In this document: one piece after another, positions 1-64,000 of the stretch
Numbering within the stretch: position 1 is the stretch's first letter
Layout of the letters: each line of letters begins with the position of its first letter
Source of the DNA: Pontiella desulfatans
GTDB lineage: Bacteria > Verrucomicrobiota > Kiritimatiellia > Kiritimatiellales > Pontiellaceae
Assembly: GCF_900890425.1 (NCBI RefSeq)
Contig: NZ_CAAHFG010000001.1
Span: forward strand, 3,348,001-3,412,000
Direction: 5' to 3'
DNA: 64,000 bases
Translations under genes and position numbers: made by a program
Notes under the pieces: generated by a model
Told to the model about the DNA's origin: nothing
Database searches by the model: none
Seen by the model: the letters and a program-made list of their open reading frames with translations, nothing else

Positions 1-2005
1 CCGCGGCGTCGAAGGATTTGTGGGGCTGCTCCTCACGGCTTAGCACGCCATCCTTGTTTTTATCCTTGCGCTCGAAGCCCGGCGCAAAATGGCCGACATA
101 TTCCTCTTCCGTAATCCGGCCATCGCCGTTCGCATCCTTTGCGGCCACCGCTTCCGGCAACGCCTTCGGCGCTTCCACGGCCACCGCGGTTCCAGCGGCC
201 AACGCCTGTTTTATAAAACCGCCCCTTTTGATTTCCGGATAGCTGACGAGAAATTGGTTTTCATCCACCAGGTTAATCAGATAGTGCGTGGTGCCCTCCG
301 GCAGTCCCGCAGTCGCCTTCGATCCGTTCAACTTGGCGGGCACACGGAACCATTCCTCGTATTTATCCCCGCCGTTGAGCGTATAAATCAGATCCGCCCG
401 CACCACCTTCGCACCGTTTTCCTTGAAGGTGAACTCCACCGTGCTGCCCTTCGTTTGATGGGCCACGACGGTGCAGACGTTTCCTTGCCCCGGAAGGTCC
501 GGGTTTTTCGGGTTGTAGCAGGGATAACTCGCATCCATGCCCTCAAGCCATTCCGACAGCCGCTGGTTCATCGCGGCTGTTTTTTCCGGCATCCTTCCCG
601 CCAGGTTTTCCGCCTCTTCAATATCGGTGCGCTTGCCGTTTTCATAAAGCCGGAACAGCTCCAGTTCCGGGGTGGCCGGATCGCCGACATGGTCATAGTT
701 GCGGATGAGCTTGAAGTCGCCCATGCGGATCGTGCTTTCGAGCGCCACGCCGTGCGGGAAGTGCCACATCATCGCATCCCGCTCCTGACCGTCGGCATCC
801 CTCACCAAAGCAGGGTTGGTGGGATCCTTCAGCAGCAGCGCCGAAATATCGCAGCCGTCCAGGTTCTTGTCCTTTGGCTTTTCCGTCCCGGTCAGCGAAA
901 GAATGGTTGGATAGAAATCGAGCCCGTTCACCATCACATCGCTCTGCACCCCCTTGGCGATGCCGGGCCCCGCGATGAGCAACGGCACGCGGGTGCCCCC
1001 CTCCTTGGCGGAAATCTTGCCGCGATCCAGCGGGGCGTTGTCGGTATAGCGCTCCTTGCCGCCCTCCATGCCGCCGTTGTCCGATGTGAAAATCACATAG
1101 GTGTTTTCGCTGAGCCTGTGCCCCGGCCAGCGCGGGTCGTCGGTGGTTTCAAGATAATCGAAAAACCGGCCAACATAATAGTCGAGCGACTCCACCATCG
1201 CGCAATAGTACGGATTCACCTGGCCCGGAACCTCCCTCGGGAATTTATCCTTCCGGTCCACCCCCAACTTTTTTTCATACTTGGCCAACAACGCTTCGTT
1301 GCGTGTCATGATGGGGCTGTGCACCAGCCACGTGCAATAGTAGAGGAAAAACGGCTTGTCCTTGTTTTCTTGGACGAACTGCATGGCATCCTCGCTGTTC
1401 TGGTGGCGCGGGAACCCGTTTTCATCCAGCCGGTACGGATCGTCCCCGGCATCGGTCGCGAAACCCTTGGTGCGATCCTTCATGTTGGAATGCGCGCCGC
1501 GGTCGGAGCGGGTGTAGTCGAACCCGACATCCTCCGGCTGCGGGAAGGCGTGGTGGTTGATGGCAATGTGCCACTTGCCCGCATGACCGGTCACATAGCC
1601 GTTCGTCTTCATCGCCCGTGCCAGCGTGAAGGTGTCCTCCGGCATGCGGCCGCTGTACCACGGATCCATCATCCGCGTACCGGGGCTCCGCGCATAGGGC
1701 GGATGGCCGCCGACCACATGCGTCTTCTGCGCGCGCGCCGGATGGTTGCCGCTCATGATCGCGCAGCGGCTCGGCGAACAGGTGGGGGCAGGCGAATAGG
1801 CCTGCCAAAACATCACGCCCTTTTTTGCAAAGGCGTCAAGGTGCGGCGTCTCCATCGGCGACGGCTCGTCGATGTCGTAGCACTTCACATCCTGCCAGCC
1901 CAGATCGTCCGTCACGATCAGCACCACGTTCGGCTTCGGCCGCGCGGCCTGCAACGGGCAAACCGCACCCCCCAGCAACAACACCAATAAACACAATCTT
2001 TTCAT
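1..2005 (-). CDS. S1-family sulfatase with C-terminal EF-hand pair (partial, runs off window)
   Basis: A secreted sulfatase that would remove sulfate esters from a polysaccharide. A signal peptide (about residues 1-21) is followed by the metal-binding VTDDLGWQD motif and the formylglycine motif CSPSR, with the modifiable cysteine at residue 76. TSDNGG and GHAGKWH further on are typical of the alkaline phosphatase-like fold. A C-terminal beta domain (YTLNGG to LVSYPE) also occurs in the next sulfatase. Near the window edge lie two EF-hand-like calcium loops, DANGDGRITEEE and DKNKDGVLSREE. The ATG at 2005 was chosen because it begins the signal peptide. The gene lies 24 bases after the 2030-4225 sulfatase, so the two are probably cotranscribed. 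The 3' end is missing. Activity would need a sulfatase-maturing enzyme, which is not in the window. The exact substrate is unknown. Confidence 0.93.
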   Translation of the reverse strand, partial: MKRLCLLVLLLGGAVCPLQAARPKPNVVLIVTDDLGWQDVKCYDIDEPSPMETPHLDAFAKKGVMFWQAYSPAPTCSPSRCAIMSGNHPARAQKTHVVGGHPPYARSPGTRMMDPWYSGRMPEDTFTLARAMKTNGYVTGHAGKWHIAINHHAFPQPEDVGFDYTRSDRGAHSNMKDRTKGFATDAGDDPYRLDENGFPRHQNSEDAMQFVQENKDKPFFLYYCTWLVHSPIMTRNEALLAKYEKKLGVDRKDKFPREVPGQVNPYYCAMVESLDYYVGRFFDYLETTDDPRWPGHRLSENTYVIFTSDNGGMEGGKERYTDNAPLDRGKISAKEGGTRVPLLIAGPGIAKGVQSDVMVNGLDFYPTILSLTGTEKPKDKNLDGCDISALLLKDPTNPALVRDADGQERDAMMWHFPHGVALESTIRMGDFKLIRNYDHVGDPATPELELFRLYENGKRTDIEEAENLAGRMPEKTAAMNQRLSEWLEGMDASYPCYNPKNPDLPGQGNVCTVVAHQTKGSTVEFTFKENGAKVVRADLIYTLNGGDKYEEWFRVPAKLNGSKATAGLPEGTTHYLINLVDENQFLVSYPEIKRGGFIKQALAAGTAVAVEAPKALPEAVAAKDANGDGRITEEEYVGHFAPGFERKDKNKDGVLSREEQPHKSFDAA

Positions 2006-2029
2006 TTGCTCTTCCTTATTGTTTCCATA

Positions 2030-4225
2030 TTAAAACGCTCCGCCTTGGCGGAACAGGTTAAGATAGGGGTTGTCCGCCTGCGGAACAACACCCTTGAGGT
2101 CGCGGATCGAATTCCGCAGCGCGCGCAGCGCGTCGCAGTATTCCTTGTCGGAGACCTTTCCTTTTGCATAGACCGCCTTGGCATTCTTTAGTTCCTTCAG
2201 CAATGCGGCATCGGTTCCGCCCTTGCCCTTCAGCCCGGCCTCGGCTTCCTGCCCGAGCTGGATCAGGGCATGGAGCCCCGGACGGAACGGATACGCATGC
2301 TTCAAATAGGAAGAGTCCGCGCTGCTCGACGACGCCTCCTTGTACGACGGCAGTTCCTCCGACATCACCAGGAAGCCTTCGCTGTCGGTCATGCAGAAGA
2401 CGGCATGCGAGGTTCCCGGCGGAACCGTGCCGCTGATGCGCCCGCCCTGGATCGTTGCCGGCTCCTCGAACCACATTTCGCGGCGGCCTTTGGAAACCTC
2501 CAGCAGGCTGCCGTTCACCGTGTAGAGCAGCTTGGCCGCGACAATCTTCGATTTGTCCCTGCCCGTTTCCACCTCGACCCAGATTCGGTCGCCGTCGTCG
2601 CCGCGCGCCAGCACCGCCGGAATCCGATCCTGCCCCGGATGGGTGTCGATTGTTGGATTCTTATACGGGTACGACACGTTTGCATCGCCCAGGAAACCGT
2701 CCAGCTCGGCCAGCAGACGGTTGGCCAGCTCGGGCATTTTTTCCGCCAGGTTTTCCTTTTCGCCGACATCCGCCATCGTGCCGTCGTCGTTGTAAAGCCG
2801 GAACAGCTCCACCATCGGGCTCTTGTTGTTGCCCGGCCCGAGGTTGCGGTAGATTTTCCACGGCCCCTTGCGCATGGCGCACCCCGAGGATAGTTCGATG
2901 GGATAATAAAAATAGATGCTTTCACGCGGCGTACCATCGGCAAAACGGGCCACCGTTTCCCTCCCCTCCAGCAGCGGCCGGATGTTGCAACCATACAGTT
3001 TCGGGTTGTCGGTCGAAGTCCCCGCCAAATCGACGAAGGTCGGATAGAGATCGATCAGCGAGACCGGCGTTTCACAGACGGAATCCTTCGGAACATTCGG
3101 CCCGCGAACGATGAAGGGAATGCGGACGCCGCCCTCATGGATATCCTGTTTGCCTTCGCGCAGCGGCGAGTTGTCCGTGATGGTTCCGCCGGATCGATTG
3201 ACCAAGCCCCCATTGTCCGAACTGACGATGATGTAGGTGTTGTCGACCAGCTTATGCCCCGGGTTGCGTGGGTCGTCGGTCTCCTCTAGATAGGTGATCA
3301 CCTTGCCGATCATCCAGTCGAGCGTATCGACCATGGTGGCATAATACGGATCGCTCTTGCCGCCGCGTTCTTTGTTGATCGTTCCTGGATCGGTCGGAAA
3401 ATCCTCGTAGCCCATCTTCTTGAGGTAATGTTCAAACCGCGCGCGGTTGCGCGTCTGAATCGGGCCGTGCACATAATAGGTGCAGTAGTTCAGGAAGAAC
3501 GGTTCGGCATGGTGCTTTTCCAGCCATTTCAAGGCAACGTCCAACGTCTTGTCGAACGGTCGGCCGTCTTCATCCATCTGAAAGGGATCGTCCGGCTCGT
3601 TGGTCGCCCACCCGTGCAGGCGGTCGGGCTTCATGGAAGAAGCCAGCCCATTGTGCTGGTCGCGCAGCTGCTTGCGCGGCCCCCAGATGTCGGGGTCGGG
3701 ATAGTAGGTTCCGCCCTTGCCGAGGTCGTCCACATAGCCCAGGTCGAAGCCATAGTTTCCCGGGAACGGATAGCCGTTGCTGCGCCCGCCCAGATGCCAC
3801 TTGCCGACGTGCCCCGTCGTGTAGCCCGCCTTCTTCAGCTCTTTCGGAATCGTCATTTCCGTCAAAGGAAGCCGGTAGCGGTAGAACGGATTGATATGGG
3901 TGAAGTTGGGCGAATAGGCGCGCGGCAGCTTGCCGCCCAACACGTGGTAGATGCCCGTATGCGCGGGGTACTGCCCCGATATATAGGCCGCCCGCGATGG
4001 CGCGCAGGTCGGCGACGGCGAATAGGCCTGCATGAACTTGCGCCCGTTTTTCGCCAGCCGATCCAGGTTCGGCGTTTCATAGGGCGTGTCGCCATCGACA
4101 TCGAAGCAGACCGGATCCTGCCAGCCGAAATCGTCCGTCAGGATGTGCACAATGTTTGGCTTCGGTGCGGCATGAAGCAACGATGCTAAAAGAACGGCAA
4201 CAGCAATCAAACCACGTTTTTTCAT
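2030..4225 (-). CDS. S1-family sulfatase with helical C-terminal tail
   Basis: A secreted sulfatase of about 731 residues. It has a signal peptide ending near residue 20, the metal ligand motif LTDDFGWQD, the formylglycine motif CAPSR (cysteine near residue 74), GHVGKWHLGG and SSDNGG. The C-terminal region repeats the beta domain of its downstream neighbour (YTVNGS to FLVMSEE), then ends in about 90 residues rich in Ala, Lys and Leu that look helical, where the neighbour has EF-hands. The ATG at 4225 fits the signal peptide start; an in-frame TTG six bases upstream is a possible alternative. The gene is first in a two-sulfatase unit and has the conserved promoter box upstream (4264-4308). The substrate cannot be read from the sequence; a sulfated algal or mucin-like glycan is an inference. 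Confidence 0.94.
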   Translation of the reverse strand: MKKRGLIAVAVLLASLLHAAPKPNIVHILTDDFGWQDPVCFDVDGDTPYETPNLDRLAKNGRKFMQAYSPSPTCAPSRAAYISGQYPAHTGIYHVLGGKLPRAYSPNFTHINPFYRYRLPLTEMTIPKELKKAGYTTGHVGKWHLGGRSNGYPFPGNYGFDLGYVDDLGKGGTYYPDPDIWGPRKQLRDQHNGLASSMKPDRLHGWATNEPDDPFQMDEDGRPFDKTLDVALKWLEKHHAEPFFLNYCTYYVHGPIQTRNRARFEHYLKKMGYEDFPTDPGTINKERGGKSDPYYATMVDTLDWMIGKVITYLEETDDPRNPGHKLVDNTYIIVSSDNGGLVNRSGGTITDNSPLREGKQDIHEGGVRIPFIVRGPNVPKDSVCETPVSLIDLYPTFVDLAGTSTDNPKLYGCNIRPLLEGRETVARFADGTPRESIYFYYPIELSSGCAMRKGPWKIYRNLGPGNNKSPMVELFRLYNDDGTMADVGEKENLAEKMPELANRLLAELDGFLGDANVSYPYKNPTIDTHPGQDRIPAVLARGDDGDRIWVEVETGRDKSKIVAAKLLYTVNGSLLEVSKGRREMWFEEPATIQGGRISGTVPPGTSHAVFCMTDSEGFLVMSEELPSYKEASSSSADSSYLKHAYPFRPGLHALIQLGQEAEAGLKGKGGTDAALLKELKNAKAVYAKGKVSDKEYCDALRALRNSIRDLKGVVPQADNPYLNLFRQGGAF

Positions 4226-4263
4226 ATCCAAACCCTATTCCTTGCATCATTAAACAAAGCTAA

Positions 4264-4308
4264 ATAATGGCCCAAAACCAGCGGTCTGCCACTCCCCTAT
4301 TTGGAGGA
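4264..4308 (-). promoter_or_regulatory. Conserved-box promoter (copy f) before the two-sulfatase unit
   Basis: On the coding strand the box reads TCCTCCAAATAGGGGA (4293-4308), followed after 23 bases by CATTAT as a possible -10. Orientation matches the five other copies in the window, and spacing is one base longer. The predicted transcript starts about 30 bases before the ATG at 4225. It lies in the 280-base gap 4226-4505, where nothing else was recognised. Basis: pattern seen in the sequence; promoter function is inferred. Confidence 0.55.
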
Positions 4309-4505
4309 GGCCAACACCTAAGGCGAAGCGGATGAAACGAAAACCGAACGGCACAATGAGCATCCCTTTTTCGCCGGTGCCTTCCAATCCGCCCCACCCT
4401 TGCCAATCCTCTTAGCTTCCCAGGATACTGCGCCCAGGACTTTTACACCCGCGCATTTACACAGCTCCCCTGGGGCGTCCCTGGCTTTGGGTTTCACTCC
4501 TCTTG

Positions 4506-6038
4506 CTATTTGACGGAGTCTATCCATCCTTTGTATTTAGCGAGTAGCGTATTGAAGCGCTCCGGCTGCTGTTTGGACAGGTCGGTGATTTCCGTCTCCT
4601 CTTCATTCAGGTTATACAGACTCCACGTTTTACCGTCCTCCGTCACCAGCTTCCAGCCGCCATCGATGATGAACGCCTGCCCGCCCCGGTTCATGTAGAT
4701 CGTATCCTGGTGTTTGATGGGTTTGTCGTAGATGACGTCGGCAAAGCTGTCGCCGAGGATTTTCCGGCCGGATACACCGTTGAAGCTTTCCGGGTATTCC
4801 GCACCGGAAAGCTCCAGGAAGGTCGGCATGATGTTGTAGAGATGCGCAAATTTATCCGCAAACCGCCCCGGGTTCCTGATGCCGTTCGGCCAGTGGAGGA
4901 TCATCGGGGTTCGTGAGCCTCCATTGTAGGCGCTGAGTTTATCCATGCGGTGCGGGGTGTTGGCGACATTGCTCCAATTCCGGCCGACCATTAAGAACGT
5001 ATCGACCTCGCCTGCGTTTTCAGGAATCTTTCTTGAGCTGACTTTTTCAGCCCCGTTATCGGAACAGAAGAGGATCAGTGTGTTTTCATAGGCGCCCATC
5101 GTTTTGAGCTTCTGCAGGACGTCGCCGACCCTCTGGTCGACACAGTCGATCATCGCGGCATGAACCTCCATGAGTTTTGCCTGTTCCGCCTGCTCCTCAG
5201 CACTCATTTCAGACCAATCCGCATACGTTGGCGGAGAGAGGGGGCATTGCTTCGGGTCCACCAGCCCCATATCGACTTGTCTTTGATAGCGTGCCTGGCG
5301 GACGGCCTGGTAGCCGGCATCGTAGACCCCTTTGTATTTGGCAATATCCTTCGGCCAGGCCTGCAACGGATAGTGCGGGGCGGTGTAGGCCAGGTAGAGG
5401 AAGAAGGGGTGACCGCTTTTTTCCTTTTCCCACTCGTCCAAATATTCGAGCCCCTTGTCGGTGAATGCATCGGTGGAATAAAACCCTTTGGGGAAATAGT
5501 GCTGATACTTGGGATCCTGGGTATCGAAGGTCAGCCCCTCATCGCACCAGTAGCGCGTCCGGCCTTTTCTGCCGGGAACGGCTTCACCCTCCCGCTGCAG
5601 GCCGGGATTGAAGTGGTTGCACATTCCATCCCGGAGCCCGTAATAATGGTCAAACCCCTTATCGATGAGGTTGACCGTGGAGTGGTTTTTCCCGGAGGCG
5701 TAGGTGTGGTACCCGGCCTGTTGCAGGATGTGCCCCAGCGTCGGGTTGTTGTAGTTTCCCTGGGAGGCTTCGTAGTTGGAACGTCCCATCAGCAGGCTGA
5801 CCCGGCTCGCGCCGCATTTTGCGTTGTTAAAAAAGCGGCGGAAGCGCACACCCTTCTCCGCCAGCGAATCGATGTTGGGTGTTTTGATTTCCCCGCCGTA
5901 GCATCCGAGATCCGAATAGCCCATATCGTCCACCATGATGAGCAGGATGTTCGGCTTCGTTTGCCCTGCCGCCCCCAGGTTTAAAGTCACAACCACCAGC
6001 AACCCCGCAATACATAGACAACGTTTTTGAAAGCGCAT
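4506..6038 (-). CDS. S1-family sulfatase
   Basis: A 510-residue secreted sulfatase. A signal peptide covers about residues 1-25. The metal site MVDDMGYSDLG is followed by the formylglycine motif CGASR with cysteine near residue 75, the C-x-A-x-R variant of the usual C-x-P-x-R. ASGKNHS and CSDNGAE supply the later active-site segments. It lacks the extra C-terminal domains of the two sulfatases downstream, so it is a catalytic domain only. The start at 6038 has AAGGA about six bases upstream. It is the last gene of the run from 22297, 46 bases after a PhoD-like gene. It is clearly divergent from the 2030-4225 protein, which suggests a different sulfate position or sugar. No specific subfamily is claimed. 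Confidence 0.94.
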   Translation of the reverse strand: MRFQKRCLCIAGLLVVVTLNLGAAGQTKPNILLIMVDDMGYSDLGCYGGEIKTPNIDSLAEKGVRFRRFFNNAKCGASRVSLLMGRSNYEASQGNYNNPTLGHILQQAGYHTYASGKNHSTVNLIDKGFDHYYGLRDGMCNHFNPGLQREGEAVPGRKGRTRYWCDEGLTFDTQDPKYQHYFPKGFYSTDAFTDKGLEYLDEWEKEKSGHPFFLYLAYTAPHYPLQAWPKDIAKYKGVYDAGYQAVRQARYQRQVDMGLVDPKQCPLSPPTYADWSEMSAEEQAEQAKLMEVHAAMIDCVDQRVGDVLQKLKTMGAYENTLILFCSDNGAEKVSSRKIPENAGEVDTFLMVGRNWSNVANTPHRMDKLSAYNGGSRTPMILHWPNGIRNPGRFADKFAHLYNIMPTFLELSGAEYPESFNGVSGRKILGDSFADVIYDKPIKHQDTIYMNRGGQAFIIDGGWKLVTEDGKTWSLYNLNEEETEITDLSKQQPERFNTLLAKYKGWIDSVK

Positions 6039-6084
6039 AACCGTCCTTCCCCTGGGTTTGAACCCAGTTCCTAAGTTTCAATCC

Positions 6085-7563
6085 CTAGCCTTTCGGCGTC
6101 AACTGGCTGCGCGTTAACGTCAGCTTGTGAATCTCGGTGCCGTCGTCGCCCATCAGCCTGAAGGTCACCTCGGGATCGGGAAGGTCGGCTTCGATGGAAA
6201 ATTCGCCGAAGGCATACTTGCCGGAAATCCCGTAAAACTGGGTATTCCACTTGTCGCTTGTTGCAGCGGGGCCCGACCGGCCGCCCAGGCTGGCGGCCTC
6301 AAATTCGTAGAAGGAGAAGCCGGACGACCGTGGAATGCGGAATCCGCGTGCGCCGTGACGGTCGCCGGAAATCAGCAGCACGCCGCCGATTTTGTTCTTT
6401 TCGATCAGGCTGAAAATGCGCTCGCGACCCTCGGGGTCGCAGACGCCCCATGAATCTTTTCCGTTCGAGACATAGTCGCTCCACATCGACCCGCAGGAGA
6501 GAATGATAAACGGGCCCTTGCAGTCGAGCAGCTGCTCTTCGAACCACTTCATCTGTTCATCGCCCAGAAAGGAACCGTCCTTGTTTTCGCGGAAGTAGCG
6601 GTTGTCCACCATAATAACGTCACAGGGGCCGATCCGTGTGCGCAGAAAGACTCCGCGGCGGTCGTCATTGAATCCATAGGACGGATTATTCCAAGACTGA
6701 CGGAACACATCGCATACCCCTTGCTTGTCCTGCTCTGTATGCCCTTTGGGGATGCCCGCCCAGTCATTCCTGAAATAGTCGTGATCATCCCATGTCGCGA
6801 AGACGGGAACCGTCGCAACCAGATTCTGCCAGGCCGGATGCAGATCCCGTAAAAAGTAATCCGCGCGGTGCAGTCCCAAATGGTTTTTTCTGTCCTGCAC
6901 GGCAATGTCCCCCAGCAGGAGCAGGGCGGAAGGATTGCGACTGAGTATCAGCTCCGATTGTTTTTGATTGCCCAGGCCCCATCGATGAAAACAGCTGCCG
7001 AATGCAATGCGGACCTTTCCCGAAGATGTGGCCGCAGGCGCCGCCACCAGCGCGGCATCCTCCGGAATGGAGATCGGGCTTCCGTCCACCAGAACCTGAT
7101 ACGGATTCTGTGTGCCGGGTTTCAGGCCCGAGACCGGAACAACCGCCGTCAGATCCGATTCTACCGTACTGAAAACCGGCCCGTACGATGTATTCCCCAC
7201 CTGCACTTCCACCTTGGCCGGTTTCAGCGTACGGATCCAAACAGACGCACCCTCTTCGGTAACCGAGCCCAGCAACGGCCCGCCCAGATGCGTCAATCCG
7301 GCCTGCTTGCAGAGGGCTTGGAACTCCGGCTGTTCGGCCAGTCCAGCGAGTGTACGCCCTTCGGACGCATTCAAATAGGTATAGGCGTTTTTCAGCAGTT
7401 CCTGTTTCACAGAGGGCTGTTCGCCCCATAGGTTCAGCAGCTTTAGGCTCGTTTCCAGATCCCCATCCTTGAGCAGCTCTTCTTTCGCCCATGTCATCGA
7501 AGGAAACAATGCGCTTCCTCCGGCAAGCACAGCCGTGGTGGTTAAATAATTTCTACGCTTCAT
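6085..7563 (-). CDS. PhoD-like metallophosphoesterase, Tat-like signal
   Basis: A 492-residue protein of the alkaline phosphatase D family, which hydrolyses phosphate mono- or diesters using a dinuclear metal centre. Metal-ligand motifs are visible in order: FGSCFH, LLGDIAVQ, WDDHDYF, MVDNRYF and SGDRHGARGF. The N-terminus KRRNYL followed by a hydrophobic stretch resembles a Tat signal, as known for PhoD, so folded export is likely. An N-terminal Fn3-like domain precedes the catalytic domain, as usual in the family. Its ATG overlaps the stop of the upstream esterase by four bases (ATGA), so translation is probably coupled. In this glycan locus it may act on a phosphorylated or otherwise esterified sugar chain; that substrate is inference. 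Confidence 0.88.
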   Translation of the reverse strand: MKRRNYLTTTAVLAGGSALFPSMTWAKEELLKDGDLETSLKLLNLWGEQPSVKQELLKNAYTYLNASEGRTLAGLAEQPEFQALCKQAGLTHLGGPLLGSVTEEGASVWIRTLKPAKVEVQVGNTSYGPVFSTVESDLTAVVPVSGLKPGTQNPYQVLVDGSPISIPEDAALVAAPAATSSGKVRIAFGSCFHRWGLGNQKQSELILSRNPSALLLLGDIAVQDRKNHLGLHRADYFLRDLHPAWQNLVATVPVFATWDDHDYFRNDWAGIPKGHTEQDKQGVCDVFRQSWNNPSYGFNDDRRGVFLRTRIGPCDVIMVDNRYFRENKDGSFLGDEQMKWFEEQLLDCKGPFIILSCGSMWSDYVSNGKDSWGVCDPEGRERIFSLIEKNKIGGVLLISGDRHGARGFRIPRSSGFSFYEFEAASLGGRSGPAATSDKWNTQFYGISGKYAFGEFSIEADLPDPEVTFRLMGDDGTEIHKLTLTRSQLTPKG

Positions 7564-9092
7564 TGCTTATCTCCGGTAATACCGACCCCAAGCCCCTTCA
7601 GCCATGCCCGGCATTCGGGATGCCATTCCACTTCCTTCAGGCCGTGCCCGCCTGTTTCGGAAATAATGATCTTCGTGGTTCCCCCTGCCGCCCGCAGCGC
7701 TTTTTCATACACCACACTGCCGGCACCGTGGCTCTTATCGTCCATGGCACAAACCATGAACGTCGGGGCGATTTTTCCTTTCATCGGAAACTCGTCCACG
7801 AGGGTCGGATCCGATTTGCTTTTGAATAGGTATGCCGCAGACGCCGTAACCACAAACGCAGGCTGGCAGTCCAGTTTGTCCGCATCATCAAAAGCCGGGT
7901 ATGCCGCAGACGTGTAGTTCTGGCTCAACCGCAGCACCAGATGCCCACCCGCCGAACTTCCGACCACCCCCAATTGATCCGGATCGACATTCCATTTTTC
8001 CGCCTGATAGCGCACAAGCCGCATGGCGCGTTGCACATCCCGGAATGCGGCGTCACGGTCGTTGGGAACTGTGTATTTCAGCGTGAATACCGTGATCCCC
8101 ATTCCATTCAACCAATCGATATAATCCTGCAAGACAGACACCTGCTTGTACGCCCCCCCGGGACAGTAAACCACCGCCGGAGTCGGCTTGCTGCTTTCAA
8201 CCTGAGAGACCGTCAAGTTCGGATCCTTGATGTTCCGATAAGTGGTTTTACCCTCGCCCCTAATCTCCGGTTCTTCCTTCAGCCGGTTTTGTTCGCCTCC
8301 GATCTGTTCGATCGTCCAGAGCCGAACCACGGGATGCGCTTCAACCGATGCGCCCCCCGCTTCAATCAACTCAATCGCCTTATCGGCAAAGCGTTTTCCC
8401 ATGGTCTTGTAGCCCTCCACCGACATGTGAAGGTCATTCTTAATATTCCTGCCCTTTTTGTTGAGACCGTCATTGAGGTCGTCGGTATTGATCCAGGCGC
8501 CGCGGGGATCGGCTTCGGCCACTTCCACCAGCGCTTCACGCACCACCGTCCAGTGCGGGTATTTCTCGTTGGCCATATCGAAATCGCTCAGGCGGCCGAG
8601 AACAAAATTGATATCCCCACGCCCCAAATCGTCGGAAAGCTGTTTTATCAGCCCTTTCATGCTCGCCGCATAGACTTCCCCATGACTCTCCTTGGCATCC
8701 TTTTCGCCCTGCATCCAGACCAAGGAGACCGTGGCATATTCGTTGCCTGCGGTTGCCTCGTTCACCTTTTCCATCAAACGGTCATACAGGTCTCCAGGCC
8801 CCCGCCCGCCTTTGTAGAGCGGATAGCCCGTTTGTTCGGGATCATAGCCCTCCGCCGGCTTCCACTTTTTATACCAGCGCCGGATCGGCTGACCGCCCAG
8901 TGCATCCTTCACAACCGTCACGTTTTCCTTGCCGAATTCCGCCTCCACCGTCGGCGTGAAAGAAATGTCCGGATTAAGTCCAGCCATATTCGACTGCCCC
9001 GACAAAATAAAGAGATGTTTCCCATTCTCTACAGCATGGACGGACGGCGCGGAAAGCACAGCGACCAAGGTTGCGATAACTAGATGTTTCAT
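7560..9092 (-). CDS. Two-domain esterase: SGNH (sialate O-acetylesterase-like) plus alpha/beta hydrolase
   Basis: A 510-residue secreted protein that probably removes acyl groups from glycans. After a signal peptide (about 1-20) comes an SGNH/SASA-type domain with FILSGQSNMAG (putative nucleophile Ser34) and WMQGEKD. From about residue 285 a second, unrelated alpha/beta hydrolase fold follows, with an oxyanion-type CPGGAY, GSSAGG (putative nucleophile Ser380) and a late SETGGHG histidine. Two esterase folds in one chain suggest either two ester types or two positions. It lies between two PhoD-like genes and overlaps the downstream one. The SGNH half is very similar to the protein at 41604-42449, which lacks the second domain. 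No strong ribosome-binding site is seen before the ATG. Confidence 0.88.
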   Translation of the reverse strand: MKHLVIATLVAVLSAPSVHAVENGKHLFILSGQSNMAGLNPDISFTPTVEAEFGKENVTVVKDALGGQPIRRWYKKWKPAEGYDPEQTGYPLYKGGRGPGDLYDRLMEKVNEATAGNEYATVSLVWMQGEKDAKESHGEVYAASMKGLIKQLSDDLGRGDINFVLGRLSDFDMANEKYPHWTVVREALVEVAEADPRGAWINTDDLNDGLNKKGRNIKNDLHMSVEGYKTMGKRFADKAIELIEAGGASVEAHPVVRLWTIEQIGGEQNRLKEEPEIRGEGKTTYRNIKDPNLTVSQVESSKPTPAVVYCPGGAYKQVSVLQDYIDWLNGMGITVFTLKYTVPNDRDAAFRDVQRAMRLVRYQAEKWNVDPDQLGVVGSSAGGHLVLRLSQNYTSAAYPAFDDADKLDCQPAFVVTASAAYLFKSKSDPTLVDEFPMKGKIAPTFMVCAMDDKSHGAGSVVYEKALRAAGGTTKIIISETGGHGLKEVEWHPECRAWLKGLGVGITGDKQ

Positions 9093-9151
9093 TCTGTTTA
9101 ATACTCCACATCATTCAGATTGCCTGCATGACAACCTTACACCTTGAAAAC

Positions 9152-10630
9152 TTACGGTTCCAACGGAATGGTTTCCACCATCTCCCCATGTTCATTGATC
9201 AACCGGAAAACGGCCTGGGGCTGGCTACCATTCATGGTGAAGGTGAATTCACCGAAGGCCCACGAGCGACTAGGTAGGCCAAATAACTGAGCCGACTGGT
9301 CCTTTCCGAATGCGCCCGGCCCCGGAACGCCACCCAGCGTTGCGACCTCAAACTCATAAATCGCCTTACCGCCCTGCCGCGGAATGGCAAAGCCGCGCGC
9401 GCCGTGGCGGTCGCCGGAGAGCAGGATCACCTGCGAACCCTTTTTCGCGTCGATCAACTGGAAGATTTCTTCCCGCCCTTCGGTATCCCAGGTTCCCCAG
9501 CTATCCTTACCCCCGGAGATATAGTCGCTCCACATTGTGCCGCTGCTGATGAGGATGTATGGAGAGGTCGACTCCCGGATCTGGCGCTTCAGCCACGCCA
9601 TCTGCTCCGCGCCAAGGAAGGAGTTCAGCTTGCCGCGCTCGTCATTCTCCCGGCACGAACGCGTATCCAGGGCAATGAAATGCACGGGGCCGATATGGGT
9701 CTGGAAATAGATGCCCTGGCGTTCCTTGCCGCGTTCCGGGTTGTTCCACTGGCTTTTCCAACTTTGGCGCAGGCCGTCCACATCGATTTCCTGGCCGCTC
9801 TTTGAGCGTGCCCCGAAGGTGTCGTTGCCCCAATAGTCGTGGTCGTCCCACGAGGCGAAAACCGGGACGTTCGCCGTCAGTTCCTGCCACGGCGGGGAAA
9901 GGTTGCGCAGCAGGTAGTCGGAATTTATCAAACCGGAATCGCACTTGCGGCCGTCCACGGCGGCATCGCCTAGCACCAGCATTGCGCGGCTTCCCCGCTC
10001 CCGAACCAGCTGCATCAGCTCGGGGCGATAGAGCCCGACCTTATGGAAGCAAGTCCCGAATGCGATCCGAAACTCGTTTGTGGACAGTTTAGCCGGAGCC
10101 GTAGCGAAACGCCCCTTCCCCAGAATCCGGTTCTCCGAATCGGCGACTTGGTAGGAGTAGGCCGTGTCCGGCGAAAGCCCCTCGCAACGCACCGACAGAA
10201 TCCGGCCAGCTTCATTCGCTTTAAAGGTTTTGGACGCACCGCCCCCTTCCGGGGCCATGGCCACTTCGACCATGTCCGGCTCCGGCAGGTGCATCCAAAC
10301 CGAAACGCCCGTTGAGGTAAGATCGCCCAGCATCGGCCCGCCGAGCTTCCATCGGCTGAACATCCGGCAGCTTGCCGCCACGGCATGTTCGGGTTGCTCC
10401 CTCGTCATGGCTTTGCGGCAGGCCGTATAGAAATCCTGCACCTCCCGCGGCCGGTCTCCGAACTGATTCATGATCCGCAGGTCGATCTCCAGCGTCCCCT
10501 TGTGGGCATCCCCCAGCGAGACATACCGTGGATCTTCAGGTTTCGCGCCATAGGCGACCAGCGCACCGCCAACGGTTGTGGCGCCCAATATGATAAATTG
10601 CCTTCTCTTAAAGTGGGAATAGCCATGCAT
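9152..10630 (-). CDS. PhoD-like metallophosphoesterase, Tat-like signal
   Basis: A second 492-residue PhoD-family protein. The N-terminal HFKRRQFIILGATTVGG is a good twin-arginine-type signal. Catalytic motifs FGTCFHK, VLGDAAVDG, WDDHDYWGND, LDTRSC and SGDRHGARGF are all present. It is closer to the protein at 42476-43936 than to its neighbour at 6085-7563: both share KVGLYRPELM and the ending region around GGVPGPGAFG. AAGGA lies about six bases upstream of the ATG at 10630. It follows the CBM-like gene by 11 bases and precedes the SGNH esterase by 59 bases, an order repeated at 41604-48594. The substrate is unknown; phosphodiester or phosphomonoester on a glycan is inferred from context. Confidence 0.88.
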   Translation of the reverse strand: MHGYSHFKRRQFIILGATTVGGALVAYGAKPEDPRYVSLGDAHKGTLEIDLRIMNQFGDRPREVQDFYTACRKAMTREQPEHAVAASCRMFSRWKLGGPMLGDLTSTGVSVWMHLPEPDMVEVAMAPEGGGASKTFKANEAGRILSVRCEGLSPDTAYSYQVADSENRILGKGRFATAPAKLSTNEFRIAFGTCFHKVGLYRPELMQLVRERGSRAMLVLGDAAVDGRKCDSGLINSDYLLRNLSPPWQELTANVPVFASWDDHDYWGNDTFGARSKSGQEIDVDGLRQSWKSQWNNPERGKERQGIYFQTHIGPVHFIALDTRSCRENDERGKLNSFLGAEQMAWLKRQIRESTSPYILISSGTMWSDYISGGKDSWGTWDTEGREEIFQLIDAKKGSQVILLSGDRHGARGFAIPRQGGKAIYEFEVATLGGVPGPGAFGKDQSAQLFGLPSRSWAFGEFTFTMNGSQPQAVFRLINEHGEMVETIPLEP

Positions 10631-10641
10631 ATGTTTTCCTT

Positions 10642-13482
10642 TTATTTATCGCCAGCCCTCACCTTGAGCTGGATGAACTTAACAGGATCATCGGCGATAT
10701 AGCGGTTCGTTACCGGCTCATAGCCGCCGACGGACGGGCCGACGAGGATTTGATCCTGCGTATTGGTCGAAGCCACCGAATCCACCAGATTCGTTGAATC
10801 AATCAGCAGGTAAGACAGTCCTTGGTTGGTATAATCCGCCCGGCGGCTGTGGACATACTCGAACCAGTTCGTTCCATCCTCGGATGCCACATTGATCCAA
10901 TCCATGGAGCCGGCATCGGAGTTGGTCGGGTCCATGCCCAGCGCATATTCGGCCAGGTTGTCGTAGCCGTCGCCGGCACCGCCGTTCTCGGCATCGGCGC
11001 CGGTCGATGCGTCGCCGCCGGCCAAGCCGTAGCCGGCAGCCCAGGCGGCAAAGCCGTCGTACGTGAAGTAGAGCGCCGATATCTCGGCTTCGGTGAGCGC
11101 GTAGTTGTAGACACGGACATCATCCAGTGCGCCCTCGTAATAATTGCCCCCAACCCCGCTGCCCAAACGGGCCTCGGCCATGACGCCGCCCATCCGCGTG
11201 ACCGTCCCGGTGTCGGAGAGCCACAACGACCCATTCAAATAGATGCTCATCCTGCCGGCATTCGCGTCCTTGGTAAAGGCCCAGTGATTCCATTGGCCCT
11301 CGTAGTCCGCGGCAGAGGCGGTCTTGGAGACGCGGTCATAGCCGCCGCTGTCGCCCGCATCCCAATATACCTTTGAATCGGACCAAGGCAGATGAATGTT
11401 CAACAGCCGGTTGCCGCCCGAATCCTCGGCGTAGAAGACGGAATCCTTGCGCGGTTGCGCAGCGGAATCGCCCTTGACCCACATCGCGATGGTGATGCCG
11501 CTACCCACCGTGCCGAATACATTGGCAGGCAGGACCACTGCATCGGAAGATGTGCTTCCATTAAACTCCAGCGCACCGGCGGCGCGGCCGTCCACCCAGG
11601 CGCCTCCCGACAATGCGCCGTCAAACCCGTGCCCCGATGCGTCGCCCACCACGGCGCCGCTGCCCTCATCCATTGGCCAGTAAGCCACCAGGCCGCGGCC
11701 TACAATCGTTATGGCGACCGTCTTCGTTTCAGAAACCAAGCCATTATACGTGATGAAGTAGGTGAAGCTGTCGCTCGCGGCGCCCGGGTTGGAGGTGTAG
11801 ACCAGGTCAGGCGCCGTTCCCGAAAGAACCCCGTTGGTGGGCTGGGTGTGGGTGTAGGCATAGCCCGTGCCGGATGGCAGCGTAATGACGGACGGAACCT
11901 CTTCGCCTGCGAACACCGCAAGGTCTTCGGCCGCCGGGGCGCTTCCATACAGCTCTTCAATCTCTTGAAGCGCCGCCTCGTTTTCCGCCGGCGTTCCGTC
12001 CGCGTAAAGTGCAAACGCACCGCCGGGAAACCGGTTGCGCCCGCCCAGTTTCGTCCAGTCAAACTGAAGAAGAGAGCCTGAAACAGTGGCTTCCGCATTC
12101 TCGTCGAGCGCCACGGCATGGACGGTGCCCGAAATGGGCATGGCCACCCGGACGCCCAGGGAGTCGTCATAGAGAGGGACCTGCCCGAGGCCGATGAGGC
12201 GGAAGAGCAGATGGTGTTCGTATTCATCGACCCGGAAATACATTTTCGCAACGCTCCGTTCATCTTCGACGACTTCGACAACGCCGTTTTCCCCGGTGGC
12301 ATCCATCATATCCCAGCTTACGATCTGGGTACCGTTAAAAATACGCAACTGGGCCTTGCCGGTTTCCGCGCTTAGGTGTTCAACGCCGCCGAGCAGCAGG
12401 CTGGCGATTGTCCCGTCGGCATTCCACACCATTGAATGGGCCGGGGGCGCATTCGTGGATTGGTTAATGGAAAAACCGTCCACGCGGCAGGGCTCGCCGC
12501 CATCTGCATAAGCCAGCACTTCGAGGGTCTGGCCGGGGGCGATGTGGATTTTCCGGGTCTGGTGCACGACGAGGTTTCCGGAAGCGGGGTCGGCGCTGCC
12601 GAGCCCACGGTTGGCGGACCAGGCATCGATCAAACCACCATCAAGAAAGAGTTTGTAGACCGCTTCGCCATCGTTCTCGTCAAAATATGCTGTTTGGATG
12701 TCGTAGACCCCGGCCCCGGAGAGCGCGAACGTCCCCGATGCCGTTCCGGCGCTTCCATTCAGTACAATCCCCTGCCCACCCGATGCGCCGGCCTGCGACT
12801 CGATGCTGAATCCGTCCAGCGTCATGGCTTCCGCCTCGATGCTGGAGGCCTCCAGTAGTTCTATCAAGCCGTGCCTGTAAACTCCCGCCCCCGTTGAGTT
12901 GCTGCCCAACTCGCCCCCGATCCGCTCCTCGATTTGCAGGTTGGCGGCATCATTGACCCCGAAGTCGAGCGTCAGGAAAAGGCTGTCCGTTTGGTTGGTT
13001 TCCGTGTCGGCGTAATAATTGAAATCAATTTCGACATACACCTCGCCGGTCGCGTCATCCTGGACCAGCCCGACCGAGTTGATACTGAAGAACTCGCCCC
13101 CCGTGTTGCATTTGCTGTAGAGCTTGATCGTGCCGGTGTAGGAGGTTCCGCCGTCAATAAACGAAATGCTTCCAGACTCGAAGGCATACTTGGAGTTGAC
13201 GTATTTAAAACCGGGGTCACCGGTTTCGTTGAAGATATAGTGGCTGCCCACCCCATCGATCGTAATGGTGTATTCGCCGTTCGACGCTTGTTCGGCGGGA
13301 CTGCCGCCCGAGATGACTTCACCGTCCACCACCGTTGCCACCTGCACGCCATCCGTGATCGGATTGTTCCCGGCCTGGTCGGACACCGGGGTGCTATTGC
13401 TGAAATCCTGATAGTAGATGGTTCCTGCCTGGCCCGTCGCAACCCCTGCAAGGAGGGCCAGAAATATACTGGTTGTTTTCAT
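10642..13482 (-). CDS. Secreted multidomain CBM/LamG protein, partner of the WRGEY hydrolase
   Basis: A 946-residue exported protein built from binding modules. A signal peptide (1-19) is followed by a beta domain (20-215), then a CBM6/35-like domain (215-345) recognisable from EAEAMTLDGFS, YFDENDGEA and ADGGEPCRVDGF. Next come the 'LVLNG' beta domain (347-520, here LLLGGVEHL), a cadherin-like domain (525-600), and a LamG domain (605-805) starting AYWPMDEGSG. The C-terminal module has GDGYDNLAEYALGMDPTN and ends VKFIQLKV. No catalytic motif was recognised, so a role in glycan binding or presentation is most likely. It begins 10 bases after the WRGEY hydrolase gene, with AAGGGGATCGA before the ATG. 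Relatives lie at 36283 and 43997. The LamG and C-terminal parts match those of 16023-19178. Confidence 0.8.
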   Translation of the reverse strand: MKTTSIFLALLAGVATGQAGTIYYQDFSNSTPVSDQAGNNPITDGVQVATVVDGEVISGGSPAEQASNGEYTITIDGVGSHYIFNETGDPGFKYVNSKYAFESGSISFIDGGTSYTGTIKLYSKCNTGGEFFSINSVGLVQDDATGEVYVEIDFNYYADTETNQTDSLFLTLDFGVNDAANLQIEERIGGELGSNSTGAGVYRHGLIELLEASSIEAEAMTLDGFSIESQAGASGGQGIVLNGSAGTASGTFALSGAGVYDIQTAYFDENDGEAVYKLFLDGGLIDAWSANRGLGSADPASGNLVVHQTRKIHIAPGQTLEVLAYADGGEPCRVDGFSINQSTNAPPAHSMVWNADGTIASLLLGGVEHLSAETGKAQLRIFNGTQIVSWDMMDATGENGVVEVVEDERSVAKMYFRVDEYEHHLLFRLIGLGQVPLYDDSLGVRVAMPISGTVHAVALDENAEATVSGSLLQFDWTKLGGRNRFPGGAFALYADGTPAENEAALQEIEELYGSAPAAEDLAVFAGEEVPSVITLPSGTGYAYTHTQPTNGVLSGTAPDLVYTSNPGAASDSFTYFITYNGLVSETKTVAITIVGRGLVAYWPMDEGSGAVVGDASGHGFDGALSGGAWVDGRAAGALEFNGSTSSDAVVLPANVFGTVGSGITIAMWVKGDSAAQPRKDSVFYAEDSGGNRLLNIHLPWSDSKVYWDAGDSGGYDRVSKTASAADYEGQWNHWAFTKDANAGRMSIYLNGSLWLSDTGTVTRMGGVMAEARLGSGVGGNYYEGALDDVRVYNYALTEAEISALYFTYDGFAAWAAGYGLAGGDASTGADAENGGAGDGYDNLAEYALGMDPTNSDAGSMDWINVASEDGTNWFEYVHSRRADYTNQGLSYLLIDSTNLVDSVASTNTQDQILVGPSVGGYEPVTNRYIADDPVKFIQLKVRAGDK

Positions 13483-13491
13483 TCGATCCCC

Positions 13492-15897
13492 TTACAGATT
13501 GTTGTTGGATTCCAGAACGTAAACGTCGCCCAGGGTGATGTACTGCACCCTAAGGTCCGGTGTGTTCGAACCGCTGCCCTTGTCGGTGGTCACATCGTTG
13601 TTGCCGCTGTTGACCGTGAACGACGTGGCCGTCGCTGACAGGGTGCGGCCGAAGTTCCAGTTCCCGTCATACACCCTCACCGTGCTGCCGCCCTCGTACT
13701 TCATGTATTCGCCGGGCTGGATATCGCCCGAAACATCCAGTGTTCCAGTGCCGTTAATGGTGATGAGGGGATCCTCAAGAGCAGGGGAGCCTTCCTCGAC
13801 GCGAACCACCACCTGCGGCGTTTGCGCCGCGTAGGGATTGTACAGCTGCATCGTCGTGCCGGCAGGTATGTCCTGGAAACGCGGCACCGCCCCCCACTCC
13901 TGGTCGATATGGATGAATTCGTCCTCCCCCGAGGTTCGGCCCATGACGCGGTGGGGTGTGAAAATGTAACCACCGGTGCCATTCGTGCCGAGCACCAGCA
14001 CATCCTCGCCCTTCCAGTGGTTGCCATCCGCGCTCATAAAACCGCTGACGTAGCTCGCATCCGCATCGTCAAAAACCGGTGCCAGCTCGATCCAGTCCTT
14101 GAAGAGCTGGAACGCCTCGCCGGTCATGCCATAGTGGTTCAGGATGTCCATGGTCAAGGCACCGCCGCTTTTTCCAGCAGCGAAGCTTGGCCGGCGGCTG
14201 TTGTTCATGATCCCGTCCAACGCATCAAAGTGCAGATCCAGCATACTGGTCGACGTCTCGATATGGCTGTTTCCCTCGTCGTGTAGCCGCAGGCCGATGC
14301 GGACGTCGTTGTAATCCAGCGACTTGTTGTCCCGGACACCGCTGAACAGCTGTTCGAAGTTGGCTGCCGTGGATTCCCCGACCCGGCTGGACGTGGTGGG
14401 ATGGTCGACCCGGCTGTATATGTAGTCGAAGATATCACGGTCGTGCCAGGGGGTGAGTTGCATCTGTGCCGCACCGTCGTGGTGGATATGGCCCACGTTT
14501 ACGTCGTCGAGAAAATCGGCGTATTCATCGCAAATCTCTTCGGAAATACTGTTGGTTTCCCCCAAATCGAGCGCGGGGATAAACATATCGTTCGCCAGGT
14601 GGTATCCAGCCATCTCCGAGGAGGCGCTGTGGGATTTCGGATCGGTCGCCCCGTAGCCCCGGCTGCAATCCTCCAGCATCCACACCTCGTCGTCGGTGCG
14701 GGTAAACTTGCCGACCTTGATGAGTTCCGCATTGTTTGCCGGCCCGACCCGGCAATACTGATACTCCATGCGCCCCCCTACATGCGGGTTGCTGCCGCGC
14801 AAGGGAACCGTCACACCCGGATCGGGACGGAGGCGAAGGGTGGTGGCGGAAGAGTTAACCGCATCTTCCAGCCGGCCGGTGCCCCAGGTAGCGATGCGGG
14901 GGTCGACAAACGATGATGAGACGAATCGCGGATCCCATTGGCCGATCCCCGGGCTGAGGCTCTTGAGCTGGAGGTGCGCGCCGAAGGGAGGAGGGCCGTT
15001 CGTCGCCAGATAGCTGCCGTAGGCGATCAGATCCGCTTTCCCGTTGGGAAAAACATTGGTATTGACGTCCGCCATGCCGAGGTAGTCGAGATGATACTCA
15101 CCCCGCCAAATGGTCGAGAACATATAGACCCGCTTGGCGCCGCTGGGAATGACATAGGTGTCCGTCATCTCGTAAAGCTCCTGCTCGTTCCCCGGCGCAA
15201 CGCTCACCGTACTTAACGAGGCGAACTTCGCCTCATACTGGGCCACCCATGCGAGTACATCGTTCGTGGTCCATGTGGTCTGGCCGGCCGGGCGAACCAT
15301 GTGCCCGGCCGCATTTTGGGTCGACCAGATTTCGGTCAGGGTTGCATCCAGTTCCTCCCCGGCCAGGATGCCGTCATAGAGCACAAAGCTGCCGCGTGTT
15401 CCGTCGCCGCGCGCCGCCCAGAGGTAGGGCCAGTTCAGGTCAATCTGGTCACTGATGCCGTACGGCCAGTCCCTGCCCGTGCTGTCGGCCATCCCATTGA
15501 GGGGGAAATGGCCGACGTCGGCATTCGCCCTGAGCTCCAGGGAGAGACCCCAGTTGCGGTCCGTCCCAATGCCCTGGACGTCGATCAAATGGATGGCCAG
15601 GTGGTTGGCGAAGGAGTCGATGCGGAAGGTGAAGCGCGGCAGCCCGTTGGGGTGCGACACGGTAATTTCATCGCCGGTCGTGGCGATGTCGCTGAGAAGT
15701 GTATCCGTTAAGTCCTTGCCATCGAAATAGCGGAGATGGAAACCCGACGACGAATTGGACGCAAACCGGTTCACACCGCCCAGCACCAGCGTAGCCGGTT
15801 TGGCGGAATAATCAAACGTGAGCTCCGATGCGGAAAAAACCGGCAAGGGCGCAACCGCGCAAAAAAAACAGATCAGCACTCTTCTTATCATACCCAT
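13492..15897 (-). CDS. Putative TIM-barrel glycoside hydrolase of the 'WRGEY' family
   Basis: A secreted protein of about 802 residues that I cannot place in a numbered CAZy family. After the signal peptide, an N-terminal beta domain (LVLGGVNRF to TFRIDSFANH) is followed by a central region with KRVYM, IWRGEY, VFPNGKADL, then VGHIHHDG and SSRVGESTAANFEQ. The conserved acidic residues at strand-like positions suggest a barrel hydrolase; this is inference. Two relatives lie at 38432 and 46240. The start at 15897 (or 15891) is preferred because AAGGG lies nine bases upstream and the signal peptide begins there; an in-frame upstream start at 15972 would add a non-signal extension. It is followed after nine bases by its CBM-like partner. 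Confidence 0.78.
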   Translation of the reverse strand: MGMIRRVLICFFCAVAPLPVFSASELTFDYSAKPATLVLGGVNRFASNSSSGFHLRYFDGKDLTDTLLSDIATTGDEITVSHPNGLPRFTFRIDSFANHLAIHLIDVQGIGTDRNWGLSLELRANADVGHFPLNGMADSTGRDWPYGISDQIDLNWPYLWAARGDGTRGSFVLYDGILAGEELDATLTEIWSTQNAAGHMVRPAGQTTWTTNDVLAWVAQYEAKFASLSTVSVAPGNEQELYEMTDTYVIPSGAKRVYMFSTIWRGEYHLDYLGMADVNTNVFPNGKADLIAYGSYLATNGPPPFGAHLQLKSLSPGIGQWDPRFVSSSFVDPRIATWGTGRLEDAVNSSATTLRLRPDPGVTVPLRGSNPHVGGRMEYQYCRVGPANNAELIKVGKFTRTDDEVWMLEDCSRGYGATDPKSHSASSEMAGYHLANDMFIPALDLGETNSISEEICDEYADFLDDVNVGHIHHDGAAQMQLTPWHDRDIFDYIYSRVDHPTTSSRVGESTAANFEQLFSGVRDNKSLDYNDVRIGLRLHDEGNSHIETSTSMLDLHFDALDGIMNNSRRPSFAAGKSGGALTMDILNHYGMTGEAFQLFKDWIELAPVFDDADASYVSGFMSADGNHWKGEDVLVLGTNGTGGYIFTPHRVMGRTSGEDEFIHIDQEWGAVPRFQDIPAGTTMQLYNPYAAQTPQVVVRVEEGSPALEDPLITINGTGTLDVSGDIQPGEYMKYEGGSTVRVYDGNWNFGRTLSATATSFTVNSGNNDVTTDKGSGSNTPDLRVQYITLGDVYVLESNNNL

Positions 15898-16022
15898 CAC
15901 AGCTAACCCTTCATCTGCGGTGAACGGCGCCATTGCCAGAATGCCCGCAACCTTTTTAACATCATCATCCATCTGTACGGGAACCCTTGATCGGACGCCG
16001 GAAACCCAAATGTGCCATCCCC

Positions 16023-19000
16023 CTACTCCTCCCGGAATTTGAGATTGATGAACTTTACAGGATCATCCGTCAAGTAGCGGTTCGTTACCGGCTCATAGCC
16101 ATCGGCCCCAACACCGACAAGGATCTGATCCTGCACATTTGTGGTCTCGGCGGAATCCACCAGATTGGTTGAATCGATCAATAGGTATTCCAATCCCCGA
16201 TCAAGGTAGTCCGACCGTCGGTAGTATACGTATTCAAACCAGTTGGTTCCGCCCACGGACGCAATATCCACCCAATCCCGGGTTCCGGCGTCTGAATTGG
16301 TCGGATCCATACCCAACGCAAATTCCACCAGGTTGTCATAGCCGTCGCCCCGTCCGCCGTGCTCCACATCGGCCGCGCGCGCCGCATCAGCGCCGGTCAA
16401 ACCGTAGCTTGCGGCCCAGTCTGCATAGCTGAGGCAGACGGTGCCGTGCAAAAGCACCTTGTCAAACAGGGTAGTCGAACCGCTGTTGTTTCTGCCGTCA
16501 TAGATGTAGAGACGAAACTCCACGGCATCGGTTACGTTCTGGAACTGTTCCGCGCCAAGATCAATCACGTGGCCGACCCACTCGCCAACGTTTGTCGTTG
16601 CTCCGGAAGCAATCGCATTCGCCTGCGAATATCCGCCCACCGACGAGTAGAGCGACCAGGCGTTTACCGACTCTGTGGCATTCTCGATCCATGTCCGGAA
16701 CGTGATGCGGGACAGATCCATCTCCATTCCCTCCCCGGGCGTCACGGTAAAGGTCATATATTCGTTTTCAGAAATGGCATTCGAAAGATCGCCTTGTCGG
16801 GTAAATCCGAGATCATCCCGAATTCCCCCGAACGAAATCGGATTGGCGGTCCCGAAAATGTTTCCTTCCGCGTCCAGGTTTTCGGAAAGACTGTTGGCGC
16901 TGGTGTCAATGACAACGTTCAAGCCGGAACCCACGCCGTAATCACTGGCCGTCACACTCGGATCAATGAGAGAGGCATTAGTAGTGGCCGTGCCAGTTCC
17001 ATCATCAAAATCGTACGCGGCGATGGCATCGGTCACTTCCTGATTCACCGTAATGGAGACCGTGGCCGGTGCACTGTCATCGTGGCCGTCATTAACCGTG
17101 AAGGTGAAGCTGTCCGCCCCCAGATAGCCGGGATCGGGCGTATAGGTCAAGTTCGGAGCCGTTCCTCCCAGCGTGCCGTTGGAAGGATCGGTCTCCACGG
17201 TGAAGGTCAGGCTTTCACCGTCGTCATCGGATCCGCTCAGCGTAAAGCCAACCGAATCATCTGCACGAACAAAGATGCTCTGAGAGGAAGCTTCCGGAGC
17301 ATCCTGAACGGCGTTTACGGCAATCGAAACCTCTGCCGCATAGCTGTTCGTCCCGCCGTCATCCACAATGAAGAAAAAGCGGTCCGAGCCGAAGAAATCC
17401 GTATCGGGCGTGTAGACCAGGTTTGGAGCGGAGCCGCCCAGCGTTCCATGGGCCGGCTGTACGCCGACGGCATACGTTAGGCCGCTGGTGCCGCCGTCGG
17501 CATTCGAGCCGCTCAAGGTGACAACAACCGAAGCATCTTCATCCACACCCAGCCTATCCGGATCAGCAACCGGGCGCTTATGGGCAAGTGCGGCAATTTC
17601 GGACTCCGAGAGTACACTGTTGTAGATACGGACATCGTCCAGAGCACCTTCATAATAATCGGCCCCTACGCCGCTGCCGAAACAGGCATTCGCAGCTGCA
17701 CCGGTCATCGGTTTGGTATTCCCGGCTCCGGAATGCCACAACACCCCGTTCAGATAAATATTCATCGTGCCGATGGCTGCATTCTTCGTAAAAGCCCAGT
17801 GGTTCCACGCTCCTTCAAAATCCGCAGGGGCGGCGGTTTTGCTGATATGGTCCCCGGCATCCCAAACCACCTGGGAACCAGCCGAAGGCAACTGAATGTT
17901 AAACAGCGGACTGCCGCCTGCATCCTGAGCTTCGAACACCGAATCATCCCGTGGCTGTGCGGCAGCATTGCCATTCACCCACATCGCAACCGTAATTTCA
18001 TTGGTCACCGCATCGAAAATATCGACAGGAATGCTGACCGAATCAGCAGATGCGCTTCCAGAAAATTCAATAGCGCCGCCGCCATTGATTCCGCTCACCC
18101 ACGCACCGCCGGACAACGTGCCGTCATATCCGTTTCCTGATACATCGCTGACCACCGTACCGCTTCCATCTTCCATGGTCCAATGGGCGACCGGGGCCTT
18201 ATGCCATGTAATGATGGAATTTGCATTTTCAAGGTCCAGCCACACATCGGCATATTCAAACGAGCGTTCATAGATCAAATCACCGGTTTGGACCCCGTTC
18301 CCCTTCGGCGGACCTAACGGTTTGTCATACTCATCGCAATGCCAGAGCACATCGGCCCACCTCGCAGAATTATTGCTAAGATCGGGAGCTAATGGGAAAT
18401 ATCTAAAAAAACTTTTTTCATGGGCGACAATAAGGAAAGCAGCCAATGCATATTGATAGTCTGCATTAAAACTATTGAAAAACATGTGTTTATCATTCGC
18501 GATCACCATGTATGTATCAAGATTAGCACTAATTTCACTAGGCGTTTCTTTTACAATGTCTTCTCGCATAAACCCGTCACAATAGTCGATCAGACCTCCA
18601 GGATGTCCATTCATTATCGTCAAACCATCCAGTTGGCTCAGGGTCTTTTTGAACTCCGGCATCCACTCGGAATGACCATGGGTATCAATTTTACCAATTG
18701 CGTCAACGTAGGTACCCACAACATTACTGTTATTGATAATATCATCAGAAAGCTGTTTCCAAAAAGCACGCCCCGCCGCAGTACCCATATTGTAAGCAAA
18801 CGGATCCATTCCCCCATCCGGAACAAACAGATCAGGATAACTGGCTCGGTCCATGTCATAAATGGCCGTGTATCTTTGCCATGCATAAAAGGCCTGCAGA
18901 TAGAGCAAACATTTCGTGTTCTGCAGCAGATCAGCGGTGGCTATTGTGGATTGGTCCAGGTTTCCTCCGGAAAACACATCGGATCCATGTATCTTTTCAA

Positions 19001-19178
19001 GGGTAAGATAAGCGATATGTTCATCGATATAGGCTAACTGCTCTGCCGAAAACATATCCCGGTCCTGGCCATGGCCATACCGCCGGATTTTCGACCAGTC
19101 GCCTTCCCAAACCGGTGCTGCCCACACCGTGGCTGAAGAAATCACAGCTAACAGGCTGAAATATACGAACCTCCTCAT
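16023..19178 (-). CDS. Secreted GHL15-like putative glycoside hydrolase with LamG, cadherin-like and C-terminal modules
   Basis: A 1051-residue exported protein. The N-terminal domain (about 21-325) matches the protein at 35223-36293 and resembles the hypothetical glycoside hydrolase group GHL15, with GTYVDAIGK and DYCDGFM as candidate acidic segments and IVAHEKSFFRY near the end. It is followed by LamG (330-520), two cadherin-like domains (525-715, with YAVGVQPAHGTLGGSAPN and a similar second copy), a beta domain containing LYSSVGGYS (720-920), and the C-terminal module with GDGYDNLVEFALGMDPTN ending VKFINLKF. Signal peptide residues are 1-20. The stand-alone relative shows that the binding modules were added. 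The family name is tentative and the substrate unknown. Confidence 0.75.
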   Translation of the reverse strand: MRRFVYFSLLAVISSATVWAAPVWEGDWSKIRRYGHGQDRDMFSAEQLAYIDEHIAYLTLEKIHGSDVFSGGNLDQSTIATADLLQNTKCLLYLQAFYAWQRYTAIYDMDRASYPDLFVPDGGMDPFAYNMGTAAGRAFWKQLSDDIINNSNVVGTYVDAIGKIDTHGHSEWMPEFKKTLSQLDGLTIMNGHPGGLIDYCDGFMREDIVKETPSEISANLDTYMVIANDKHMFFNSFNADYQYALAAFLIVAHEKSFFRYFPLAPDLSNNSARWADVLWHCDEYDKPLGPPKGNGVQTGDLIYERSFEYADVWLDLENANSIITWHKAPVAHWTMEDGSGTVVSDVSGNGYDGTLSGGAWVSGINGGGAIEFSGSASADSVSIPVDIFDAVTNEITVAMWVNGNAAAQPRDDSVFEAQDAGGSPLFNIQLPSAGSQVVWDAGDHISKTAAPADFEGAWNHWAFTKNAAIGTMNIYLNGVLWHSGAGNTKPMTGAAANACFGSGVGADYYEGALDDVRIYNSVLSESEIAALAHKRPVADPDRLGVDEDASVVVTLSGSNADGGTSGLTYAVGVQPAHGTLGGSAPNLVYTPDTDFFGSDRFFFIVDDGGTNSYAAEVSIAVNAVQDAPEASSQSIFVRADDSVGFTLSGSDDDGESLTFTVETDPSNGTLGGTAPNLTYTPDPGYLGADSFTFTVNDGHDDSAPATVSITVNQEVTDAIAAYDFDDGTGTATTNASLIDPSVTASDYGVGSGLNVVIDTSANSLSENLDAEGNIFGTANPISFGGIRDDLGFTRQGDLSNAISENEYMTFTVTPGEGMEMDLSRITFRTWIENATESVNAWSLYSSVGGYSQANAIASGATTNVGEWVGHVIDLGAEQFQNVTDAVEFRLYIYDGRNNSGSTTLFDKVLLHGTVCLSYADWAASYGLTGADAARAADVEHGGRGDGYDNLVEFALGMDPTNSDAGTRDWVDIASVGGTNWFEYVYYRRSDYLDRGLEYLLIDSTNLVDSAETTNVQDQILVGVGADGYEPVTNRYLTDDPVKFINLKFREE

Positions 19179-19203
19179 TTTGCATTTTCCACTTATACCA
19201 TTG

Positions 19204-19228
19204 CCCGGGGAGGCAAGGCCTCCCCGGG
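19204..19228. terminator. Strong intergenic hairpin between the surface protein and the hydrolase gene
   Basis: CCCGGGGAGGC and GCCTCCCCGGG form a perfect 11-pair stem around a three-base loop. It lies between the stop at 19259 and the ATG at 19178. There is no T-run on the coding strand after the stem, so it is not a classical intrinsic terminator. Partial termination or 3'-end protection of the first message is the likely role. Confidence 0.5.
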
Positions 19229-19258
19229 ATGGGTATGCAGGCTATCGAATATCCATAT

Positions 19259-22200
19259 TTATGGTATGACCACGCGATAGAATCCGGCGGGGTCGACCAT
19301 TTCATTGGTGGAACTCATCATGCCGTCAATCCCGACAACCGAATCAATATTCGTCCAACCCGGAGGCGTGGTCAGGTTGTCATCATACTGAACGGCATAG
19401 GTAACACCGGAATAGGTATCCCAACCGACCACAGCACCGGAACCGGAAATGGCAAACGCAACTTCGCCGACGTGCGGTCCCAAACCGGCATCCACCCAAC
19501 CCGTCAGGTTGATATTATCGATGCCGTGAATACGGGAACCTGAATTTGAACTATCGGCAATCACAAACCGGAATTCAATGGACTCCCCATTTTCCAACGC
19601 CTGGAAAGCGACATTGGTCAGGGCAACATTCACATCATATGTGCCGGCGCTATTGATAGTGCCGGAGTCATAAAGCGGCGTATCGCCGCTCATGAACGTG
19701 TTCGTGCCCTGTCCGGTTACACTCGAATAGATCGCCAACCGGAAACCAAGCGGCGACAGGCAGATATAATCGAGCCCCAGGTTATTCAGGTTCAGTGTGG
19801 CTCCCGCAGCCAGTCCCTCAACGGCAACGTTGAAGGAGTGATAATTGCCCGAAACCGGGTCAATCGTGTTTGCGACATTATTGGCGGTTACGTTAGCCGT
19901 TTTATTGAATGCAGCATTCGCATTCGTGTAGGAAGCCCCGGTGCCGGCATTGGTCAGATCCCAATCTGAAACATCGCTGTAGGCAAAGACATCCGACGAG
20001 ACACCATTGGTTGCATCGAAGTTAAAGATCGCGATCTTATATTCGAGCGGGTCGCTCAAAACCGTCAATGTGGAACCGGGATTTGAAGCGGCATCGATGG
20101 CGCTGGAATAGTTCGGGTCCGCCAGCAACTCGGAAGCGGTATAGGTGCCTGCATCCAGCGGATAGGGGCCGATGCTCGCCTGTTCGAACGTCAGATCCTG
20201 ATCAAGCAACAGGGTGCCACCGGCAGCAATCTCCAACGATTGTCCGGCACCATCATAATCATAGTTCAGATTCAGCAACCCATTGGCTCCCACAATAAAG
20301 CTCGCCGTCCCCAGCGAACCCTCAAGATTGCCGATAAGATGACCGCTCGCAACCTGCCACACTCCAGCAAATGTATTCGAGGTCGTGTTGATCGTGACGT
20401 TTTCGTCAGAATCGGACTCATGGTTTCCCATATCGACCACCATGCTCGTGATATTGGAACCAATGGCCATCGGTGCCGTAATATTGATATCGCGGCCGTC
20501 ACCACCTGAGCTGAATGTAATCGCTCCCGAGCCATTATTCGTGGCAGAACTGATGGAACCATTCACGTCACCACCGCCCCCATTATTGCTGATCCCGGTA
20601 CCCGCATTCAGAATGAGATTGACCTCAACAGGAGTGAGCTTAAGTGCCAACGAGCTGCCTTCAGCTCGAAGCTCCAGAGAGTCGCCCAGGAACGTCGTTG
20701 TCGTATTTGCACGCGTCTCCCCTCCCATCGCATTGATATAGGTATTTCCTGCAGTAGGCATCTGCGGCACCGTGTACGCAAGATTAGTCCAATATGCACC
20801 ATTCCAATCTAATCCAATCCCAATAACCTGCTTCTGATAAAAAATCGAGGCCGCAACCGGGTCATCGATGTAAAGTACCGTTACCTCTACCGAATTGGTC
20901 GCTAATTCAGAGCTGCCGGTTTCATTGTAGACCATATGTACCAAACCGGTCGCGCTTTCACCGTTCACGAGCCCCGCGGAGCTGTTGTCAAACACGATCT
21001 CTACGGTGCGGTTGGAAGGCGAAGGCTCGGTCATGACAAACGACGTAGGAGGAACCACAGAAAATGCACTTGGATAAATGCTTTCCACGGAAATATCAAC
21101 ATCTACCGATGTCACCGCCGTACCGGAAAAAGCCACATCAACCGATCCGGTCTTCACCGTGGCCGGTGCCACCACGCTGAGCGAGAGCGTTTCCGGCATC
21201 AGCAATTCAAGCGGTTCATTGATGTATGTGACATCCAACGCCGCTTCCGACGTGTTGGTTGTGCCGGAGCCTGTTTCGGTCCAGGTAACCACTAATGCAG
21301 AATTCGTGGTTTCTCCGTTCGCAAGGCCGGCGACCGCATTATCAAAGGTGACCGTAATATCTTCATCCGGATTGGACGTCCCCAGGGTGCTGCTGACCAC
21401 GGAGGCACTGAACCCGTTGGAAGCAACCAAAGAAACAATCTCAATATCGGCCGAGCTGCCGGAACCGGCAATGTACGAAGCGGCAAGGGTTCCGTTGATG
21501 CTGGTATCCGGAGCAACCAGCTCGAGGGACAGTGAATCGTCGGACAGTACGATCTGCGGAGCCGTACTCGAAGAAATCACATCGAGTTCAACCCGGGTGG
21601 TCACATGGCTTAGCCGAATACGGTCATCCCCAGTTTCCACGCCCATATTGCCTACGGAAATCGTCATTTCACCCGTCTCATCGGACAAGGATCCCAGACC
21701 ATCAATACTGAAAGTTGCCCCCGGCTGGCCAACGTAGGTGGGGTTGGTGCCATCGGTTAGCGTGATATCTGTTTTATCGACGGTATAACTTGATAACCCA
21801 AATCCGCTAATCCCGACAGCCGTCGAGTTGAGGGAAGGCGTTGTGACACCCGGAATACTGTCCGCAATGTAACCGCTGAAATCGACACTTAGGCCGGTTA
21901 TGGCAAACGTCAAATATTCCTCTTCAGAATCGCTTGTGTCCGTGTCCAACCATCCGGTGACGGCAGCAGTTTCACCTTTACCCGCATTACCTACGCCGAA
22001 GCCAGCAGCAACCGGTTGAGGATTAAGAAATCCATCGATAGCCGTAATCGTCAGGGTGTAGGAAAACTTTATGCCGGTGGTGGAATCCTCGAAATAGAAG
22101 GTTTCCGCGTCTACGGTGCTGACCCCGTCGTCCACGATCCCGGTGTCTAGGAGCGTCCCATCCACGGCGTAGGCCGTGGTTGCACTGGTATTCGCATCGG

Positions 22201-22297
22201 AACTTACATCGAAATTGGGCGTGTAAGTCACGAATGCCGCCCTTGCTCCGAGACAAAGCCCCGAAAGCAGTACTGCCATGATTAATTTAGCCTTCAT
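19259..22297 (-). CDS. Large secreted beta-rich surface protein with Ig-like repeats and beta-strand repeat unit
   Basis: A 1012-residue exported protein with no catalytic motif. Signal peptide is about 1-20 (MKAKLIMAVLLSGLCLGARA). An N-terminal beta domain is followed by two Ig-like repeats of about 115 residues, each starting near LSLELVAPDTS / LSLSVVAPATV and ending with VTYINEP / VLYIDDP. Then follows part of the autotransporter-type unit (NTFAGVWQVASGHLIG to TLTVLS), a domain with FNFDATNG and LAIYSSV, and a C-terminal module ending FYRVVIP. The ATG at 22297 was chosen because GGAGAG lies six bases upstream and the signal peptide starts there; the frame is open 54 bases further upstream. 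It is the first gene after a conserved-box promoter. Likely a cell-surface or matrix protein; function unknown. Confidence 0.78.
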   Translation of the reverse strand: MKAKLIMAVLLSGLCLGARAAFVTYTPNFDVSSDANTSATTAYAVDGTLLDTGIVDDGVSTVDAETFYFEDSTTGIKFSYTLTITAIDGFLNPQPVAAGFGVGNAGKGETAAVTGWLDTDTSDSEEEYLTFAITGLSVDFSGYIADSIPGVTTPSLNSTAVGISGFGLSSYTVDKTDITLTDGTNPTYVGQPGATFSIDGLGSLSDETGEMTISVGNMGVETGDDRIRLSHVTTRVELDVISSSTAPQIVLSDDSLSLELVAPDTSINGTLAASYIAGSGSSADIEIVSLVASNGFSASVVSSTLGTSNPDEDITVTFDNAVAGLANGETTNSALVVTWTETGSGTTNTSEAALDVTYINEPLELLMPETLSLSVVAPATVKTGSVDVAFSGTAVTSVDVDISVESIYPSAFSVVPPTSFVMTEPSPSNRTVEIVFDNSSAGLVNGESATGLVHMVYNETGSSELATNSVEVTVLYIDDPVAASIFYQKQVIGIGLDWNGAYWTNLAYTVPQMPTAGNTYINAMGGETRANTTTTFLGDSLELRAEGSSLALKLTPVEVNLILNAGTGISNNGGGGDVNGSISSATNNGSGAITFSSGGDGRDINITAPMAIGSNITSMVVDMGNHESDSDENVTINTTSNTFAGVWQVASGHLIGNLEGSLGTASFIVGANGLLNLNYDYDGAGQSLEIAAGGTLLLDQDLTFEQASIGPYPLDAGTYTASELLADPNYSSAIDAASNPGSTLTVLSDPLEYKIAIFNFDATNGVSSDVFAYSDVSDWDLTNAGTGASYTNANAAFNKTANVTANNVANTIDPVSGNYHSFNVAVEGLAAGATLNLNNLGLDYICLSPLGFRLAIYSSVTGQGTNTFMSGDTPLYDSGTINSAGTYDVNVALTNVAFQALENGESIEFRFVIADSSNSGSRIHGIDNINLTGWVDAGLGPHVGEVAFAISGSGAVVGWDTYSGVTYAVQYDDNLTTPPGWTNIDSVVGIDGMMSSTNEMVDPAGFYRVVIP

Positions 22298-22651
22298 CTT
22301 ATACTCTCCTTCTCCGTTTATGCCTATTTTACCATTACTTCCTTCATTCACTTACGGGTCGAATTTCAGCTTTCCCCGCTGGATTCAGCGTGCTTCATTC
22401 GATGATCCCGCCAACCTACCGACTGATAGATAAATCTGTTGAACCAATATCCACTATATAGTCAATTGGGCAAATGCGTCCATCCTACGTTTGGAGGATG
22501 CATGGAAACACCCATAATCGGTTAGGTAGAGCCGGAACTTAGCGAAGCGTGGATCCGCCTTTCGAACGGCCAATCCGTAAAAGTGAAAAGGCACCGGAAT
22601 GCCCCAACGCCTTTTTAAGGCAGATCCATATAAATGCCACAATTTACATCA
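22298..22651. other. 354-base intergenic region with promoter
   Basis: Between the surface-protein start and the truncated transposase. It holds the conserved-box promoter at 22455-22498. The stretch 22510-22651 next to the transposase remnant shows no GH2 similarity and no IS21 terminal repeat that I can recognise, so the left boundary of the insertion or deletion is not resolved. Confidence 0.6.
22455..22498 (-). promoter_or_regulatory. Conserved-box promoter (copy a)
   Basis: The coding strand carries TCCTCCAAACGTAGGA (22483-22498), 22 bases of spacer, then TATATA (22455-22460). The box is identical to copy e at 48739. The predicted message would start near 22448 and have a leader of about 150 bases before the ATG at 22297. 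There is no TTGACA-like -35 at the usual distance; the box sits where an activator overlapping -35 would bind. Confidence 0.65.
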
Positions 22652-23650
22652 TTATGCGGCGCAGCGCACGGGCACCGAATAATCGTTGCCATCGAAACGC
22701 ACGAGCGACAAGGAGCTGGCGGTGCAGGTTCGCACCCGGCAGGACTCGAACGGCACGACCGGCAGATCAATAAAACGGCCACGCTCATCGGCCAGCAACT
22801 GCCCCTTCGTTCCGTCCTTGCCCCGCAGTTTACGCCCAAGCTCCTCCCGGCAACGCTCTTCAAGCATGCGGTTGAGCTCATCAAAGCTTCGGACCTCCGG
22901 AACCGGAACCATGAAGTTGGAGCGGGTGCAGCGCACCATCGATTCAACCACGCCCTTTTCGTTGCCCCGGGCCACGTTGCAGAAGTGTTCCTTGAACAGG
23001 TAGTGGCTCTGGAGCTGAAGGAACCCGTCGGTGAGCTTGCGTTGGTGGCGCTTCATTACCTTGGCCACCATCACCCGCTCGTTGTCGTAGCTGATGCGGC
23101 ATGGCACACTGCTGAAAAAGGCGAAGGCCCTCACATGCCCGTCCCAGAAAACCTCCGTGCAGATCTTTTCGTAGGCCTGCACATAGACCGCATCCGAATA
23201 CGGCAGGCTCATCACGAAAAAAGCGACCTTCCGAAGCTGACCGTTGATTTTTGCCAGGGCATAGCCGAAATCCATCTGCGCCTCGCCGGGGCGATGGGCC
23301 AGCGGAATGTAGACATCCTTCAGTCGCACCCGGGCGTTTCGCACGGCATCCTTCACCTGCGTATACCCGCCGGTGTATCCTTCCTCTTTCAGGCGATCAA
23401 AAATCCGCTTGGCCGTATGCCGTTGCTTTTTTGGCAACTCCCGGTCCTGCTGGAGAATCTCGTCGATCCGACCGAGAAACGGCCCGATCATGGGCTTTGG
23501 TCTCGGCTTGTTCATCCGGTATCCCGGAGGCTTCGGGTGCGCCAGAATCTTCTCCAGCGTCTTGGTGTGAATCCTGTACTCGGCCTTTACCTGTCGCTTA
23601 CTGACTCCTTCAACAAGCACCTTTCGTCTGATGTCGGTCCACCATTGCAT
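22652..23650 (-). pseudogene. istA: Truncated IS21-family transposase (istA-like)
   Basis: A 332-residue reading frame with clear IS21 transposase features: a short N-terminal HTH (RRKVLVEGVSKRQVKAEY), RPGEAQMDFGYA and ISYDNER giving the first two catalytic aspartates, and NEKGVVESMV giving the glutamate. The frame stops just after FDGNDYSVPV, where related long transposases continue for roughly 150 more residues. The istB helper ATPase that normally follows is absent. The C-terminal end and the left part of the element are therefore lost and transposition is unlikely. The ATG at 23650 has GGAG about 12 bases upstream. Confidence 0.85.
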
Positions 23651-23739
23651 GCTTCGTACACTCCTTTACCTCCCGGTTTCGAAACGGTTAGGCAACCACG
23701 TTGCCCGATCCGTCCGAAAATCCGGAAGTTTTAGTTGGA

Positions 23740-23797
23740 GTGTTACACTTTTAGACCGCCCCGCCGTCCGGTGCACTTTTCAACCGGCGTTTACACA
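23740..23797 (-). repeat. IS21-type end with two direct terminal repeats
   Basis: Two related blocks lie inside the element end: GGTTGAAAAGTGCACC (within 23768-23785) and GGTCTAAAAGTGTAACAC (23740-23757), both of the form GGTyxAAAAGTGyA. Multiple transposase-binding repeats at the ends are typical of IS21. The tip at 23795-23797 reads TGT on the minus strand. Confidence 0.7.
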
Positions 23798-24198
23798 GGC
23801 TCATCCATTACCCGTGGAGGATTCTTCGCGAAGGGGTATGGTCTATTGGAGTATAGCGGAATACCAAAGCCCTGAATCTGCCAGTTTGAAGGCACATCGA
23901 TTATTTTCCAATTGCTGGAATCAAAGCCCGGTTTGTAGAAATCCGCCGGACGACTGGCCGGATCCGGTGACCACTTAAACTGCCATTTACCATTAAGCAT
24001 CTGACAGTTTGATGAACGGTACCGATCCCCTTCGATCGCTAATGCCTTACTGGCATAAGGCATCAACGTCGCATGGGGAGCCGTCATGTTACGCCCCAGA
24101 AACGTCTCATCTTCGAGTTCCGCAAGTGACTGCCCGAAAAAAGCACCCGTCATGGAAACGGCACATAACAGCCCCAACGCTTGTTTTAGAATCGGCAT
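23798..24198 (-). pseudogene. N-terminal fragment of a GH2 beta-galactosidase-like gene, cut by IS21
   Basis: A signal peptide (about 1-27) is followed by the start of a GH2 sugar-binding domain: LNGKWQFKWSPDP, NWKIIDVPSNWQ and GIPLYSNRPYPF. The frame breaks off after PPRVMDE at the IS end, where a GH2 enzyme would continue for several hundred residues including both catalytic glutamates. No GH2 remainder is visible on the other side of the transposase, so sequence was deleted as well as interrupted. It stands 11 bases after the GH29 gene and would have been the third gene of the fucosidase operon. The product cannot be an active glycosidase. Confidence 0.88.
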
Positions 24199-24209
24199 AA
24201 CTCAACCTT

Positions 24210-25634
24210 TCAGCAATTCAACCTAGAATACTGAGAAAAAAGCCTTGTTTCAGCACCTCTGTAGTGGACCCTATTATTTAAACTCAACATTTCAAAGCGC
24301 AACACGACGGCGTTCGGCCAGCGGCGGTTGTTGTACAAACGCTGAGCCCGTTTTGCCGAAACCGCCAGTCCTTCGTCGGTATTCTCGAACCGGGTTTCGA
24401 TATCGATTCGGGAACTGAATTTATCCAACCGATGCTCCTGCCCCAGAATGCGAACGGTGGTCTCGGGGGTGGCTTTAAGTTCCTTGAGCACAAAATCCTT
24501 GCGCTGGTCGCGGCCCCACTGGGTTTCCGTTGGCCCATTGTCGTCATCCGTAAAACCGGTCAGGATGGCGTAGACTTGTTTTCCATCCTTGGACTGGGTG
24601 TAATACACCTCTTTGCTACCGACATTTTCGCAGGGTCTAATATCATGAATGGATTCATCGTTCACAAACATCCAGAGCGCCAGTTCGCGGAATCGTTCCT
24701 CCTGCTCGAGGGGAATTTTGCCGGACGGCATCGGCCCCATGTTGATCAGCAGGTTGCCGCCCTTGGCGCGCGTTTCAACCAGCATATTGATCAGTTTGGA
24801 TCCCGACTTATACTCTTCGTTGGTGGGCTTGTACTGCCACTGGTTGCCCAGCGTGAAACAGGTTTCCCACGGCCCCGGAATCGCGTGCGGCGGGAGCTTC
24901 TGCTCCGGGGTGACCATCTCCCCGCGCGTCACCAGTGTTTTCGGAGAAACCTTGTGGACATACTGCGCGAGCTCCTCATCGTGTCCACCGTCCAGGAAAA
25001 CCACATCAATCAACCCGTAGTGGGTTAGCAATTCGTCCAGATGCCTTTCACTGAGCGCCACCAGTTCATCATAATACTTCCGGCCCTCCGCGGCGGAGCG
25101 GGCCGGAATATCCTTGGTGTAGTGGAAATGGAAATCCTCCGGCGAATAATAGAACCCCACCTTGATGCCGTGGCGTCGGCAGGCTTCGACATACTCCTTC
25201 ACGATATCCTTGCCATACGGCGTGTTCATGATGCCGAAGTCCGTGGTTTTGGTGTCCCACATGCAGAACCCGCTATGGTGCTTGGTGGTGAACACCATGT
25301 ATTTCGCCCCCATCAGCTTGGCCAGCTGCATCCACTCGTCCGGATCGTATTCCTTCGGGTTGAAGGTTCGGGGTAGTTCATTGACGTAGCGATCCAGATA
25401 ATCGCGCGAAGCCTTATCCATCGAATGGCTGATCACCGAGCCCAGCTGGGAGTCGAACGACCAATGCACAAACAAACCCAGCCCCCAATCCATGAACGCC
25501 TGTTCAAGTGCCGGATCGTTGCTCAACGGCCCCGCCGCCTTGGGTTTATTATAGCCCTGCGCCCCGCAGATCGGCGCCAACATCAGCATGAGCCCCAGCA
25601 GGGCCATCCGTTTTGCCAATGACTGTATGTTCAT
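24210..25634 (-). CDS. GH29 alpha-L-fucosidase
   Basis: A secreted retaining alpha-L-fucosidase that releases fucose from glycan ends. The signal peptide covers about residues 1-25. The GH29 core shows FMDWGLGLFVHWS, TTKHHSGFCMWD, VGFYYSPEDF and VVFLDGGHDE, in which Asp215 is the expected nucleophile. GNLLINMGPMPSG follows near the C-terminal side of the barrel. Length (about 474 residues) fits the family. The ATG at 25634 was chosen since AAAGGAACGG precedes it and the signal peptide starts there; it begins one base after the GH95 stop, so translation is probably coupled. Together with GH95 it indicates a fucose-containing substrate. Confidence 0.93.
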   Translation of the reverse strand: MNIQSLAKRMALLGLMLMLAPICGAQGYNKPKAAGPLSNDPALEQAFMDWGLGLFVHWSFDSQLGSVISHSMDKASRDYLDRYVNELPRTFNPKEYDPDEWMQLAKLMGAKYMVFTTKHHSGFCMWDTKTTDFGIMNTPYGKDIVKEYVEACRRHGIKVGFYYSPEDFHFHYTKDIPARSAAEGRKYYDELVALSERHLDELLTHYGLIDVVFLDGGHDEELAQYVHKVSPKTLVTRGEMVTPEQKLPPHAIPGPWETCFTLGNQWQYKPTNEEYKSGSKLINMLVETRAKGGNLLINMGPMPSGKIPLEQEERFRELALWMFVNDESIHDIRPCENVGSKEVYYTQSKDGKQVYAILTGFTDDDNGPTETQWGRDQRKDFVLKELKATPETTVRILGQEHRLDKFSSRIDIETRFENTDEGLAVSAKRAQRLYNNRRWPNAVVLRFEMLSLNNRVHYRGAETRLFSQYSRLNC

Positions 25635-25635
25635 G

Positions 25636-27957
25636 TTATCCGTTCCTTTTGTATCGTTCATTCAAGCCGAAAGAGTTCCACGTGCTGGAATCGGTCTCGA
25701 CCGGCTCAATAACCAGGCTTTCAACCCCGTCAGCAAACAGGGTGACTGTTTGCCCCTTCTTCAGATCAATATTCAGCGTGCCGTCCGCCCCGCGCTTCAC
25801 CGCTTCCTTCGGAATGCCTTCAATGCGCCCAAGCTTAATGTCTGTTTTCAGCAAGCACGGCTCCCCGGCATTGCTCTTGATGCGGATAAACTGCGTGATA
25901 CCACCCGCCCGCTTTGCGCTGACTTCAAACCCGCCTTTGGCCAGCAGACCGTCGAATGCGATGTTTTTCCAATGATCGGGAGTGGCCGGGAACACGCGGA
26001 TCTTATCGCCCCAGCTCTGCAGCAGCATCAGTTGCATGGAATCGCACAGCGAAAGCGGGGTTTCGGTGACCGGCTGGATGCGGGATGTTTCGGTATACAT
26101 GGTCGTGCACCAGATCTTGCCCGGGCTCTTCGGGAACAACTCCTGCATCCGCATGAAAACATCAAGATAGCGCGCCGCTTCTTCACCGTTTTCCATCAAG
26201 GCATACATGGCCGCCGCGCCGCTGAAGGAATACCCTGCATTCCCCGTACCCGGATAGTTGATCCAATGATCGACCGACTTCTCGATCAGCCCGCGGTTTT
26301 CCGGCTGATCCCAATTCACCTCGATCAGCGGATAGATCATCATCAGGTGGGAATAGTGACGGTGCGACTGCGCGAAAGGAAAATCCTTCGCGACCATGTA
26401 GCCGTTTTCGTTGGTCGGATAATCCACCAGCCGCGCATGCACATCCTTCCACTTCGGAAGCAGTGGATCGCCGATGCCGTAGCGCCTGTCGAGTTGGATC
26501 AGCGTCGACAGCCCCCAGCGGAACAGCGCCAGGTTAAAGTTGCAATCCTCCCCCCCGCCATATTCCGGCGAGCGGGTCGGCGGCAGATGCAATTTACCGT
26601 CATCACCTTCCACCATATAGCCGAGATAGGTGTTCACCGACTTTTTCAGCAGCGGAAAAAATTTCCCGGTCGTGCGCTCGGCATCCATCGTGCGCTCCAG
26701 CATCAGCCAATAGTCGTGGCACGTCCACAGCAGCTCCCCCATGAAACCATTACCCACCCGCCCCACCGGACTGATAAAGGTCTGCGGCACAATCGAGCCC
26801 ATGCCGGCGCATTCGCCGCCGCATGCATCGGGCATGTTGGCAATCAGCTGCGGCAGTTTTTCATCGAGCCTGGCAAAAAGGCTTTCCGCCACCTCCAGGC
26901 GGTTGGCGGTGGAGAGGAACCAGTAGGAAAGCTGCGTGTTCAGGTTAAACCAGCCGTTCGCCCAGGCCGTGTTTTCCACCATCCACGGCCCCATCGTATC
27001 CATGAACGCGCGCCCTTTCCGCGCACCGGAACCGAACTTGTAGACCTGGATCCAGTAAAAGCTTTCCATCCGCGTGTCGTCGAGACTGATGAAACTTTGA
27101 GGGTAATAGTCGTGCCACCAGTTCCGGTGCCTGGAAATAAACTTTTCGAACGGCTCGGCCTCGATCTTTTTCAAATGGGCAACCGCATCAGCTGTGGCCG
27201 TGGCTTCCGGATAGCTGTGCTCAATGGATACATAGAGCCGCATCGCCCCCTTGCCGCCATCTTTCACGAACCACGCCGTGCCGTTCTCGCCGCCGCAGGT
27301 CAGCGGTTGCCGCGAAACGGAATAGCCATCGACCGTGGCCAGCTCCGGATCCGGATTGTATGTATAGGCCGATTTGGCCCAGCCCTGCCGACTCTTCGGC
27401 GCCTTTTCCCCCTCCTTTTCAACGGCCAACTCCGCTTGCAACCGCGCAGGCGAAATGGCGTGTAGCGGCACAAAATCGAGTTTTAAGCCCTGTTCACCGG
27501 CGGATGGTTTGAGCTCATAGAAGATGGCCATGTCCTGGCTGTGGACGAGTCCAAGAATATCGACGGTTCCCCTCTCCGTTGTCAGCGTCACTCGGGTTTC
27601 CGCATTATAGAGATCGAGGCGGCCGTCAAAGCCCGTGATCTTCCCAACCGTTTTCAGCGTAAAATAGCCGTTCGGCAAGCGGGACTGTTTAATAAACGAC
27701 GTTCCCTCGGGCTGGTGATCCTCCATATCCGCCCGGCCGAGGCTGATCCTCAGCGTGTGGTCGTCCACCTGGTGCAGCATCGAGCCCAGCATCCCGTTGC
27801 CTAGGAACGGGCCGTCGTGCCAGGCCTGCGGCGCCTCCGTCCAAACCAGATCGTGCCGCGCAAGGAAGGTCGCCCAATCCACCGCCGCCACAGCCGCACT
27901 CGCGGCACCCAGCCAGATGGCCGCAACCGCAATTTTTATTTTACCAACACCATTCAT
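25636..27957 (-). CDS. GH95-like glycoside hydrolase (alpha-L-fucosidase/galactosidase type)
   Basis: A secreted 773-residue (alpha/alpha)6-barrel enzyme. The N-terminal beta domain has FLGNGMLGSML and ISLGRADM; the barrel contains FNLNTQLSYWF, LLWTCHDYW and LPPTRSPEYGGGEDCNFN, matching GH95 architecture. Family members are inverting alpha-L-fucosidases or alpha-L-galactosidases. The C-terminal region has the usual beta-sandwich with GGFEVSAKRAGG. The ATG at 27957 was chosen because AAGG lies about nine bases upstream and the signal peptide (MNGVGKIKIAVAAIWLG) starts there; a GTG 39 bases upstream is open. It is first in the operon GH95-GH29-GH2 and has a conserved-box promoter 52 bases ahead. 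Exact linkage specificity is not readable. Confidence 0.88.
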   Translation of the reverse strand: MNGVGKIKIAVAAIWLGAASAAVAAVDWATFLARHDLVWTEAPQAWHDGPFLGNGMLGSMLHQVDDHTLRISLGRADMEDHQPEGTSFIKQSRLPNGYFTLKTVGKITGFDGRLDLYNAETRVTLTTERGTVDILGLVHSQDMAIFYELKPSAGEQGLKLDFVPLHAISPARLQAELAVEKEGEKAPKSRQGWAKSAYTYNPDPELATVDGYSVSRQPLTCGGENGTAWFVKDGGKGAMRLYVSIEHSYPEATATADAVAHLKKIEAEPFEKFISRHRNWWHDYYPQSFISLDDTRMESFYWIQVYKFGSGARKGRAFMDTMGPWMVENTAWANGWFNLNTQLSYWFLSTANRLEVAESLFARLDEKLPQLIANMPDACGGECAGMGSIVPQTFISPVGRVGNGFMGELLWTCHDYWLMLERTMDAERTTGKFFPLLKKSVNTYLGYMVEGDDGKLHLPPTRSPEYGGGEDCNFNLALFRWGLSTLIQLDRRYGIGDPLLPKWKDVHARLVDYPTNENGYMVAKDFPFAQSHRHYSHLMMIYPLIEVNWDQPENRGLIEKSVDHWINYPGTGNAGYSFSGAAAMYALMENGEEAARYLDVFMRMQELFPKSPGKIWCTTMYTETSRIQPVTETPLSLCDSMQLMLLQSWGDKIRVFPATPDHWKNIAFDGLLAKGGFEVSAKRAGGITQFIRIKSNAGEPCLLKTDIKLGRIEGIPKEAVKRGADGTLNIDLKKGQTVTLFADGVESLVIEPVETDSSTWNSFGLNERYKRNG

Positions 27958-28008
27958 AGCCAACCTTACACGCGGCAAAAGACGCCGGGTGAACACAATT
28001 AGACCATG

Positions 28009-28052
28009 AGTGTAGGGAACTCCATCATTCTGCCTATCCTGTGAACGGAGGA
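28009..28052 (-). promoter_or_regulatory. Conserved-box promoter (copy b) before the fucosidase operon
   Basis: The coding strand reads TCCTCCGTTCACAGGA (28037-28052), then 22 bases, then TACACT (28009-28014). The outer TCCTCC and AGGA match the other copies while the centre differs. Predicted leader is about 45 bases to the ATG at 27957. It lies in the 111-base gap after the esterase gene, so the fucosidase operon is likely transcribed on its own. Confidence 0.6.
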
Positions 28053-28068
28053 TGCGCGGATCTTTTTA

Positions 28069-31000
28069 TTAAGGTCGATATGGCCCCAACTGCAGCTTAA
28101 GGCGCATGAAGCGTTCGTCTTTATCTGAAGGAACCGTGCCGGTCGTCATGCCCGACGCATCGGTGCTGAAGGCCACATCCGAGTTTGTCCACACACCGCC
28201 CACTAGATTGGTTGTAACCTCAACGTTGTATCCGACATCGGCCTGCAGCTCCCGGTACTGCGCTTCCAGCTCGCCCGATGTATTGAAAGACATCGGCATG
28301 AAGCCCTGGCCATCATACGTCAGCGGATTAAAGTCGAAGGCGTATTCCTCGAGCGCGCTCATGCCATCGCCATCCACATCCTCCGTCCAATCATTGGAAA
28401 GTCCATATTTCGACTGCCAACTCGAGGCCGGCACCATCCAGCGTAGGTTGGCAAAGAGACGCTCGGCTTCCGTCCAGTTGGATGCCGACAGGTTTTCCGT
28501 ACTGTCGTCAGGATTATACACGGTAAGGTTGCCCGACCTCAGAAACAGCCAGGATACGCGGGAGAAATCGCTAAGCGTTGCTTCGCCGGCCACGACCGGT
28601 CGGAACTCCGAAGGGTCAATCTTGATGGTTTCCCAATCCCCGGAACCGCTTACGCTCTTCAGTACGGCATAGGTTACCTCGGTGCCGTTGTCGATATCTT
28701 TGCGGCCGTTGGTCTCCAGGCCGATCAACAACGATTTGGGCGTATCGGATTTGATGTCCATGGCCAGTACGGCACCGGGATACCCTTTGTAGAAGGGATC
28801 TTTCGGTTTCAAGGTATACGCCTGCCATCCGGAACTGCTGCTCCAGCTCACCTGATACCAATCCTGATAATCCCGCGTAAAGTCATCCCACAAAATGGCC
28901 TTTCCGTCCGCGACGAACGACGAGCCTGCATCCATCAGTTCCTGCGCCGGGATCTGCTTGAGGTTGGAACTCAGGAGATAGTCACCCGTGTAAGGTGTCG
29001 AATCCCCACGGTTCACGATGGCGTAGGACGTATGGTCGTAGTCGTAGAAGACATTGGCGTAGGCGATCAGCGGCTGGCCCTGCACGATATTGCGGCAGGT
29101 GCCTTTCCATACGTTGGAACCGACGTTTTTCACATCCACCGCGGCGCGCCAGAAACGGGTGCGCGGCTGTTCATCCACCGTATAGAAAATCTCCACCTTG
29201 GTGATCGGCTTCGAAGTATCCGCCGTAACCGTGACCACCGGCCCTTCCGCCCCGGCTAAATCCACCGTAATTTCCGGCTGATCCGGGAGTGTATAATCCC
29301 CTTTCAAATGCTGGTTAAACCAGAACATCGCCGTAATTTCATTTGCCGGAATATTCCGATGGCTCATGTGCGGAGGAATCGAGAAGCGACGATCCGTTGA
29401 CGCCGGGATCAGGTTTTCCCAGTTATACATCAGGTTATCGCTCGGCGCGTTGAAGTCGTTCGCCGGCCCCCAATAGAGGATCGGCGTGGCAATGGTTGGC
29501 ATGGCCGCGCGGCACACCGCCAGCTTCGACAGGTCGGTGCGCCCCGGATCATTGTCATGAAAGCCGGGCAGGCCGATCGCATCGATTTCCGCCGGCGTGA
29601 ATTCCCCGGAACCGCCCACGCTCGGCGCGGCGGCCCACAGGCGGCCATCCACACCGGACAGGTAGGTGGTCTGCTCGCCGCCCATGGAATAGCCGGTGAC
29701 GGCCAGACGGATGCCGTCCGTCTCCGCCTGCCGCTGCAGGAAGGTCAGGCCGCGGCGGTTGGCGACACAGAGCAGGAACCAGTTGCTGTTGCGCGGCGAG
29801 GCCACGCGGTCGATGGTTTTATCGTCCGGCTCCACCGTGATAAAGGTGGACTGGTGGTAGACCTGCCGCGCATCAACCGAACCCCACTCCGTATTGGCCT
29901 CGCCCGGTGCGGCGCCTTCGAGGTCGTTGCCCAGCCAGTTCTGCGACAAGCAGGCATAGCCGTTGTTGGCTGCATAGCGCACTTCATTCAGCGTGGCGCG
30001 CCCGCCTCCGCCATGGATCTGCAGGATGGCCGGGGCATTCGTTGCGCCGGTCGGGAAACCATAAAACCCGGCCATCTTCGACACCTGTGTTCCGCCGAAG
30101 GGCGTGGTGAAGGTTCCAACGTCGTAGCGCACCGCACGCAGGGTAATGTCCCCTTCCGTCCACTCGCGCATGATCTCCACATTCAGCGGCTCAGCCGTTG
30201 GGTCATAGCCCGCCCAAGCTTCTTCAAATGAGTTGGGCGCCGTACCGCCTTCCATCACCGGAATCATGCTGGGCGTGACCATCGAAATTTTCCAGACCTT
30301 GGAAGACGTTCCCGTGAGCGTTGCATCGAGGTAGCTGATGATCTCCACCTCACCGAAGGTCTGGGTGGGCGCAAGGGCGGCATCGAACAACGTCAGCTCA
30401 TCGCCATTGCCGATATCATATTCCCGCAGGTCGATCAGCAGCTTGCTACCGGGCTGCGGAACAAGGCGGTCGTCCAGACTCATCGGCGTAATGCCAGCCC
30501 GATCCGCAACCACGTGAACCGTTGAATTGGATGCCGCATCAAGCCGGTAGGCGCTGAACGTGTTTGCGCTGCCGGAAATCTTCAGCACAGAACCGTCCGA
30601 CAACACCAGCCCGGAAACCAGATCCAACTCCGCGCCGTTTTCAATCTCAAGATCCGCCCCGTTGATAAACGACAGCGCGTGGTTGCCTGACGTTAACGCA
30701 TAATCGATACTGCCGCCATTCAGGGTTACGTCATCCCCCACATCCACCGCGTGATCGGCCGGAAGGAGAATCGTGTCGAGCATCGAAGGCACGCGGGCCA
30801 GATCCCAGCTGGAGGCGTTGTTCCACTGCCCGCCGTCCGAACCCGTCCATGTGATGGTTGCGGCGGGATGCGGAGACAAAATGGTCAGTTCAGCCGTATC
30901 GGACGAGGCGGAATCAAACGCCGCCGGATAGAGGGATTTCAACTGGCTGCCGGCATAGGTTCCTGCGTAGACTACCTGACCGTTAATCGTCGCGGTTTCA

Positions 31001-32268
31001 ACGGTCACATCCTGATCCAGTTTGACGAGGCCGCCTGCCAGAATCGTCAGGTCGCTTTCATTGCCGGTGAAGTCGGCATCAAAGTCCAGGTAGCCGGACT
31101 CATGCACCAGGAAGCTGCCGACGCCAAAGCCGCTACCTTTCAGATAGCCGCCCTGCACATCCCACAAACCGGCAAACGTGTTGCCGGGGTCGGTAAAGGT
31201 GAACCCGGTGTTCTTGAACGCATTTGCATCCCAGTCGCCGCCGACATAAATCTGGATCTTCTCGATCCCTGGCCCGGCACGCACCAACGAATCAATGGAG
31301 AGGTTCCGGTTCGCAGAAGAGGCATTGAAAAAGAGTGTGCCGTCGCCCGTCAGCGTCAACCCGCCGTCCAAAGCGGTTCCGCTGACCATGCCGATCGAAC
31401 ACCCGGCCGCCATGCGGAAATCGGCAACCGTGGCGGTTCCGCTGTGCTTGGCCATAAATGCGGCTCCATTCGTCAGAGTGAGCGATGCCCCGGCAAACAC
31501 GGGGTCGGCAAACTGCGGAGAGCGCGTCTGCATGCCAGGCGAGTCGTTGATGTAGGCCTTATCGATGGACGGTGCCAGTCCGTCCGACCAACTGGATGGC
31601 GTATCCCACCCCAGCGCGGTGGTCGCGCCGTGCGTTGTCGTTTGGGTAATGACCGGCGTCGGCTGTGGACTCTCGGTATTGCTGTTCAGCACAATATCGT
31701 CCAGTTGGTGGTGGCGGCCGGGGGAACCCGAGCCATCCGCCAGATAGAAGCGGAACTCGATGGTCTCCGAATTTTCCAATCCCTGGAAACCTGCGCCGGA
31801 AAGAGCAACCGTCTGATTGAATGTCTGCGGCGACGAATAGTCCGTGCCGGTATCCACGCCATCAAGCTGGGCAGCGGTGTTTGCAAATCCATCGACACTC
31901 GAATAGAGCCCCACGGCCATATTCAACGGACTCACAACGGTGTAGGTGTAGGTTAATGACGTGAGATCCAGCGTTTCGCCCGCCCCCAACCCGGTTACCG
32001 TGACGGTAAACGAGTGATACTGTGCCCCGGCTCCGGCGGGATTCACATCCCCGCTCTGCGTCGTGTCAGCTCCCGTGGCATCGGCCAAACCACCGCTGAT
32101 GGAACCGACCCCCACATTGAAGTCGGAAACCGTACTGTAGATCGAATAGTCGCTCGATGAAACCGAGTCCCCGTCAAAGGTAAACGTTGCAAACTCTTCC
32201 GCAGGTGCGGCCGCCGCCAGCAAACAAATTGAAAACACCGCTAGAACCTTCTTCATGATCCAACCCAT
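28069..32268 (-). CDS. Giant multidomain secreted carbohydrate esterase
   Basis: A 1399-residue exported protein. After the signal peptide comes a beta domain with FTFDGDS, YHSFTVTVTGL and GLYSSVDGF (25-195), an autotransporter-type unit (205-470), and a further beta-helix-like region (470-640). The alpha/beta hydrolase (about 690-1090) has IHGGGGRA and GYSMGGEQT with putative nucleophile Ser861, and SHRNIPANE as a likely His segment. A beta-sandwich (1140-1300) and a C-terminal module with DVDGDGMSALEEYAFDFNP ending RFMRLKL follow. The esterase core and the following sandwich match the smaller upstream neighbour at 32275. Start at 32268 has GGAA nine bases upstream; the ATG at 32256 is an equal candidate. 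Probably an acyl- or glucuronoyl-type esterase; the ester is unknown. Confidence 0.8.
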   Translation of the reverse strand: MGWIMKKVLAVFSICLLAAAAPAEEFATFTFDGDSVSSSDYSIYSTVSDFNVGVGSISGGLADATGADTTQSGDVNPAGAGAQYHSFTVTVTGLGAGETLDLTSLTYTYTVVSPLNMAVGLYSSVDGFANTAAQLDGVDTGTDYSSPQTFNQTVALSGAGFQGLENSETIEFRFYLADGSGSPGRHHQLDDIVLNSNTESPQPTPVITQTTTHGATTALGWDTPSSWSDGLAPSIDKAYINDSPGMQTRSPQFADPVFAGASLTLTNGAAFMAKHSGTATVADFRMAAGCSIGMVSGTALDGGLTLTGDGTLFFNASSANRNLSIDSLVRAGPGIEKIQIYVGGDWDANAFKNTGFTFTDPGNTFAGLWDVQGGYLKGSGFGVGSFLVHESGYLDFDADFTGNESDLTILAGGLVKLDQDVTVETATINGQVVYAGTYAGSQLKSLYPAAFDSASSDTAELTILSPHPAATITWTGSDGGQWNNASSWDLARVPSMLDTILLPADHAVDVGDDVTLNGGSIDYALTSGNHALSFINGADLEIENGAELDLVSGLVLSDGSVLKISGSANTFSAYRLDAASNSTVHVVADRAGITPMSLDDRLVPQPGSKLLIDLREYDIGNGDELTLFDAALAPTQTFGEVEIISYLDATLTGTSSKVWKISMVTPSMIPVMEGGTAPNSFEEAWAGYDPTAEPLNVEIMREWTEGDITLRAVRYDVGTFTTPFGGTQVSKMAGFYGFPTGATNAPAILQIHGGGGRATLNEVRYAANNGYACLSQNWLGNDLEGAAPGEANTEWGSVDARQVYHQSTFITVEPDDKTIDRVASPRNSNWFLLCVANRRGLTFLQRQAETDGIRLAVTGYSMGGEQTTYLSGVDGRLWAAAPSVGGSGEFTPAEIDAIGLPGFHDNDPGRTDLSKLAVCRAAMPTIATPILYWGPANDFNAPSDNLMYNWENLIPASTDRRFSIPPHMSHRNIPANEITAMFWFNQHLKGDYTLPDQPEITVDLAGAEGPVVTVTADTSKPITKVEIFYTVDEQPRTRFWRAAVDVKNVGSNVWKGTCRNIVQGQPLIAYANVFYDYDHTSYAIVNRGDSTPYTGDYLLSSNLKQIPAQELMDAGSSFVADGKAILWDDFTRDYQDWYQVSWSSSSGWQAYTLKPKDPFYKGYPGAVLAMDIKSDTPKSLLIGLETNGRKDIDNGTEVTYAVLKSVSGSGDWETIKIDPSEFRPVVAGEATLSDFSRVSWLFLRSGNLTVYNPDDSTENLSASNWTEAERLFANLRWMVPASSWQSKYGLSNDWTEDVDGDGMSALEEYAFDFNPLTYDGQGFMPMSFNTSGELEAQYRELQADVGYNVEVTTNLVGGVWTNSDVAFSTDASGMTTGTVPSDKDERFMRLKLQLGPYRP
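28386..28398. repeat. TCCAA-N3-TTGGA palindrome inside the esterase C-terminal module
   Basis: A 13-base palindrome with TCA centre, placed in the codons for NDW just before the DVDGDG loop. It resembles the TTCCAA-N3-TTGGAA elements at the same kind of site in 36283-38415 and 43997-46228, but the outer pair is not matched. Confidence 0.4.
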
Positions 32269-32274
32269 CTTTGG

Positions 32275-34173
32275 TTATTCCGGCTTCACCGCTTCATGAT
32301 CCTGCAAATGATCGGCGTCATCGCTGTTCGTGACCGACCTGGCCGACATTGCGTTTTCACTGCGATACGCATGCACATGCTGGACATACTCGCCGCCCAC
32401 CCAACGGAAGTTGCGGAAAATGACGTCCGGATCCTGCCACTTTTTATTTTTCGGGGAAAGTTCAAGCCCGCCGGCTTCATGGATGGCATCCCCCAGCGGT
32501 TTGTCCGTTTTCTCATTCAGGAATTGATCGGGCGACAACGTTACGGTCTGCCATCCGGAATCCCCTTCCAGTTTAACGCGGCAGGCATAGGTATTAAAAT
32601 CGGCCGTCCAGTAGTTCCGGTGCAGTTTGACTGAAAAATCCTCGCCGGCTTCGGTCTTGATATCAAACTGCAGCGCCGCGCCTTTCGGGGCACGGAATTC
32701 AGGATCACTCGGTGCATAGGTGAAGGGGCTCACGCGGTTGGCCGTGAAACCGGGCTTTCCGCCAGGCCCCGTAACCGCCTTGAGCCGCTTATCTATTTTT
32801 CCCGGGATCGGGTCAGTTCCGGTCGAATTTCGCGTCCAGCTGTCGACGCCTTCCTGGCCATCACAGAAAACCCGCGAGGGGGTTTTGATGGTCGCCACGG
32901 CTCCGATCTTTTCAGGAATCACGGCCTGCAGCGGGCTGGAAACAACGACGCCCGATTGATAGGTGATATTCGCAAAGGCAAACAGGTATTCATCCGCGTT
33001 CATGACCGGCGTTGCGGCCACATAGACATCGCCTGATTTCCGGAGCTCCGCATTCCGCCAGTGCCGGTTCACCGCAAAGGGATTTTCAAGCCCGTAATAA
33101 ACCTCGACCTTCACCACGTCTTCAGGCCGATCCGGTTTCAGGTAAAACAGCGGCGATTGATCCTTGCCCGGCCTGATCTGACAGTCCGGATTCGCCGGCC
33201 AAACCCCTTCGCCTTTCAGATGCACATCCATCCACATGGGCAGGTCATGTATAAAATCCATCCCGATGTGATGCCGCAGGCGCGGCGTCAGCGCCCAGGC
33301 CCGCGGCACCCCTTCCGGAATCAGATCCAGCGACTGCTCGGCACGATCCATATAGCCGTGGCGATCGTTGGAGGAGCTTAAGAACAGCATGGGAAACTTC
33401 ACATAAGGAGCCGATGCTTCCGGTGCCAGTGAAGCGCGCCAACGCCGGTCGTTTTCACTGGGTTTGTGCTCCGGCATGCCGATGGAATATCTCGTGTCAT
33501 CATACGTGTAGGTGTTCCACCCCGCGCCATAAATGGCACATCCCGCCTTGATGCGCGGATCAAAAGCCAGGTTCCACATGATGGTTCCCCCCATGGAAAT
33601 GCCGTATGCCCCGAGCTTATCCGGATTCACTTCCGGTTGACGCTCGAGATAGGTCAAGGCCCGCATCGAAGCCTGCGTCCACAGAAAATAGGCATCATGT
33701 CTCGGGCTCGGCTCCGTTACTTTTGTGCCTGTTCGCTTTTTATGATCCCCATTCTCGACCCCGTTCCAGCGGGTGTAGCGCTCCCGTTTGGGCCACTCGC
33801 CGCCCCAGTTGATCGTCAGGATCCCGTATCCGCGCCCGGCAAACACCTTGAGCCAGTCCTTGTTCACCGTCTGGCCGCCGCCGTGGATATGGAGCAGGCC
33901 CGGCAAATCCTTGCCGCCGGTCGGCGCGGCATAGATGCCATAGATCCGGACATATTCTCCATCGAATTTTTCGCCGTTAAAATAGACCTCCTTGTAGGAG
34001 ATGCCGTCTTCTTCCCAAGCCTTCAGAATTTCTTCGGCCAGCGGCTCCGCTCTCGGATCATACCCTGCCCAGATGTCCGGCGGTGTCATAACCGCAGCAG
34101 ATGCTCCTGCACCAAATGAAAAAGCCACCATCCCCGAGAGGATCCCCATCAAAATAAACGTCTTTTTTTTCAT
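32275..34173 (-). CDS. Secreted alpha/beta-hydrolase carbohydrate esterase with C-terminal sandwich domain
   Basis: A 632-residue esterase-type protein. The signal peptide is about 1-26. An N-terminal segment (DIWAGYDPRAEPL) is also found in the 28069 protein as AWAGYDPTAEPL. The hydrolase fold has HIHGGGQTV, TINWGGEW and GISMGGTIMWN with putative nucleophile Ser193; LRHHIGMDF supplies a late histidine. A C-terminal beta-sandwich (about residues 490-600) shares DIKTE and VIFRNFRWVGGE with the neighbour. It lies seven bases from the next gene, so the two are cotranscribed. Upstream is a terminator-like hairpin only 20 bases before its start, so expression probably depends on read-through. Acetyl-xylan- or glucuronoyl-esterase-like activity is possible but not decided. 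Confidence 0.82.
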   Translation of the reverse strand: MKKKTFILMGILSGMVAFSFGAGASAAVMTPPDIWAGYDPRAEPLAEEILKAWEEDGISYKEVYFNGEKFDGEYVRIYGIYAAPTGGKDLPGLLHIHGGGQTVNKDWLKVFAGRGYGILTINWGGEWPKRERYTRWNGVENGDHKKRTGTKVTEPSPRHDAYFLWTQASMRALTYLERQPEVNPDKLGAYGISMGGTIMWNLAFDPRIKAGCAIYGAGWNTYTYDDTRYSIGMPEHKPSENDRRWRASLAPEASAPYVKFPMLFLSSSNDRHGYMDRAEQSLDLIPEGVPRAWALTPRLRHHIGMDFIHDLPMWMDVHLKGEGVWPANPDCQIRPGKDQSPLFYLKPDRPEDVVKVEVYYGLENPFAVNRHWRNAELRKSGDVYVAATPVMNADEYLFAFANITYQSGVVVSSPLQAVIPEKIGAVATIKTPSRVFCDGQEGVDSWTRNSTGTDPIPGKIDKRLKAVTGPGGKPGFTANRVSPFTYAPSDPEFRAPKGAALQFDIKTEAGEDFSVKLHRNYWTADFNTYACRVKLEGDSGWQTVTLSPDQFLNEKTDKPLGDAIHEAGGLELSPKNKKWQDPDVIFRNFRWVGGEYVQHVHAYRSENAMSARSVTNSDDADHLQDHEAVKPE

Positions 34174-34192
34174 TTCACATCCCGACTACACC

Positions 34193-34224
34193 AAAAAGCC
34201 CCGGGTGTTCCCCCGAGGCTTTTT
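34193..34224 (-). terminator. Rho-independent terminator after the PEP-CTERM gene
   Basis: AAAAAGCCCCGGG and CCCCCGAGGCTTTTT form a GC-rich stem around a short loop, flanked by A and T runs. It lies 25 bases after the stop of the PEP-CTERM gene and 20 bases before the esterase gene on the same strand. It probably ends most transcripts after the first gene and lets some read through. Confidence 0.8.
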
Positions 34225-34248
34225 CTGGCCTAAATACCATTCGAGTTC

Positions 34249-35064
34249 CTACATCATGAATCTGCGACGGATGAACAGGACGCCACCGCCGAATGCCGCA
34301 ACCAGGCCGAGCGTGGCCGGTTCCGGAATGGCTACACCATCAAGTACGACTCCATAAAACCGTGCACGGGAACCATCGAGGTCGGTGTTGATCGCCCGAT
34401 AATCCAGCAACGTGTCGGCATAGTTATCCGTAACGTTGTCAAAGGTAAATGCGGCTATTGCAGTTCCATTGCCTCCAACTGTCGTCCCGGTAAAGTCAAA
34501 TTCCGAGATATCTGCATGGTCAGGGTCACTCACCGAATCCCCCGATCCAAGAAAACCGGAAAGCTGACCACCAAAAGCCACCTGTGCAAAATCAGCAGAG
34601 GTGCCGAAGATAAAATAAACCGTCCCCGACTTGTAACCGGACGTTTGGATCGTGCCGGCCGCATCCGATGCATTCGCACCGGTGTCCGCTGCAAATACCG
34701 TAGAGCCATCGGGTAAGGTTAATGCCACATTCGACTTGTTACCGCCTAATGAGGCTACGGGATAAGTCGGTGTTGAGATGGAAGATCCAGCAGACGCATA
34801 AACATTCAATGAGCCAGCGGTACTGTCATTTTCGCCCACTGCATTAACGAAAAGGTACTCCGAAACCGTTCCGTCTCCCAATGTGAATGTAGTAACCGAG
34901 GTTCCGCCAGCAGTCGCACTGCCCGCAGTCAGATTAATTACCGCTGAACCCGTGTCGTTCTGGCTGGACGACAGCATTGTGGTCGATCCATGAGCTACGA
35001 CAGAAGCCTGCGCCAAAGCAACTGTAAGAGCCAGTGTTGTCAGAATCGCTAATTGTTTCTTCAT
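34249..35064 (-). CDS. PEP-CTERM sorting-signal protein
   Basis: A 271-residue secreted protein with a signal peptide (1-20) and a classical C-terminal PEP-CTERM tripartite signal: IPEPATLGL, a hydrophobic stretch, and the basic tail RRRFMM. Such proteins are processed by an exosortase, which is not in the window. The mature part is rich in Ser, Thr, Gly and Asp (for example GSAVINLTAGSATAGG) and looks like a beta-rich surface or matrix protein; no enzyme motif was found. The ATG at 35064 has AGGAAAAGAA upstream. It is the first gene behind a conserved-box promoter and is followed directly by a terminator. Confidence 0.9.
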   Translation of the reverse strand: MKKQLAILTTLALTVALAQASVVAHGSTTMLSSSQNDTGSAVINLTAGSATAGGTSVTTFTLGDGTVSEYLFVNAVGENDSTAGSLNVYASAGSSISTPTYPVASLGGNKSNVALTLPDGSTVFAADTGANASDAAGTIQTSGYKSGTVYFIFGTSADFAQVAFGGQLSGFLGSGDSVSDPDHADISEFDFTGTTVGGNGTAIAAFTFDNVTDNYADTLLDYRAINTDLDGSRARFYGVVLDGVAIPEPATLGLVAAFGGGVLFIRRRFMM

Positions 35065-35133
35065 TTCTTTTCCTTTTTTTTCGGTGTACCCAGACCGGCG
35101 AACAAACACCGGCCTTCCCCAATTTGCTAATGC

Positions 35134-35177
35134 ATTCTACACAGATCCCAAAGCAATCACATCCTACGTTTAGAGGA
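35134..35177 (-). promoter_or_regulatory. Conserved-box promoter (copy c)
   Basis: Coding strand TCCTCTAAACGTAGGA (35162-35177), 22-base spacer, TAGAAT (35134-35139). One base differs from copies a and e. Predicted leader of about 60 bases to the PEP-CTERM start at 35064. Confidence 0.65.
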
Positions 35178-35222
35178 GGCCCGCGCTTTGAGTCGCACGA
35201 TGCTGCGCCCTTCCCGATCCGA

Positions 35223-36293
35223 TTATTTCTTGGATTTGTCCCGAGTGCCGATCGGCTTCCAGACAATGGACGAGGTCTTCTTTTCGAGGTCGATATCGAC
35301 GGTGCAGAACTCAAACTCGCGGTGGTAGGCATAGCCTTTTTTGGAGGCCTTGCCCAACGGCCTACCGATCCTCTTGCCGAAATCATCGTGCCACGTCATC
35401 AGCGACTCCTGGCTCCAGAGATGCTGCCCCTCATCCACCCAGCGGTAGTAGGCCTTGTCGTGCGCGACAATGAGATAGGCCGCGTGGCTGAATTCGTGGG
35501 TCTTGCTCCATCCGTCATGGGCCGAAAAACAGACGAACATCTTGTCCTCCGGAACCTGCAGGCAGGTGTCGATCATGGTTTCGCCGGCGGTGACACTGTC
35601 GCAGGTATGACGGAACCAGCTATCGATAAACACCCCGTCCACATTATCCAGCATCCCGATTCCGTCATACATGCCGTCGCGAGCCCGGTTCAAGATGAAC
35701 CCATTGATCAACCTGAAGCCGGTCATTTTTGACGTAATGTAGGATACATTGGGCTTATGCTTCCGCACAGCCGTGCGCCAGCCATCGATAAAGATGCCGT
35801 GAAGATCGCTTTCGGCGCAGTTGCGGTTAGCGGTCTCCACATACCAGTCGTTTTCCGCTCTGAGGGGAAGGTTCAGGTGAGTCGGCGCGCCGCGGTCATC
35901 GCAAATGAAATATTCCGGATGCTCCACAAACGCCTTGGCCTCGGACTCGAACCACTTTGGATAGGCCGCCCCAATGCTATAGATCATGATCGGCTTGCAA
36001 CGCGGATTGTTTTTTACCAATCGCGCCGCAGTCAGATGGCTGGTTTTTTCATGGGACGGATCCGGATAAACGGAACGCATGTGCGGCTTTTCGATGGTGA
36101 AATATTCAAAGTTGCCGCGAATCCATGCATATTGCTCCTCCGAAAAACCATCCCCGCTGTACGAATGGCCGTAAAGGCGCGTCTTGTGCCATTCACCGGC
36201 ATAGCAGGGTTCGGACTGGGCAGCAGATGCCTTGAATATCGAAAGCACAACAATGCCTGCAAAAAGGCAACACTGGTTCAGATTACTTTTCAA
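35223..36293 (-). CDS. Secreted GHL15-like putative glycoside hydrolase
   Basis: A 356-residue protein with signal peptide (about 1-25) and a single barrel-like domain. YFTIEKPHMRSVYP, ESDLHGIFIDGWR, DGVFIDSWFRHTCD and IVAHDKAYYRWVDEG suggest a GHL15-like hydrolase with acidic residues at strand ends. It matches the first 325 residues of the protein at 16023-19178. The start codon is TTG at 36293 with GGAG eight bases upstream, lying inside the last codons of the preceding gene (11-base overlap), so translation is coupled. It is the last gene of the seven-gene run from 48594. Activity and substrate are unknown. Confidence 0.78.
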   Translation of the reverse strand: MKSNLNQCCLFAGIVVLSIFKASAAQSEPCYAGEWHKTRLYGHSYSGDGFSEEQYAWIRGNFEYFTIEKPHMRSVYPDPSHEKTSHLTAARLVKNNPRCKPIMIYSIGAAYPKWFESEAKAFVEHPEYFICDDRGAPTHLNLPLRAENDWYVETANRNCAESDLHGIFIDGWRTAVRKHKPNVSYITSKMTGFRLINGFILNRARDGMYDGIGMLDNVDGVFIDSWFRHTCDSVTAGETMIDTCLQVPEDKMFVCFSAHDGWSKTHEFSHAAYLIVAHDKAYYRWVDEGQHLWSQESLMTWHDDFGKRIGRPLGKASKKGYAYHREFEFCTVDIDLEKKTSSIVWKPIGTRDKSKK

Positions 36294-38415
36294 TGCCGAT
36301 CTCCAGTTTCAGGAATTGATTCGTTGTTCCAAGGGTTGGAACCGTGTTGGTGACGCTCTCGAAATCAGTATCGATGATTCCGGAACCGGCATCCGAAATG
36401 CCGTCGGTGCTCCACATGCCATCGCCCAGATCGTCGGTGGCTTTGACCGTGTAGGTCAGGCCGCGGGAGGCGGCATCGCGGCGGCGGTTGTACTGGATTT
36501 CAAAATCATCACCGGCAACCGCGTGGGAGGGATCGACCCCATCGTTTCCAAGGGTTGGAACTCCGCCGAGGGCATATTCGGTCAGATTGTTGAGGCCATC
36601 GCCGTCCGGATCGGCGAAGAGGTCGGAGTTTCCAAGGTTTGGAAACGTGTCGATCCAGTCATAGTAGGGATCGAGTTTCCCGTTATCCGTGTAAAGCTGC
36701 TCGATCTCGGCCTGGGCCGCCGCGGCGTCCGCCGTGGCATAGAGGGCGATCTGCCCGCCGGCGATCAGGTTGCGGGCCGCCAGATGCGGCCAATCGATGA
36801 GCAGTGTGCCGCTGCTTACGGATGCGGCGATGTTGGTATCCAGCGCCTGATAACCCAGCGATGAAAGGAACGGTATCTCGACGCGTATGCTCCGTGACGG
36901 ATCGTCTTTCGGAATGCCCGCCACATCGAGCAGGCGCAGGGCCACATGATGCTCGTGGGCATCCATGCGAAAGATGCAGCGGATGTGTTTTTTCCAGGTT
37001 GTAAATGGATACTCCAGATCGACAATGGAATCGCGGATGTCTTTCATGACCATGGTTGAGGATGAAACCGTCCAGCCATTGAAGTGGCGTTGAATAGCGC
37101 CCGACTCCTCCGATGCATCCAGATGTTCGATGCCATTCAGCACCAGGTTGGTGATCGAACCATCGGAAGCCCAGATCATGTAGTTGTCCGCAACTGCTGC
37201 CGGGGCCTCGACAAACCGGACATAATCGATGCTGGCCCCTTCCCCGCCGTCGGCCTGCCCGAACACTTCGATTCTATCGCCGGAGCTGAGGTAGACCCGC
37301 CGGATGGTGCGTTCCATAACGTTGATGGATGCCGGGTCGGAGCTGCCCAGGCGGCGGTCTGCCAGCCAGGAATCCAGCAGTTGATCGTTCAAATAGACCT
37401 TGAATGCCGCGCGGCCATCGGTCTCGTCAAAATAGCCGACCTTTAGATCGTAATAGCCATCCTCGAACCCAATCAGCAGCCCTTCGGCCGATCCCTCGGA
37501 ACCGGTTAACCGAACCAGCTGGCCACCGGACGCATCGACGTTCGCTTCGGCGGCGTAGCCGGTCAGCGTCATTTCCTCGGCTTCCAGTTTGGTAAGCGAC
37601 TCGATCGAACCGAGGGTAACGGTCAGCGTTGCCGAATCCGGCGAGGCCGGATCAATGGCCGCGCCGTAGGTGGGGTGTGCCTTCAGGTCGGAACAGAAGT
37701 GGGTGCCGAGAGGCAGTGCAACGCCCCGGAGTTCTGCCGAATAGAGCACCACGTTTTGATCCAGCAGCAATGTCCCCCCGTTTTCAACCACCAGGACGGA
37801 GCTGGTGCTGAAATGGTTGCCGTCAAAATCGAGCATCCCGTTCGACGACACATTGAAATCGCCGTCGCCGAATCCATCGCCTTTCAGCGTGCCCGCTTCA
37901 ACATTCCACACGCCGGAAAAGGTATTCGCGGAGTTTTCAATGCTCACGGTGCCTTCACCGACAATACCCACCGATGCAATCGTGTTGCCGGGAACCATCA
38001 GGACATCCAGCTGGATCGTTCTGCTCGCATAACTGGTGTTTAATTCAATGGCTCCGGAACCGCTCAGCGAGCCGTCCAGTTTTGCGGTGCCCCCGCCCCC
38101 GTTCGCCATCGAGGTTCCATCGTGCATGACCAGATTAACCGAGGTAAAACTGCCTCCATTTTTCAGGGTCAGCGAGGAACCGTTGGACAGCGTCAGCGAT
38201 TCGCCGGCAAAGGTGCCGCCCTCGCCGGGCGTGCGCGTTTTATCGCCCAGATCATTTACATAGGCATTGATGTTTGAAGGGGCCAGACCGTCCGACCATT
38301 TGGCGGCCGTGTTCCAGCTTTCCCCCATGTCGTGCCCGTCGGTCTGATAGATGGTCGCGGCATTCACACAGGAGCTGATCCCCAACAGCACTAAAATATA
38401 AAGATTGGTTTTCAT
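36283..38415 (-). CDS. Secreted beta-strand-repeat plus CBM-like protein, partner of the WRGEY hydrolase
   Basis: A 710-residue exported protein. Signal peptide 1-19, then one autotransporter-type unit (about 20-275, from WNTAAKWSDGLAPS to LTVTLGS), a CBM6/35-like domain (285-410; EAEEMTLTGYA, YFDETDGRAAFK, YLNDQLLDSWLADR), the LVLNG domain (425-575; LVLNGIEHLD, CIFRMDAHEHH), and a C-terminal module with DPDGDGLNNLTEYALGG ending FLKLEIGIEK. No catalytic motif. The ATG at 38415 has AAGGGGGATACG upstream. It follows the 38432 hydrolase by 16 bases, as its relatives do at the two other loci. Three TTCCAA-N3-TTGGAA palindromes lie in the coding sequence of the C-terminal part. Confidence 0.8.
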   Translation of the reverse strand: MKTNLYILVLLGISSCVNAATIYQTDGHDMGESWNTAAKWSDGLAPSNINAYVNDLGDKTRTPGEGGTFAGESLTLSNGSSLTLKNGGSFTSVNLVMHDGTSMANGGGGTAKLDGSLSGSGAIELNTSYASRTIQLDVLMVPGNTIASVGIVGEGTVSIENSANTFSGVWNVEAGTLKGDGFGDGDFNVSSNGMLDFDGNHFSTSSVLVVENGGTLLLDQNVVLYSAELRGVALPLGTHFCSDLKAHPTYGAAIDPASPDSATLTVTLGSIESLTKLEAEEMTLTGYAAEANVDASGGQLVRLTGSEGSAEGLLIGFEDGYYDLKVGYFDETDGRAAFKVYLNDQLLDSWLADRRLGSSDPASINVMERTIRRVYLSSGDRIEVFGQADGGEGASIDYVRFVEAPAAVADNYMIWASDGSITNLVLNGIEHLDASEESGAIQRHFNGWTVSSSTMVMKDIRDSIVDLEYPFTTWKKHIRCIFRMDAHEHHVALRLLDVAGIPKDDPSRSIRVEIPFLSSLGYQALDTNIAASVSSGTLLIDWPHLAARNLIAGGQIALYATADAAAAQAEIEQLYTDNGKLDPYYDWIDTFPNLGNSDLFADPDGDGLNNLTEYALGGVPTLGNDGVDPSHAVAGDDFEIQYNRRRDAASRGLTYTVKATDDLGDGMWSTDGISDAGSGIIDTDFESVTNTVPTLGTTNQFLKLEIGIEK
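36327..36644. repeat. Three TTCCAA-N3-TTGGAA palindromes within the coding sequence
   Basis: Copies at 36327-36341 and 36546-36560 (both centre GGG) and 36630-36644 (centre GGT, extended to GTTTCCAAGGTTTGGAAAC). They encode short TLG/NLG-type linkers at domain boundaries of the C-terminal module. Similar copies occur in the paralogue at 44260 and 44347. They look like a small dispersed palindrome accepted in coding sequence. Confidence 0.7.
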
Positions 38416-38431
38416 CGTATCCCCCTTATGC

Positions 38432-41400
38432 CTAAAGACGGTCATTCGTTTTCAGGACGTAGGCAGCGTCCGTAACAATGTATTGGGTTTCGATGTCCAC
38501 GGATCCGCCGCTTTGCGTTGCGGTAATTGTGTTGTTGCCCGCCGCCACATGGAAGCCGGACTGGGTAACCGTCGGCTCGCTGAGCGTGTTCCAGTTTTTG
38601 TCGCAGATTTTGGCGGTTGTTCCGCCGGTATACTGCAGGAACTCACCCGGATTGACCGTACCCGTGATCGAGAGCGACCCGGCTCCGGCAATCTGGATAG
38701 ATGGATCGACCAGCGAGCCGGAGGCATCCTCATGCACCCGGACAACAAACTGCAGCTCCTGGGCGGCATACGGATTATCCACTTCGATCGCGGTTCCGCT
38801 GGTTATCGACTGCATGGGCTCCGCGCCGCCTTTTTCCTGGTGCGCCATATAGAACGGCCCGTCATCGACGGTGGTGCGGCTCATGACATGATGGGGCGTG
38901 AAGATATATTCATCGCTTCCGTTTTTGCCCAGCACCAACACGTGGTCGGTTTCATAGTGGTTGCTTCCCGGCGTCTTGGTCGTTACCGCGGCAACGTAGG
39001 CAACATCGTCCTCGTGCAGGATCGATCCGAGCTCAATCCAGTAGCCGAAGAGATCAATCACTTCGCCGCTAAGCCCGTGGTTGTTCAGTTCGTTCATCCC
39101 GAAGCTCTCGCCGCTCATGGGAACCGACAGGCTGACCCGCCGGCCGCCGGTCATGATCGATTCCTGCGCCATGAAGTGCGTGTTCAGGATGCTGGTTGCC
39201 GGATACCCTTTGTAGCGGTATTCATCCAGCCGGATACCGACCGCCAGCGGGAAATAGTTGTAGGTCATGTCGTCGCGAACCCCGCTGAAGCTCTGCTCGA
39301 AATTGGCGGCGATACTCCGGCCGACGCGGCTGGACGTGACCGGATATTCGAGATAGCTGTAGACCCGGTCATAATAGTCGCGACCGCTCCAGGGCGTATT
39401 GTCGTGGCTGTTCCCGCCGTCGATATGCAGGTGCCCGCCGCCGCTCGCCACAAACAGGTCGTTCAGGAAGCTGGCATGGCGGAAGGCCAGATCATCCATC
39501 AGGCTGTCGGGCTGATCCAGGTCATAGTTCGGGCCATAGACCCCGCTCGTCCAGGGGCTCAGCAGCCCGGCCCAGTCCTCGCCGGCGGCATGCGACAGCG
39601 CATCGGTTGCCCCCAGCCCGCGCGTACAGCCTTCCAGCACCCACACCTCTTCTTCCGTCCGTTCGAACGAACCGACGCGAACGATTTCCTCGCCGATGCG
39701 CACATAGTCGAAATGCATCGCCGAGCCGATGTAGACCGGCAAATTGACGCCTTCGTTCACGCGCAGACGGATGCGTGTGTCGGAGGAACTGATCGGAACC
39801 TCGAGCGTCCCCCCGCCCCAGCAGTCCAGCCGCCGGTCAACGGTGGGAACAAGAAACTCCGCATCGTTCTCACCCACCGGGATTCCCACATTGTGCAGGC
39901 GGATCATGATGTTGCTGGCCGCCAGATATTCCGTATAGGCGACCAGGTCGGCCTTCCCGTTGGGGAACACCTCCGTGTTCACATTGGTGATCGAATTATA
40001 GTTGGGCCAGTATTCGCCGCGCCAGGTCGCCGTATGCATGTAGACCCGCTTAACGCCGGCGGGAAAGGCCACGGTATCGGTCAGGGTATAAAGGTCGGCC
40101 AGGTTCGTGGCCTCAAACTGCACCTGGCTCATGGCCCCGAGTTTTGCGCGGTATTGCGCGACCCAGGCCAGCACATCGGCCTCCGTCCAGCTCGGCTGTC
40201 CGGCCGGATGTGGAATGGGCTCGTTCGCCCAGATCGAAGCCAGGCAGGCATCCAGCTCTGCGCCATCCAGCGTTCCGTCATACAGCGCAACGCCCCCCTT
40301 GGTGCCATCGGCTTCCGCCGCCCAGGGATACTTCCAATAGATATCCTGCCACGCGTCATCCTCATCCGTATCGGCATCCACCACATCGTCCAGCGACTTC
40401 ATCCAAACCAGCGCATTGCTGATCAACCGAAGCCTCATGCCGTACTGACGGTCGTTCGCGCCGATGCCCTCGGTATCCACGAGGTGAATCGAAACATGCC
40501 GCGGGTAGGCATCAATCCGGAACGTAAAGCTCGGCAGGCTTCCCGCCGATTCCGAGACGGTCATCCGATCACCGGAAAACGAGGCATGGCCCAGCATGGT
40601 TTCCGAATAGTTTTGCCCGTCGAATGTCCGCAGATAAAATCCGTCGTCGGAGGAAGAGCCCATCCGGTTCACGCCGTTCAGAATCAGCGTGGCCGGCGTT
40701 GCGTCGCTGTTGAACGTGAATTCGGAATGGGAAACGGGCGGATCGGAAAGGACGGTGATCGTTCCCGCCGATGCCAGCCCATCCGCCAGAGCCGATGCAT
40801 CGATTCCCAGATCCGTTATGAGGTTGGTGGCATTGTGTGTTCCGGAAGCCAGCCCCACGCCCCGGATGGTGGCCGACTGGAAGGTCAGATCCTCATCCAG
40901 CTTGATCACGCCGTTGCAATCCAGCGAGCCAACGGGATTGTGATAGGCCCCGTCGATGTCGAGATAGCCCTGGGTTCCGACGATAAAACTTCCCGCCCCC
41001 AATCCGTTGCCTTTCAGGTAGCAGTTTTGAACATCCCAGGTTCCGGCAAAGGTGTTGGAAGGATTGGAAAAGGTAAAGCCGCATTCCGTGGCCGCCGTAA
41101 ATTCCCCGCTGTTGTTGACAGCAATTGTATGGATCGCCGCGTCGGCGGTGACCCATGCAGAAACGGTCGTTTTGCGATTGTGATACGACGGATTGAACGT
41201 AACCGTGCCGGCTCCCGTCAGCGCCAGATTCCCGGCAAGACTTCCGGACGACCCGCCGTTTTGCAACGAAGACCCCGCCGTGATGGTCAGGTTGCTGGCG
41301 GTGCATACCCCGGTGTGCTTGAACTTTAATACGGCCCCGTTGTCGATCGTGAGTGAATCGCCCAGAAAAACAGGATTGCCCTCAATGGAACCCTGCGGCG

Positions 41401-41590
41401 TACGGGTGTCCCGTCCACTCACGTTGTTGATATAATCGTTTCCCGGCGACGGAACCTGGTCGTTCGACCACGAAGAGGCTTTAAGCCATCCCGCGGCATC
41501 CGCCGCTCCCACGTTTTCATCCTGGGAGACCAGGGCACCCGCTGCATTCAATGCAACAACGGCCGCCATGGCAACAAAAGTCCTGTTCAT
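38432..41590 (-). CDS. WRGEY-family putative glycoside hydrolase with N-terminal beta-strand repeat unit
   Basis: A 1052-residue exported protein, the longest of three relatives. Signal peptide about 1-20, one autotransporter-type unit (20-285, ADAAGWLKASSWSNDQVPS to ITVLSDPP), then the LVLNG domain (LILNGVNRM, TFRIDAYPRH), and the barrel-like region with KRVYMHTATWRGEYWPNY, VFPNGKADLVAY, GHLHIDGGNSHDN and SSRVGRSIAANFEQ. The C-terminal beta part ends YVLKTNDRL. The ATG at 41590 has AGGGG nine bases upstream and begins the signal peptide. The extra N-terminal unit is missing from the two relatives at 13492 and 46240. It follows the SGNH gene and precedes its CBM partner. Family number unknown. 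Confidence 0.78.
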   Translation of the reverse strand: MNRTFVAMAAVVALNAAGALVSQDENVGAADAAGWLKASSWSNDQVPSPGNDYINNVSGRDTRTPQGSIEGNPVFLGDSLTIDNGAVLKFKHTGVCTASNLTITAGSSLQNGGSSGSLAGNLALTGAGTVTFNPSYHNRKTTVSAWVTADAAIHTIAVNNSGEFTAATECGFTFSNPSNTFAGTWDVQNCYLKGNGLGAGSFIVGTQGYLDIDGAYHNPVGSLDCNGVIKLDEDLTFQSATIRGVGLASGTHNATNLITDLGIDASALADGLASAGTITVLSDPPVSHSEFTFNSDATPATLILNGVNRMGSSSDDGFYLRTFDGQNYSETMLGHASFSGDRMTVSESAGSLPSFTFRIDAYPRHVSIHLVDTEGIGANDRQYGMRLRLISNALVWMKSLDDVVDADTDEDDAWQDIYWKYPWAAEADGTKGGVALYDGTLDGAELDACLASIWANEPIPHPAGQPSWTEADVLAWVAQYRAKLGAMSQVQFEATNLADLYTLTDTVAFPAGVKRVYMHTATWRGEYWPNYNSITNVNTEVFPNGKADLVAYTEYLAASNIMIRLHNVGIPVGENDAEFLVPTVDRRLDCWGGGTLEVPISSSDTRIRLRVNEGVNLPVYIGSAMHFDYVRIGEEIVRVGSFERTEEEVWVLEGCTRGLGATDALSHAAGEDWAGLLSPWTSGVYGPNYDLDQPDSLMDDLAFRHASFLNDLFVASGGGHLHIDGGNSHDNTPWSGRDYYDRVYSYLEYPVTSSRVGRSIAANFEQSFSGVRDDMTYNYFPLAVGIRLDEYRYKGYPATSILNTHFMAQESIMTGGRRVSLSVPMSGESFGMNELNNHGLSGEVIDLFGYWIELGSILHEDDVAYVAAVTTKTPGSNHYETDHVLVLGKNGSDEYIFTPHHVMSRTTVDDGPFYMAHQEKGGAEPMQSITSGTAIEVDNPYAAQELQFVVRVHEDASGSLVDPSIQIAGAGSLSITGTVNPGEFLQYTGGTTAKICDKNWNTLSEPTVTQSGFHVAAGNNTITATQSGGSVDIETQYIVTDAAYVLKTNDRL

Positions 41591-41603
41591 GCATTTCCCC
41601 TGC

Positions 41604-42449
41604 TTATTTTTCAAATCCGATTTCCAATTTCAGGAATTCATTGGTCTTGCCGACTGTTGAAACGCTGTTGGTGCCCAAAACCGGAGGCACCAGACCGTCG
41701 GTCGGGACAACTTCGCAAAGTTGAATCGCCTCATGGGCAAGGCGCTCGCCGAACAGCCGGTAGCCTTCAACAGTATAGTGCAGGCTATTATGAACTTTTC
41801 TGCCCGCCTTATTGATCCCGTCATTCAAATCATCGGTATTAACCCAGGTCGCGCGAGGATGCGCCTCGACGACCTCGACCAATGCATCGCGCACCATCGT
41901 CCAATGCGGATACTTCTCGTTCGCCATGTCATAGTCACTCAGACGTCCCACAACCACATTGATATCCTCACGCCCCAAATCGTCGGAAAGTTGCTGAAAC
42001 AACCCTACCAAACTCTCCGCATAGACTTCGCCATGGCTCTCTTTGGCATCCCGCTCGCCCTGCATCCAGACGAAGGTAACCGTTGAGAACTCCTTCTCTC
42101 GGGTCGCCTCTTCAACCTTTGCCAACAACCGGTCATACAGGTCTCCCGGCACCTTCCCGCCGCTGTAGAGTGGATAGCCCGTTTGTTCGGGATCATACCC
42201 ATCGACCGCCTTCCACTGCTTATACCAACGGCGAATCGGCTGGCCGCCCAGCGAATCCTTCACAACCGTTACGTTTTCTTTACCAAACGCGGCTTCTACC
42301 GTGGGGACGAACGAAATATTTTCATCAAGATAATACATATTCGACTGGCCCGACAGGATGAAGAGATGCTTCCCCTTTTCAGCCGCATGCGCCACCCCGC
42401 AAACCAGGGCAACCAAGCTTGCAATATATAGCTTCTTTTTCATTCTCAT
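41604..42449 (-). CDS. SGNH (sialate O-acetylesterase-like) esterase with short C-terminal tag
   Basis: A 281-residue secreted esterase. Signal peptide about 1-22; FILSGQSNMYY gives the putative nucleophile Ser36, and WMQGERD and VNTDDLNDG are shared with the protein at 7560-9092. That relative continues into an alpha/beta hydrolase domain; here the SGNH domain is followed by a short linker and the tail TNEFLKLEIGFEK, nearly the same as the tails of the proteins at 36283 and 43997. This looks like replacement of the second domain by a C-terminal tag through recombination. It lies 26 bases after a PhoD gene, an arrangement repeated at 9152/7560. Confidence 0.86.
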   Translation of the reverse strand: MRMKKKLYIASLVALVCGVAHAAEKGKHLFILSGQSNMYYLDENISFVPTVEAAFGKENVTVVKDSLGGQPIRRWYKQWKAVDGYDPEQTGYPLYSGGKVPGDLYDRLLAKVEEATREKEFSTVTFVWMQGERDAKESHGEVYAESLVGLFQQLSDDLGREDINVVVGRLSDYDMANEKYPHWTMVRDALVEVVEAHPRATWVNTDDLNDGINKAGRKVHNSLHYTVEGYRLFGERLAHEAIQLCEVVPTDGLVPPVLGTNSVSTVGKTNEFLKLEIGFEK

Positions 42450-42475
42450 TCCATTTCTTCGATTTTAACGGACGG

Positions 42476-43936
42476 CTAGTTCTGGATCGTTATCGTTTCC
42501 AGCTCCTGCCCGTTTTCGTTAATCAATCGGAAAACCGCCTGATCTGCGGTGAACGTAATTTCACCGAACGCCCACGACCGGCTTTTCAACCCAAACAACT
42601 GGGCCGTCCGATCTTCCCCGAAGGCACCCGGCCCCGGAACGCCGCCGAGCGTCGCGACCTCGAACTCATAGATCTTTTTGCCCTCGGGACGCGGAATGGC
42701 GAAGCCGCGCGCGCCGTGGCGATCGCCGCACAGCAGAATCACCTTGGAGCCTTGCTTCGCGTCGATCAGCTGGAAAATTTCTTCGCGCCCCTCCGTATCC
42801 CACGTCCCCCAACTGTCTTTGCCGTTGGAGATATAGTCGCTCCACATCGTGCCGCCGCTGAGCAAAATATAGGGAGAGGTCGATTCTTTGATCTGCTGTT
42901 TCAGCCAGGCCATCTGTTCCTCGCCCAAAAACGAATTGAGCTGGCCGCGTTCTTCATTCACCCGGCAGGAGCGCGTATCGAGCGCAATAACGTGCACCGG
43001 CCCGACTTGGGTCTGGAAATAGATGCCCTTGCGTTCCACATTCCGATCCGGATTGTTCCATTGGGTTTTCCAGTTTTTCCGCAACCCGTCCACATCGATC
43101 GCCTGGCCCCGGGTGGACGTTCCGCCCGAATCGTCGTGCCAATAATCATGGTCGTCCCACGCCGCATAAACCGGGACATTCGCCGTCAGCTGCTGCCACG
43201 ACGGGGAAAGATTGCGAAGCTGGTAGTCGGCGTTGATCAATCCAAAATCGTTCTTGCGATCATCCACCGCACAGTCGCCGAGCACCAGCATCGCGCGGTT
43301 GCCTCGCTCCTGAATCAAGTTCATCAGCTCCGGCCGGTATAGCCCGACTTTATGGAAGCACGTCCCGAAGGCGATTTTAAAGGGCTTTTCAGACAGCGTT
43401 GCCGGAGCGGTAACGAAGCGTCCCCCGCCGAGGTTTTTACCTTTCGAATTGGTCACCTGATACGTGTATGCCGTATCGGAAGAAAGACCTTCACAACGAA
43501 CGATCAGAATGCGTTCCGGTTTACCGGACGCAAACGTTTTGGAGGCTCCGCTTTGCGGGGTCACCTTAACCTCGACCGAGTCCGGCATCGGCAGATGCAC
43601 CCAGACCGCGACGGATGTCGGCGTCAGGTCGCCCAGCATCGGGCCGCCGAGTTTCGAATGCCCGAAAAGACGGCAGACCCCCGCCAGCGCATCCTCCGGC
43701 TTCGATCCTGTCAAAGCCGTCCGGCAGGCCGTATAGAAATCCTGCACCGCCTGCGGTTGCGTCTCGTATTGGTTCATGATCTTCAGATCAATCTCCAGCG
43801 TCCCCTTGTGCGCATCCTTCAGCGAGACCGGTGCCGGCTCTGAGGGATTGCCGCCACGCGCGGCCAACGCCCCGCCAACGGTCGTGGCGGCCAAAACGAG
43901 AAACTGTTGCCTCTTAAGGCGGGAATATTCATTCAT
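42476..43936 (-). CDS. PhoD-like metallophosphoesterase
   Basis: A 486-residue PhoD-family protein with FGTCFHK, VLGDCAVDD, WDDHDYWHDD, LDTRSC and CGDRHGARGF. It is closest to the protein at 9152-10630. The N-terminus LKRQQFLVLAATTVGG resembles a Tat signal but has KR followed by QQ, where the relative has KRRQ, so twin arginine is lost. The ATG at 43936 was chosen because AGGA lies eight bases upstream; the frame is open for 60 bases further. Metal motifs are otherwise complete. It is the third gene of a four-gene order (WRGEY hydrolase, CBM protein, PhoD, SGNH) repeated elsewhere in the window. Confidence 0.86.
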   Translation of the reverse strand: MNEYSRLKRQQFLVLAATTVGGALAARGGNPSEPAPVSLKDAHKGTLEIDLKIMNQYETQPQAVQDFYTACRTALTGSKPEDALAGVCRLFGHSKLGGPMLGDLTPTSVAVWVHLPMPDSVEVKVTPQSGASKTFASGKPERILIVRCEGLSSDTAYTYQVTNSKGKNLGGGRFVTAPATLSEKPFKIAFGTCFHKVGLYRPELMNLIQERGNRAMLVLGDCAVDDRKNDFGLINADYQLRNLSPSWQQLTANVPVYAAWDDHDYWHDDSGGTSTRGQAIDVDGLRKNWKTQWNNPDRNVERKGIYFQTQVGPVHVIALDTRSCRVNEERGQLNSFLGEEQMAWLKQQIKESTSPYILLSGGTMWSDYISNGKDSWGTWDTEGREEIFQLIDAKQGSKVILLCGDRHGARGFAIPRPEGKKIYEFEVATLGGVPGPGAFGEDRTAQLFGLKSRSWAFGEITFTADQAVFRLINENGQELETITIQN

Positions 43937-43996
43937 GATACGTCCTGATGTTGGTTTTCGTTGCTTCATTGAGTTGGGCGTTAAGAGTACACCCAT

Positions 43997-46228
43997 CTAC
44001 TTTTCAAATGCGATTTCCAGTTTCAGGAATTCATTGGTTTTCCCGATGGTCGATACGCGGTTGGTGACGCTCTCGAAGTCGGCATCGATGATTCCGGAAC
44101 CGGCATTGGAAACTCCATTGGTGCTCCAAATGCCATCCACCAACTTATCAGAAGCCTTAACCATGTAGCTCAACCCGCGCGCTGCGGCATCGCGGCGGCG
44201 GTTGTATTGGATTTCAAAACCATCCCCGGCCATACCGTGCGTGGGCTCCGCCTCGTTGTTTCCAAAGTTTGGAATGCCGCCGAGGGCATATTCGGTCAGG
44301 TTGTTGAGGCCGTCGCCGTCCGGGTCGGCGAAGAGGTCGGCATCGGTTCCAACGATTGGAAAACCGTCGATCCAGGCATAGTAGTCGTCGAGGTTGCCGT
44401 TTGCGGTGTGCACGGCTTCGATTTCAGCCAGCGCGGCGGCCGCGTCGTCGGAGGCATAGAGGGCGATCTGCCCGCCCGCCATCAGCCCGCGGCTGGAAAG
44501 ATAGGGCCAGTCGATCTCGAGCACGCCGCCGGAATCATCCACCGTCACATTCGTATCCATCAGCTGGTAACCGAAGGCCGCGGTGTAGGGAATCTCCATG
44601 CGGATGTTGAGCGAGGGGTCGTTTTGCGGGATGCCGTCGAACCCGGCCAGGCGGATCATCAGGTGATGTGCGTAGGCATCGATCCGGAAATAGAAACGGG
44701 CATAGTCGAGTTCGGCCTCGTTGAGGATCAGCAGCGATCCTTCCTGCTCGCCGGACTTCTGTTCGAGGGTGTCGATGGAATAGCCATCGAACACGCGCAG
44801 GATCACCCACGAATCTTCGAGGGTGTCGATGTGCTCGCTGCCGTTCAGTACCAGACTGGCAATCGAGCCGACGGCATTCCAAGCCATGGCGGTTCCGGAA
44901 GGAACGTCCGCAGTCTGGAGGTCGTATCCGTCGATGCGGCAAGGTTCCCCACCGTCCGCAATCCCGGCAATTTCCAGTTCGTCGCCGCTGCGCAGGTAGA
45001 CATTTTTCACGGTGCGCTCGACGCGGGTCAGGTCGATCGCCTCGGAGCTGCCGAGGGTGCGGTCGGCCAGCCAGGCATCGACCAGCTGGTCGTTGAGATA
45101 AATCTTGAAAACGGCTTCGCCGTCGGTTTCATCGAAGTAGGCCACGTTGAGGTCGTAGTAGCCGGAGGTCAACCCGACCAGCGTCTCCGACACGGAGCCT
45201 CGGGTTCCGTCGAGCCGCACCAGCATGCCGCCGGAAGCCGCGCTGTTGGTTTCGATGGAATAGCCATCGAGCGCCATGGCCTCGGCTTCGGATAAAAACT
45301 GCTCCACCAGGGTGAAGGTCATTTCATCGACGCGGCCATATTCCGCTCCCCCCCGGATTGCGGTCAGCTCAACCATCGAGTTTGTCTGCATTTCGACCGC
45401 CGCAGTACGATGGCTGGTCAAGGACGAGAGGTCTACGCCAGCGGTACCGAACATGCCGTCCGCGAGCCAGGAATCAACCAGAACACCATCAATCCGGAGC
45501 TCATAGGTGCCCACGCCGTCGGTTTCATCGAAATATGCCGTATCGATATAGTATTCGCCGGCATCCCCCGTAAATACCTGGGTGGCCGTTCCGGTTGCGC
45601 CCAATCCGCCAGCCACCTGGATGTAGTGGCTGTTGGCGGCAATGTCATTACTGACCACGCTGTACGCCGAGAGCGCCATATGTTCGGCCTGATAATTGAA
45701 GGTGGTTACCTTCGAAATGAAGAGATAATCGACATCCAGTTCGGCCGTCTCCTCGGAATCGCGCAGCTCGATGGCATTGATTCCTTCGGTCACGGTTGCA
45801 ACAACATTGGTTTCGATCCACGACTTCGACGTCGTAGAGATCACGCCGACCTTTGCATCGTTGACGTAGACGCCCATCGACCGCTCGCCGCTGGGCACTT
45901 TAATGCTGAACGCCAGTTCCTTTTCGCCGGCAAGCAGATCGATATTCCAGGTCAGGTTAAAGCCGCCATTGCCGTCCACATAGGAACCCCCGGATGCATT
46001 GGCATCGGCCTTGATGCCGCCGGAGGCGATGACGGAATCTTCCGCCTCGAAAAGGCCGCCCGGAACGGACGCTTCCACCGAAGCGGCAAACAGCATCGCC
46101 GCGGAAACCAGTACCGCGCCCAACTTGCTTGGCACGCTACGTAGCGCGGATATCCGATCCGCGTACTCTGCGTTCGGAAACTCGCATCGGACATGCGAGC
46201 TACTCTTTGCATTCGTGCTAATCATCAT
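43997..46228 (-). CDS. Secreted triple CBM-like protein, partner of the WRGEY hydrolase
   Basis: A 743-residue exported protein. A long basic leader (residues 1-35) precedes the hydrophobic signal core (LGAVLVSAAMLFAAS). Then follow a CBM-like sandwich (54-155), two CBM6/35-like domains (160-310 and 313-440; YFDETDGVGTYEL and YFDETDGEAVFKIYL), the LVLNG domain (445-600; LVLNGSEHID, YFRIDAYAHH), and the C-terminal module with DPDGDGLNNLTEYALGG ending FLKLEIAFEK. No catalytic motif. AAGGG lies before the ATG pair at 46228/46225. A palindromic repeat (46135-46199) forms part of the leader-peptide codons. It begins 11 bases after the 46240 hydrolase gene. Confidence 0.8.
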   Translation of the reverse strand: MMISTNAKSSSHVRCEFPNAEYADRISALRSVPSKLGAVLVSAAMLFAASVEASVPGGLFEAEDSVIASGGIKADANASGGSYVDGNGGFNLTWNIDLLAGEKELAFSIKVPSGERSMGVYVNDAKVGVISTTSKSWIETNVVATVTEGINAIELRDSEETAELDVDYLFISKVTTFNYQAEHMALSAYSVVSNDIAANSHYIQVAGGLGATGTATQVFTGDAGEYYIDTAYFDETDGVGTYELRIDGVLVDSWLADGMFGTAGVDLSSLTSHRTAAVEMQTNSMVELTAIRGGAEYGRVDEMTFTLVEQFLSEAEAMALDGYSIETNSAASGGMLVRLDGTRGSVSETLVGLTSGYYDLNVAYFDETDGEAVFKIYLNDQLVDAWLADRTLGSSEAIDLTRVERTVKNVYLRSGDELEIAGIADGGEPCRIDGYDLQTADVPSGTAMAWNAVGSIASLVLNGSEHIDTLEDSWVILRVFDGYSIDTLEQKSGEQEGSLLILNEAELDYARFYFRIDAYAHHLMIRLAGFDGIPQNDPSLNIRMEIPYTAAFGYQLMDTNVTVDDSGGVLEIDWPYLSSRGLMAGGQIALYASDDAAAALAEIEAVHTANGNLDDYYAWIDGFPIVGTDADLFADPDGDGLNNLTEYALGGIPNFGNNEAEPTHGMAGDGFEIQYNRRRDAAARGLSYMVKASDKLVDGIWSTNGVSNAGSGIIDADFESVTNRVSTIGKTNEFLKLEIAFEK
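44260..44361. repeat. Two TTCCAA-N3-TTGGAA palindromes within the coding sequence
   Basis: Copies at 44260-44274 (centre AGT) and 44347-44361 (centre CGA), at the same linker sites as in the paralogue at 36327-36644. The different centres show that they are not simply a recent exact copy of one DNA segment. Confidence 0.7.
46135..46199. repeat. REP-like composite palindrome inside the signal-peptide codons
   Basis: Three inverted repeats lie side by side: CGCTACGTAGCG (46135-46146, perfect 12-base palindrome), GCGGAT/ATCCGC (46146-46162) and CTCGCAT/ATGCGAG (46181-46199, five-base loop). Read on the minus strand they encode roughly residues 10-32 of the 43997-46228 protein. The layout of neighbouring small hairpins resembles REP/BIME elements. 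A single copy was found in this window. Confidence 0.7.
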
Positions 46229-46239
46229 AAACCCTTGGC

Positions 46240-48594
46240 CTAAAGATTGTCGTTCGTTTTGAGCACATAGACATCGCCGAGCACAATGAACTGCGTCTCT
46301 ATTGTTGGAGATGAGCTGCTGTTGACCGTCACGGTATTCGAACCGCCGGAGACCGAAAAGGCGGCATTGACCACCGGCAGATCGCTGATCAGATTCCAGT
46401 TGTTGTCATAAAGCCGGGCTGTTGAGCCGCCGTAATATTCCAGATACTGCCCCGGAGCCACCGTGCCCGTGACGGACAGGCTGCCGCCACTGCCGAGCGA
46501 AATGGTCGGGTTGACAAGCGACACCGACCCCTCGTGATCGACACGGATCACAAAATTAAGCCCCTGGGAGGCGTTCGGATTATTCAGGGTCAGCGAGTCG
46601 CCGGCCGCGATGATCTGCTTGCGGGGCCGGGAACCTTTTTCCTGTTCGATCGTAAACGGAGCGTCCGTTCCGTCCGAGCGCCCCATCACATGATGCGGCG
46701 TCCAGATATATTGGGCGAGGGTATTGGTGCCGAGCACCAGCACATCCTCGGTTTCGTTATGATTGCTCCCAGGGGTTCGGGGCGTAACAGCCGCAACATA
46801 GGCGACATCGTCGTCGTGCAACACGGGCGCCAGCTTGATCCAGTCGCCGAACAGACTGTTCATTTCATCGAACTGGCCGTGTCCGGTCATGTCGGCAACC
46901 GTAATGCCCCGCCCGCTCATCGGCACCGAAAAGAAGGCGCGGCGCCCGTTCACCATGATGCTTTCCTGCACATGGAAATGGGTGTCCAGCCGGCTTGTCG
47001 CCAAATACGCGCTATGGGCTTCATCCCGCCGAATGTCGATGTTCAGCGCAAAGTAGCTCAGCGAAAGGTCGTCGCGGATGCCGCTGAAATCCTGCTCAAA
47101 GTTGGCTGCGATGCTTCGGCCGACTCGCGAGGACGAGGCCGGAACCGTCATTTGGCTGTAGTAGAAGTCGAACAGATCCCGCACCGCCCATGGATAGACC
47201 CCATGGATCTCCGGCCCGTCAAAATGCATATGACCCAGTTCAAGGTTGTTTGCAAACCGGGTATATTCCAGCACCATCTCTTCCATCAGGCTGTTGGTCT
47301 GCCCCAGGTCATATTCCGGAATGTAGTTCTGGCCATAGGAGCAGTACAGCCCAGCGACTTCAGATCCGGCGGTATGTGAAAACGCATCCGTTCCTTCAAA
47401 ACCGCGCGAGCAATTTTCGAGCACCCAGACCTCCTCTTCCGTTCGGCTAACCCGCCCAACTCTGACAATCTCTTCGCCTATCCGGAAATAGTTATGGTAA
47501 CAAACCGAATGAACATGGGCGATTGAGTTGCCAAGCAAAGGCGGCTTCGTTGCCGCATCCGGACGGAACAGCAGGCGGGTTTCCGACGTGCCGACCGACT
47601 CTTCCAGCGTCCCCCCGCCCCAGCTCGCCAACCGCCGGTCGACGGTACCGACAACATAGTCGGGATCATGTTTTCCGATTCCGAAACTCACCATGTGCAA
47701 CCGCAGCTTCACGCCCTGATCCGCCAGATAATCAGCATAGGCTTTCAGATCGCTCTCGCCGTTGGGGAAGACATTCGTATTTACATGGGTCTGCCCGTTA
47801 TACTTCGGCCAATATTCCCCGCGCCAGGTTTGGCAATGCAGATAAACCCGTTTGGCCTTGTTCGGAAAAACAATGGCATCGGTCAGGGCATACAGTTCCG
47901 CCTCCGAGGAGGCCTCCAGGATCACCTCGTTGAGATCCACGATATTCGTCCGGTAGTGCTCCACCCAGTTGAGTACATCGGCTTCCGTCCACGTGGCCTG
48001 CCCGGCGGGATGCGGCAAATCCTCGTTCGCCCAGACCGATGCCAGGCAGGCATCCAGCGCCGCGCCGTCGAGCGCGCCGTCGTAGAGCGCCACACCGCCG
48101 CGTTTGCCGTCGTTGGTCTGCCCCCACAGATAGTGCCAGCGGTTATAGACCGTCTGGGTTCCGGTCGAATAAATCACATCATCCAGGTCCTTGAAACCAA
48201 GCGTATCCTGCACCCGCAGCTTTAAATAGACGCCATAAGCCTGGAGATCGTCATCCGCAATCCCCTCCACATCGATCAGGTGGATGGAAAGGTGCCGGGC
48301 ATATTCATCGATCCGGAACGTAAACCGCGGCAGACCGCCCGACTCCGAAACCGCAACCGTATCACCCGCAGTCACCGCATGACCGAGCTGGGTATCAATA
48401 CGATCCTCGCCATCGAAATAAACCATGTGGAAGCCGTCTGAAGAGAGCGGCAGGAGCAGGCTGGCATCGTTGAGCACCAGCGAAGTCGGCTTGCCCGAAG
48501 CATTGAACGTCAACTCCGATGCCCCCAGGCAGGACAAGGCCATCAATCCTGTGAGAATCAGCAGTTGAATGGTGAAAGTTTTTCTCGAACGCAC
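46240..48594 (-). CDS. WRGEY-family putative glycoside hydrolase
   Basis: A 784-residue exported protein. A signal peptide (about 1-24) precedes the beta domain (LVLNDASLLLP, TFRIDEYARH), then the barrel-like region with KRVYLHCQTWRGEYWPKY, VFPNGESDLKAY, LGHMHFDGPE and SSRVGRSIAANFEQ, and a C-terminal beta part ending YVLKTNDNL. The conserved HFDG-type aspartate is a candidate catalytic residue by analogy with barrel glycosidases; this is inference. The start is GTG at 48594 with AGAGG upstream. It is the first gene of a seven-gene run behind a conserved-box promoter, and is followed after 11 bases by its CBM partner. Confidence 0.78.
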   Translation of the reverse strand: MRSRKTFTIQLLILTGLMALSCLGASELTFNASGKPTSLVLNDASLLLPLSSDGFHMVYFDGEDRIDTQLGHAVTAGDTVAVSESGGLPRFTFRIDEYARHLSIHLIDVEGIADDDLQAYGVYLKLRVQDTLGFKDLDDVIYSTGTQTVYNRWHYLWGQTNDGKRGGVALYDGALDGAALDACLASVWANEDLPHPAGQATWTEADVLNWVEHYRTNIVDLNEVILEASSEAELYALTDAIVFPNKAKRVYLHCQTWRGEYWPKYNGQTHVNTNVFPNGESDLKAYADYLADQGVKLRLHMVSFGIGKHDPDYVVGTVDRRLASWGGGTLEESVGTSETRLLFRPDAATKPPLLGNSIAHVHSVCYHNYFRIGEEIVRVGRVSRTEEEVWVLENCSRGFEGTDAFSHTAGSEVAGLYCSYGQNYIPEYDLGQTNSLMEEMVLEYTRFANNLELGHMHFDGPEIHGVYPWAVRDLFDFYYSQMTVPASSSRVGRSIAANFEQDFSGIRDDLSLSYFALNIDIRRDEAHSAYLATSRLDTHFHVQESIMVNGRRAFFSVPMSGRGITVADMTGHGQFDEMNSLFGDWIKLAPVLHDDDVAYVAAVTPRTPGSNHNETEDVLVLGTNTLAQYIWTPHHVMGRSDGTDAPFTIEQEKGSRPRKQIIAAGDSLTLNNPNASQGLNFVIRVDHEGSVSLVNPTISLGSGGSLSVTGTVAPGQYLEYYGGSTARLYDNNWNLISDLPVVNAAFSVSGGSNTVTVNSSSSPTIETQFIVLGDVYVLKTNDNL

Positions 48595-48653
48595 GTTGGA
48601 CCCCTCTTTTCCTTGTGATTGTCAGCAAGCTATTCGACATATATTGACGAATA

Positions 48654-48697
48654 AAGATAGCATTTGTTCAATCCGTTATAATCCTTCGTTTGGAGGA
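48654..48697 (-). promoter_or_regulatory. Conserved-box promoter (copy d), minus-strand side of a divergent region
   Basis: Coding strand TCCTCCAAACGAAGGA (48682-48697), 22 bases, TATCTT (48654-48659). Predicted leader is about 50 bases to the GTG at 48594. It shares the 282-base gap 48595-48876 with copy e, which points the other way. Confidence 0.65.
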
Positions 48698-48738
48698 TAA
48701 CGCCGCCCCACCGATTCCGAACATGAAATCCCGCATCC

Positions 48739-48782
48739 TCCTCCAAACGTAGGATATGCACACTTTCCTTTCCGGCTATTTT
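48739..48782 (+). promoter_or_regulatory. Conserved-box promoter (copy e), plus-strand side of a divergent region
   Basis: TCCTCCAAACGTAGGA (48739-48754), 22 bases, TATTTT (48777-48782). Predicted leader is about 90 bases to the ATG at 48877. It is the only copy on the plus strand, and it is inverted together with its gene, which argues for a functional site rather than a random repeat. Confidence 0.68.
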
Positions 48783-48876
48783 GGAGATCGTCTAAATGCG
48801 GCGTTGAGCTTCGCAGTGTACTCAAGGCTCGGGGAGCACGTCATAATCAGGGAAAACATAACACGAGGAGACCGTT

Positions 48877-51630
48877 ATGAATAAATTACGCGAACTGAAA
48901 CACATCCTGCGCACTGGCGCATGGAGCACCGTCCTGGCCTTTGGCCTGACGGCACACGCCATTGATGTATACCAAACATCGAGCATGGGCGTAAATAAAC
49001 ATTGGAATATGACCAACTACTGGGACAACGCCGAAACTCCATCTTCCGGAAACGATTATTTCAACGCCACCGGCGGCGACACCCGCACACCGGTCAACGG
49101 TGTTGAACCTTCCCCAATCTTTCTCGGCGATTCACTAACAATGACCAACGGCTCCCGTCTTCAGCTGAAGCATAGCGGAGCTGCGACAGTGAACCTGATC
49201 CTGCAGGATGGAAGCCGGATCAACAACGGAGGCGGCAGCGGACAATTGGATGGCACCCTCACCGGCTCAGGCGACATCAACATTGATACCACATCCAATA
49301 ACAACCGACCGATTACCATCGGATCGCTGCTGAAATCAGATAACACCTTCTCTGAGTTCGAAATTACCGGCTCCTACGCAAACAACGTGACGTTTACAAA
49401 CGCGGCCAATACGTTCACCGGCGTCTTTACGGTTGTAAACGGAGGATTCCTCAAGGGTGCAGGACTTGGACAGGCTTCAGGCTTCAGCATCGGCAGCAAT
49501 AGCGGCCTCGACTTTGATGCCGACTTCGTCAACACCAATGCCGACATCACCATTACCCCCGGCGGCCTGTTTATTCTCGACCAGGATGTGGAGGTCTACT
49601 CGGCCAGCATCTGGGGCATCGTCCTCACGAACGGCACCTACACCGGCGCGCAACTCAAAGCCGATGGCACATTCGGGCTGGCATTTGCCGGCTCTTCCGA
49701 TACCAGCACCCTGAAGGTGCACTACACCCCGCCGGTGATCGTGGGCGACACCATCTACCAGACCGGAACCATGGGCGTCTCCGACGACTGGAACAGCTCC
49801 AACAAATGGGATAACGGCCTGGCCCCCATCTTCAGCAACGACTATGTCAATGCCGGCACGGGCTGGGACACCCGCACGCCGGCCTCCGGCAGCGAAACCT
49901 TCGGCGGCAATTCCCTGACCATGACCAATGGCGCACTGCTGGCCATTAAAAACAACGGCCCCTGGACGGTCAACAATCTCAATATATGGGCGGGAAGCGG
50001 GATCCGGCTCGCCGGTGGCTACGGCTCATCGCTGGGCGGCTCACTGAACCTTCTGGGAACCGGGTCGATTGATTTCAATGCAGGGAGCTTTGGTAGAATC
50101 TGCACGATTTCTTCACTGATCAGCGCCGATGCAACCGTCTCCAACATTGTGGTAAGCATTGGAGAAACCGTACCGACCAATACCGCACATGCCACGCAGG
50201 CAGGTTTCATCGTGAACAGTGTTCTCAATGAATTCGACGGACGTTGGATGGTTGAGTCGGGCCTGCTGAAAGGTGAAAACTTCGGCACCGGCAGCTTCCT
50301 CGTTACTGACTTCGGTTATCTGGACTTCGATGCCGACTACAGCAACACCGGCGCCGAGCTCACCATCGAGGCCAACCCGACCAACTCTACGCAGAGCGGC
50401 ATGATCCTGCTCGACCAGAACGTGATCGTCGGCTCCGCCACCATCTGGGGCGAAAGCCTTGCGGACGGCCTCTATTTCGGCGTCGACCTGAAAGCCCACC
50501 CGGTCTACGGCGGTGCGTTCGACCCGGCCTCGTCCGATGGTGCCTACCTGCTGGTTGGCTCGACCGCCACAGCCCCCGTCACGCAGATCCTGGATATCGG
50601 CTCCGGTGATGCAGAAGGCTGGCTCAACACCAATGTGTGGTCGGACAGTCTGGCTCCTTCGCCCGACAAAGACTATATCAACAACACCTCCGGCATGGCC
50701 ACCCGTCCGCCGCAGTCATCGGTAGAATCGAGCCCGGTCTTCCTCGGCAGGTCGCTGACGATCGCAGACGGCGCCAAATTCACGACCAAATTCAGCGGCA
50801 CAGCCACGGTATCCAACTTCAACATGTTTGCCGGTTGCGCTCTTACCTTGGTGAGCGGAACCGCATTGGATGGCAACCTAAACCTGAAAGGCTCCGGAGC
50901 CATCAACCTGACTGCCAGCGGCAACAGCCGCAAGCTGACGGTGGAGTCGCTCGTGACTGCCGGCAAAGACATCGACTCGATGGTGCTGACCGTAGCAACG
51001 GGTTGGGATACCAACACCGTCGAAAACACCGGCTTCACCTTCAACAACACCAACAACACCTTCACGGGCGTCTGGGATGTTGAGCAAGGAATGTTGCGCG
51101 GTGGCGGCCTTGGCCAGAGCAGCTTCGTGATCGGTGAAGAAGGCTATCTCTATCTCGATACGGACTTCTACAACACCAACGGCACCCTGACCATCGAAGC
51201 CAACCCGACCAACTCCGCGGTGGGCGGACTGATCCGGCTGGCCCTGGGCAAAAGCATGACGGTCGCCGCTGCCACCCTCTGGGGCGTGGAACTGGCCGAC
51301 GGCACCTATACCGCCGCCGAGCTCATGGCTCACCCAACCTATGGCGCGGCGATCCATAGCTTGAGCACCGGCTCCCTCACCGTCCAGTCGCCCGCGAAAA
51401 TTGTTCCGGAGATCGATTATGTCGAATTCGGGATGAGCGGCTCCGACCTGCTCATCGGCTGGGTGGCAACCAACTATGCCACCTACACCGTCCAGGCCGA
51501 TGCCGATCTCGTCAACCCGCCGGAATGGGATATTACCGTAACCAACATCACGGGCGTCGATGGACAGATCATCATCACCAACGACACCTCGGTGGTGCCA
51601 AGCCTGTTCTATCGGGTGATCGGCAACTAA
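48877..51630 (+). CDS. Secreted exoprotein with three autotransporter-type beta-strand units
   Basis: A 917-residue exported protein made of three tandem units of about 270-280 residues (28-288, 289-567, 568-845), each with a W..S.KW/VWSD start, TRTP or TRPP, SLTMTNG-type strands, a TFTGV-type turn, a YLDFDADY-type segment and a closing LDQDV / GTY segment. Such units resemble autotransporter-associated beta-strand repeats and predict a long beta-helix. The C-terminal module (846-917) contains YTVQADADLVNPPEW and ends FYRVIGN. The same unit occurs once in the proteins at 28069, 36283 and 38432. AGGAG lies about eight bases before the ATG. Probably a cell-surface or matrix adhesin; no catalytic motif. 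Confidence 0.82.
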   Translation: MNKLRELKHILRTGAWSTVLAFGLTAHAIDVYQTSSMGVNKHWNMTNYWDNAETPSSGNDYFNATGGDTRTPVNGVEPSPIFLGDSLTMTNGSRLQLKHSGAATVNLILQDGSRINNGGGSGQLDGTLTGSGDINIDTTSNNNRPITIGSLLKSDNTFSEFEITGSYANNVTFTNAANTFTGVFTVVNGGFLKGAGLGQASGFSIGSNSGLDFDADFVNTNADITITPGGLFILDQDVEVYSASIWGIVLTNGTYTGAQLKADGTFGLAFAGSSDTSTLKVHYTPPVIVGDTIYQTGTMGVSDDWNSSNKWDNGLAPIFSNDYVNAGTGWDTRTPASGSETFGGNSLTMTNGALLAIKNNGPWTVNNLNIWAGSGIRLAGGYGSSLGGSLNLLGTGSIDFNAGSFGRICTISSLISADATVSNIVVSIGETVPTNTAHATQAGFIVNSVLNEFDGRWMVESGLLKGENFGTGSFLVTDFGYLDFDADYSNTGAELTIEANPTNSTQSGMILLDQNVIVGSATIWGESLADGLYFGVDLKAHPVYGGAFDPASSDGAYLLVGSTATAPVTQILDIGSGDAEGWLNTNVWSDSLAPSPDKDYINNTSGMATRPPQSSVESSPVFLGRSLTIADGAKFTTKFSGTATVSNFNMFAGCALTLVSGTALDGNLNLKGSGAINLTASGNSRKLTVESLVTAGKDIDSMVLTVATGWDTNTVENTGFTFNNTNNTFTGVWDVEQGMLRGGGLGQSSFVIGEEGYLYLDTDFYNTNGTLTIEANPTNSAVGGLIRLALGKSMTVAAATLWGVELADGTYTAAELMAHPTYGAAIHSLSTGSLTVQSPAKIVPEIDYVEFGMSGSDLLIGWVATNYATYTVQADADLVNPPEWDITVTNITGVDGQIIITNDTSVVPSLFYRVIGN

Positions 51631-51660
51631 GACGGCGTTTATCCCTTAACACGTTTTAGG

Positions 51661-51693
51661 AAAAGTCCTCGTCCGCCGGGCGGGGGCTTTTTT
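51661..51693 (+). terminator. Rho-independent terminator
   Basis: AAAAGTCCTCGTCCGCC pairs with GGGCGGGGGCTTTTTT around a short loop, 30 bases after the stop of the beta-helix gene. It separates that gene from the two-component genes on the same strand. Confidence 0.85.
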
Positions 51694-51739
51694 ATTCACC
51701 AGCGCCATATCGACTCGAAAACCATTCATGGTATAAACA

Positions 51740-53773
51740 ATGGATATGTTACGAACTACAGCCATCTGCGCCGGCATTGCTGCCGGGGTTGCCCTGACCG
51801 CCGGCATTGTCCAAGCAACGGACAGGGCCGGCAGCGAGGCCAGGCTGCGCTATGGTGTGCAGAAACAATCCCTGACCCGACTCGAACAACGCCTTGCGGC
51901 GATCGACGCGGAAATCGGGCAGCTCGCCCACTACAGCCTGCGCGGGGGCGTGGGCCCCGTGGGATACCGCTCGCTCAACCATAAAGAGAAGCATCCGGGC
52001 AACGCGGAATGGATCCAGATCGAACTGGGCGAAGAAACGCCCATCGACCAAATCGTGCTCGTACCCTCCATTTGGCGCGACACCAAATCGGGTTTCCGGG
52101 CGGATGGCTTTCCTCTGGGGTTCCAAATCCTTGCGGGAACGGGGGCCGACACCAACGGCACCGTAATCGCCACCTACAGCGAAGCAGACCGCTTGCTTCC
52201 CCGCATTGCGCCGTTGCTGGTGCCGTGCCGCACCAAGGCCTCCTGGATCCGTGTGGAGGCACACGAGCTTTCGCCCCGCGCATGGGATGGCCAATACAAC
52301 CTCCAGCTGGCCGAAATCCTGGTGTTCCACGGGCAAGAAAACGTGGCGCTGCACCAAACCGTGAAAACGTCTTCCCATGGCCGGGGAGAAGGCAACTCCA
52401 GAAAAGCACGGTTCGCGGTGGATGGTTTCCTGCCGTATCTCATGGACGCCTACCAGGGGGAACAAAGCATCGCCTATGTGAGCAAGCTGGGTATTGGCGA
52501 TCACCCCATCCTAACCGTCGACCTGGGGCAGCCGTTCCCGCTCAACCGGATTCACCTGCATGCCACCGACCTGAGCGATACCATCCCCCACTCCACCCCC
52601 GCCGATTTCGGCATTCCGAATAAGCTCACGGTGGAAGGCGCCAACCTGGCGGACTTTTCGGATGCCGTGCCGTTGCTGGAATACCAGCAGAATTCCGTAT
52701 TCGACGTGGGGCCGATCATCACATGGCGCTTCCCGGAAAAAGTCTTCCGCCATGTCCGGCTGGTTGTCGACGAGCCCTATACCGGCAGCGAACCCCTCTC
52801 CCGCGGGTCGCAGATCGGATTCGCCGAGATCGAACTCTTCTCCAACGGACGGAATGTGGCGCGCGGAAAACAATTCACGGCCAACTTCGAGCCCAGCACG
52901 CGCGAGCGCCGTATCGCGGCGCTGACCGACGGCATGAACCTCTATGGGAAAATTCTTCCGACACGCGACTGGCTCGAAGAACTCGCGCGCCGCCACGACC
53001 TCGAAGCCGAGCGGCCCATTATCGCGGAAGAATTGAGCCGGCGCTATGCCCAACAGAAAATCAACCTCCACCGCATGGGGTGGCTAGCCGTGCTGCTGGC
53101 GGCGGGCATCGTCTGCGTGGTCGTGGTCGACCGCATGATCCGTCAACGGGCCATCTACCGCACCCGCGAACGCATCGCGGCCGACCTGCACGACGAGCTC
53201 GGGGCCAACCTGCATGCCATCGGGCTTCTTGGAGGCATCGCCGAATCATCCGTGGATGAGCGCGACGACCTGATCGAAACCGTCCGCCGCATCCGCGCCC
53301 TCACCCAGCGCACCGGGGCCGCAACGCGCCTCTGCACCAACATGCTCGAAGCCAACGGCCTCTGCGAAGATCTCGTCGAAGAGATGAAACGGGCCTCCTA
53401 CCGCCTGCTGGCCGACCTCGAACACCATATTTCCATCGAGGGCGGCGAGCTGCTCGCCCAGATGAAACCGCGCAGGCGCATCGACCTCTTCCTCTTCTAC
53501 AAGGAATGCCTGACCAACATTATCCGCCACTCCGGTGCGACCCAGGCCACCACACAACTGACGGTCACGGAAAAGCGGATCAAACTGACGATCTGCGACA
53601 ACGGCCGGGGCATCGACGATATCAACACGAACAAAATCCCGCCATCGCTGAAACGCCGCGCCCGCCTGCTGGGCGCCCAGGTTTCGGCCGAACGCCTTGA
53701 ACCGGGCGGAACCTGCATCCATCTGAACCTGAAACGGCGGAACTGGATTCCGTTCCCCAAAAACCATTCCTGA
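51740..53773 (+). CDS. Sensor histidine kinase with two extracellular discoidin-like domains
   Basis: A 677-residue membrane kinase. An N-terminal signal or membrane segment (about 1-26) is followed by two F5/8-type-C-like sandwich domains (about 70-205, with WIQIELGEETPIDQIVLVP; 208-385, with ILTVDLGQPFPLNRIHLH and FAEIELFSNGRNVA). A transmembrane helix (about 450-470, WLAVLLAAGIVCVVVV) leads to a HisKA_3 domain with DLHDELGANLH (His484 phosphorylated) and a HATPase domain with CLTNIIRHSG, DNGRGID and GGTCIHLNL. Discoidin domains often bind glycans, so a periplasmic sugar signal is plausible. The response regulator follows after 10 bases. No clear Shine-Dalgarno precedes the ATG at 51740; the ATG at 51746 is also possible. 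Confidence 0.88.
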   Translation: MDMLRTTAICAGIAAGVALTAGIVQATDRAGSEARLRYGVQKQSLTRLEQRLAAIDAEIGQLAHYSLRGGVGPVGYRSLNHKEKHPGNAEWIQIELGEETPIDQIVLVPSIWRDTKSGFRADGFPLGFQILAGTGADTNGTVIATYSEADRLLPRIAPLLVPCRTKASWIRVEAHELSPRAWDGQYNLQLAEILVFHGQENVALHQTVKTSSHGRGEGNSRKARFAVDGFLPYLMDAYQGEQSIAYVSKLGIGDHPILTVDLGQPFPLNRIHLHATDLSDTIPHSTPADFGIPNKLTVEGANLADFSDAVPLLEYQQNSVFDVGPIITWRFPEKVFRHVRLVVDEPYTGSEPLSRGSQIGFAEIELFSNGRNVARGKQFTANFEPSTRERRIAALTDGMNLYGKILPTRDWLEELARRHDLEAERPIIAEELSRRYAQQKINLHRMGWLAVLLAAGIVCVVVVDRMIRQRAIYRTRERIAADLHDELGANLHAIGLLGGIAESSVDERDDLIETVRRIRALTQRTGAATRLCTNMLEANGLCEDLVEEMKRASYRLLADLEHHISIEGGELLAQMKPRRRIDLFLFYKECLTNIIRHSGATQATTQLTVTEKRIKLTICDNGRGIDDINTNKIPPSLKRRARLLGAQVSAERLEPGGTCIHLNLKRRNWIPFPKNHS

Positions 53774-53783
53774 GGGACTCCTT

Positions 53784-54440
53784 ATGCAAAAAACAAAAAT
53801 CATGCTCGTTGAAGACAACGCCGAATACCGCGAAGTCATCAAGTTTGCGCTCAAGCGCTACGACACCATTGAACTCTGCGCACAGTTCGGCACGGCCGAG
53901 ATTGCCCTGCGCAGCTTCCAGGACATGGCGCAGCGCACGGTGCCCGATGTTGTGTTGCTCGACCTCCGCCTGCCCGGCATGGATGGTCTCGAAGCCCTGC
54001 CCCATTTCCGGAAAACCGCGCCCGATGCCAAGGTTGTCATCCTGACCCAGTCCGACAACGAAGCCGATGTGCTCCGCGCCATTTCGCAGGGCGCTTCCGG
54101 CTACCTGCTCAAAAGCTGTTCCATGGAAGAGATTGCCGACGGCATCCGGACGGTGATGGAAGGCGGTGCCTCGCTGGATGCGAACGTCGCCAAGTTTATC
54201 CTGAATACATTGCAGGCTTGGTTGCCCCGCAACGAGATCGAGGTGGTTCTCACGGAACGGGAACTCGATACCCTGACCCTTCTGAGCGAAGGTCTGGTGA
54301 AGAAGGAAATCGCCGACCGGCTCAACATCAGCGTCACAACGGTCGCCACCCATGTGGCCCACATCTACGAAAAGTTCGAAGTGCAGAATGCCCCGGCCGC
54401 CATTGCCAAGGCCTTCAAGCTAGGCATCCTGCCCACCTAG
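53784..54440 (+). CDS. NarL/LuxR-family response regulator
   Basis: A 218-residue regulator. The receiver domain has the acidic pair ED at 10-11, phosphoacceptor Asp60 in VVLLDLRLPGMDG, and the lysine in GYLLKS. The C-terminal LuxR-type HTH contains LTERELDTLTLLSEGLVKKEIAD and ISVTTVATHVAHIYEKF. It is cotranscribed with the histidine kinase. It is the only response regulator in the window, so it is a candidate for the conserved promoter box (NarL/LuxR-type proteins can bind near -42), but this link is only inference. No conserved box stands before its own operon. Confidence 0.92.
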   Translation: MQKTKIMLVEDNAEYREVIKFALKRYDTIELCAQFGTAEIALRSFQDMAQRTVPDVVLLDLRLPGMDGLEALPHFRKTAPDAKVVILTQSDNEADVLRAISQGASGYLLKSCSMEEIADGIRTVMEGGASLDANVAKFILNTLQAWLPRNEIEVVLTERELDTLTLLSEGLVKKEIADRLNISVTTVATHVAHIYEKFEVQNAPAAIAKAFKLGILPT

Positions 54441-54468
54441 TGCGATGAAAAGTATAAAGCTACGTCAA

Positions 54469-54570
54469 TTTTACCAGAGAACTCAGAGGCTCAGAGGATT
54501 AGGATGCTCTGTGTCTCCGAGCTCTCTGTGGTAAAAAAATCCGTGTCTTCGGTGTTCATCAGTGGTTCAT
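54469..54570. repeat. Long imperfect hairpin with CTCTGTG / GGTAAAA-type repeat, between convergent genes
   Basis: TTTTACCAGAGA at the left pairs with CTCTCTGTGGTAAAA at the right (54469-54536). The following ATCCGTGTCTTCGGTGTTC and ATCAGTGG belong to the same kind of sequence. It resembles interspersed repeats rich in CTCTGTG and GGTGTTCATC that I recall from other bacteria. There is no T-run directly after the stem on either strand, so terminator function is doubtful. Confidence 0.5.
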
Positions 54571-54583
54571 GTACGTTTCTGGG

Positions 54584-55894
54584 CTAACGGCCGGAGGCCG
54601 AGCTTTGGATCGCCTCCAATCCGGAAAGCGTCTTGTAGCTTCCGTTGGCAATGGCGGTCAGCTTCTTGAACCGGTCCTGATCCTTCTCGCTGATGTGGTC
54701 CTTGCGCACGAAATGGATCACGTTGATGGAAAACTTTTCCTTCTTCTGGCTCCGTTTTCCGAGACCGCTGGTCGTCGGAACATTGGATTTGTTGGCCTCC
54801 CGATGGCTGGACAGCCCTTCCAGCATCTCCTTCGGCGTGTACCAATACCGCTCCGGCTGCGGGGGATGTTCGGCGCCGGGAAAATAGGCGCTAACGAGCG
54901 ACCAACCAATGAGCACGCGGGGGGGTTCCCCTTTTTTCCGGCGTTCCTCGTTCTCTTCCTTGAGCTTTTGCTTGGCTTGCTCCTGGAGATCCCTCCACTT
55001 GGCCATTTTCGACTCGCTCCACTGCTTGGCGTCCGCCGTTTCGTGGAACTGCCAGCCCCAGCCCTGCGTCAGGATGAACACCGTATCCGCCTGCTGCTCC
55101 ATCGCCAGCATGGCGGGGGTCGACCAATGGCGGGTGTGCTGAAGCGGCGCGACGGTATATTCCCTGGGCAGGCGGGTGCCCCCGGAACCCAGCGTATGGT
55201 TGCCATAGTCCTTATCGCCCATCCCTTTTTTAACGGCGTTGAGCGACCGGATCCATTCATCCACCGCGCCCACGTTCACCGAATTGGCCGGAACCATCTT
55301 CGGAAAACGGGAAACGGCCGATCCATTGTCGAAGACCGCAATATTGAACAGCACGGTCGGGCTGAGCCCGCCCAGGATATTGACCAACTCCTCCTTGATG
55401 ACGGTATAGGCCGGGATACCGCCGATTTCGTCGTACATCATCCAGGCGGTGGAATCGAGGATGACGAAGATTTTTTCGCCTTTGCTCTTCACCCCGAAAA
55501 TCTCGATTTCGGGCATGGAAAAGCCCACGCCGCCCCCCCCGCCGAGGCCGTCGCCGACGCCCCCGCCAATGCCGCCCTTCACGCCCGTGATTTCCGGCAT
55601 CTTGATGTCCGGCATGTTTTGGTTGAGCTTGGGCTGCACCACGATCCGCTTGCGCAACTTGGGTTTCTGCGTCTTCTTTTTCTTAATGTTAACCGGCACC
55701 TGCAGCTTTTTCATGGGCATCCGCGGGCGGTTGACGTTCTTGGTCTCAAATTTTTGTTCCTCTTTCGTGATGACGGTTACCGCCACGAAAGAGAGCGCCA
55801 CGACCAACAGGATGGCGTGGATACCCAAACTGACCAGTGCCGCGCTTGATTTCGCGTGCTGGGCAAAAAAACGTTTCTTTTGTGAACCCGACAT
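54584..55894 (-). CDS. Membrane-anchored vWA-like protein with TonB-like linker
   Basis: A 436-residue protein. One N-terminal transmembrane helix (about 20-42, LVSLGIHAILLVVALSFVAVTV) is followed by a Lys/Pro-rich stretch (MPMKKLQVPVNIKKKKTQ), a glycine-rich spacer (GGIGGGVGDGLGGGGG), and a vWA-like domain beginning KIFVILDSTAWMMYDEIG. The metal-binding motif is altered: DSTAW stands where DxSxS is expected. A charged helix with KLKEENEERRKKGE follows in the C-terminal half. Start at 55894 is supported by AAGGAG six bases upstream. The architecture recalls envelope vWA proteins next to ExbBD/TonB systems, but no such partner genes are here. Function unknown; a weak conserved-box promoter may lie upstream. 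Confidence 0.75.
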   Translation of the reverse strand: MSGSQKKRFFAQHAKSSAALVSLGIHAILLVVALSFVAVTVITKEEQKFETKNVNRPRMPMKKLQVPVNIKKKKTQKPKLRKRIVVQPKLNQNMPDIKMPEITGVKGGIGGGVGDGLGGGGGVGFSMPEIEIFGVKSKGEKIFVILDSTAWMMYDEIGGIPAYTVIKEELVNILGGLSPTVLFNIAVFDNGSAVSRFPKMVPANSVNVGAVDEWIRSLNAVKKGMGDKDYGNHTLGSGGTRLPREYTVAPLQHTRHWSTPAMLAMEQQADTVFILTQGWGWQFHETADAKQWSESKMAKWRDLQEQAKQKLKEENEERRKKGEPPRVLIGWSLVSAYFPGAEHPPQPERYWYTPKEMLEGLSSHREANKSNVPTTSGLGKRSQKKEKFSINVIHFVRKDHISEKDQDRFKKLTAIANGSYKTLSGLEAIQSSASGR

Positions 55895-55967
55895 CCTGCT
55901 CCTTATTTCAAAACCGAATAATGTACAGCTCCATGGAACCACCGTCCATGAATTTCAACCACTCGAT

Positions 55968-56011
55968 ATTTAACCACGTGGAAAAAACCGTTCCATCGTG
56001 CATTTGGGGGA
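55968..56011 (-). promoter_or_regulatory. Possible degenerate seventh copy of the conserved-box promoter (copy g)
   Basis: Coding strand TCCCCCAAATGCACGA (55996-56011) matches 12 of 16 bases of the box, and TTAAAT follows at exactly 22 bases (55968-55973). It is the correct orientation, about 100 bases before the ATG at 55894. The match is much weaker than the six others. Confidence 0.35.
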
Positions 56012-56041
56012 TGCGGCAAGGGTTCCGTTGCCGGCCCGGGC

Positions 56042-58564
56042 TCAGTTTTCGATCAGGCGTTGCACATCGGCGTCATAAAGCTTGCGGTCTTTGCGCAGGG
56101 CTTCGCGGTAGGCGGCCTCGACGGAGCGATACTGTTCATAGCGCTCCGTCCGGTGCCGGTCGTTTTCCGAGGCCACAAAGCCGGGCATATCCGCGCGCGG
56201 GGTCTGCCTGAGCGCGTTTTCCCCCTCTTCGATAATCGCCAGCGCCTCCTTGTATTCGTCCGATCCTTTTTCGAGCGCCGATAGGCAGGGGCTGATTTCC
56301 GGCCGGTCGAAGCTGACCATGGTGCCCGGATGGTTGCGGTGGCTCGTTAGCGCCTTGACATCCAGCCCGCAAAGCTCGGCCAGGCGGTTGAGCTGCTTGA
56401 CCGTGATCGGGCTGCGGCCGGTCGGATGATCCGGATAGGCGCAGTCGTAGGTGGGATAGTAGATTCCATTCAGGTCCATCCAGGTGTAGAGGCTCAGCTT
56501 TTCGGCATCGGACAGCTTTGCCTTGCCGTGCCCGTTGAGGGTCTTGCTCAACTTGCTGGCATACGTCCCCCAGGCCTTGGCCGGATAAATTTCGGCCTGC
56601 CCGCCGCCCGCCACCGCAACCAGCTTCTTGCGATGCAGGTCGGTGTAGGAGGCATTGAAGGCCAGCCCCTTGTCGCCCGCCAGAATGACGGCCTCGGCGC
56701 CTTTTTTGCCGTAGTCGTGGCATTTGACGCAATGCTTGTCGAAGACGGGCTGCGCATCGGCCAGATAATTGAACATGCGTCCGGCGGCGTAGCCTTTGCC
56801 CATGGGGGAGGCCGGGCGCTTGAGCGCCTGCAACCCGAGGGCGGAGGCGGGCGGGGTTTCCACGCGGTCTTCATGGCAACCGACGCACCCCTGCATTTCG
56901 CCCGATTGGATCATCGTGCCCGACCGCATCGACTGGATCATTTTTCCATCCTTATCCAGCAATTGGAAATAGACGAACGTGTCGGAGGGCACCTCGAAAT
57001 AGGCCGACCCATCCGCTTCCACCGGCACGGTTCCAAGAATGCCCTTGCTCTCGAAGCTATGCCAGTTCATGGCGGGGGCCTGGGTGCCCTGCCCGCCCCA
57101 CCGTTGCTGGGTCCACGACCGTTTTTCCGGGGTCGTAACGACCCGGAGCCATTTCACCTCGCCGCGTTCAACCCCTTCCATATGCGTGCCTTCATAGACA
57201 TCCTGCACATAGAAGGTTCCGTTCCTGTTTTCAAAATCGCGTTGGTCGGGCTTTGCATTTTCGCTTTTCCGGGGGCGTATCGGCATGGGGTCGTAGCAAC
57301 CAAACCCGTCCGCCTCCTCATGGACCAGCACTTCGTTGCCGAAGGTGTCGATCAGGTAGATGCCGGTTCGCTCGTCGTTGCCCTGGATGGTGCGCGCGCA
57401 GAGGAAATATTTCCCGGCCCCGGCCAACGTCTCCGGCTCCGCCAGCGGGAAGGGGTCTTCGTAGCGGGGGCGCACCTTCTTGAAGGTGTCGAAGTTTCCT
57501 ACGCCGATCAGCTCGCGGGCGGAGGCCGGCCAGATGTGCTCCACCGCCGCCGCGCCGTCCACGCCTTTGTTGCGGTCGAGGATGGCCAGCGCCCCCCACG
57601 GGCGGTCGTGGCAGGAACCGAAGATGGAAATCACATTCTGGGTGCCCGGAATCTGGCGTGCATCAATCACGCCGCCCGGCGATGGCGTGTTGTTGCCGTA
57701 GAAGATCGCGTGCATCGTCCCGTCGGGATTGACCACCCACAGCCCCTGCGCATCGCCAAAGTTGCGGTCGACGTATTCCCAGCGGTCGTAGAGGATGCGG
57801 CCGTCGGCCATCACGGTGCTGTGCCCCTCGAACAGGGTGCTTTTTCCGATCTGGTGGATATTGGCGCCGTCGCCGTCCATGCGGTAGAGGTTGGCCATGA
57901 TGTGCCGGTTGCACATGCAGAACTTGGGCTCGCGGGAGGAGCTGAAGATAATCTTCCCGTCGGGCAGGTAGACCGGATCGATATCCGAAACCCCCGCCAG
58001 CGAGGTCAGCTGCCTCAGGCCGGAACCATCGATGTTGGTTTCGTAGATGTGGTAGTCGTCGTCCTTGCTTTTGCGCATGGAGAAGATGACTTTCCGGCCG
58101 TCGTGGGAAAGTTCCGGATCGCGGGCAATCCCGGTGGCCCCGGCATCCACCAGCGTGGCCGTCGTTCCGGTTTTCAGGTTCAGCACCTTGATTTTACCGG
58201 GCGGGTCGAACTTGGCCTCGTTGATCTCCCCCTTCTGGAAAAGGGTCGCCGTATTGTGATGGTCCGCTTTGTATTGCCTGCGCACCACATACAACAGCTG
58301 CGCCTCCCGCACCAGCGGATTGGCCAGCAGCGCCTCGCGCTGGATCGCCTCCAACTGCGCTTCGTCCGCACGCTCCAGTTGCTTGAGATAGTTTCGCCCG
58401 TCCGGATAGGCTTGGCCAAAGGTGGCCATTAGATCCTCGATGGCCGCGCAAACCGCCGCGCGGTCCGCCTTCATTTCCGGCACCGGGATTTCGGGCCTCT
58501 TCTTCGCGGCCGACGCGCCCAGCGCAACCACCAGCACACCTAATGCAATCATCCGTGTTTTCAC
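56042..58564 (-). CDS. HzsA-related diheme c-type beta-propeller protein
   Basis: An 840-residue exported protein. After a signal peptide (1-20) the first two thirds contain TolB/WD-like propeller segments (DPELSHDGRKVIFS, DPVYLPDGKIIFSSSREP) and CMCNRH, as in hydrazine synthase alpha-related proteins. Two heme-c motifs follow: CVGCH at residues 560-564 and CVKCH at 612-616. The C-terminal part (WMDLNGIYYPTYD, KQLNRLAELCGL) also fits the HzsA-related group. True hydrazine synthase is limited to anammox bacteria and needs other subunits, absent here, so this is a relative with unknown redox or structural role. The start is GTG at 58564 with GGAGAG nine bases upstream. It ends a six-gene operon. 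Confidence 0.83.
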   Translation of the reverse strand: MKTRMIALGVLVVALGASAAKKRPEIPVPEMKADRAAVCAAIEDLMATFGQAYPDGRNYLKQLERADEAQLEAIQREALLANPLVREAQLLYVVRRQYKADHHNTATLFQKGEINEAKFDPPGKIKVLNLKTGTTATLVDAGATGIARDPELSHDGRKVIFSMRKSKDDDYHIYETNIDGSGLRQLTSLAGVSDIDPVYLPDGKIIFSSSREPKFCMCNRHIMANLYRMDGDGANIHQIGKSTLFEGHSTVMADGRILYDRWEYVDRNFGDAQGLWVVNPDGTMHAIFYGNNTPSPGGVIDARQIPGTQNVISIFGSCHDRPWGALAILDRNKGVDGAAAVEHIWPASARELIGVGNFDTFKKVRPRYEDPFPLAEPETLAGAGKYFLCARTIQGNDERTGIYLIDTFGNEVLVHEEADGFGCYDPMPIRPRKSENAKPDQRDFENRNGTFYVQDVYEGTHMEGVERGEVKWLRVVTTPEKRSWTQQRWGGQGTQAPAMNWHSFESKGILGTVPVEADGSAYFEVPSDTFVYFQLLDKDGKMIQSMRSGTMIQSGEMQGCVGCHEDRVETPPASALGLQALKRPASPMGKGYAAGRMFNYLADAQPVFDKHCVKCHDYGKKGAEAVILAGDKGLAFNASYTDLHRKKLVAVAGGGQAEIYPAKAWGTYASKLSKTLNGHGKAKLSDAEKLSLYTWMDLNGIYYPTYDCAYPDHPTGRSPITVKQLNRLAELCGLDVKALTSHRNHPGTMVSFDRPEISPCLSALEKGSDEYKEALAIIEEGENALRQTPRADMPGFVASENDRHRTERYEQYRSVEAAYREALRKDRKLYDADVQRLIEN

Positions 58565-58576
58565 ATTTCTCTCCGT

Positions 58577-59545
58577 TTAATGCCAGATTTCGCCTTGGAC
58601 TGCATCGCCGGGAACATCCAGCAGCTGGATGCTCGAGGCCGTAACCAGCGCATCAAAATCCTGATACGTCCAGACCACTTGCTTTTCGGGCGTCACCTCG
58701 ATGATGTGCGCCGACTTGCGCGCCTTGCCGTGCCCGAGCCAGTTGGTCAGCACCGTGTTGCCGTTGGGCAGCCGTTGCAGGCCGGTCGCGAAATAGAGGG
58801 TAATGCCGGGCAACTCATCCTGGTCGAGCTTCCAAACAACCTTACCCGCCGGATCCACCTCCATCACCTTGTTTTTCGTATCCTTGTCGCCGCAGGCAAT
58901 CAACGTGTTTCCATTGGGCAGGCGGACCGCGCTGTGCGGGCATCCCGATGCGGGGATCTCGCGCAGCACCGTGCCGTCGGGGTCGTATTCCACCACCTTT
59001 TTCCCGCCATAGAGCGCCACCAGATAGTTTCCGTTGGGCAGCTTGCGGGCATTGCGCATGAACGCATGCCCACCTTTGCCTTTGGGCTTCTTTTTGCCTT
59101 TCCCCGCGGCCGGTTCCGGCAGATGGGCCAGCAGCTCGATCTTCTTGACGATCTTTCCCGAGGGATCGACCTCGATCAGGTTGCCGTCCGAACATTCCCC
59201 GATGAAGGTGTTGCCGTTCGGCAGGCGCTGGCAGGCATACACCTCGCCCTTCGACTTGTATTCAAAAACGACCTCTTTTTCGGGAGTCACTTCCTGGACG
59301 CCGGTGCCGGTATTGAAGAGCAGGTTTCCATTGGGCAGCATCCAGATATCGTTGACGGTGCCGGTCGGGTATTCCCACTCCACCTTGCCGTCGGTTCCGA
59401 CAATGCACACCTTGTGCCCCGAATAGTCCGCCACGGCAAAGCGATGCCCTTTGCCCGACTGCACCGGATCGCTTTTCCAGTCCACCCCGCCGAACGCCGC
59501 CGCGGCAACTGCCGCCAGAACCCCTGCCAACCATTTCCTATTCAT
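58577..59545 (-). CDS. Secreted beta-propeller (PQQ/NHL-like) protein
   Basis: A 322-residue protein with a signal peptide (1-19) and about six repeats of the form RLPNGNTxI or KLPNGNYLV, each followed by a V/Y-E-x-D-P/T-x-G-K-x-V strand. This predicts a small beta-propeller. There are no cofactor-binding cysteines or obvious catalytic residues. A basic insertion (GKGKKKPKGKGG) sits in one blade loop. It lies 12 bases before the HzsA-related gene and may be its partner in the envelope. CAGGAG precedes the ATG. Precise function cannot be inferred. Confidence 0.78.
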   Translation of the reverse strand: MNRKWLAGVLAAVAAAAFGGVDWKSDPVQSGKGHRFAVADYSGHKVCIVGTDGKVEWEYPTGTVNDIWMLPNGNLLFNTGTGVQEVTPEKEVVFEYKSKGEVYACQRLPNGNTFIGECSDGNLIEVDPSGKIVKKIELLAHLPEPAAGKGKKKPKGKGGHAFMRNARKLPNGNYLVALYGGKKVVEYDPDGTVLREIPASGCPHSAVRLPNGNTLIACGDKDTKNKVMEVDPAGKVVWKLDQDELPGITLYFATGLQRLPNGNTVLTNWLGHGKARKSAHIIEVTPEKQVVWTYQDFDALVTASSIQLLDVPGDAVQGEIWH

Positions 59546-59562
59546 AACCCACTCCTGCTTTC

Positions 59563-60336
59563 CTATTCCTTTAAATAGCCCAACCGTTCCGAAATACGCA
59601 AGGCCGCCGTTTTAACGAGCGGCCCGCATTCCCCGAACTTTTCGCCCGGAATCACCACGCTAGCCCCGCTGATCCACATCGCCGCCACCGGATGGTTCGT
59701 GTAGTCGAAGATGGGGGCGCCGACGCAATGGATGCCATCGAACTCCTCGGCATGGTCGAGCGCATAGCCCTGCGCCCTCACCCGGTCCAGCTCCTCGCGG
59801 AACGCCTTGCGCGTGGTGATCGTGTTCGGCGTGAACTGCTTGAACTGGATTTTCTTCATGCGCACGGCGGCCTCCTCTTCCGGGAGGAAGGCCAGGATGG
59901 CTTTGCCAGGGGCGCTGCAATACAGCTTGAAACGCGCCCCGGGATCGATCGTCAGTTTGAACGGGAAACCGCCCGGCATCTGCTCCAGCACCATGCCGCC
60001 GCCATTGTGCAGCACCCCAAGGAACACGGAGGATTCCGTGGCGTCCCGCAGGTCGCGCATGACATCGACCGACTGCTCCACGATGTTTTCATCGGTGACG
60101 GCCCGGAGACCGTAGGAGAGGAATTTCTTGGTCAGCCGGAACCGCTGCGATTCGGCACTACGGGAAATGTAGCCCATGTCCAGCAACGTCGTGGTGATGC
60201 GGAAAATCGAGTTTTTCGGATAGCCGAGCCGATCCGTCAGCTCAGAGAGCGAAGCCCCGTCGCGCCCGCATCCGGCCAGATGCTCCACAACCTCCAAGGC
60301 CCTTTTCAAGGCCGGCACGTGATATCGTTCATTCAT
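59563..60336 (-). CDS. IclR-family transcriptional regulator
   Basis: A 257-residue regulator with an N-terminal winged helix (ALKRALEVVEHL to LTDRLGYPKNSIFRITTTL, residues 5-65) and a C-terminal ligand-binding domain (ATESSVFLGVLHNGG, LYCSAPGKAILAF, DHAEEFDGIHCVGAPIFD). IclR proteins usually sense small sugar acids or aromatic compounds and control neighbouring catabolic genes. The ATG at 60336 overlaps the stop of the sugar kinase gene by four bases, so expression is coupled to that gene; an open frame extends 63 bases upstream. It probably controls the sulfatase-SDR-kinase operon in which it lies. The effector is unknown. Confidence 0.92.
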   Translation of the reverse strand: MNERYHVPALKRALEVVEHLAGCGRDGASLSELTDRLGYPKNSIFRITTTLLDMGYISRSAESQRFRLTKKFLSYGLRAVTDENIVEQSVDVMRDLRDATESSVFLGVLHNGGGMVLEQMPGGFPFKLTIDPGARFKLYCSAPGKAILAFLPEEEAAVRMKKIQFKQFTPNTITTRKAFREELDRVRAQGYALDHAEEFDGIHCVGAPIFDYTNHPVAAMWISGASVVIPGEKFGECGPLVKTAALRISERLGYLKE

Positions 60337-61826
60337 CCGGAAATTCCCTGCGAAAACCCACACGCTAGCTGGTTTGCCTCCAGAAAACGAGCATAGCAAC
60401 CGTTGTATTCCCCCGTTGTCGAAGGGGCTTTCCGGTCTGTCACCTCATGAACGGCATCCAGCGGCGAAAAATCGGCCCACAGCCCGGATCCGACCGCCGC
60501 CAGCGCCGCGGCGCCCAGCGCCGCCGCCTGCTGGTCGATATTGGTCCGGACCATGGTTTTGCCGTAGATGTCGGCATACAGCTGCATCCAGTCGTCGTTG
60601 CGGCTCCCGCCGCCAACCGCTAGCATTTCCTCTCCGACGGAGGTCACCGATTCCAGCGCATCCAGCGCCCGTTTCAAGCCGAAGCAGATGCCTTCGAGCA
60701 CCGCGCGAACCAGGTCCGCGCGCGTCGTGCCCAGCGAGAGGTTCAAGAAACCGCCGCGCACCGCCGGCGATTCGTCGAGCGACGATCCGCCCGCCAGATG
60801 CGGCACGAAAACCACGCCGTTCGCGCCGGGCGGCGCGGTTTGCGCCTCGGCGATCAGCGCATCGTAATCCATCTCCGGGCAGAGGGTTTCCTTGAGCCAG
60901 CGGAGCGAGGAACCGGCGGAAAAAATGGCGGTTGCCGAAGCAAACATGCCCGGCACCACATGGGTGAAAACATACGGGCGCGTTGCCGGATCCAGCACCG
61001 GTTCGGCGGAAGAAACCGCGATCCAGCTCGACGAACCCATCGCGTTGTAGCAGGCCCCTTCCCGGAAGGCCATGGCACCGAGCGCCATGCAGGAGTTGTC
61101 GACGCCGCCCGCCACCACCTTCACCGACTCCGGCAAGCCGAGCTCCGCCGCCGCTGCGGCGGTCAGCGTGCCCAGCACCTCCGTGGATGGAACAATCTTC
61201 GGGAACAGTTCCGGCGAGAGTCCGCTCGCGGCAATCAGCCTGGCGGAATAGCGCCAGCCCTTCAGGTCGTAGACGCCGCTGCCGGAGGCATACGAATAGT
61301 CCGTTGCCACCACGCCGGTCATCTTGAAGTTGATGTAGTCCTTGGTGCCGATCACCGTGTGGATTTTGGCGAAGGTTTCCGGCTCGTTGTCGCGTAGCCA
61401 CATGATTTTGAAAACCGTATAGAGCGCCGGCGGAAAGCCGTTGCCCGTGAGCATGTACCACTCCTCCTCGGATACATGCCCGAAAAATTCCGGCACCTGG
61501 GAATTTGGGCGCGAATCCGACCAGATCGGAACCTGGTCGCGCAGCAGGGTTCCGTCCGCATCCAGCGGCACCAGCCCCAAACTGTGCCCGGAAACGCCGA
61601 TCGCCGCAACCGCGGCCTTCTCCAACGGATAGGCCTCGAACAGTTTCCGTGTGCTCTCCACCACCGACTGCCACCAATCCGCCGGACGCTGCTCGTGCCA
61701 GCCGTCCTGCGGATATAGCGTTTCATACGATTCAAAACCGCTGGCCAGGCATTCGCCCGCCGCATCGTAGAGCGAGGCCTTCGTGCCGCCCGTCCCAAAA
61801 TCATATGCGATGATATACTGATCCAT
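60333..61826 (-). CDS. FGGY-family carbohydrate kinase (xylulokinase-like)
   Basis: A 497-residue cytoplasmic sugar kinase. The ATP-binding start YDFGTGGTKASLYD, the FGGY segment GVSGHSLGLVPLD, the DGWHEQRPADWW region and VVAGGVDNSCMALGA, AVGGGSRNDDWMQ in the C-terminal lobe all fit FGGY kinases. It is most like xylulokinases in overall pattern, but ribulo-, fuculo- and rhamnulokinases share this fold, and the context (fucosidases and sulfatases elsewhere, SDR upstream) does not settle the sugar. It follows the SDR by nine bases and overlaps the IclR gene. No xylose isomerase or fucose isomerase is in the window. Confidence 0.9.
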   Translation of the reverse strand: MDQYIIAYDFGTGGTKASLYDAAGECLASGFESYETLYPQDGWHEQRPADWWQSVVESTRKLFEAYPLEKAAVAAIGVSGHSLGLVPLDADGTLLRDQVPIWSDSRPNSQVPEFFGHVSEEEWYMLTGNGFPPALYTVFKIMWLRDNEPETFAKIHTVIGTKDYINFKMTGVVATDYSYASGSGVYDLKGWRYSARLIAASGLSPELFPKIVPSTEVLGTLTAAAAAELGLPESVKVVAGGVDNSCMALGAMAFREGACYNAMGSSSWIAVSSAEPVLDPATRPYVFTHVVPGMFASATAIFSAGSSLRWLKETLCPEMDYDALIAEAQTAPPGANGVVFVPHLAGGSSLDESPAVRGGFLNLSLGTTRADLVRAVLEGICFGLKRALDALESVTSVGEEMLAVGGGSRNDDWMQLYADIYGKTMVRTNIDQQAAALGAAALAAVGSGLWADFSPLDAVHEVTDRKAPSTTGEYNGCYARFLEANQLACGFSQGISG

Positions 61827-61835
61827 TAAATAGCT

Positions 61836-62597
61836 CTACAAGCAGGTATAGCCGCCATCCACAACCAGGTCCGAGCCGGTTGTCCATTGCGACGCATCGC
61901 TGGCCAGATAGACATAGGCACCGATCAAATCCTCGGGGCTTCCAATCCGGCCCATCGGGGTTTTCTCCGTCCAGCCCGGCAGATAGTCGGTCATCGACGC
62001 CACCAGTTCCGTACCGATATAACCGGGGCTGATGCAGTTCACGCGGACATTGTGGGGCGCCCACTCCACGGCCAGCGCCTTGGTCAGGTGCTTCACCCCC
62101 GCCTTGGAGGCGCAGTAGTTGGCGATCTTCTGGGGCACGTTGATGATGGACGAGGACATGGAGGCGGTGCTGATGATGGAGCCGCTTTTCTGCTGGAGCA
62201 TCACCTTGCCCGCCGCGCGGGCCGTCAGGAAAACCCCGTTGAGATTCACATCGATCACCTGGAGCCAGTCTTCATAGGAAATATCCTCGGCGTTGTTGAG
62301 GTTGGCAATGCCGGCATTGTTGACCGCAATATCCAAACCGCCGAATTCGCCGACGACCGTCCGGACCATGTCGTCGACCTGCCCCGGATTGGTGACATCC
62401 GTTTTCACGGCCAGCGCCTTCACGCCTTTTTCCCGGAGCTCGGAGCAGGTCTGCTCCGCCTTCTCCATATCCAGGTCGACAATCGCGACGTTGGCGCCGA
62501 AATCCGCATACGCCAAGGCAATGGCTTTGCCGATCCCCTGCGCTCCGCCTGTGATGAATGCATTCTTGCCCGTCAGATCAAACAGCTTGATGCCCAT
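61836..62597 (-). CDS. Short-chain dehydrogenase/reductase (SDR)
   Basis: A 253-residue classical SDR that oxidises or reduces a hydroxyl/keto group with NAD(P). The nucleotide-binding ITGGAQGIGK is at about 15-24; VDLDMEKAE after the second strand, with Asp at the specificity position, suggests NAD(H). NNAGIAN, the serine in IISTASMSS and YCASK complete the active site. The ATG at 62597 was chosen because AAAGG lies about nine bases upstream and the fold begins there. It stands between a sulfatase and a sugar kinase, so a sugar or sugar-alcohol substrate is likely (for example fucose or gluconate type); this is inference. Confidence 0.92.
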   Translation of the reverse strand: MGIKLFDLTGKNAFITGGAQGIGKAIALAYADFGANVAIVDLDMEKAEQTCSELREKGVKALAVKTDVTNPGQVDDMVRTVVGEFGGLDIAVNNAGIANLNNAEDISYEDWLQVIDVNLNGVFLTARAAGKVMLQQKSGSIISTASMSSSIINVPQKIANYCASKAGVKHLTKALAVEWAPHNVRVNCISPGYIGTELVASMTDYLPGWTEKTPMGRIGSPEDLIGAYVYLASDASQWTTGSDLVVDGGYTCL

Positions 62598-62622
62598 AAC
62601 GTATTCCTTTCCTAAACGTTTC

Positions 62623-64000
62623 CTATTCCTTGGTGTATTCCGGATACTGCGCCAGCACTTCGGCGTCGAACCTAAAATCATCGACGACAACATGGCCCCA
62701 GCCGTCCGTGGATTTATCTGCGATCTTGATATACATCTTCTTGCCGGTATAAGGCTCCAGGTTCCAACTCGCCTTTTGCATGGTCTGGCTATTCACGCCT
62801 TGCGCCCGTTCGACCTCTTTTCCATCCTCGGCGCATAGGGCGGCATAGGTCATAGCGCCTTTTCCGCCGCCAATCCGGAACGTCATTTTTCCGCCCTTGG
62901 GAATAAACAACGGCGAGACCACGACGCCGGTCTGCGCATCCATTCCCCTGTCCGCATCTGCCGCAGGTTCAAGCGTGGTCAGGTAATACTCGCCCTGCTT
63001 GTTGTATGCCTCGCCGTTCCGAAAAAATTCGGCACGGTTGCCAATGGGATGCCCAAAATGGCCTTCAACCACGTTCCAGGGTTCCAACACGCCCGATTCA
63101 AAATCGAACGATGCGTTTTTATCACTCGGCGATGCAGCGATTTTGGGTGCGGCGCCTGCCATTGAAGCCGTTTTCTTTTTGGCCGGAGCCGGCTTGGGGG
63201 GAGCGTAGCCGGCAAGCAACTCCTTCATCTGCTGCACCACTTCGGGATATTGGTTGTAGAGGTTGGTGGTTTGGCGCACGTCCGCGTCCAGATCGTAGAG
63301 CTGGGCGGGTGGCGCATCTTTCTTGATCCGCCCGTTTTCGATATCGCTGTTCACACTTCCGACAAAGGAAGCACACACCGCCCCTCCGGCGCCATGCGAA
63401 CCGGGACCGCCCCGGAACCCGCCCTCGCCTTGCGTCGGGATATACATCCACTTCCCTTTGCGAACAGCAAGATGGGAGGGCCTATGGGGGGAAAGCAGAA
63501 GCGTATCGCGCAGCGGGGCTGCCGGTTCTTCCAGTAGCGCGGGCAGGACATTCACACTGTCCGCAAGCTGTTCCTTTTCCACCGTCTGCTCCGTGAGCGC
63601 GGCGAAGGTCGCCAGCATATCCACATTGCAGATCAATTGATCCGACGTGGTGCCCGGCTCGATCCGGCCCGGCCATTTGGCAATGAACGGAACCCGGTGC
63701 CCGCCTTCCCATGCACCAAACTTGAACCCGAGCAGATCGCCGTTTTGACGATGGCCGTCCGCGAAGGCGGCCTGGCCGCCATGGTTGAACATGCCGCCGT
63801 TGTCGCTGGTGAAAAGAATCAGCGTATTCTCCGCAACGCCTTGCTCTTCCAACGCCTTCACGACCTCGCCGACCATCCAGTCCAGCTCGTGGATGAAGTC
63901 GCCATAAAGCCCGCACTGGCTGGTGCCCTGGAAACGGGGCGCCGGCGTGAACGGGTGGTGGATGTTCGTGGTCGCCAGGTAGACGAAGAACGGTTTGTCC
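62623..64000 (-). CDS. S1-family sulfatase with C-terminal carbohydrate-binding-like domain (partial, 5' end outside window)
   Basis: The C-terminal 459 residues of a sulfatase. The frame is open to the window edge and begins DKPFFVYLATTNIHHPF, a typical internal sulfatase segment, followed by FTSDNGGMFNHGG and WEGGHRVPFIAKWPGR. The N-terminal part with the formylglycine motif lies outside. After an Ala/Pro/Lys linker (APPKPAPAKKKT) comes a beta-sandwich of about 160 residues (FDFESGVLEPWNVVEGHFG to DGWGHVVVDDFRFD) that resembles the sandwich domains of some GH32-type proteins and is probably a glycan-binding domain. It is the first visible gene of the operon SDR, kinase, IclR, propeller and HzsA-like protein, 25 bases before the SDR. 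Confidence 0.92.
   Translation of the reverse strand, partial: DKPFFVYLATTNIHHPFTPAPRFQGTSQCGLYGDFIHELDWMVGEVVKALEEQGVAENTLILFTSDNGGMFNHGGQAAFADGHRQNGDLLGFKFGAWEGGHRVPFIAKWPGRIEPGTTSDQLICNVDMLATFAALTEQTVEKEQLADSVNVLPALLEEPAAPLRDTLLLSPHRPSHLAVRKGKWMYIPTQGEGGFRGGPGSHGAGGAVCASFVGSVNSDIENGRIKKDAPPAQLYDLDADVRQTTNLYNQYPEVVQQMKELLAGYAPPKPAPAKKKTASMAGAAPKIAASPSDKNASFDFESGVLEPWNVVEGHFGHPIGNRAEFFRNGEAYNKQGEYYLTTLEPAADADRGMDAQTGVVVSPLFIPKGGKMTFRIGGGKGAMTYAALCAEDGKEVERAQGVNSQTMQKASWNLEPYTGKKMYIKIADKSTDGWGHVVVDDFRFDAEVLAQYPEYTKE

Follow-up and report, generated by a model that had tools for sequence, protein, structure and literature searches.

A candidate glycoside hydrolase family and its putative non-catalytic partner, encoded as three gene pairs in Pontiella desulfatans

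In the genome of Pontiella desulfatans, a marine seabed bacterium, a gene for a putative glycoside hydrolase is followed by a gene for a protein with a CBM, and this arrangement occurs three times within a 64-kb stretch of DNA. It raises the question of what kind of enzyme the hydrolase is and what role its partner plays. The window, as we call the whole 64-kb stretch that was analysed (C1:3348001-3412000), has a GC content of 57.5% and lies in a genome of 8,658,305 bases in 6 contigs, whose nearest named relatives are Pontiellaceae bacteria B1224, B12219 and B12227. For P. desulfatans F1 a genome of 8.66 Mb has been described, with a GC content of 56.0% for the species (PMC10880615).

Three gene pairs in one catabolic locus

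A sequence-only reading had proposed a two-gene system present in triplicate and in the same order, and all six open reading frames are indeed found, all on the minus strand (Table 1). The gaps of 9-16 bases given for the pairs hold for pair 1 (9 bases) and pair 3 (11 bases). For pair 2 the value depends on the start codon chosen, being –14 with the first ATG and 16 with the in-frame ATG at MKTNLY. The three hydrolases are 44-51% identical in pairwise comparison and each contains the motifs WRGEY, VFPNG, HxDG and SSRVGxSxAANFEQ, while YFDExDG and ADGGE occur in all three partners, as had been read from the sequence. The motifs proposed for the beta domain were right in part: FR(I/V/M)D is present in all six proteins, but LVLNG is not literal everywhere, with LLLGG in P0002 and LVLGG in P0001. 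That this domain is common to hydrolases and partners is borne out by an HMM of the hydrolase N-domain, which matches the window partners with E-values of 3e-14 to 4e-18. Two further homologues of the hydrolase, distant and unpaired, are encoded on contig C5 of the same genome. Residues 8-35 of P0006 (partner 3), which precede its signal peptide, recur at C1:390712 and C1:418779 with 60-64% identity and are possibly a repeat element or the result of a wrong start codon.

Table 1 Features of the hydrolase/partner locus, in window coordinates
Feature	Position	Strand	Domains, motifs or setting
Third PhoD-like gene of the window (DUF7800)	6085-7563		
PhoD-like metallophosphoesterase with DUF7800	9152..10630	-	Directly after partner 1
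Partner 1, 946 aa	10642..13482	-	CBM35-like module; N-domain copy, residues 351-508; Big-like region; LamG, 645-802; C-terminal domain, 809-946
Hydrolase 1, 826 aa	13492..15972	-	Signal peptide; N-terminal beta domain, residues 49-217; barrel with WRGEY, VFPNG, HHDG, AANFEQ
GHL15-like putative glycoside hydrolase	35223..36293	-	After partner 2
Partner 2, 720 aa	36283..38445	-	Beta-repeat region; CBM35-like module; N-domain copy, residues 425-578; C-terminal domain, 589-720
Hydrolase 2, 1060 aa	38432..41614	-	Extra N-terminal beta-repeat region, common to partner 2; N-domain, residues 297-464; barrel
SASA-type carbohydrate esterase	41604..42449	-	Between PhoD and hydrolase 2
PhoD-like metallophosphoesterase with DUF7800	42476..43996	-	Directly after partner 3
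Partner 3 (P0006), 743 aa	43997..46228	-	Two CBM-like modules, the second at residues 307-443; N-domain copy, 448-598; C-terminal domain, 611-743 (window 43997-44398)
Hydrolase 3 (P0005), 784 aa	46240..48594	-	Beta-sandwich; barrel; C-terminal beta
Divergent beta-repeat protein	48877-51630		Beside hydrolase 3
Sensor histidine kinase	51740-53773		Beside hydrolase 3

The three pairs sit in one catabolic locus, which also encodes sulfatases, PhoD-like phosphatases, SASA esterases, GHL15-like genes, GH29, GH95, an FGGY sugar kinase, an SDR and an IclR regulator. The beta-repeat protein and the sensor histidine kinase next to hydrolase 3 also have paired hydrolases as neighbours in three other genomes (G001, G008 and G016), and it is possible that they form a glycan-sensing regulator of the pairs. 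Elsewhere in the window, we rejected the idea that 28069-32268 and 32275-34173 are one split gene. These adjacent genes are paralogous to each other in their esterase-like regions (26% over 617 aa). The relatives of 28069-32268 in G001 and G016, proteins of about 2130 aa, match it at both ends.

The hydrolase: fold and candidate catalytic residues

The barrel could not be placed in a known GH family from the sequence, and profile searches lead to the same result, with no Pfam match above the cut-off and no NCBIfam match. A search of the PDB with a profile of 35 hydrolase sequences found no sequence relative, a literature search found no description of the family, and the plasmid records searched contain no homologue. 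The wider superfamily has no Pfam family either. With no sequence counterpart in Pfam, NCBIfam or the PDB as searched, the hydrolases would form an undescribed family, a candidate for a new family though one of known kind. Several profiles came close enough to be considered. Rcc01698_C is matched in 18 of the 35 members with E-values down to 8e-6, and in P0005 with an E-value of 5e-4; it does not place the hydrolase, because the match covers the insert hairpin only and is below the cut-off in P0005. The hairpin itself (hydrolase 3 residues 366-410, IGEEI...RGxxxT...HxAG), a structural element common to these members, is similar to Rcc01698_C of phage tail-like proteins. Pfam matches to Melibiase, Dockerin, CBM_11 and the like are found in one or two members each and are not family-wide. 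Damaged copies of the hydrolase are present in G001 (L066:11234-12126 and L065:8195-9106), one in several frames and one truncated just past the start of the barrel.

The AlphaFold model of hydrolase 3 (mean pLDDT 90.5, pTM 0.88) predicts a beta-sandwich (residues 26-190), a (beta/alpha)8 barrel (about 205-615) and a C-terminal beta part (617-778), with an insert in the barrel (324-420) between beta3 and beta4. The best Foldseek matches of this model are to GH101, GH36 and GH31, with E-values of 1e-8 to 1e-6 and a TM-score of about 0.3. VIA gives a Z-score of about 11 both against GH13 barrels and against GH36 over both domains, at 7-13% identity. GH36, GH31, GH101 and GH13 are retaining alpha-acting families. 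Since the nearest folds belong to such families, we infer that the hydrolase is a retaining alpha-glycosidase. D459 ends the strand 455-459 (beta4) and is conserved in all 35 homologues, and E500, which follows beta5, is conserved in 33 of them; the other invariant residues are W202, W257, E375 and R397, plus D730 in the C-terminal part. On the model, D459 is the candidate nucleophile and E500 the candidate acid/base of a retaining alpha-glycosidase.

With GH36 and GH31 (clan GH-D) the hydrolase, as modelled, may share the order of an N-terminal beta-sandwich and a (beta/alpha)8 barrel, and its conserved Asp at the end of beta4 may correspond to the nucleophile of the clan. Against GH36, VIA gives Z-scores of 10-11 and an rmsd of 5.4-6.9 over 330-430 residues, and GH13 reaches a similar Z-score over the barrel alone. 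Weak profile matches also fall on the hydrolase motif FPxG...GxxLxLH, which presumably resembles the beta3 motif of clan GH-D. The hydrolase differs from GH36 and GH31 in sequence, with an identity of at most 13%, and in its roughly 100-residue insert between beta3 and beta4. The Melibiase profile PF02065 gave no significant match, with a best E-value of 0.0035 in 2 of the 35 members and no match in P0005. In addition, the second conserved carboxylate follows beta5 and not beta6 as in GH36, and between residues 505 and 620 there is no D or E conserved at ≥88% that would correspond to the GH-D-type Asp acid/base on beta6. GH101 endo-alpha-N-acetylgalactosaminidase is among the top Foldseek matches (E-value 1e-8), and its catalytic Asp and Glu, which we take to be D764 and E796, lie about 30 residues apart, a spacing comparable to the 41 residues between D459 and E500. 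However, the TM-score is about 0.3 and the identity 8-10%, no GH101 chain appeared in the PDB profile search (E-values up to 10), and there is no Pfam match. The PDB profile search with the hydrolase family likewise matched no chain of the known fucanase families GH107, GH168, GH174, GH187 and GH141. Known fucanase families are not among the fold matches listed, which carries no weight against kinship.

The partner protein, its pairing and its origin

The partner has no barrel. In all ten partner proteins the core consists of a CBM and a domain matched by the hydrolase N-domain HMM (E-values 3e-13 to 3e-21); the parts outside the core are variable and include LamG, beta repeats and Big domains. 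The model of partner 3 is poor (pLDDT 53.5), and the fold comparison was therefore confined to its CBM; that the fold matches listed include none for the N-domain copy carries no weight in either direction. Residues 307-443 of P0006 superpose on 2w47 (CBM35; VIA) with a Z-score of 14.2 and an rmsd of 2.4 over 125 residues, CBM36 and CBM6 being about equal, and are thus predicted to adopt the CBM35 beta-sandwich fold. Pfam CBM_35 matches two of the ten partners (best E-value 1.3e-7). Unlike CBM35, CBM36 and CBM6 as such, the partner module is fused to a copy of the N-domain of a glycosidase-like protein and has its own dedicated gene. The surface glycan-binding proteins of Bacteroidota PULs are non-catalytic binders encoded beside a glycan-degrading enzyme. 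The partner resembles them in that the gene of a presumably non-catalytic binder lies next to that of a putative enzyme, but differs in deriving partly from the enzyme itself.

Every one of the ten partners ends in a C-terminal domain that is found in no paired hydrolase. Its sequence, DPDGDGLNNLxEYALGG...FLRLxI, belongs to no Pfam family. A search of the genome with P0006 gave 111 matches, most of them to this domain, at about 100 places, and in the copies examined the domain lies 0-16 residues from the stop codon. Its host proteins carry CBM96, Calx-beta, Big and a weak match to a carrageenase middle domain, so that it has the appearance of a tail on large secreted proteins and is a candidate sorting or anchoring tail. 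The SASA esterase encoded between the PhoD-like gene of pair 3 and hydrolase 2 ends in 22 residues that match the extreme terminus of the partner C-terminal domain with 73% identity, the rest of that domain being absent; this looks like a remnant or a product of recombination.

The expectation that pairing is kept in other genomes holds. Searches for the partner core covered 58 related genomes and 388 from across the phylum, about 440 in all since the sets overlap, and all ten full cores found adjoin a hydrolase, with one of the ten pairs split by contig ends (L064/L049/L067). One pair lies outside the genus (G229, L098:14705-19501), and its genes overlap by 29 bases. The hydrolase family itself ranges over Kiritimatiellota, Verrucomicrobiota, Lentisphaerota and Planctomycetota, and is absent from one genome of the same genus (7.4 Mb, 5 contigs; presumed P. 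sulfatireligans F21). The barrel tree contains an 11-member clade (support 100/100) in which nine hydrolases are paired. Of the two unpaired members, L098:7786-10536 has a partner-like CBM fused C-terminally and L056 has no partner; since these two are sisters (100/100), loss of the partner is the simplest reading. Hydrolase and partner distances are correlated (r 0.745; 3 of 20000 permutations as high), so that the three paralogue types co-segregate, although this would also be expected from operon inheritance alone. Taken as adjacency of all cores and pairing of most of the clade, the genomic data give good support to the earlier proposal that the two proteins act together.

The origin of the partner can be followed in its second core domain. 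In the midpoint-rooted N-domain tree, the partner copies form one clade (100/100), and the N-domains of the paired hydrolases are its sister group (99/97). Judged by these relationships, the partner is partly self-derived, a duplicated copy of the hydrolase's own N-domain having been joined to a CBM. Five unpaired relatives (L123, L124, L126, L130 and L131) have a second N-domain in the same chain, and these tandem domains group apart from the partner copies. This implies at least two duplications of the N-domain, one that placed the copy in a gene of its own and one or more inside the hydrolase chain. By their domain content, some unpaired relatives combine within a single chain the elements that elsewhere come from the partner in trans. 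Alongside the CBM fusion, the duplications suggest that the enzyme benefits from a second N-domain and a CBM, whether in cis or in trans.

Proposed function, substrate and alternatives

We propose a secreted two-protein glycan-cleaving system, in which a retaining alpha-glycosidase is held by a non-catalytic glycan-binding partner and the substrate is probably an alpha-L-fucose glycan; the chances that this proposal is right as a whole appear to us about even. In the most likely reading, the partner attaches to the glycan and tethers the enzyme to it or to the cell. Its CBM would grip the same glycan as the enzyme, its N-domain copy would grip the hydrolase, providing a docking or an additional substrate-binding surface, and its C-terminal tail would retain both proteins on the cell surface. 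For cleavage of an alpha linkage, the hydrolase would use D459 as the nucleophile and E500 as the acid/base, and the three paralogous pairs may serve three linkages or decoration states.

The least certain part of the proposal is the substrate, for which a decorated algal glycan containing alpha-L-fucose is probable but weakly indicated. GH29, GH95 and sulfatases in the locus suggest a fucose-containing sulfated glycan, and GH29 is also found near the distant hydrolase homologues. As GH29 is common throughout the genome (55 copies), its co-location is weak evidence for the substrate. Strain F1 grows on four fucoidans, and F21 uses the same four (PMC7356697). The presumed F21 genome is without the hydrolase family, yet F21 grows on these fucoidans, which weakens the case for fucoidan. 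A phosphodiester- or phosphate-decorated glycan, with the PhoD-like enzymes as real third partners, is unlikely but a live rival to a sulfated fucan, because the PhoD-like genes are much more specific to the window. Three of the five PhoD matches of the 8.66-Mb genome are located there, two directly after a pair, and a PhoD homologue follows the partner in G016 and G008 too, whereas GH29 is spread genome-wide. On the other hand, no PhoD gene lies directly beside pair 2 or the pairs in G001, G008a and G016b, sulfatases, GH29 and GH95 are present in the locus, and enzymes with the PhoD fold might have sulfate or other esters as substrates. The PhoD-like proteins of the window are possibly a phosphatase or an unusual sulfatase of the system.

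The manner in which the two proteins cooperate can also be read differently. The CBM35-like core, the common C-terminal domain and the other locus genes, which look aimed at the same glycan, would all suit an independent binder of the surface glycan-binding type that serves the whole locus without contacting the hydrolase, the pair being kept by co-transcription alone. This is a substantial possibility, though short of likely, as the partner carries the hydrolase's N-domain and not an unrelated binding domain, always adjoins a hydrolase in the genomes that were searched, and has its equivalent domains in cis in some unpaired hydrolases. A further reading is an obligate two-subunit glycosidase, in which the N-domain-derived second subunit would complete or position the active site in trans and the tandem N-domain would have met the same need independently elsewhere; we regard this as rather unlikely. 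Finally, fold similarity alone does not show function, and members of the wider superfamily in this phylum have the barrel and an Asp of the HxDG type in common with the hydrolases but no conserved E500, so the protein might be a transglycosidase, a lyase or an inactive glycan binder instead of a hydrolase. We find this quite improbable given the invariance of D459, the strong conservation around WRGEY and HxDG across phyla, and nearest folds that are those of retaining alpha-glycosidases and transglycosidases.

The hydrolases are a candidate glycoside hydrolase family of four phyla for which the searched profile libraries and PDB have no entry. There is demand for enzymes acting on sulfated algal glycans, a store of marine carbon that is poorly degraded. 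The catalytic part is of a known kind and the unusual part is the mode of pairing, which shows a route by which part of an enzyme may give rise to its accessory subunit. The paired paralogues, together with their unpaired, CBM-fused and tandem-domain relatives, offer a natural series on a trans-acting binding subunit.
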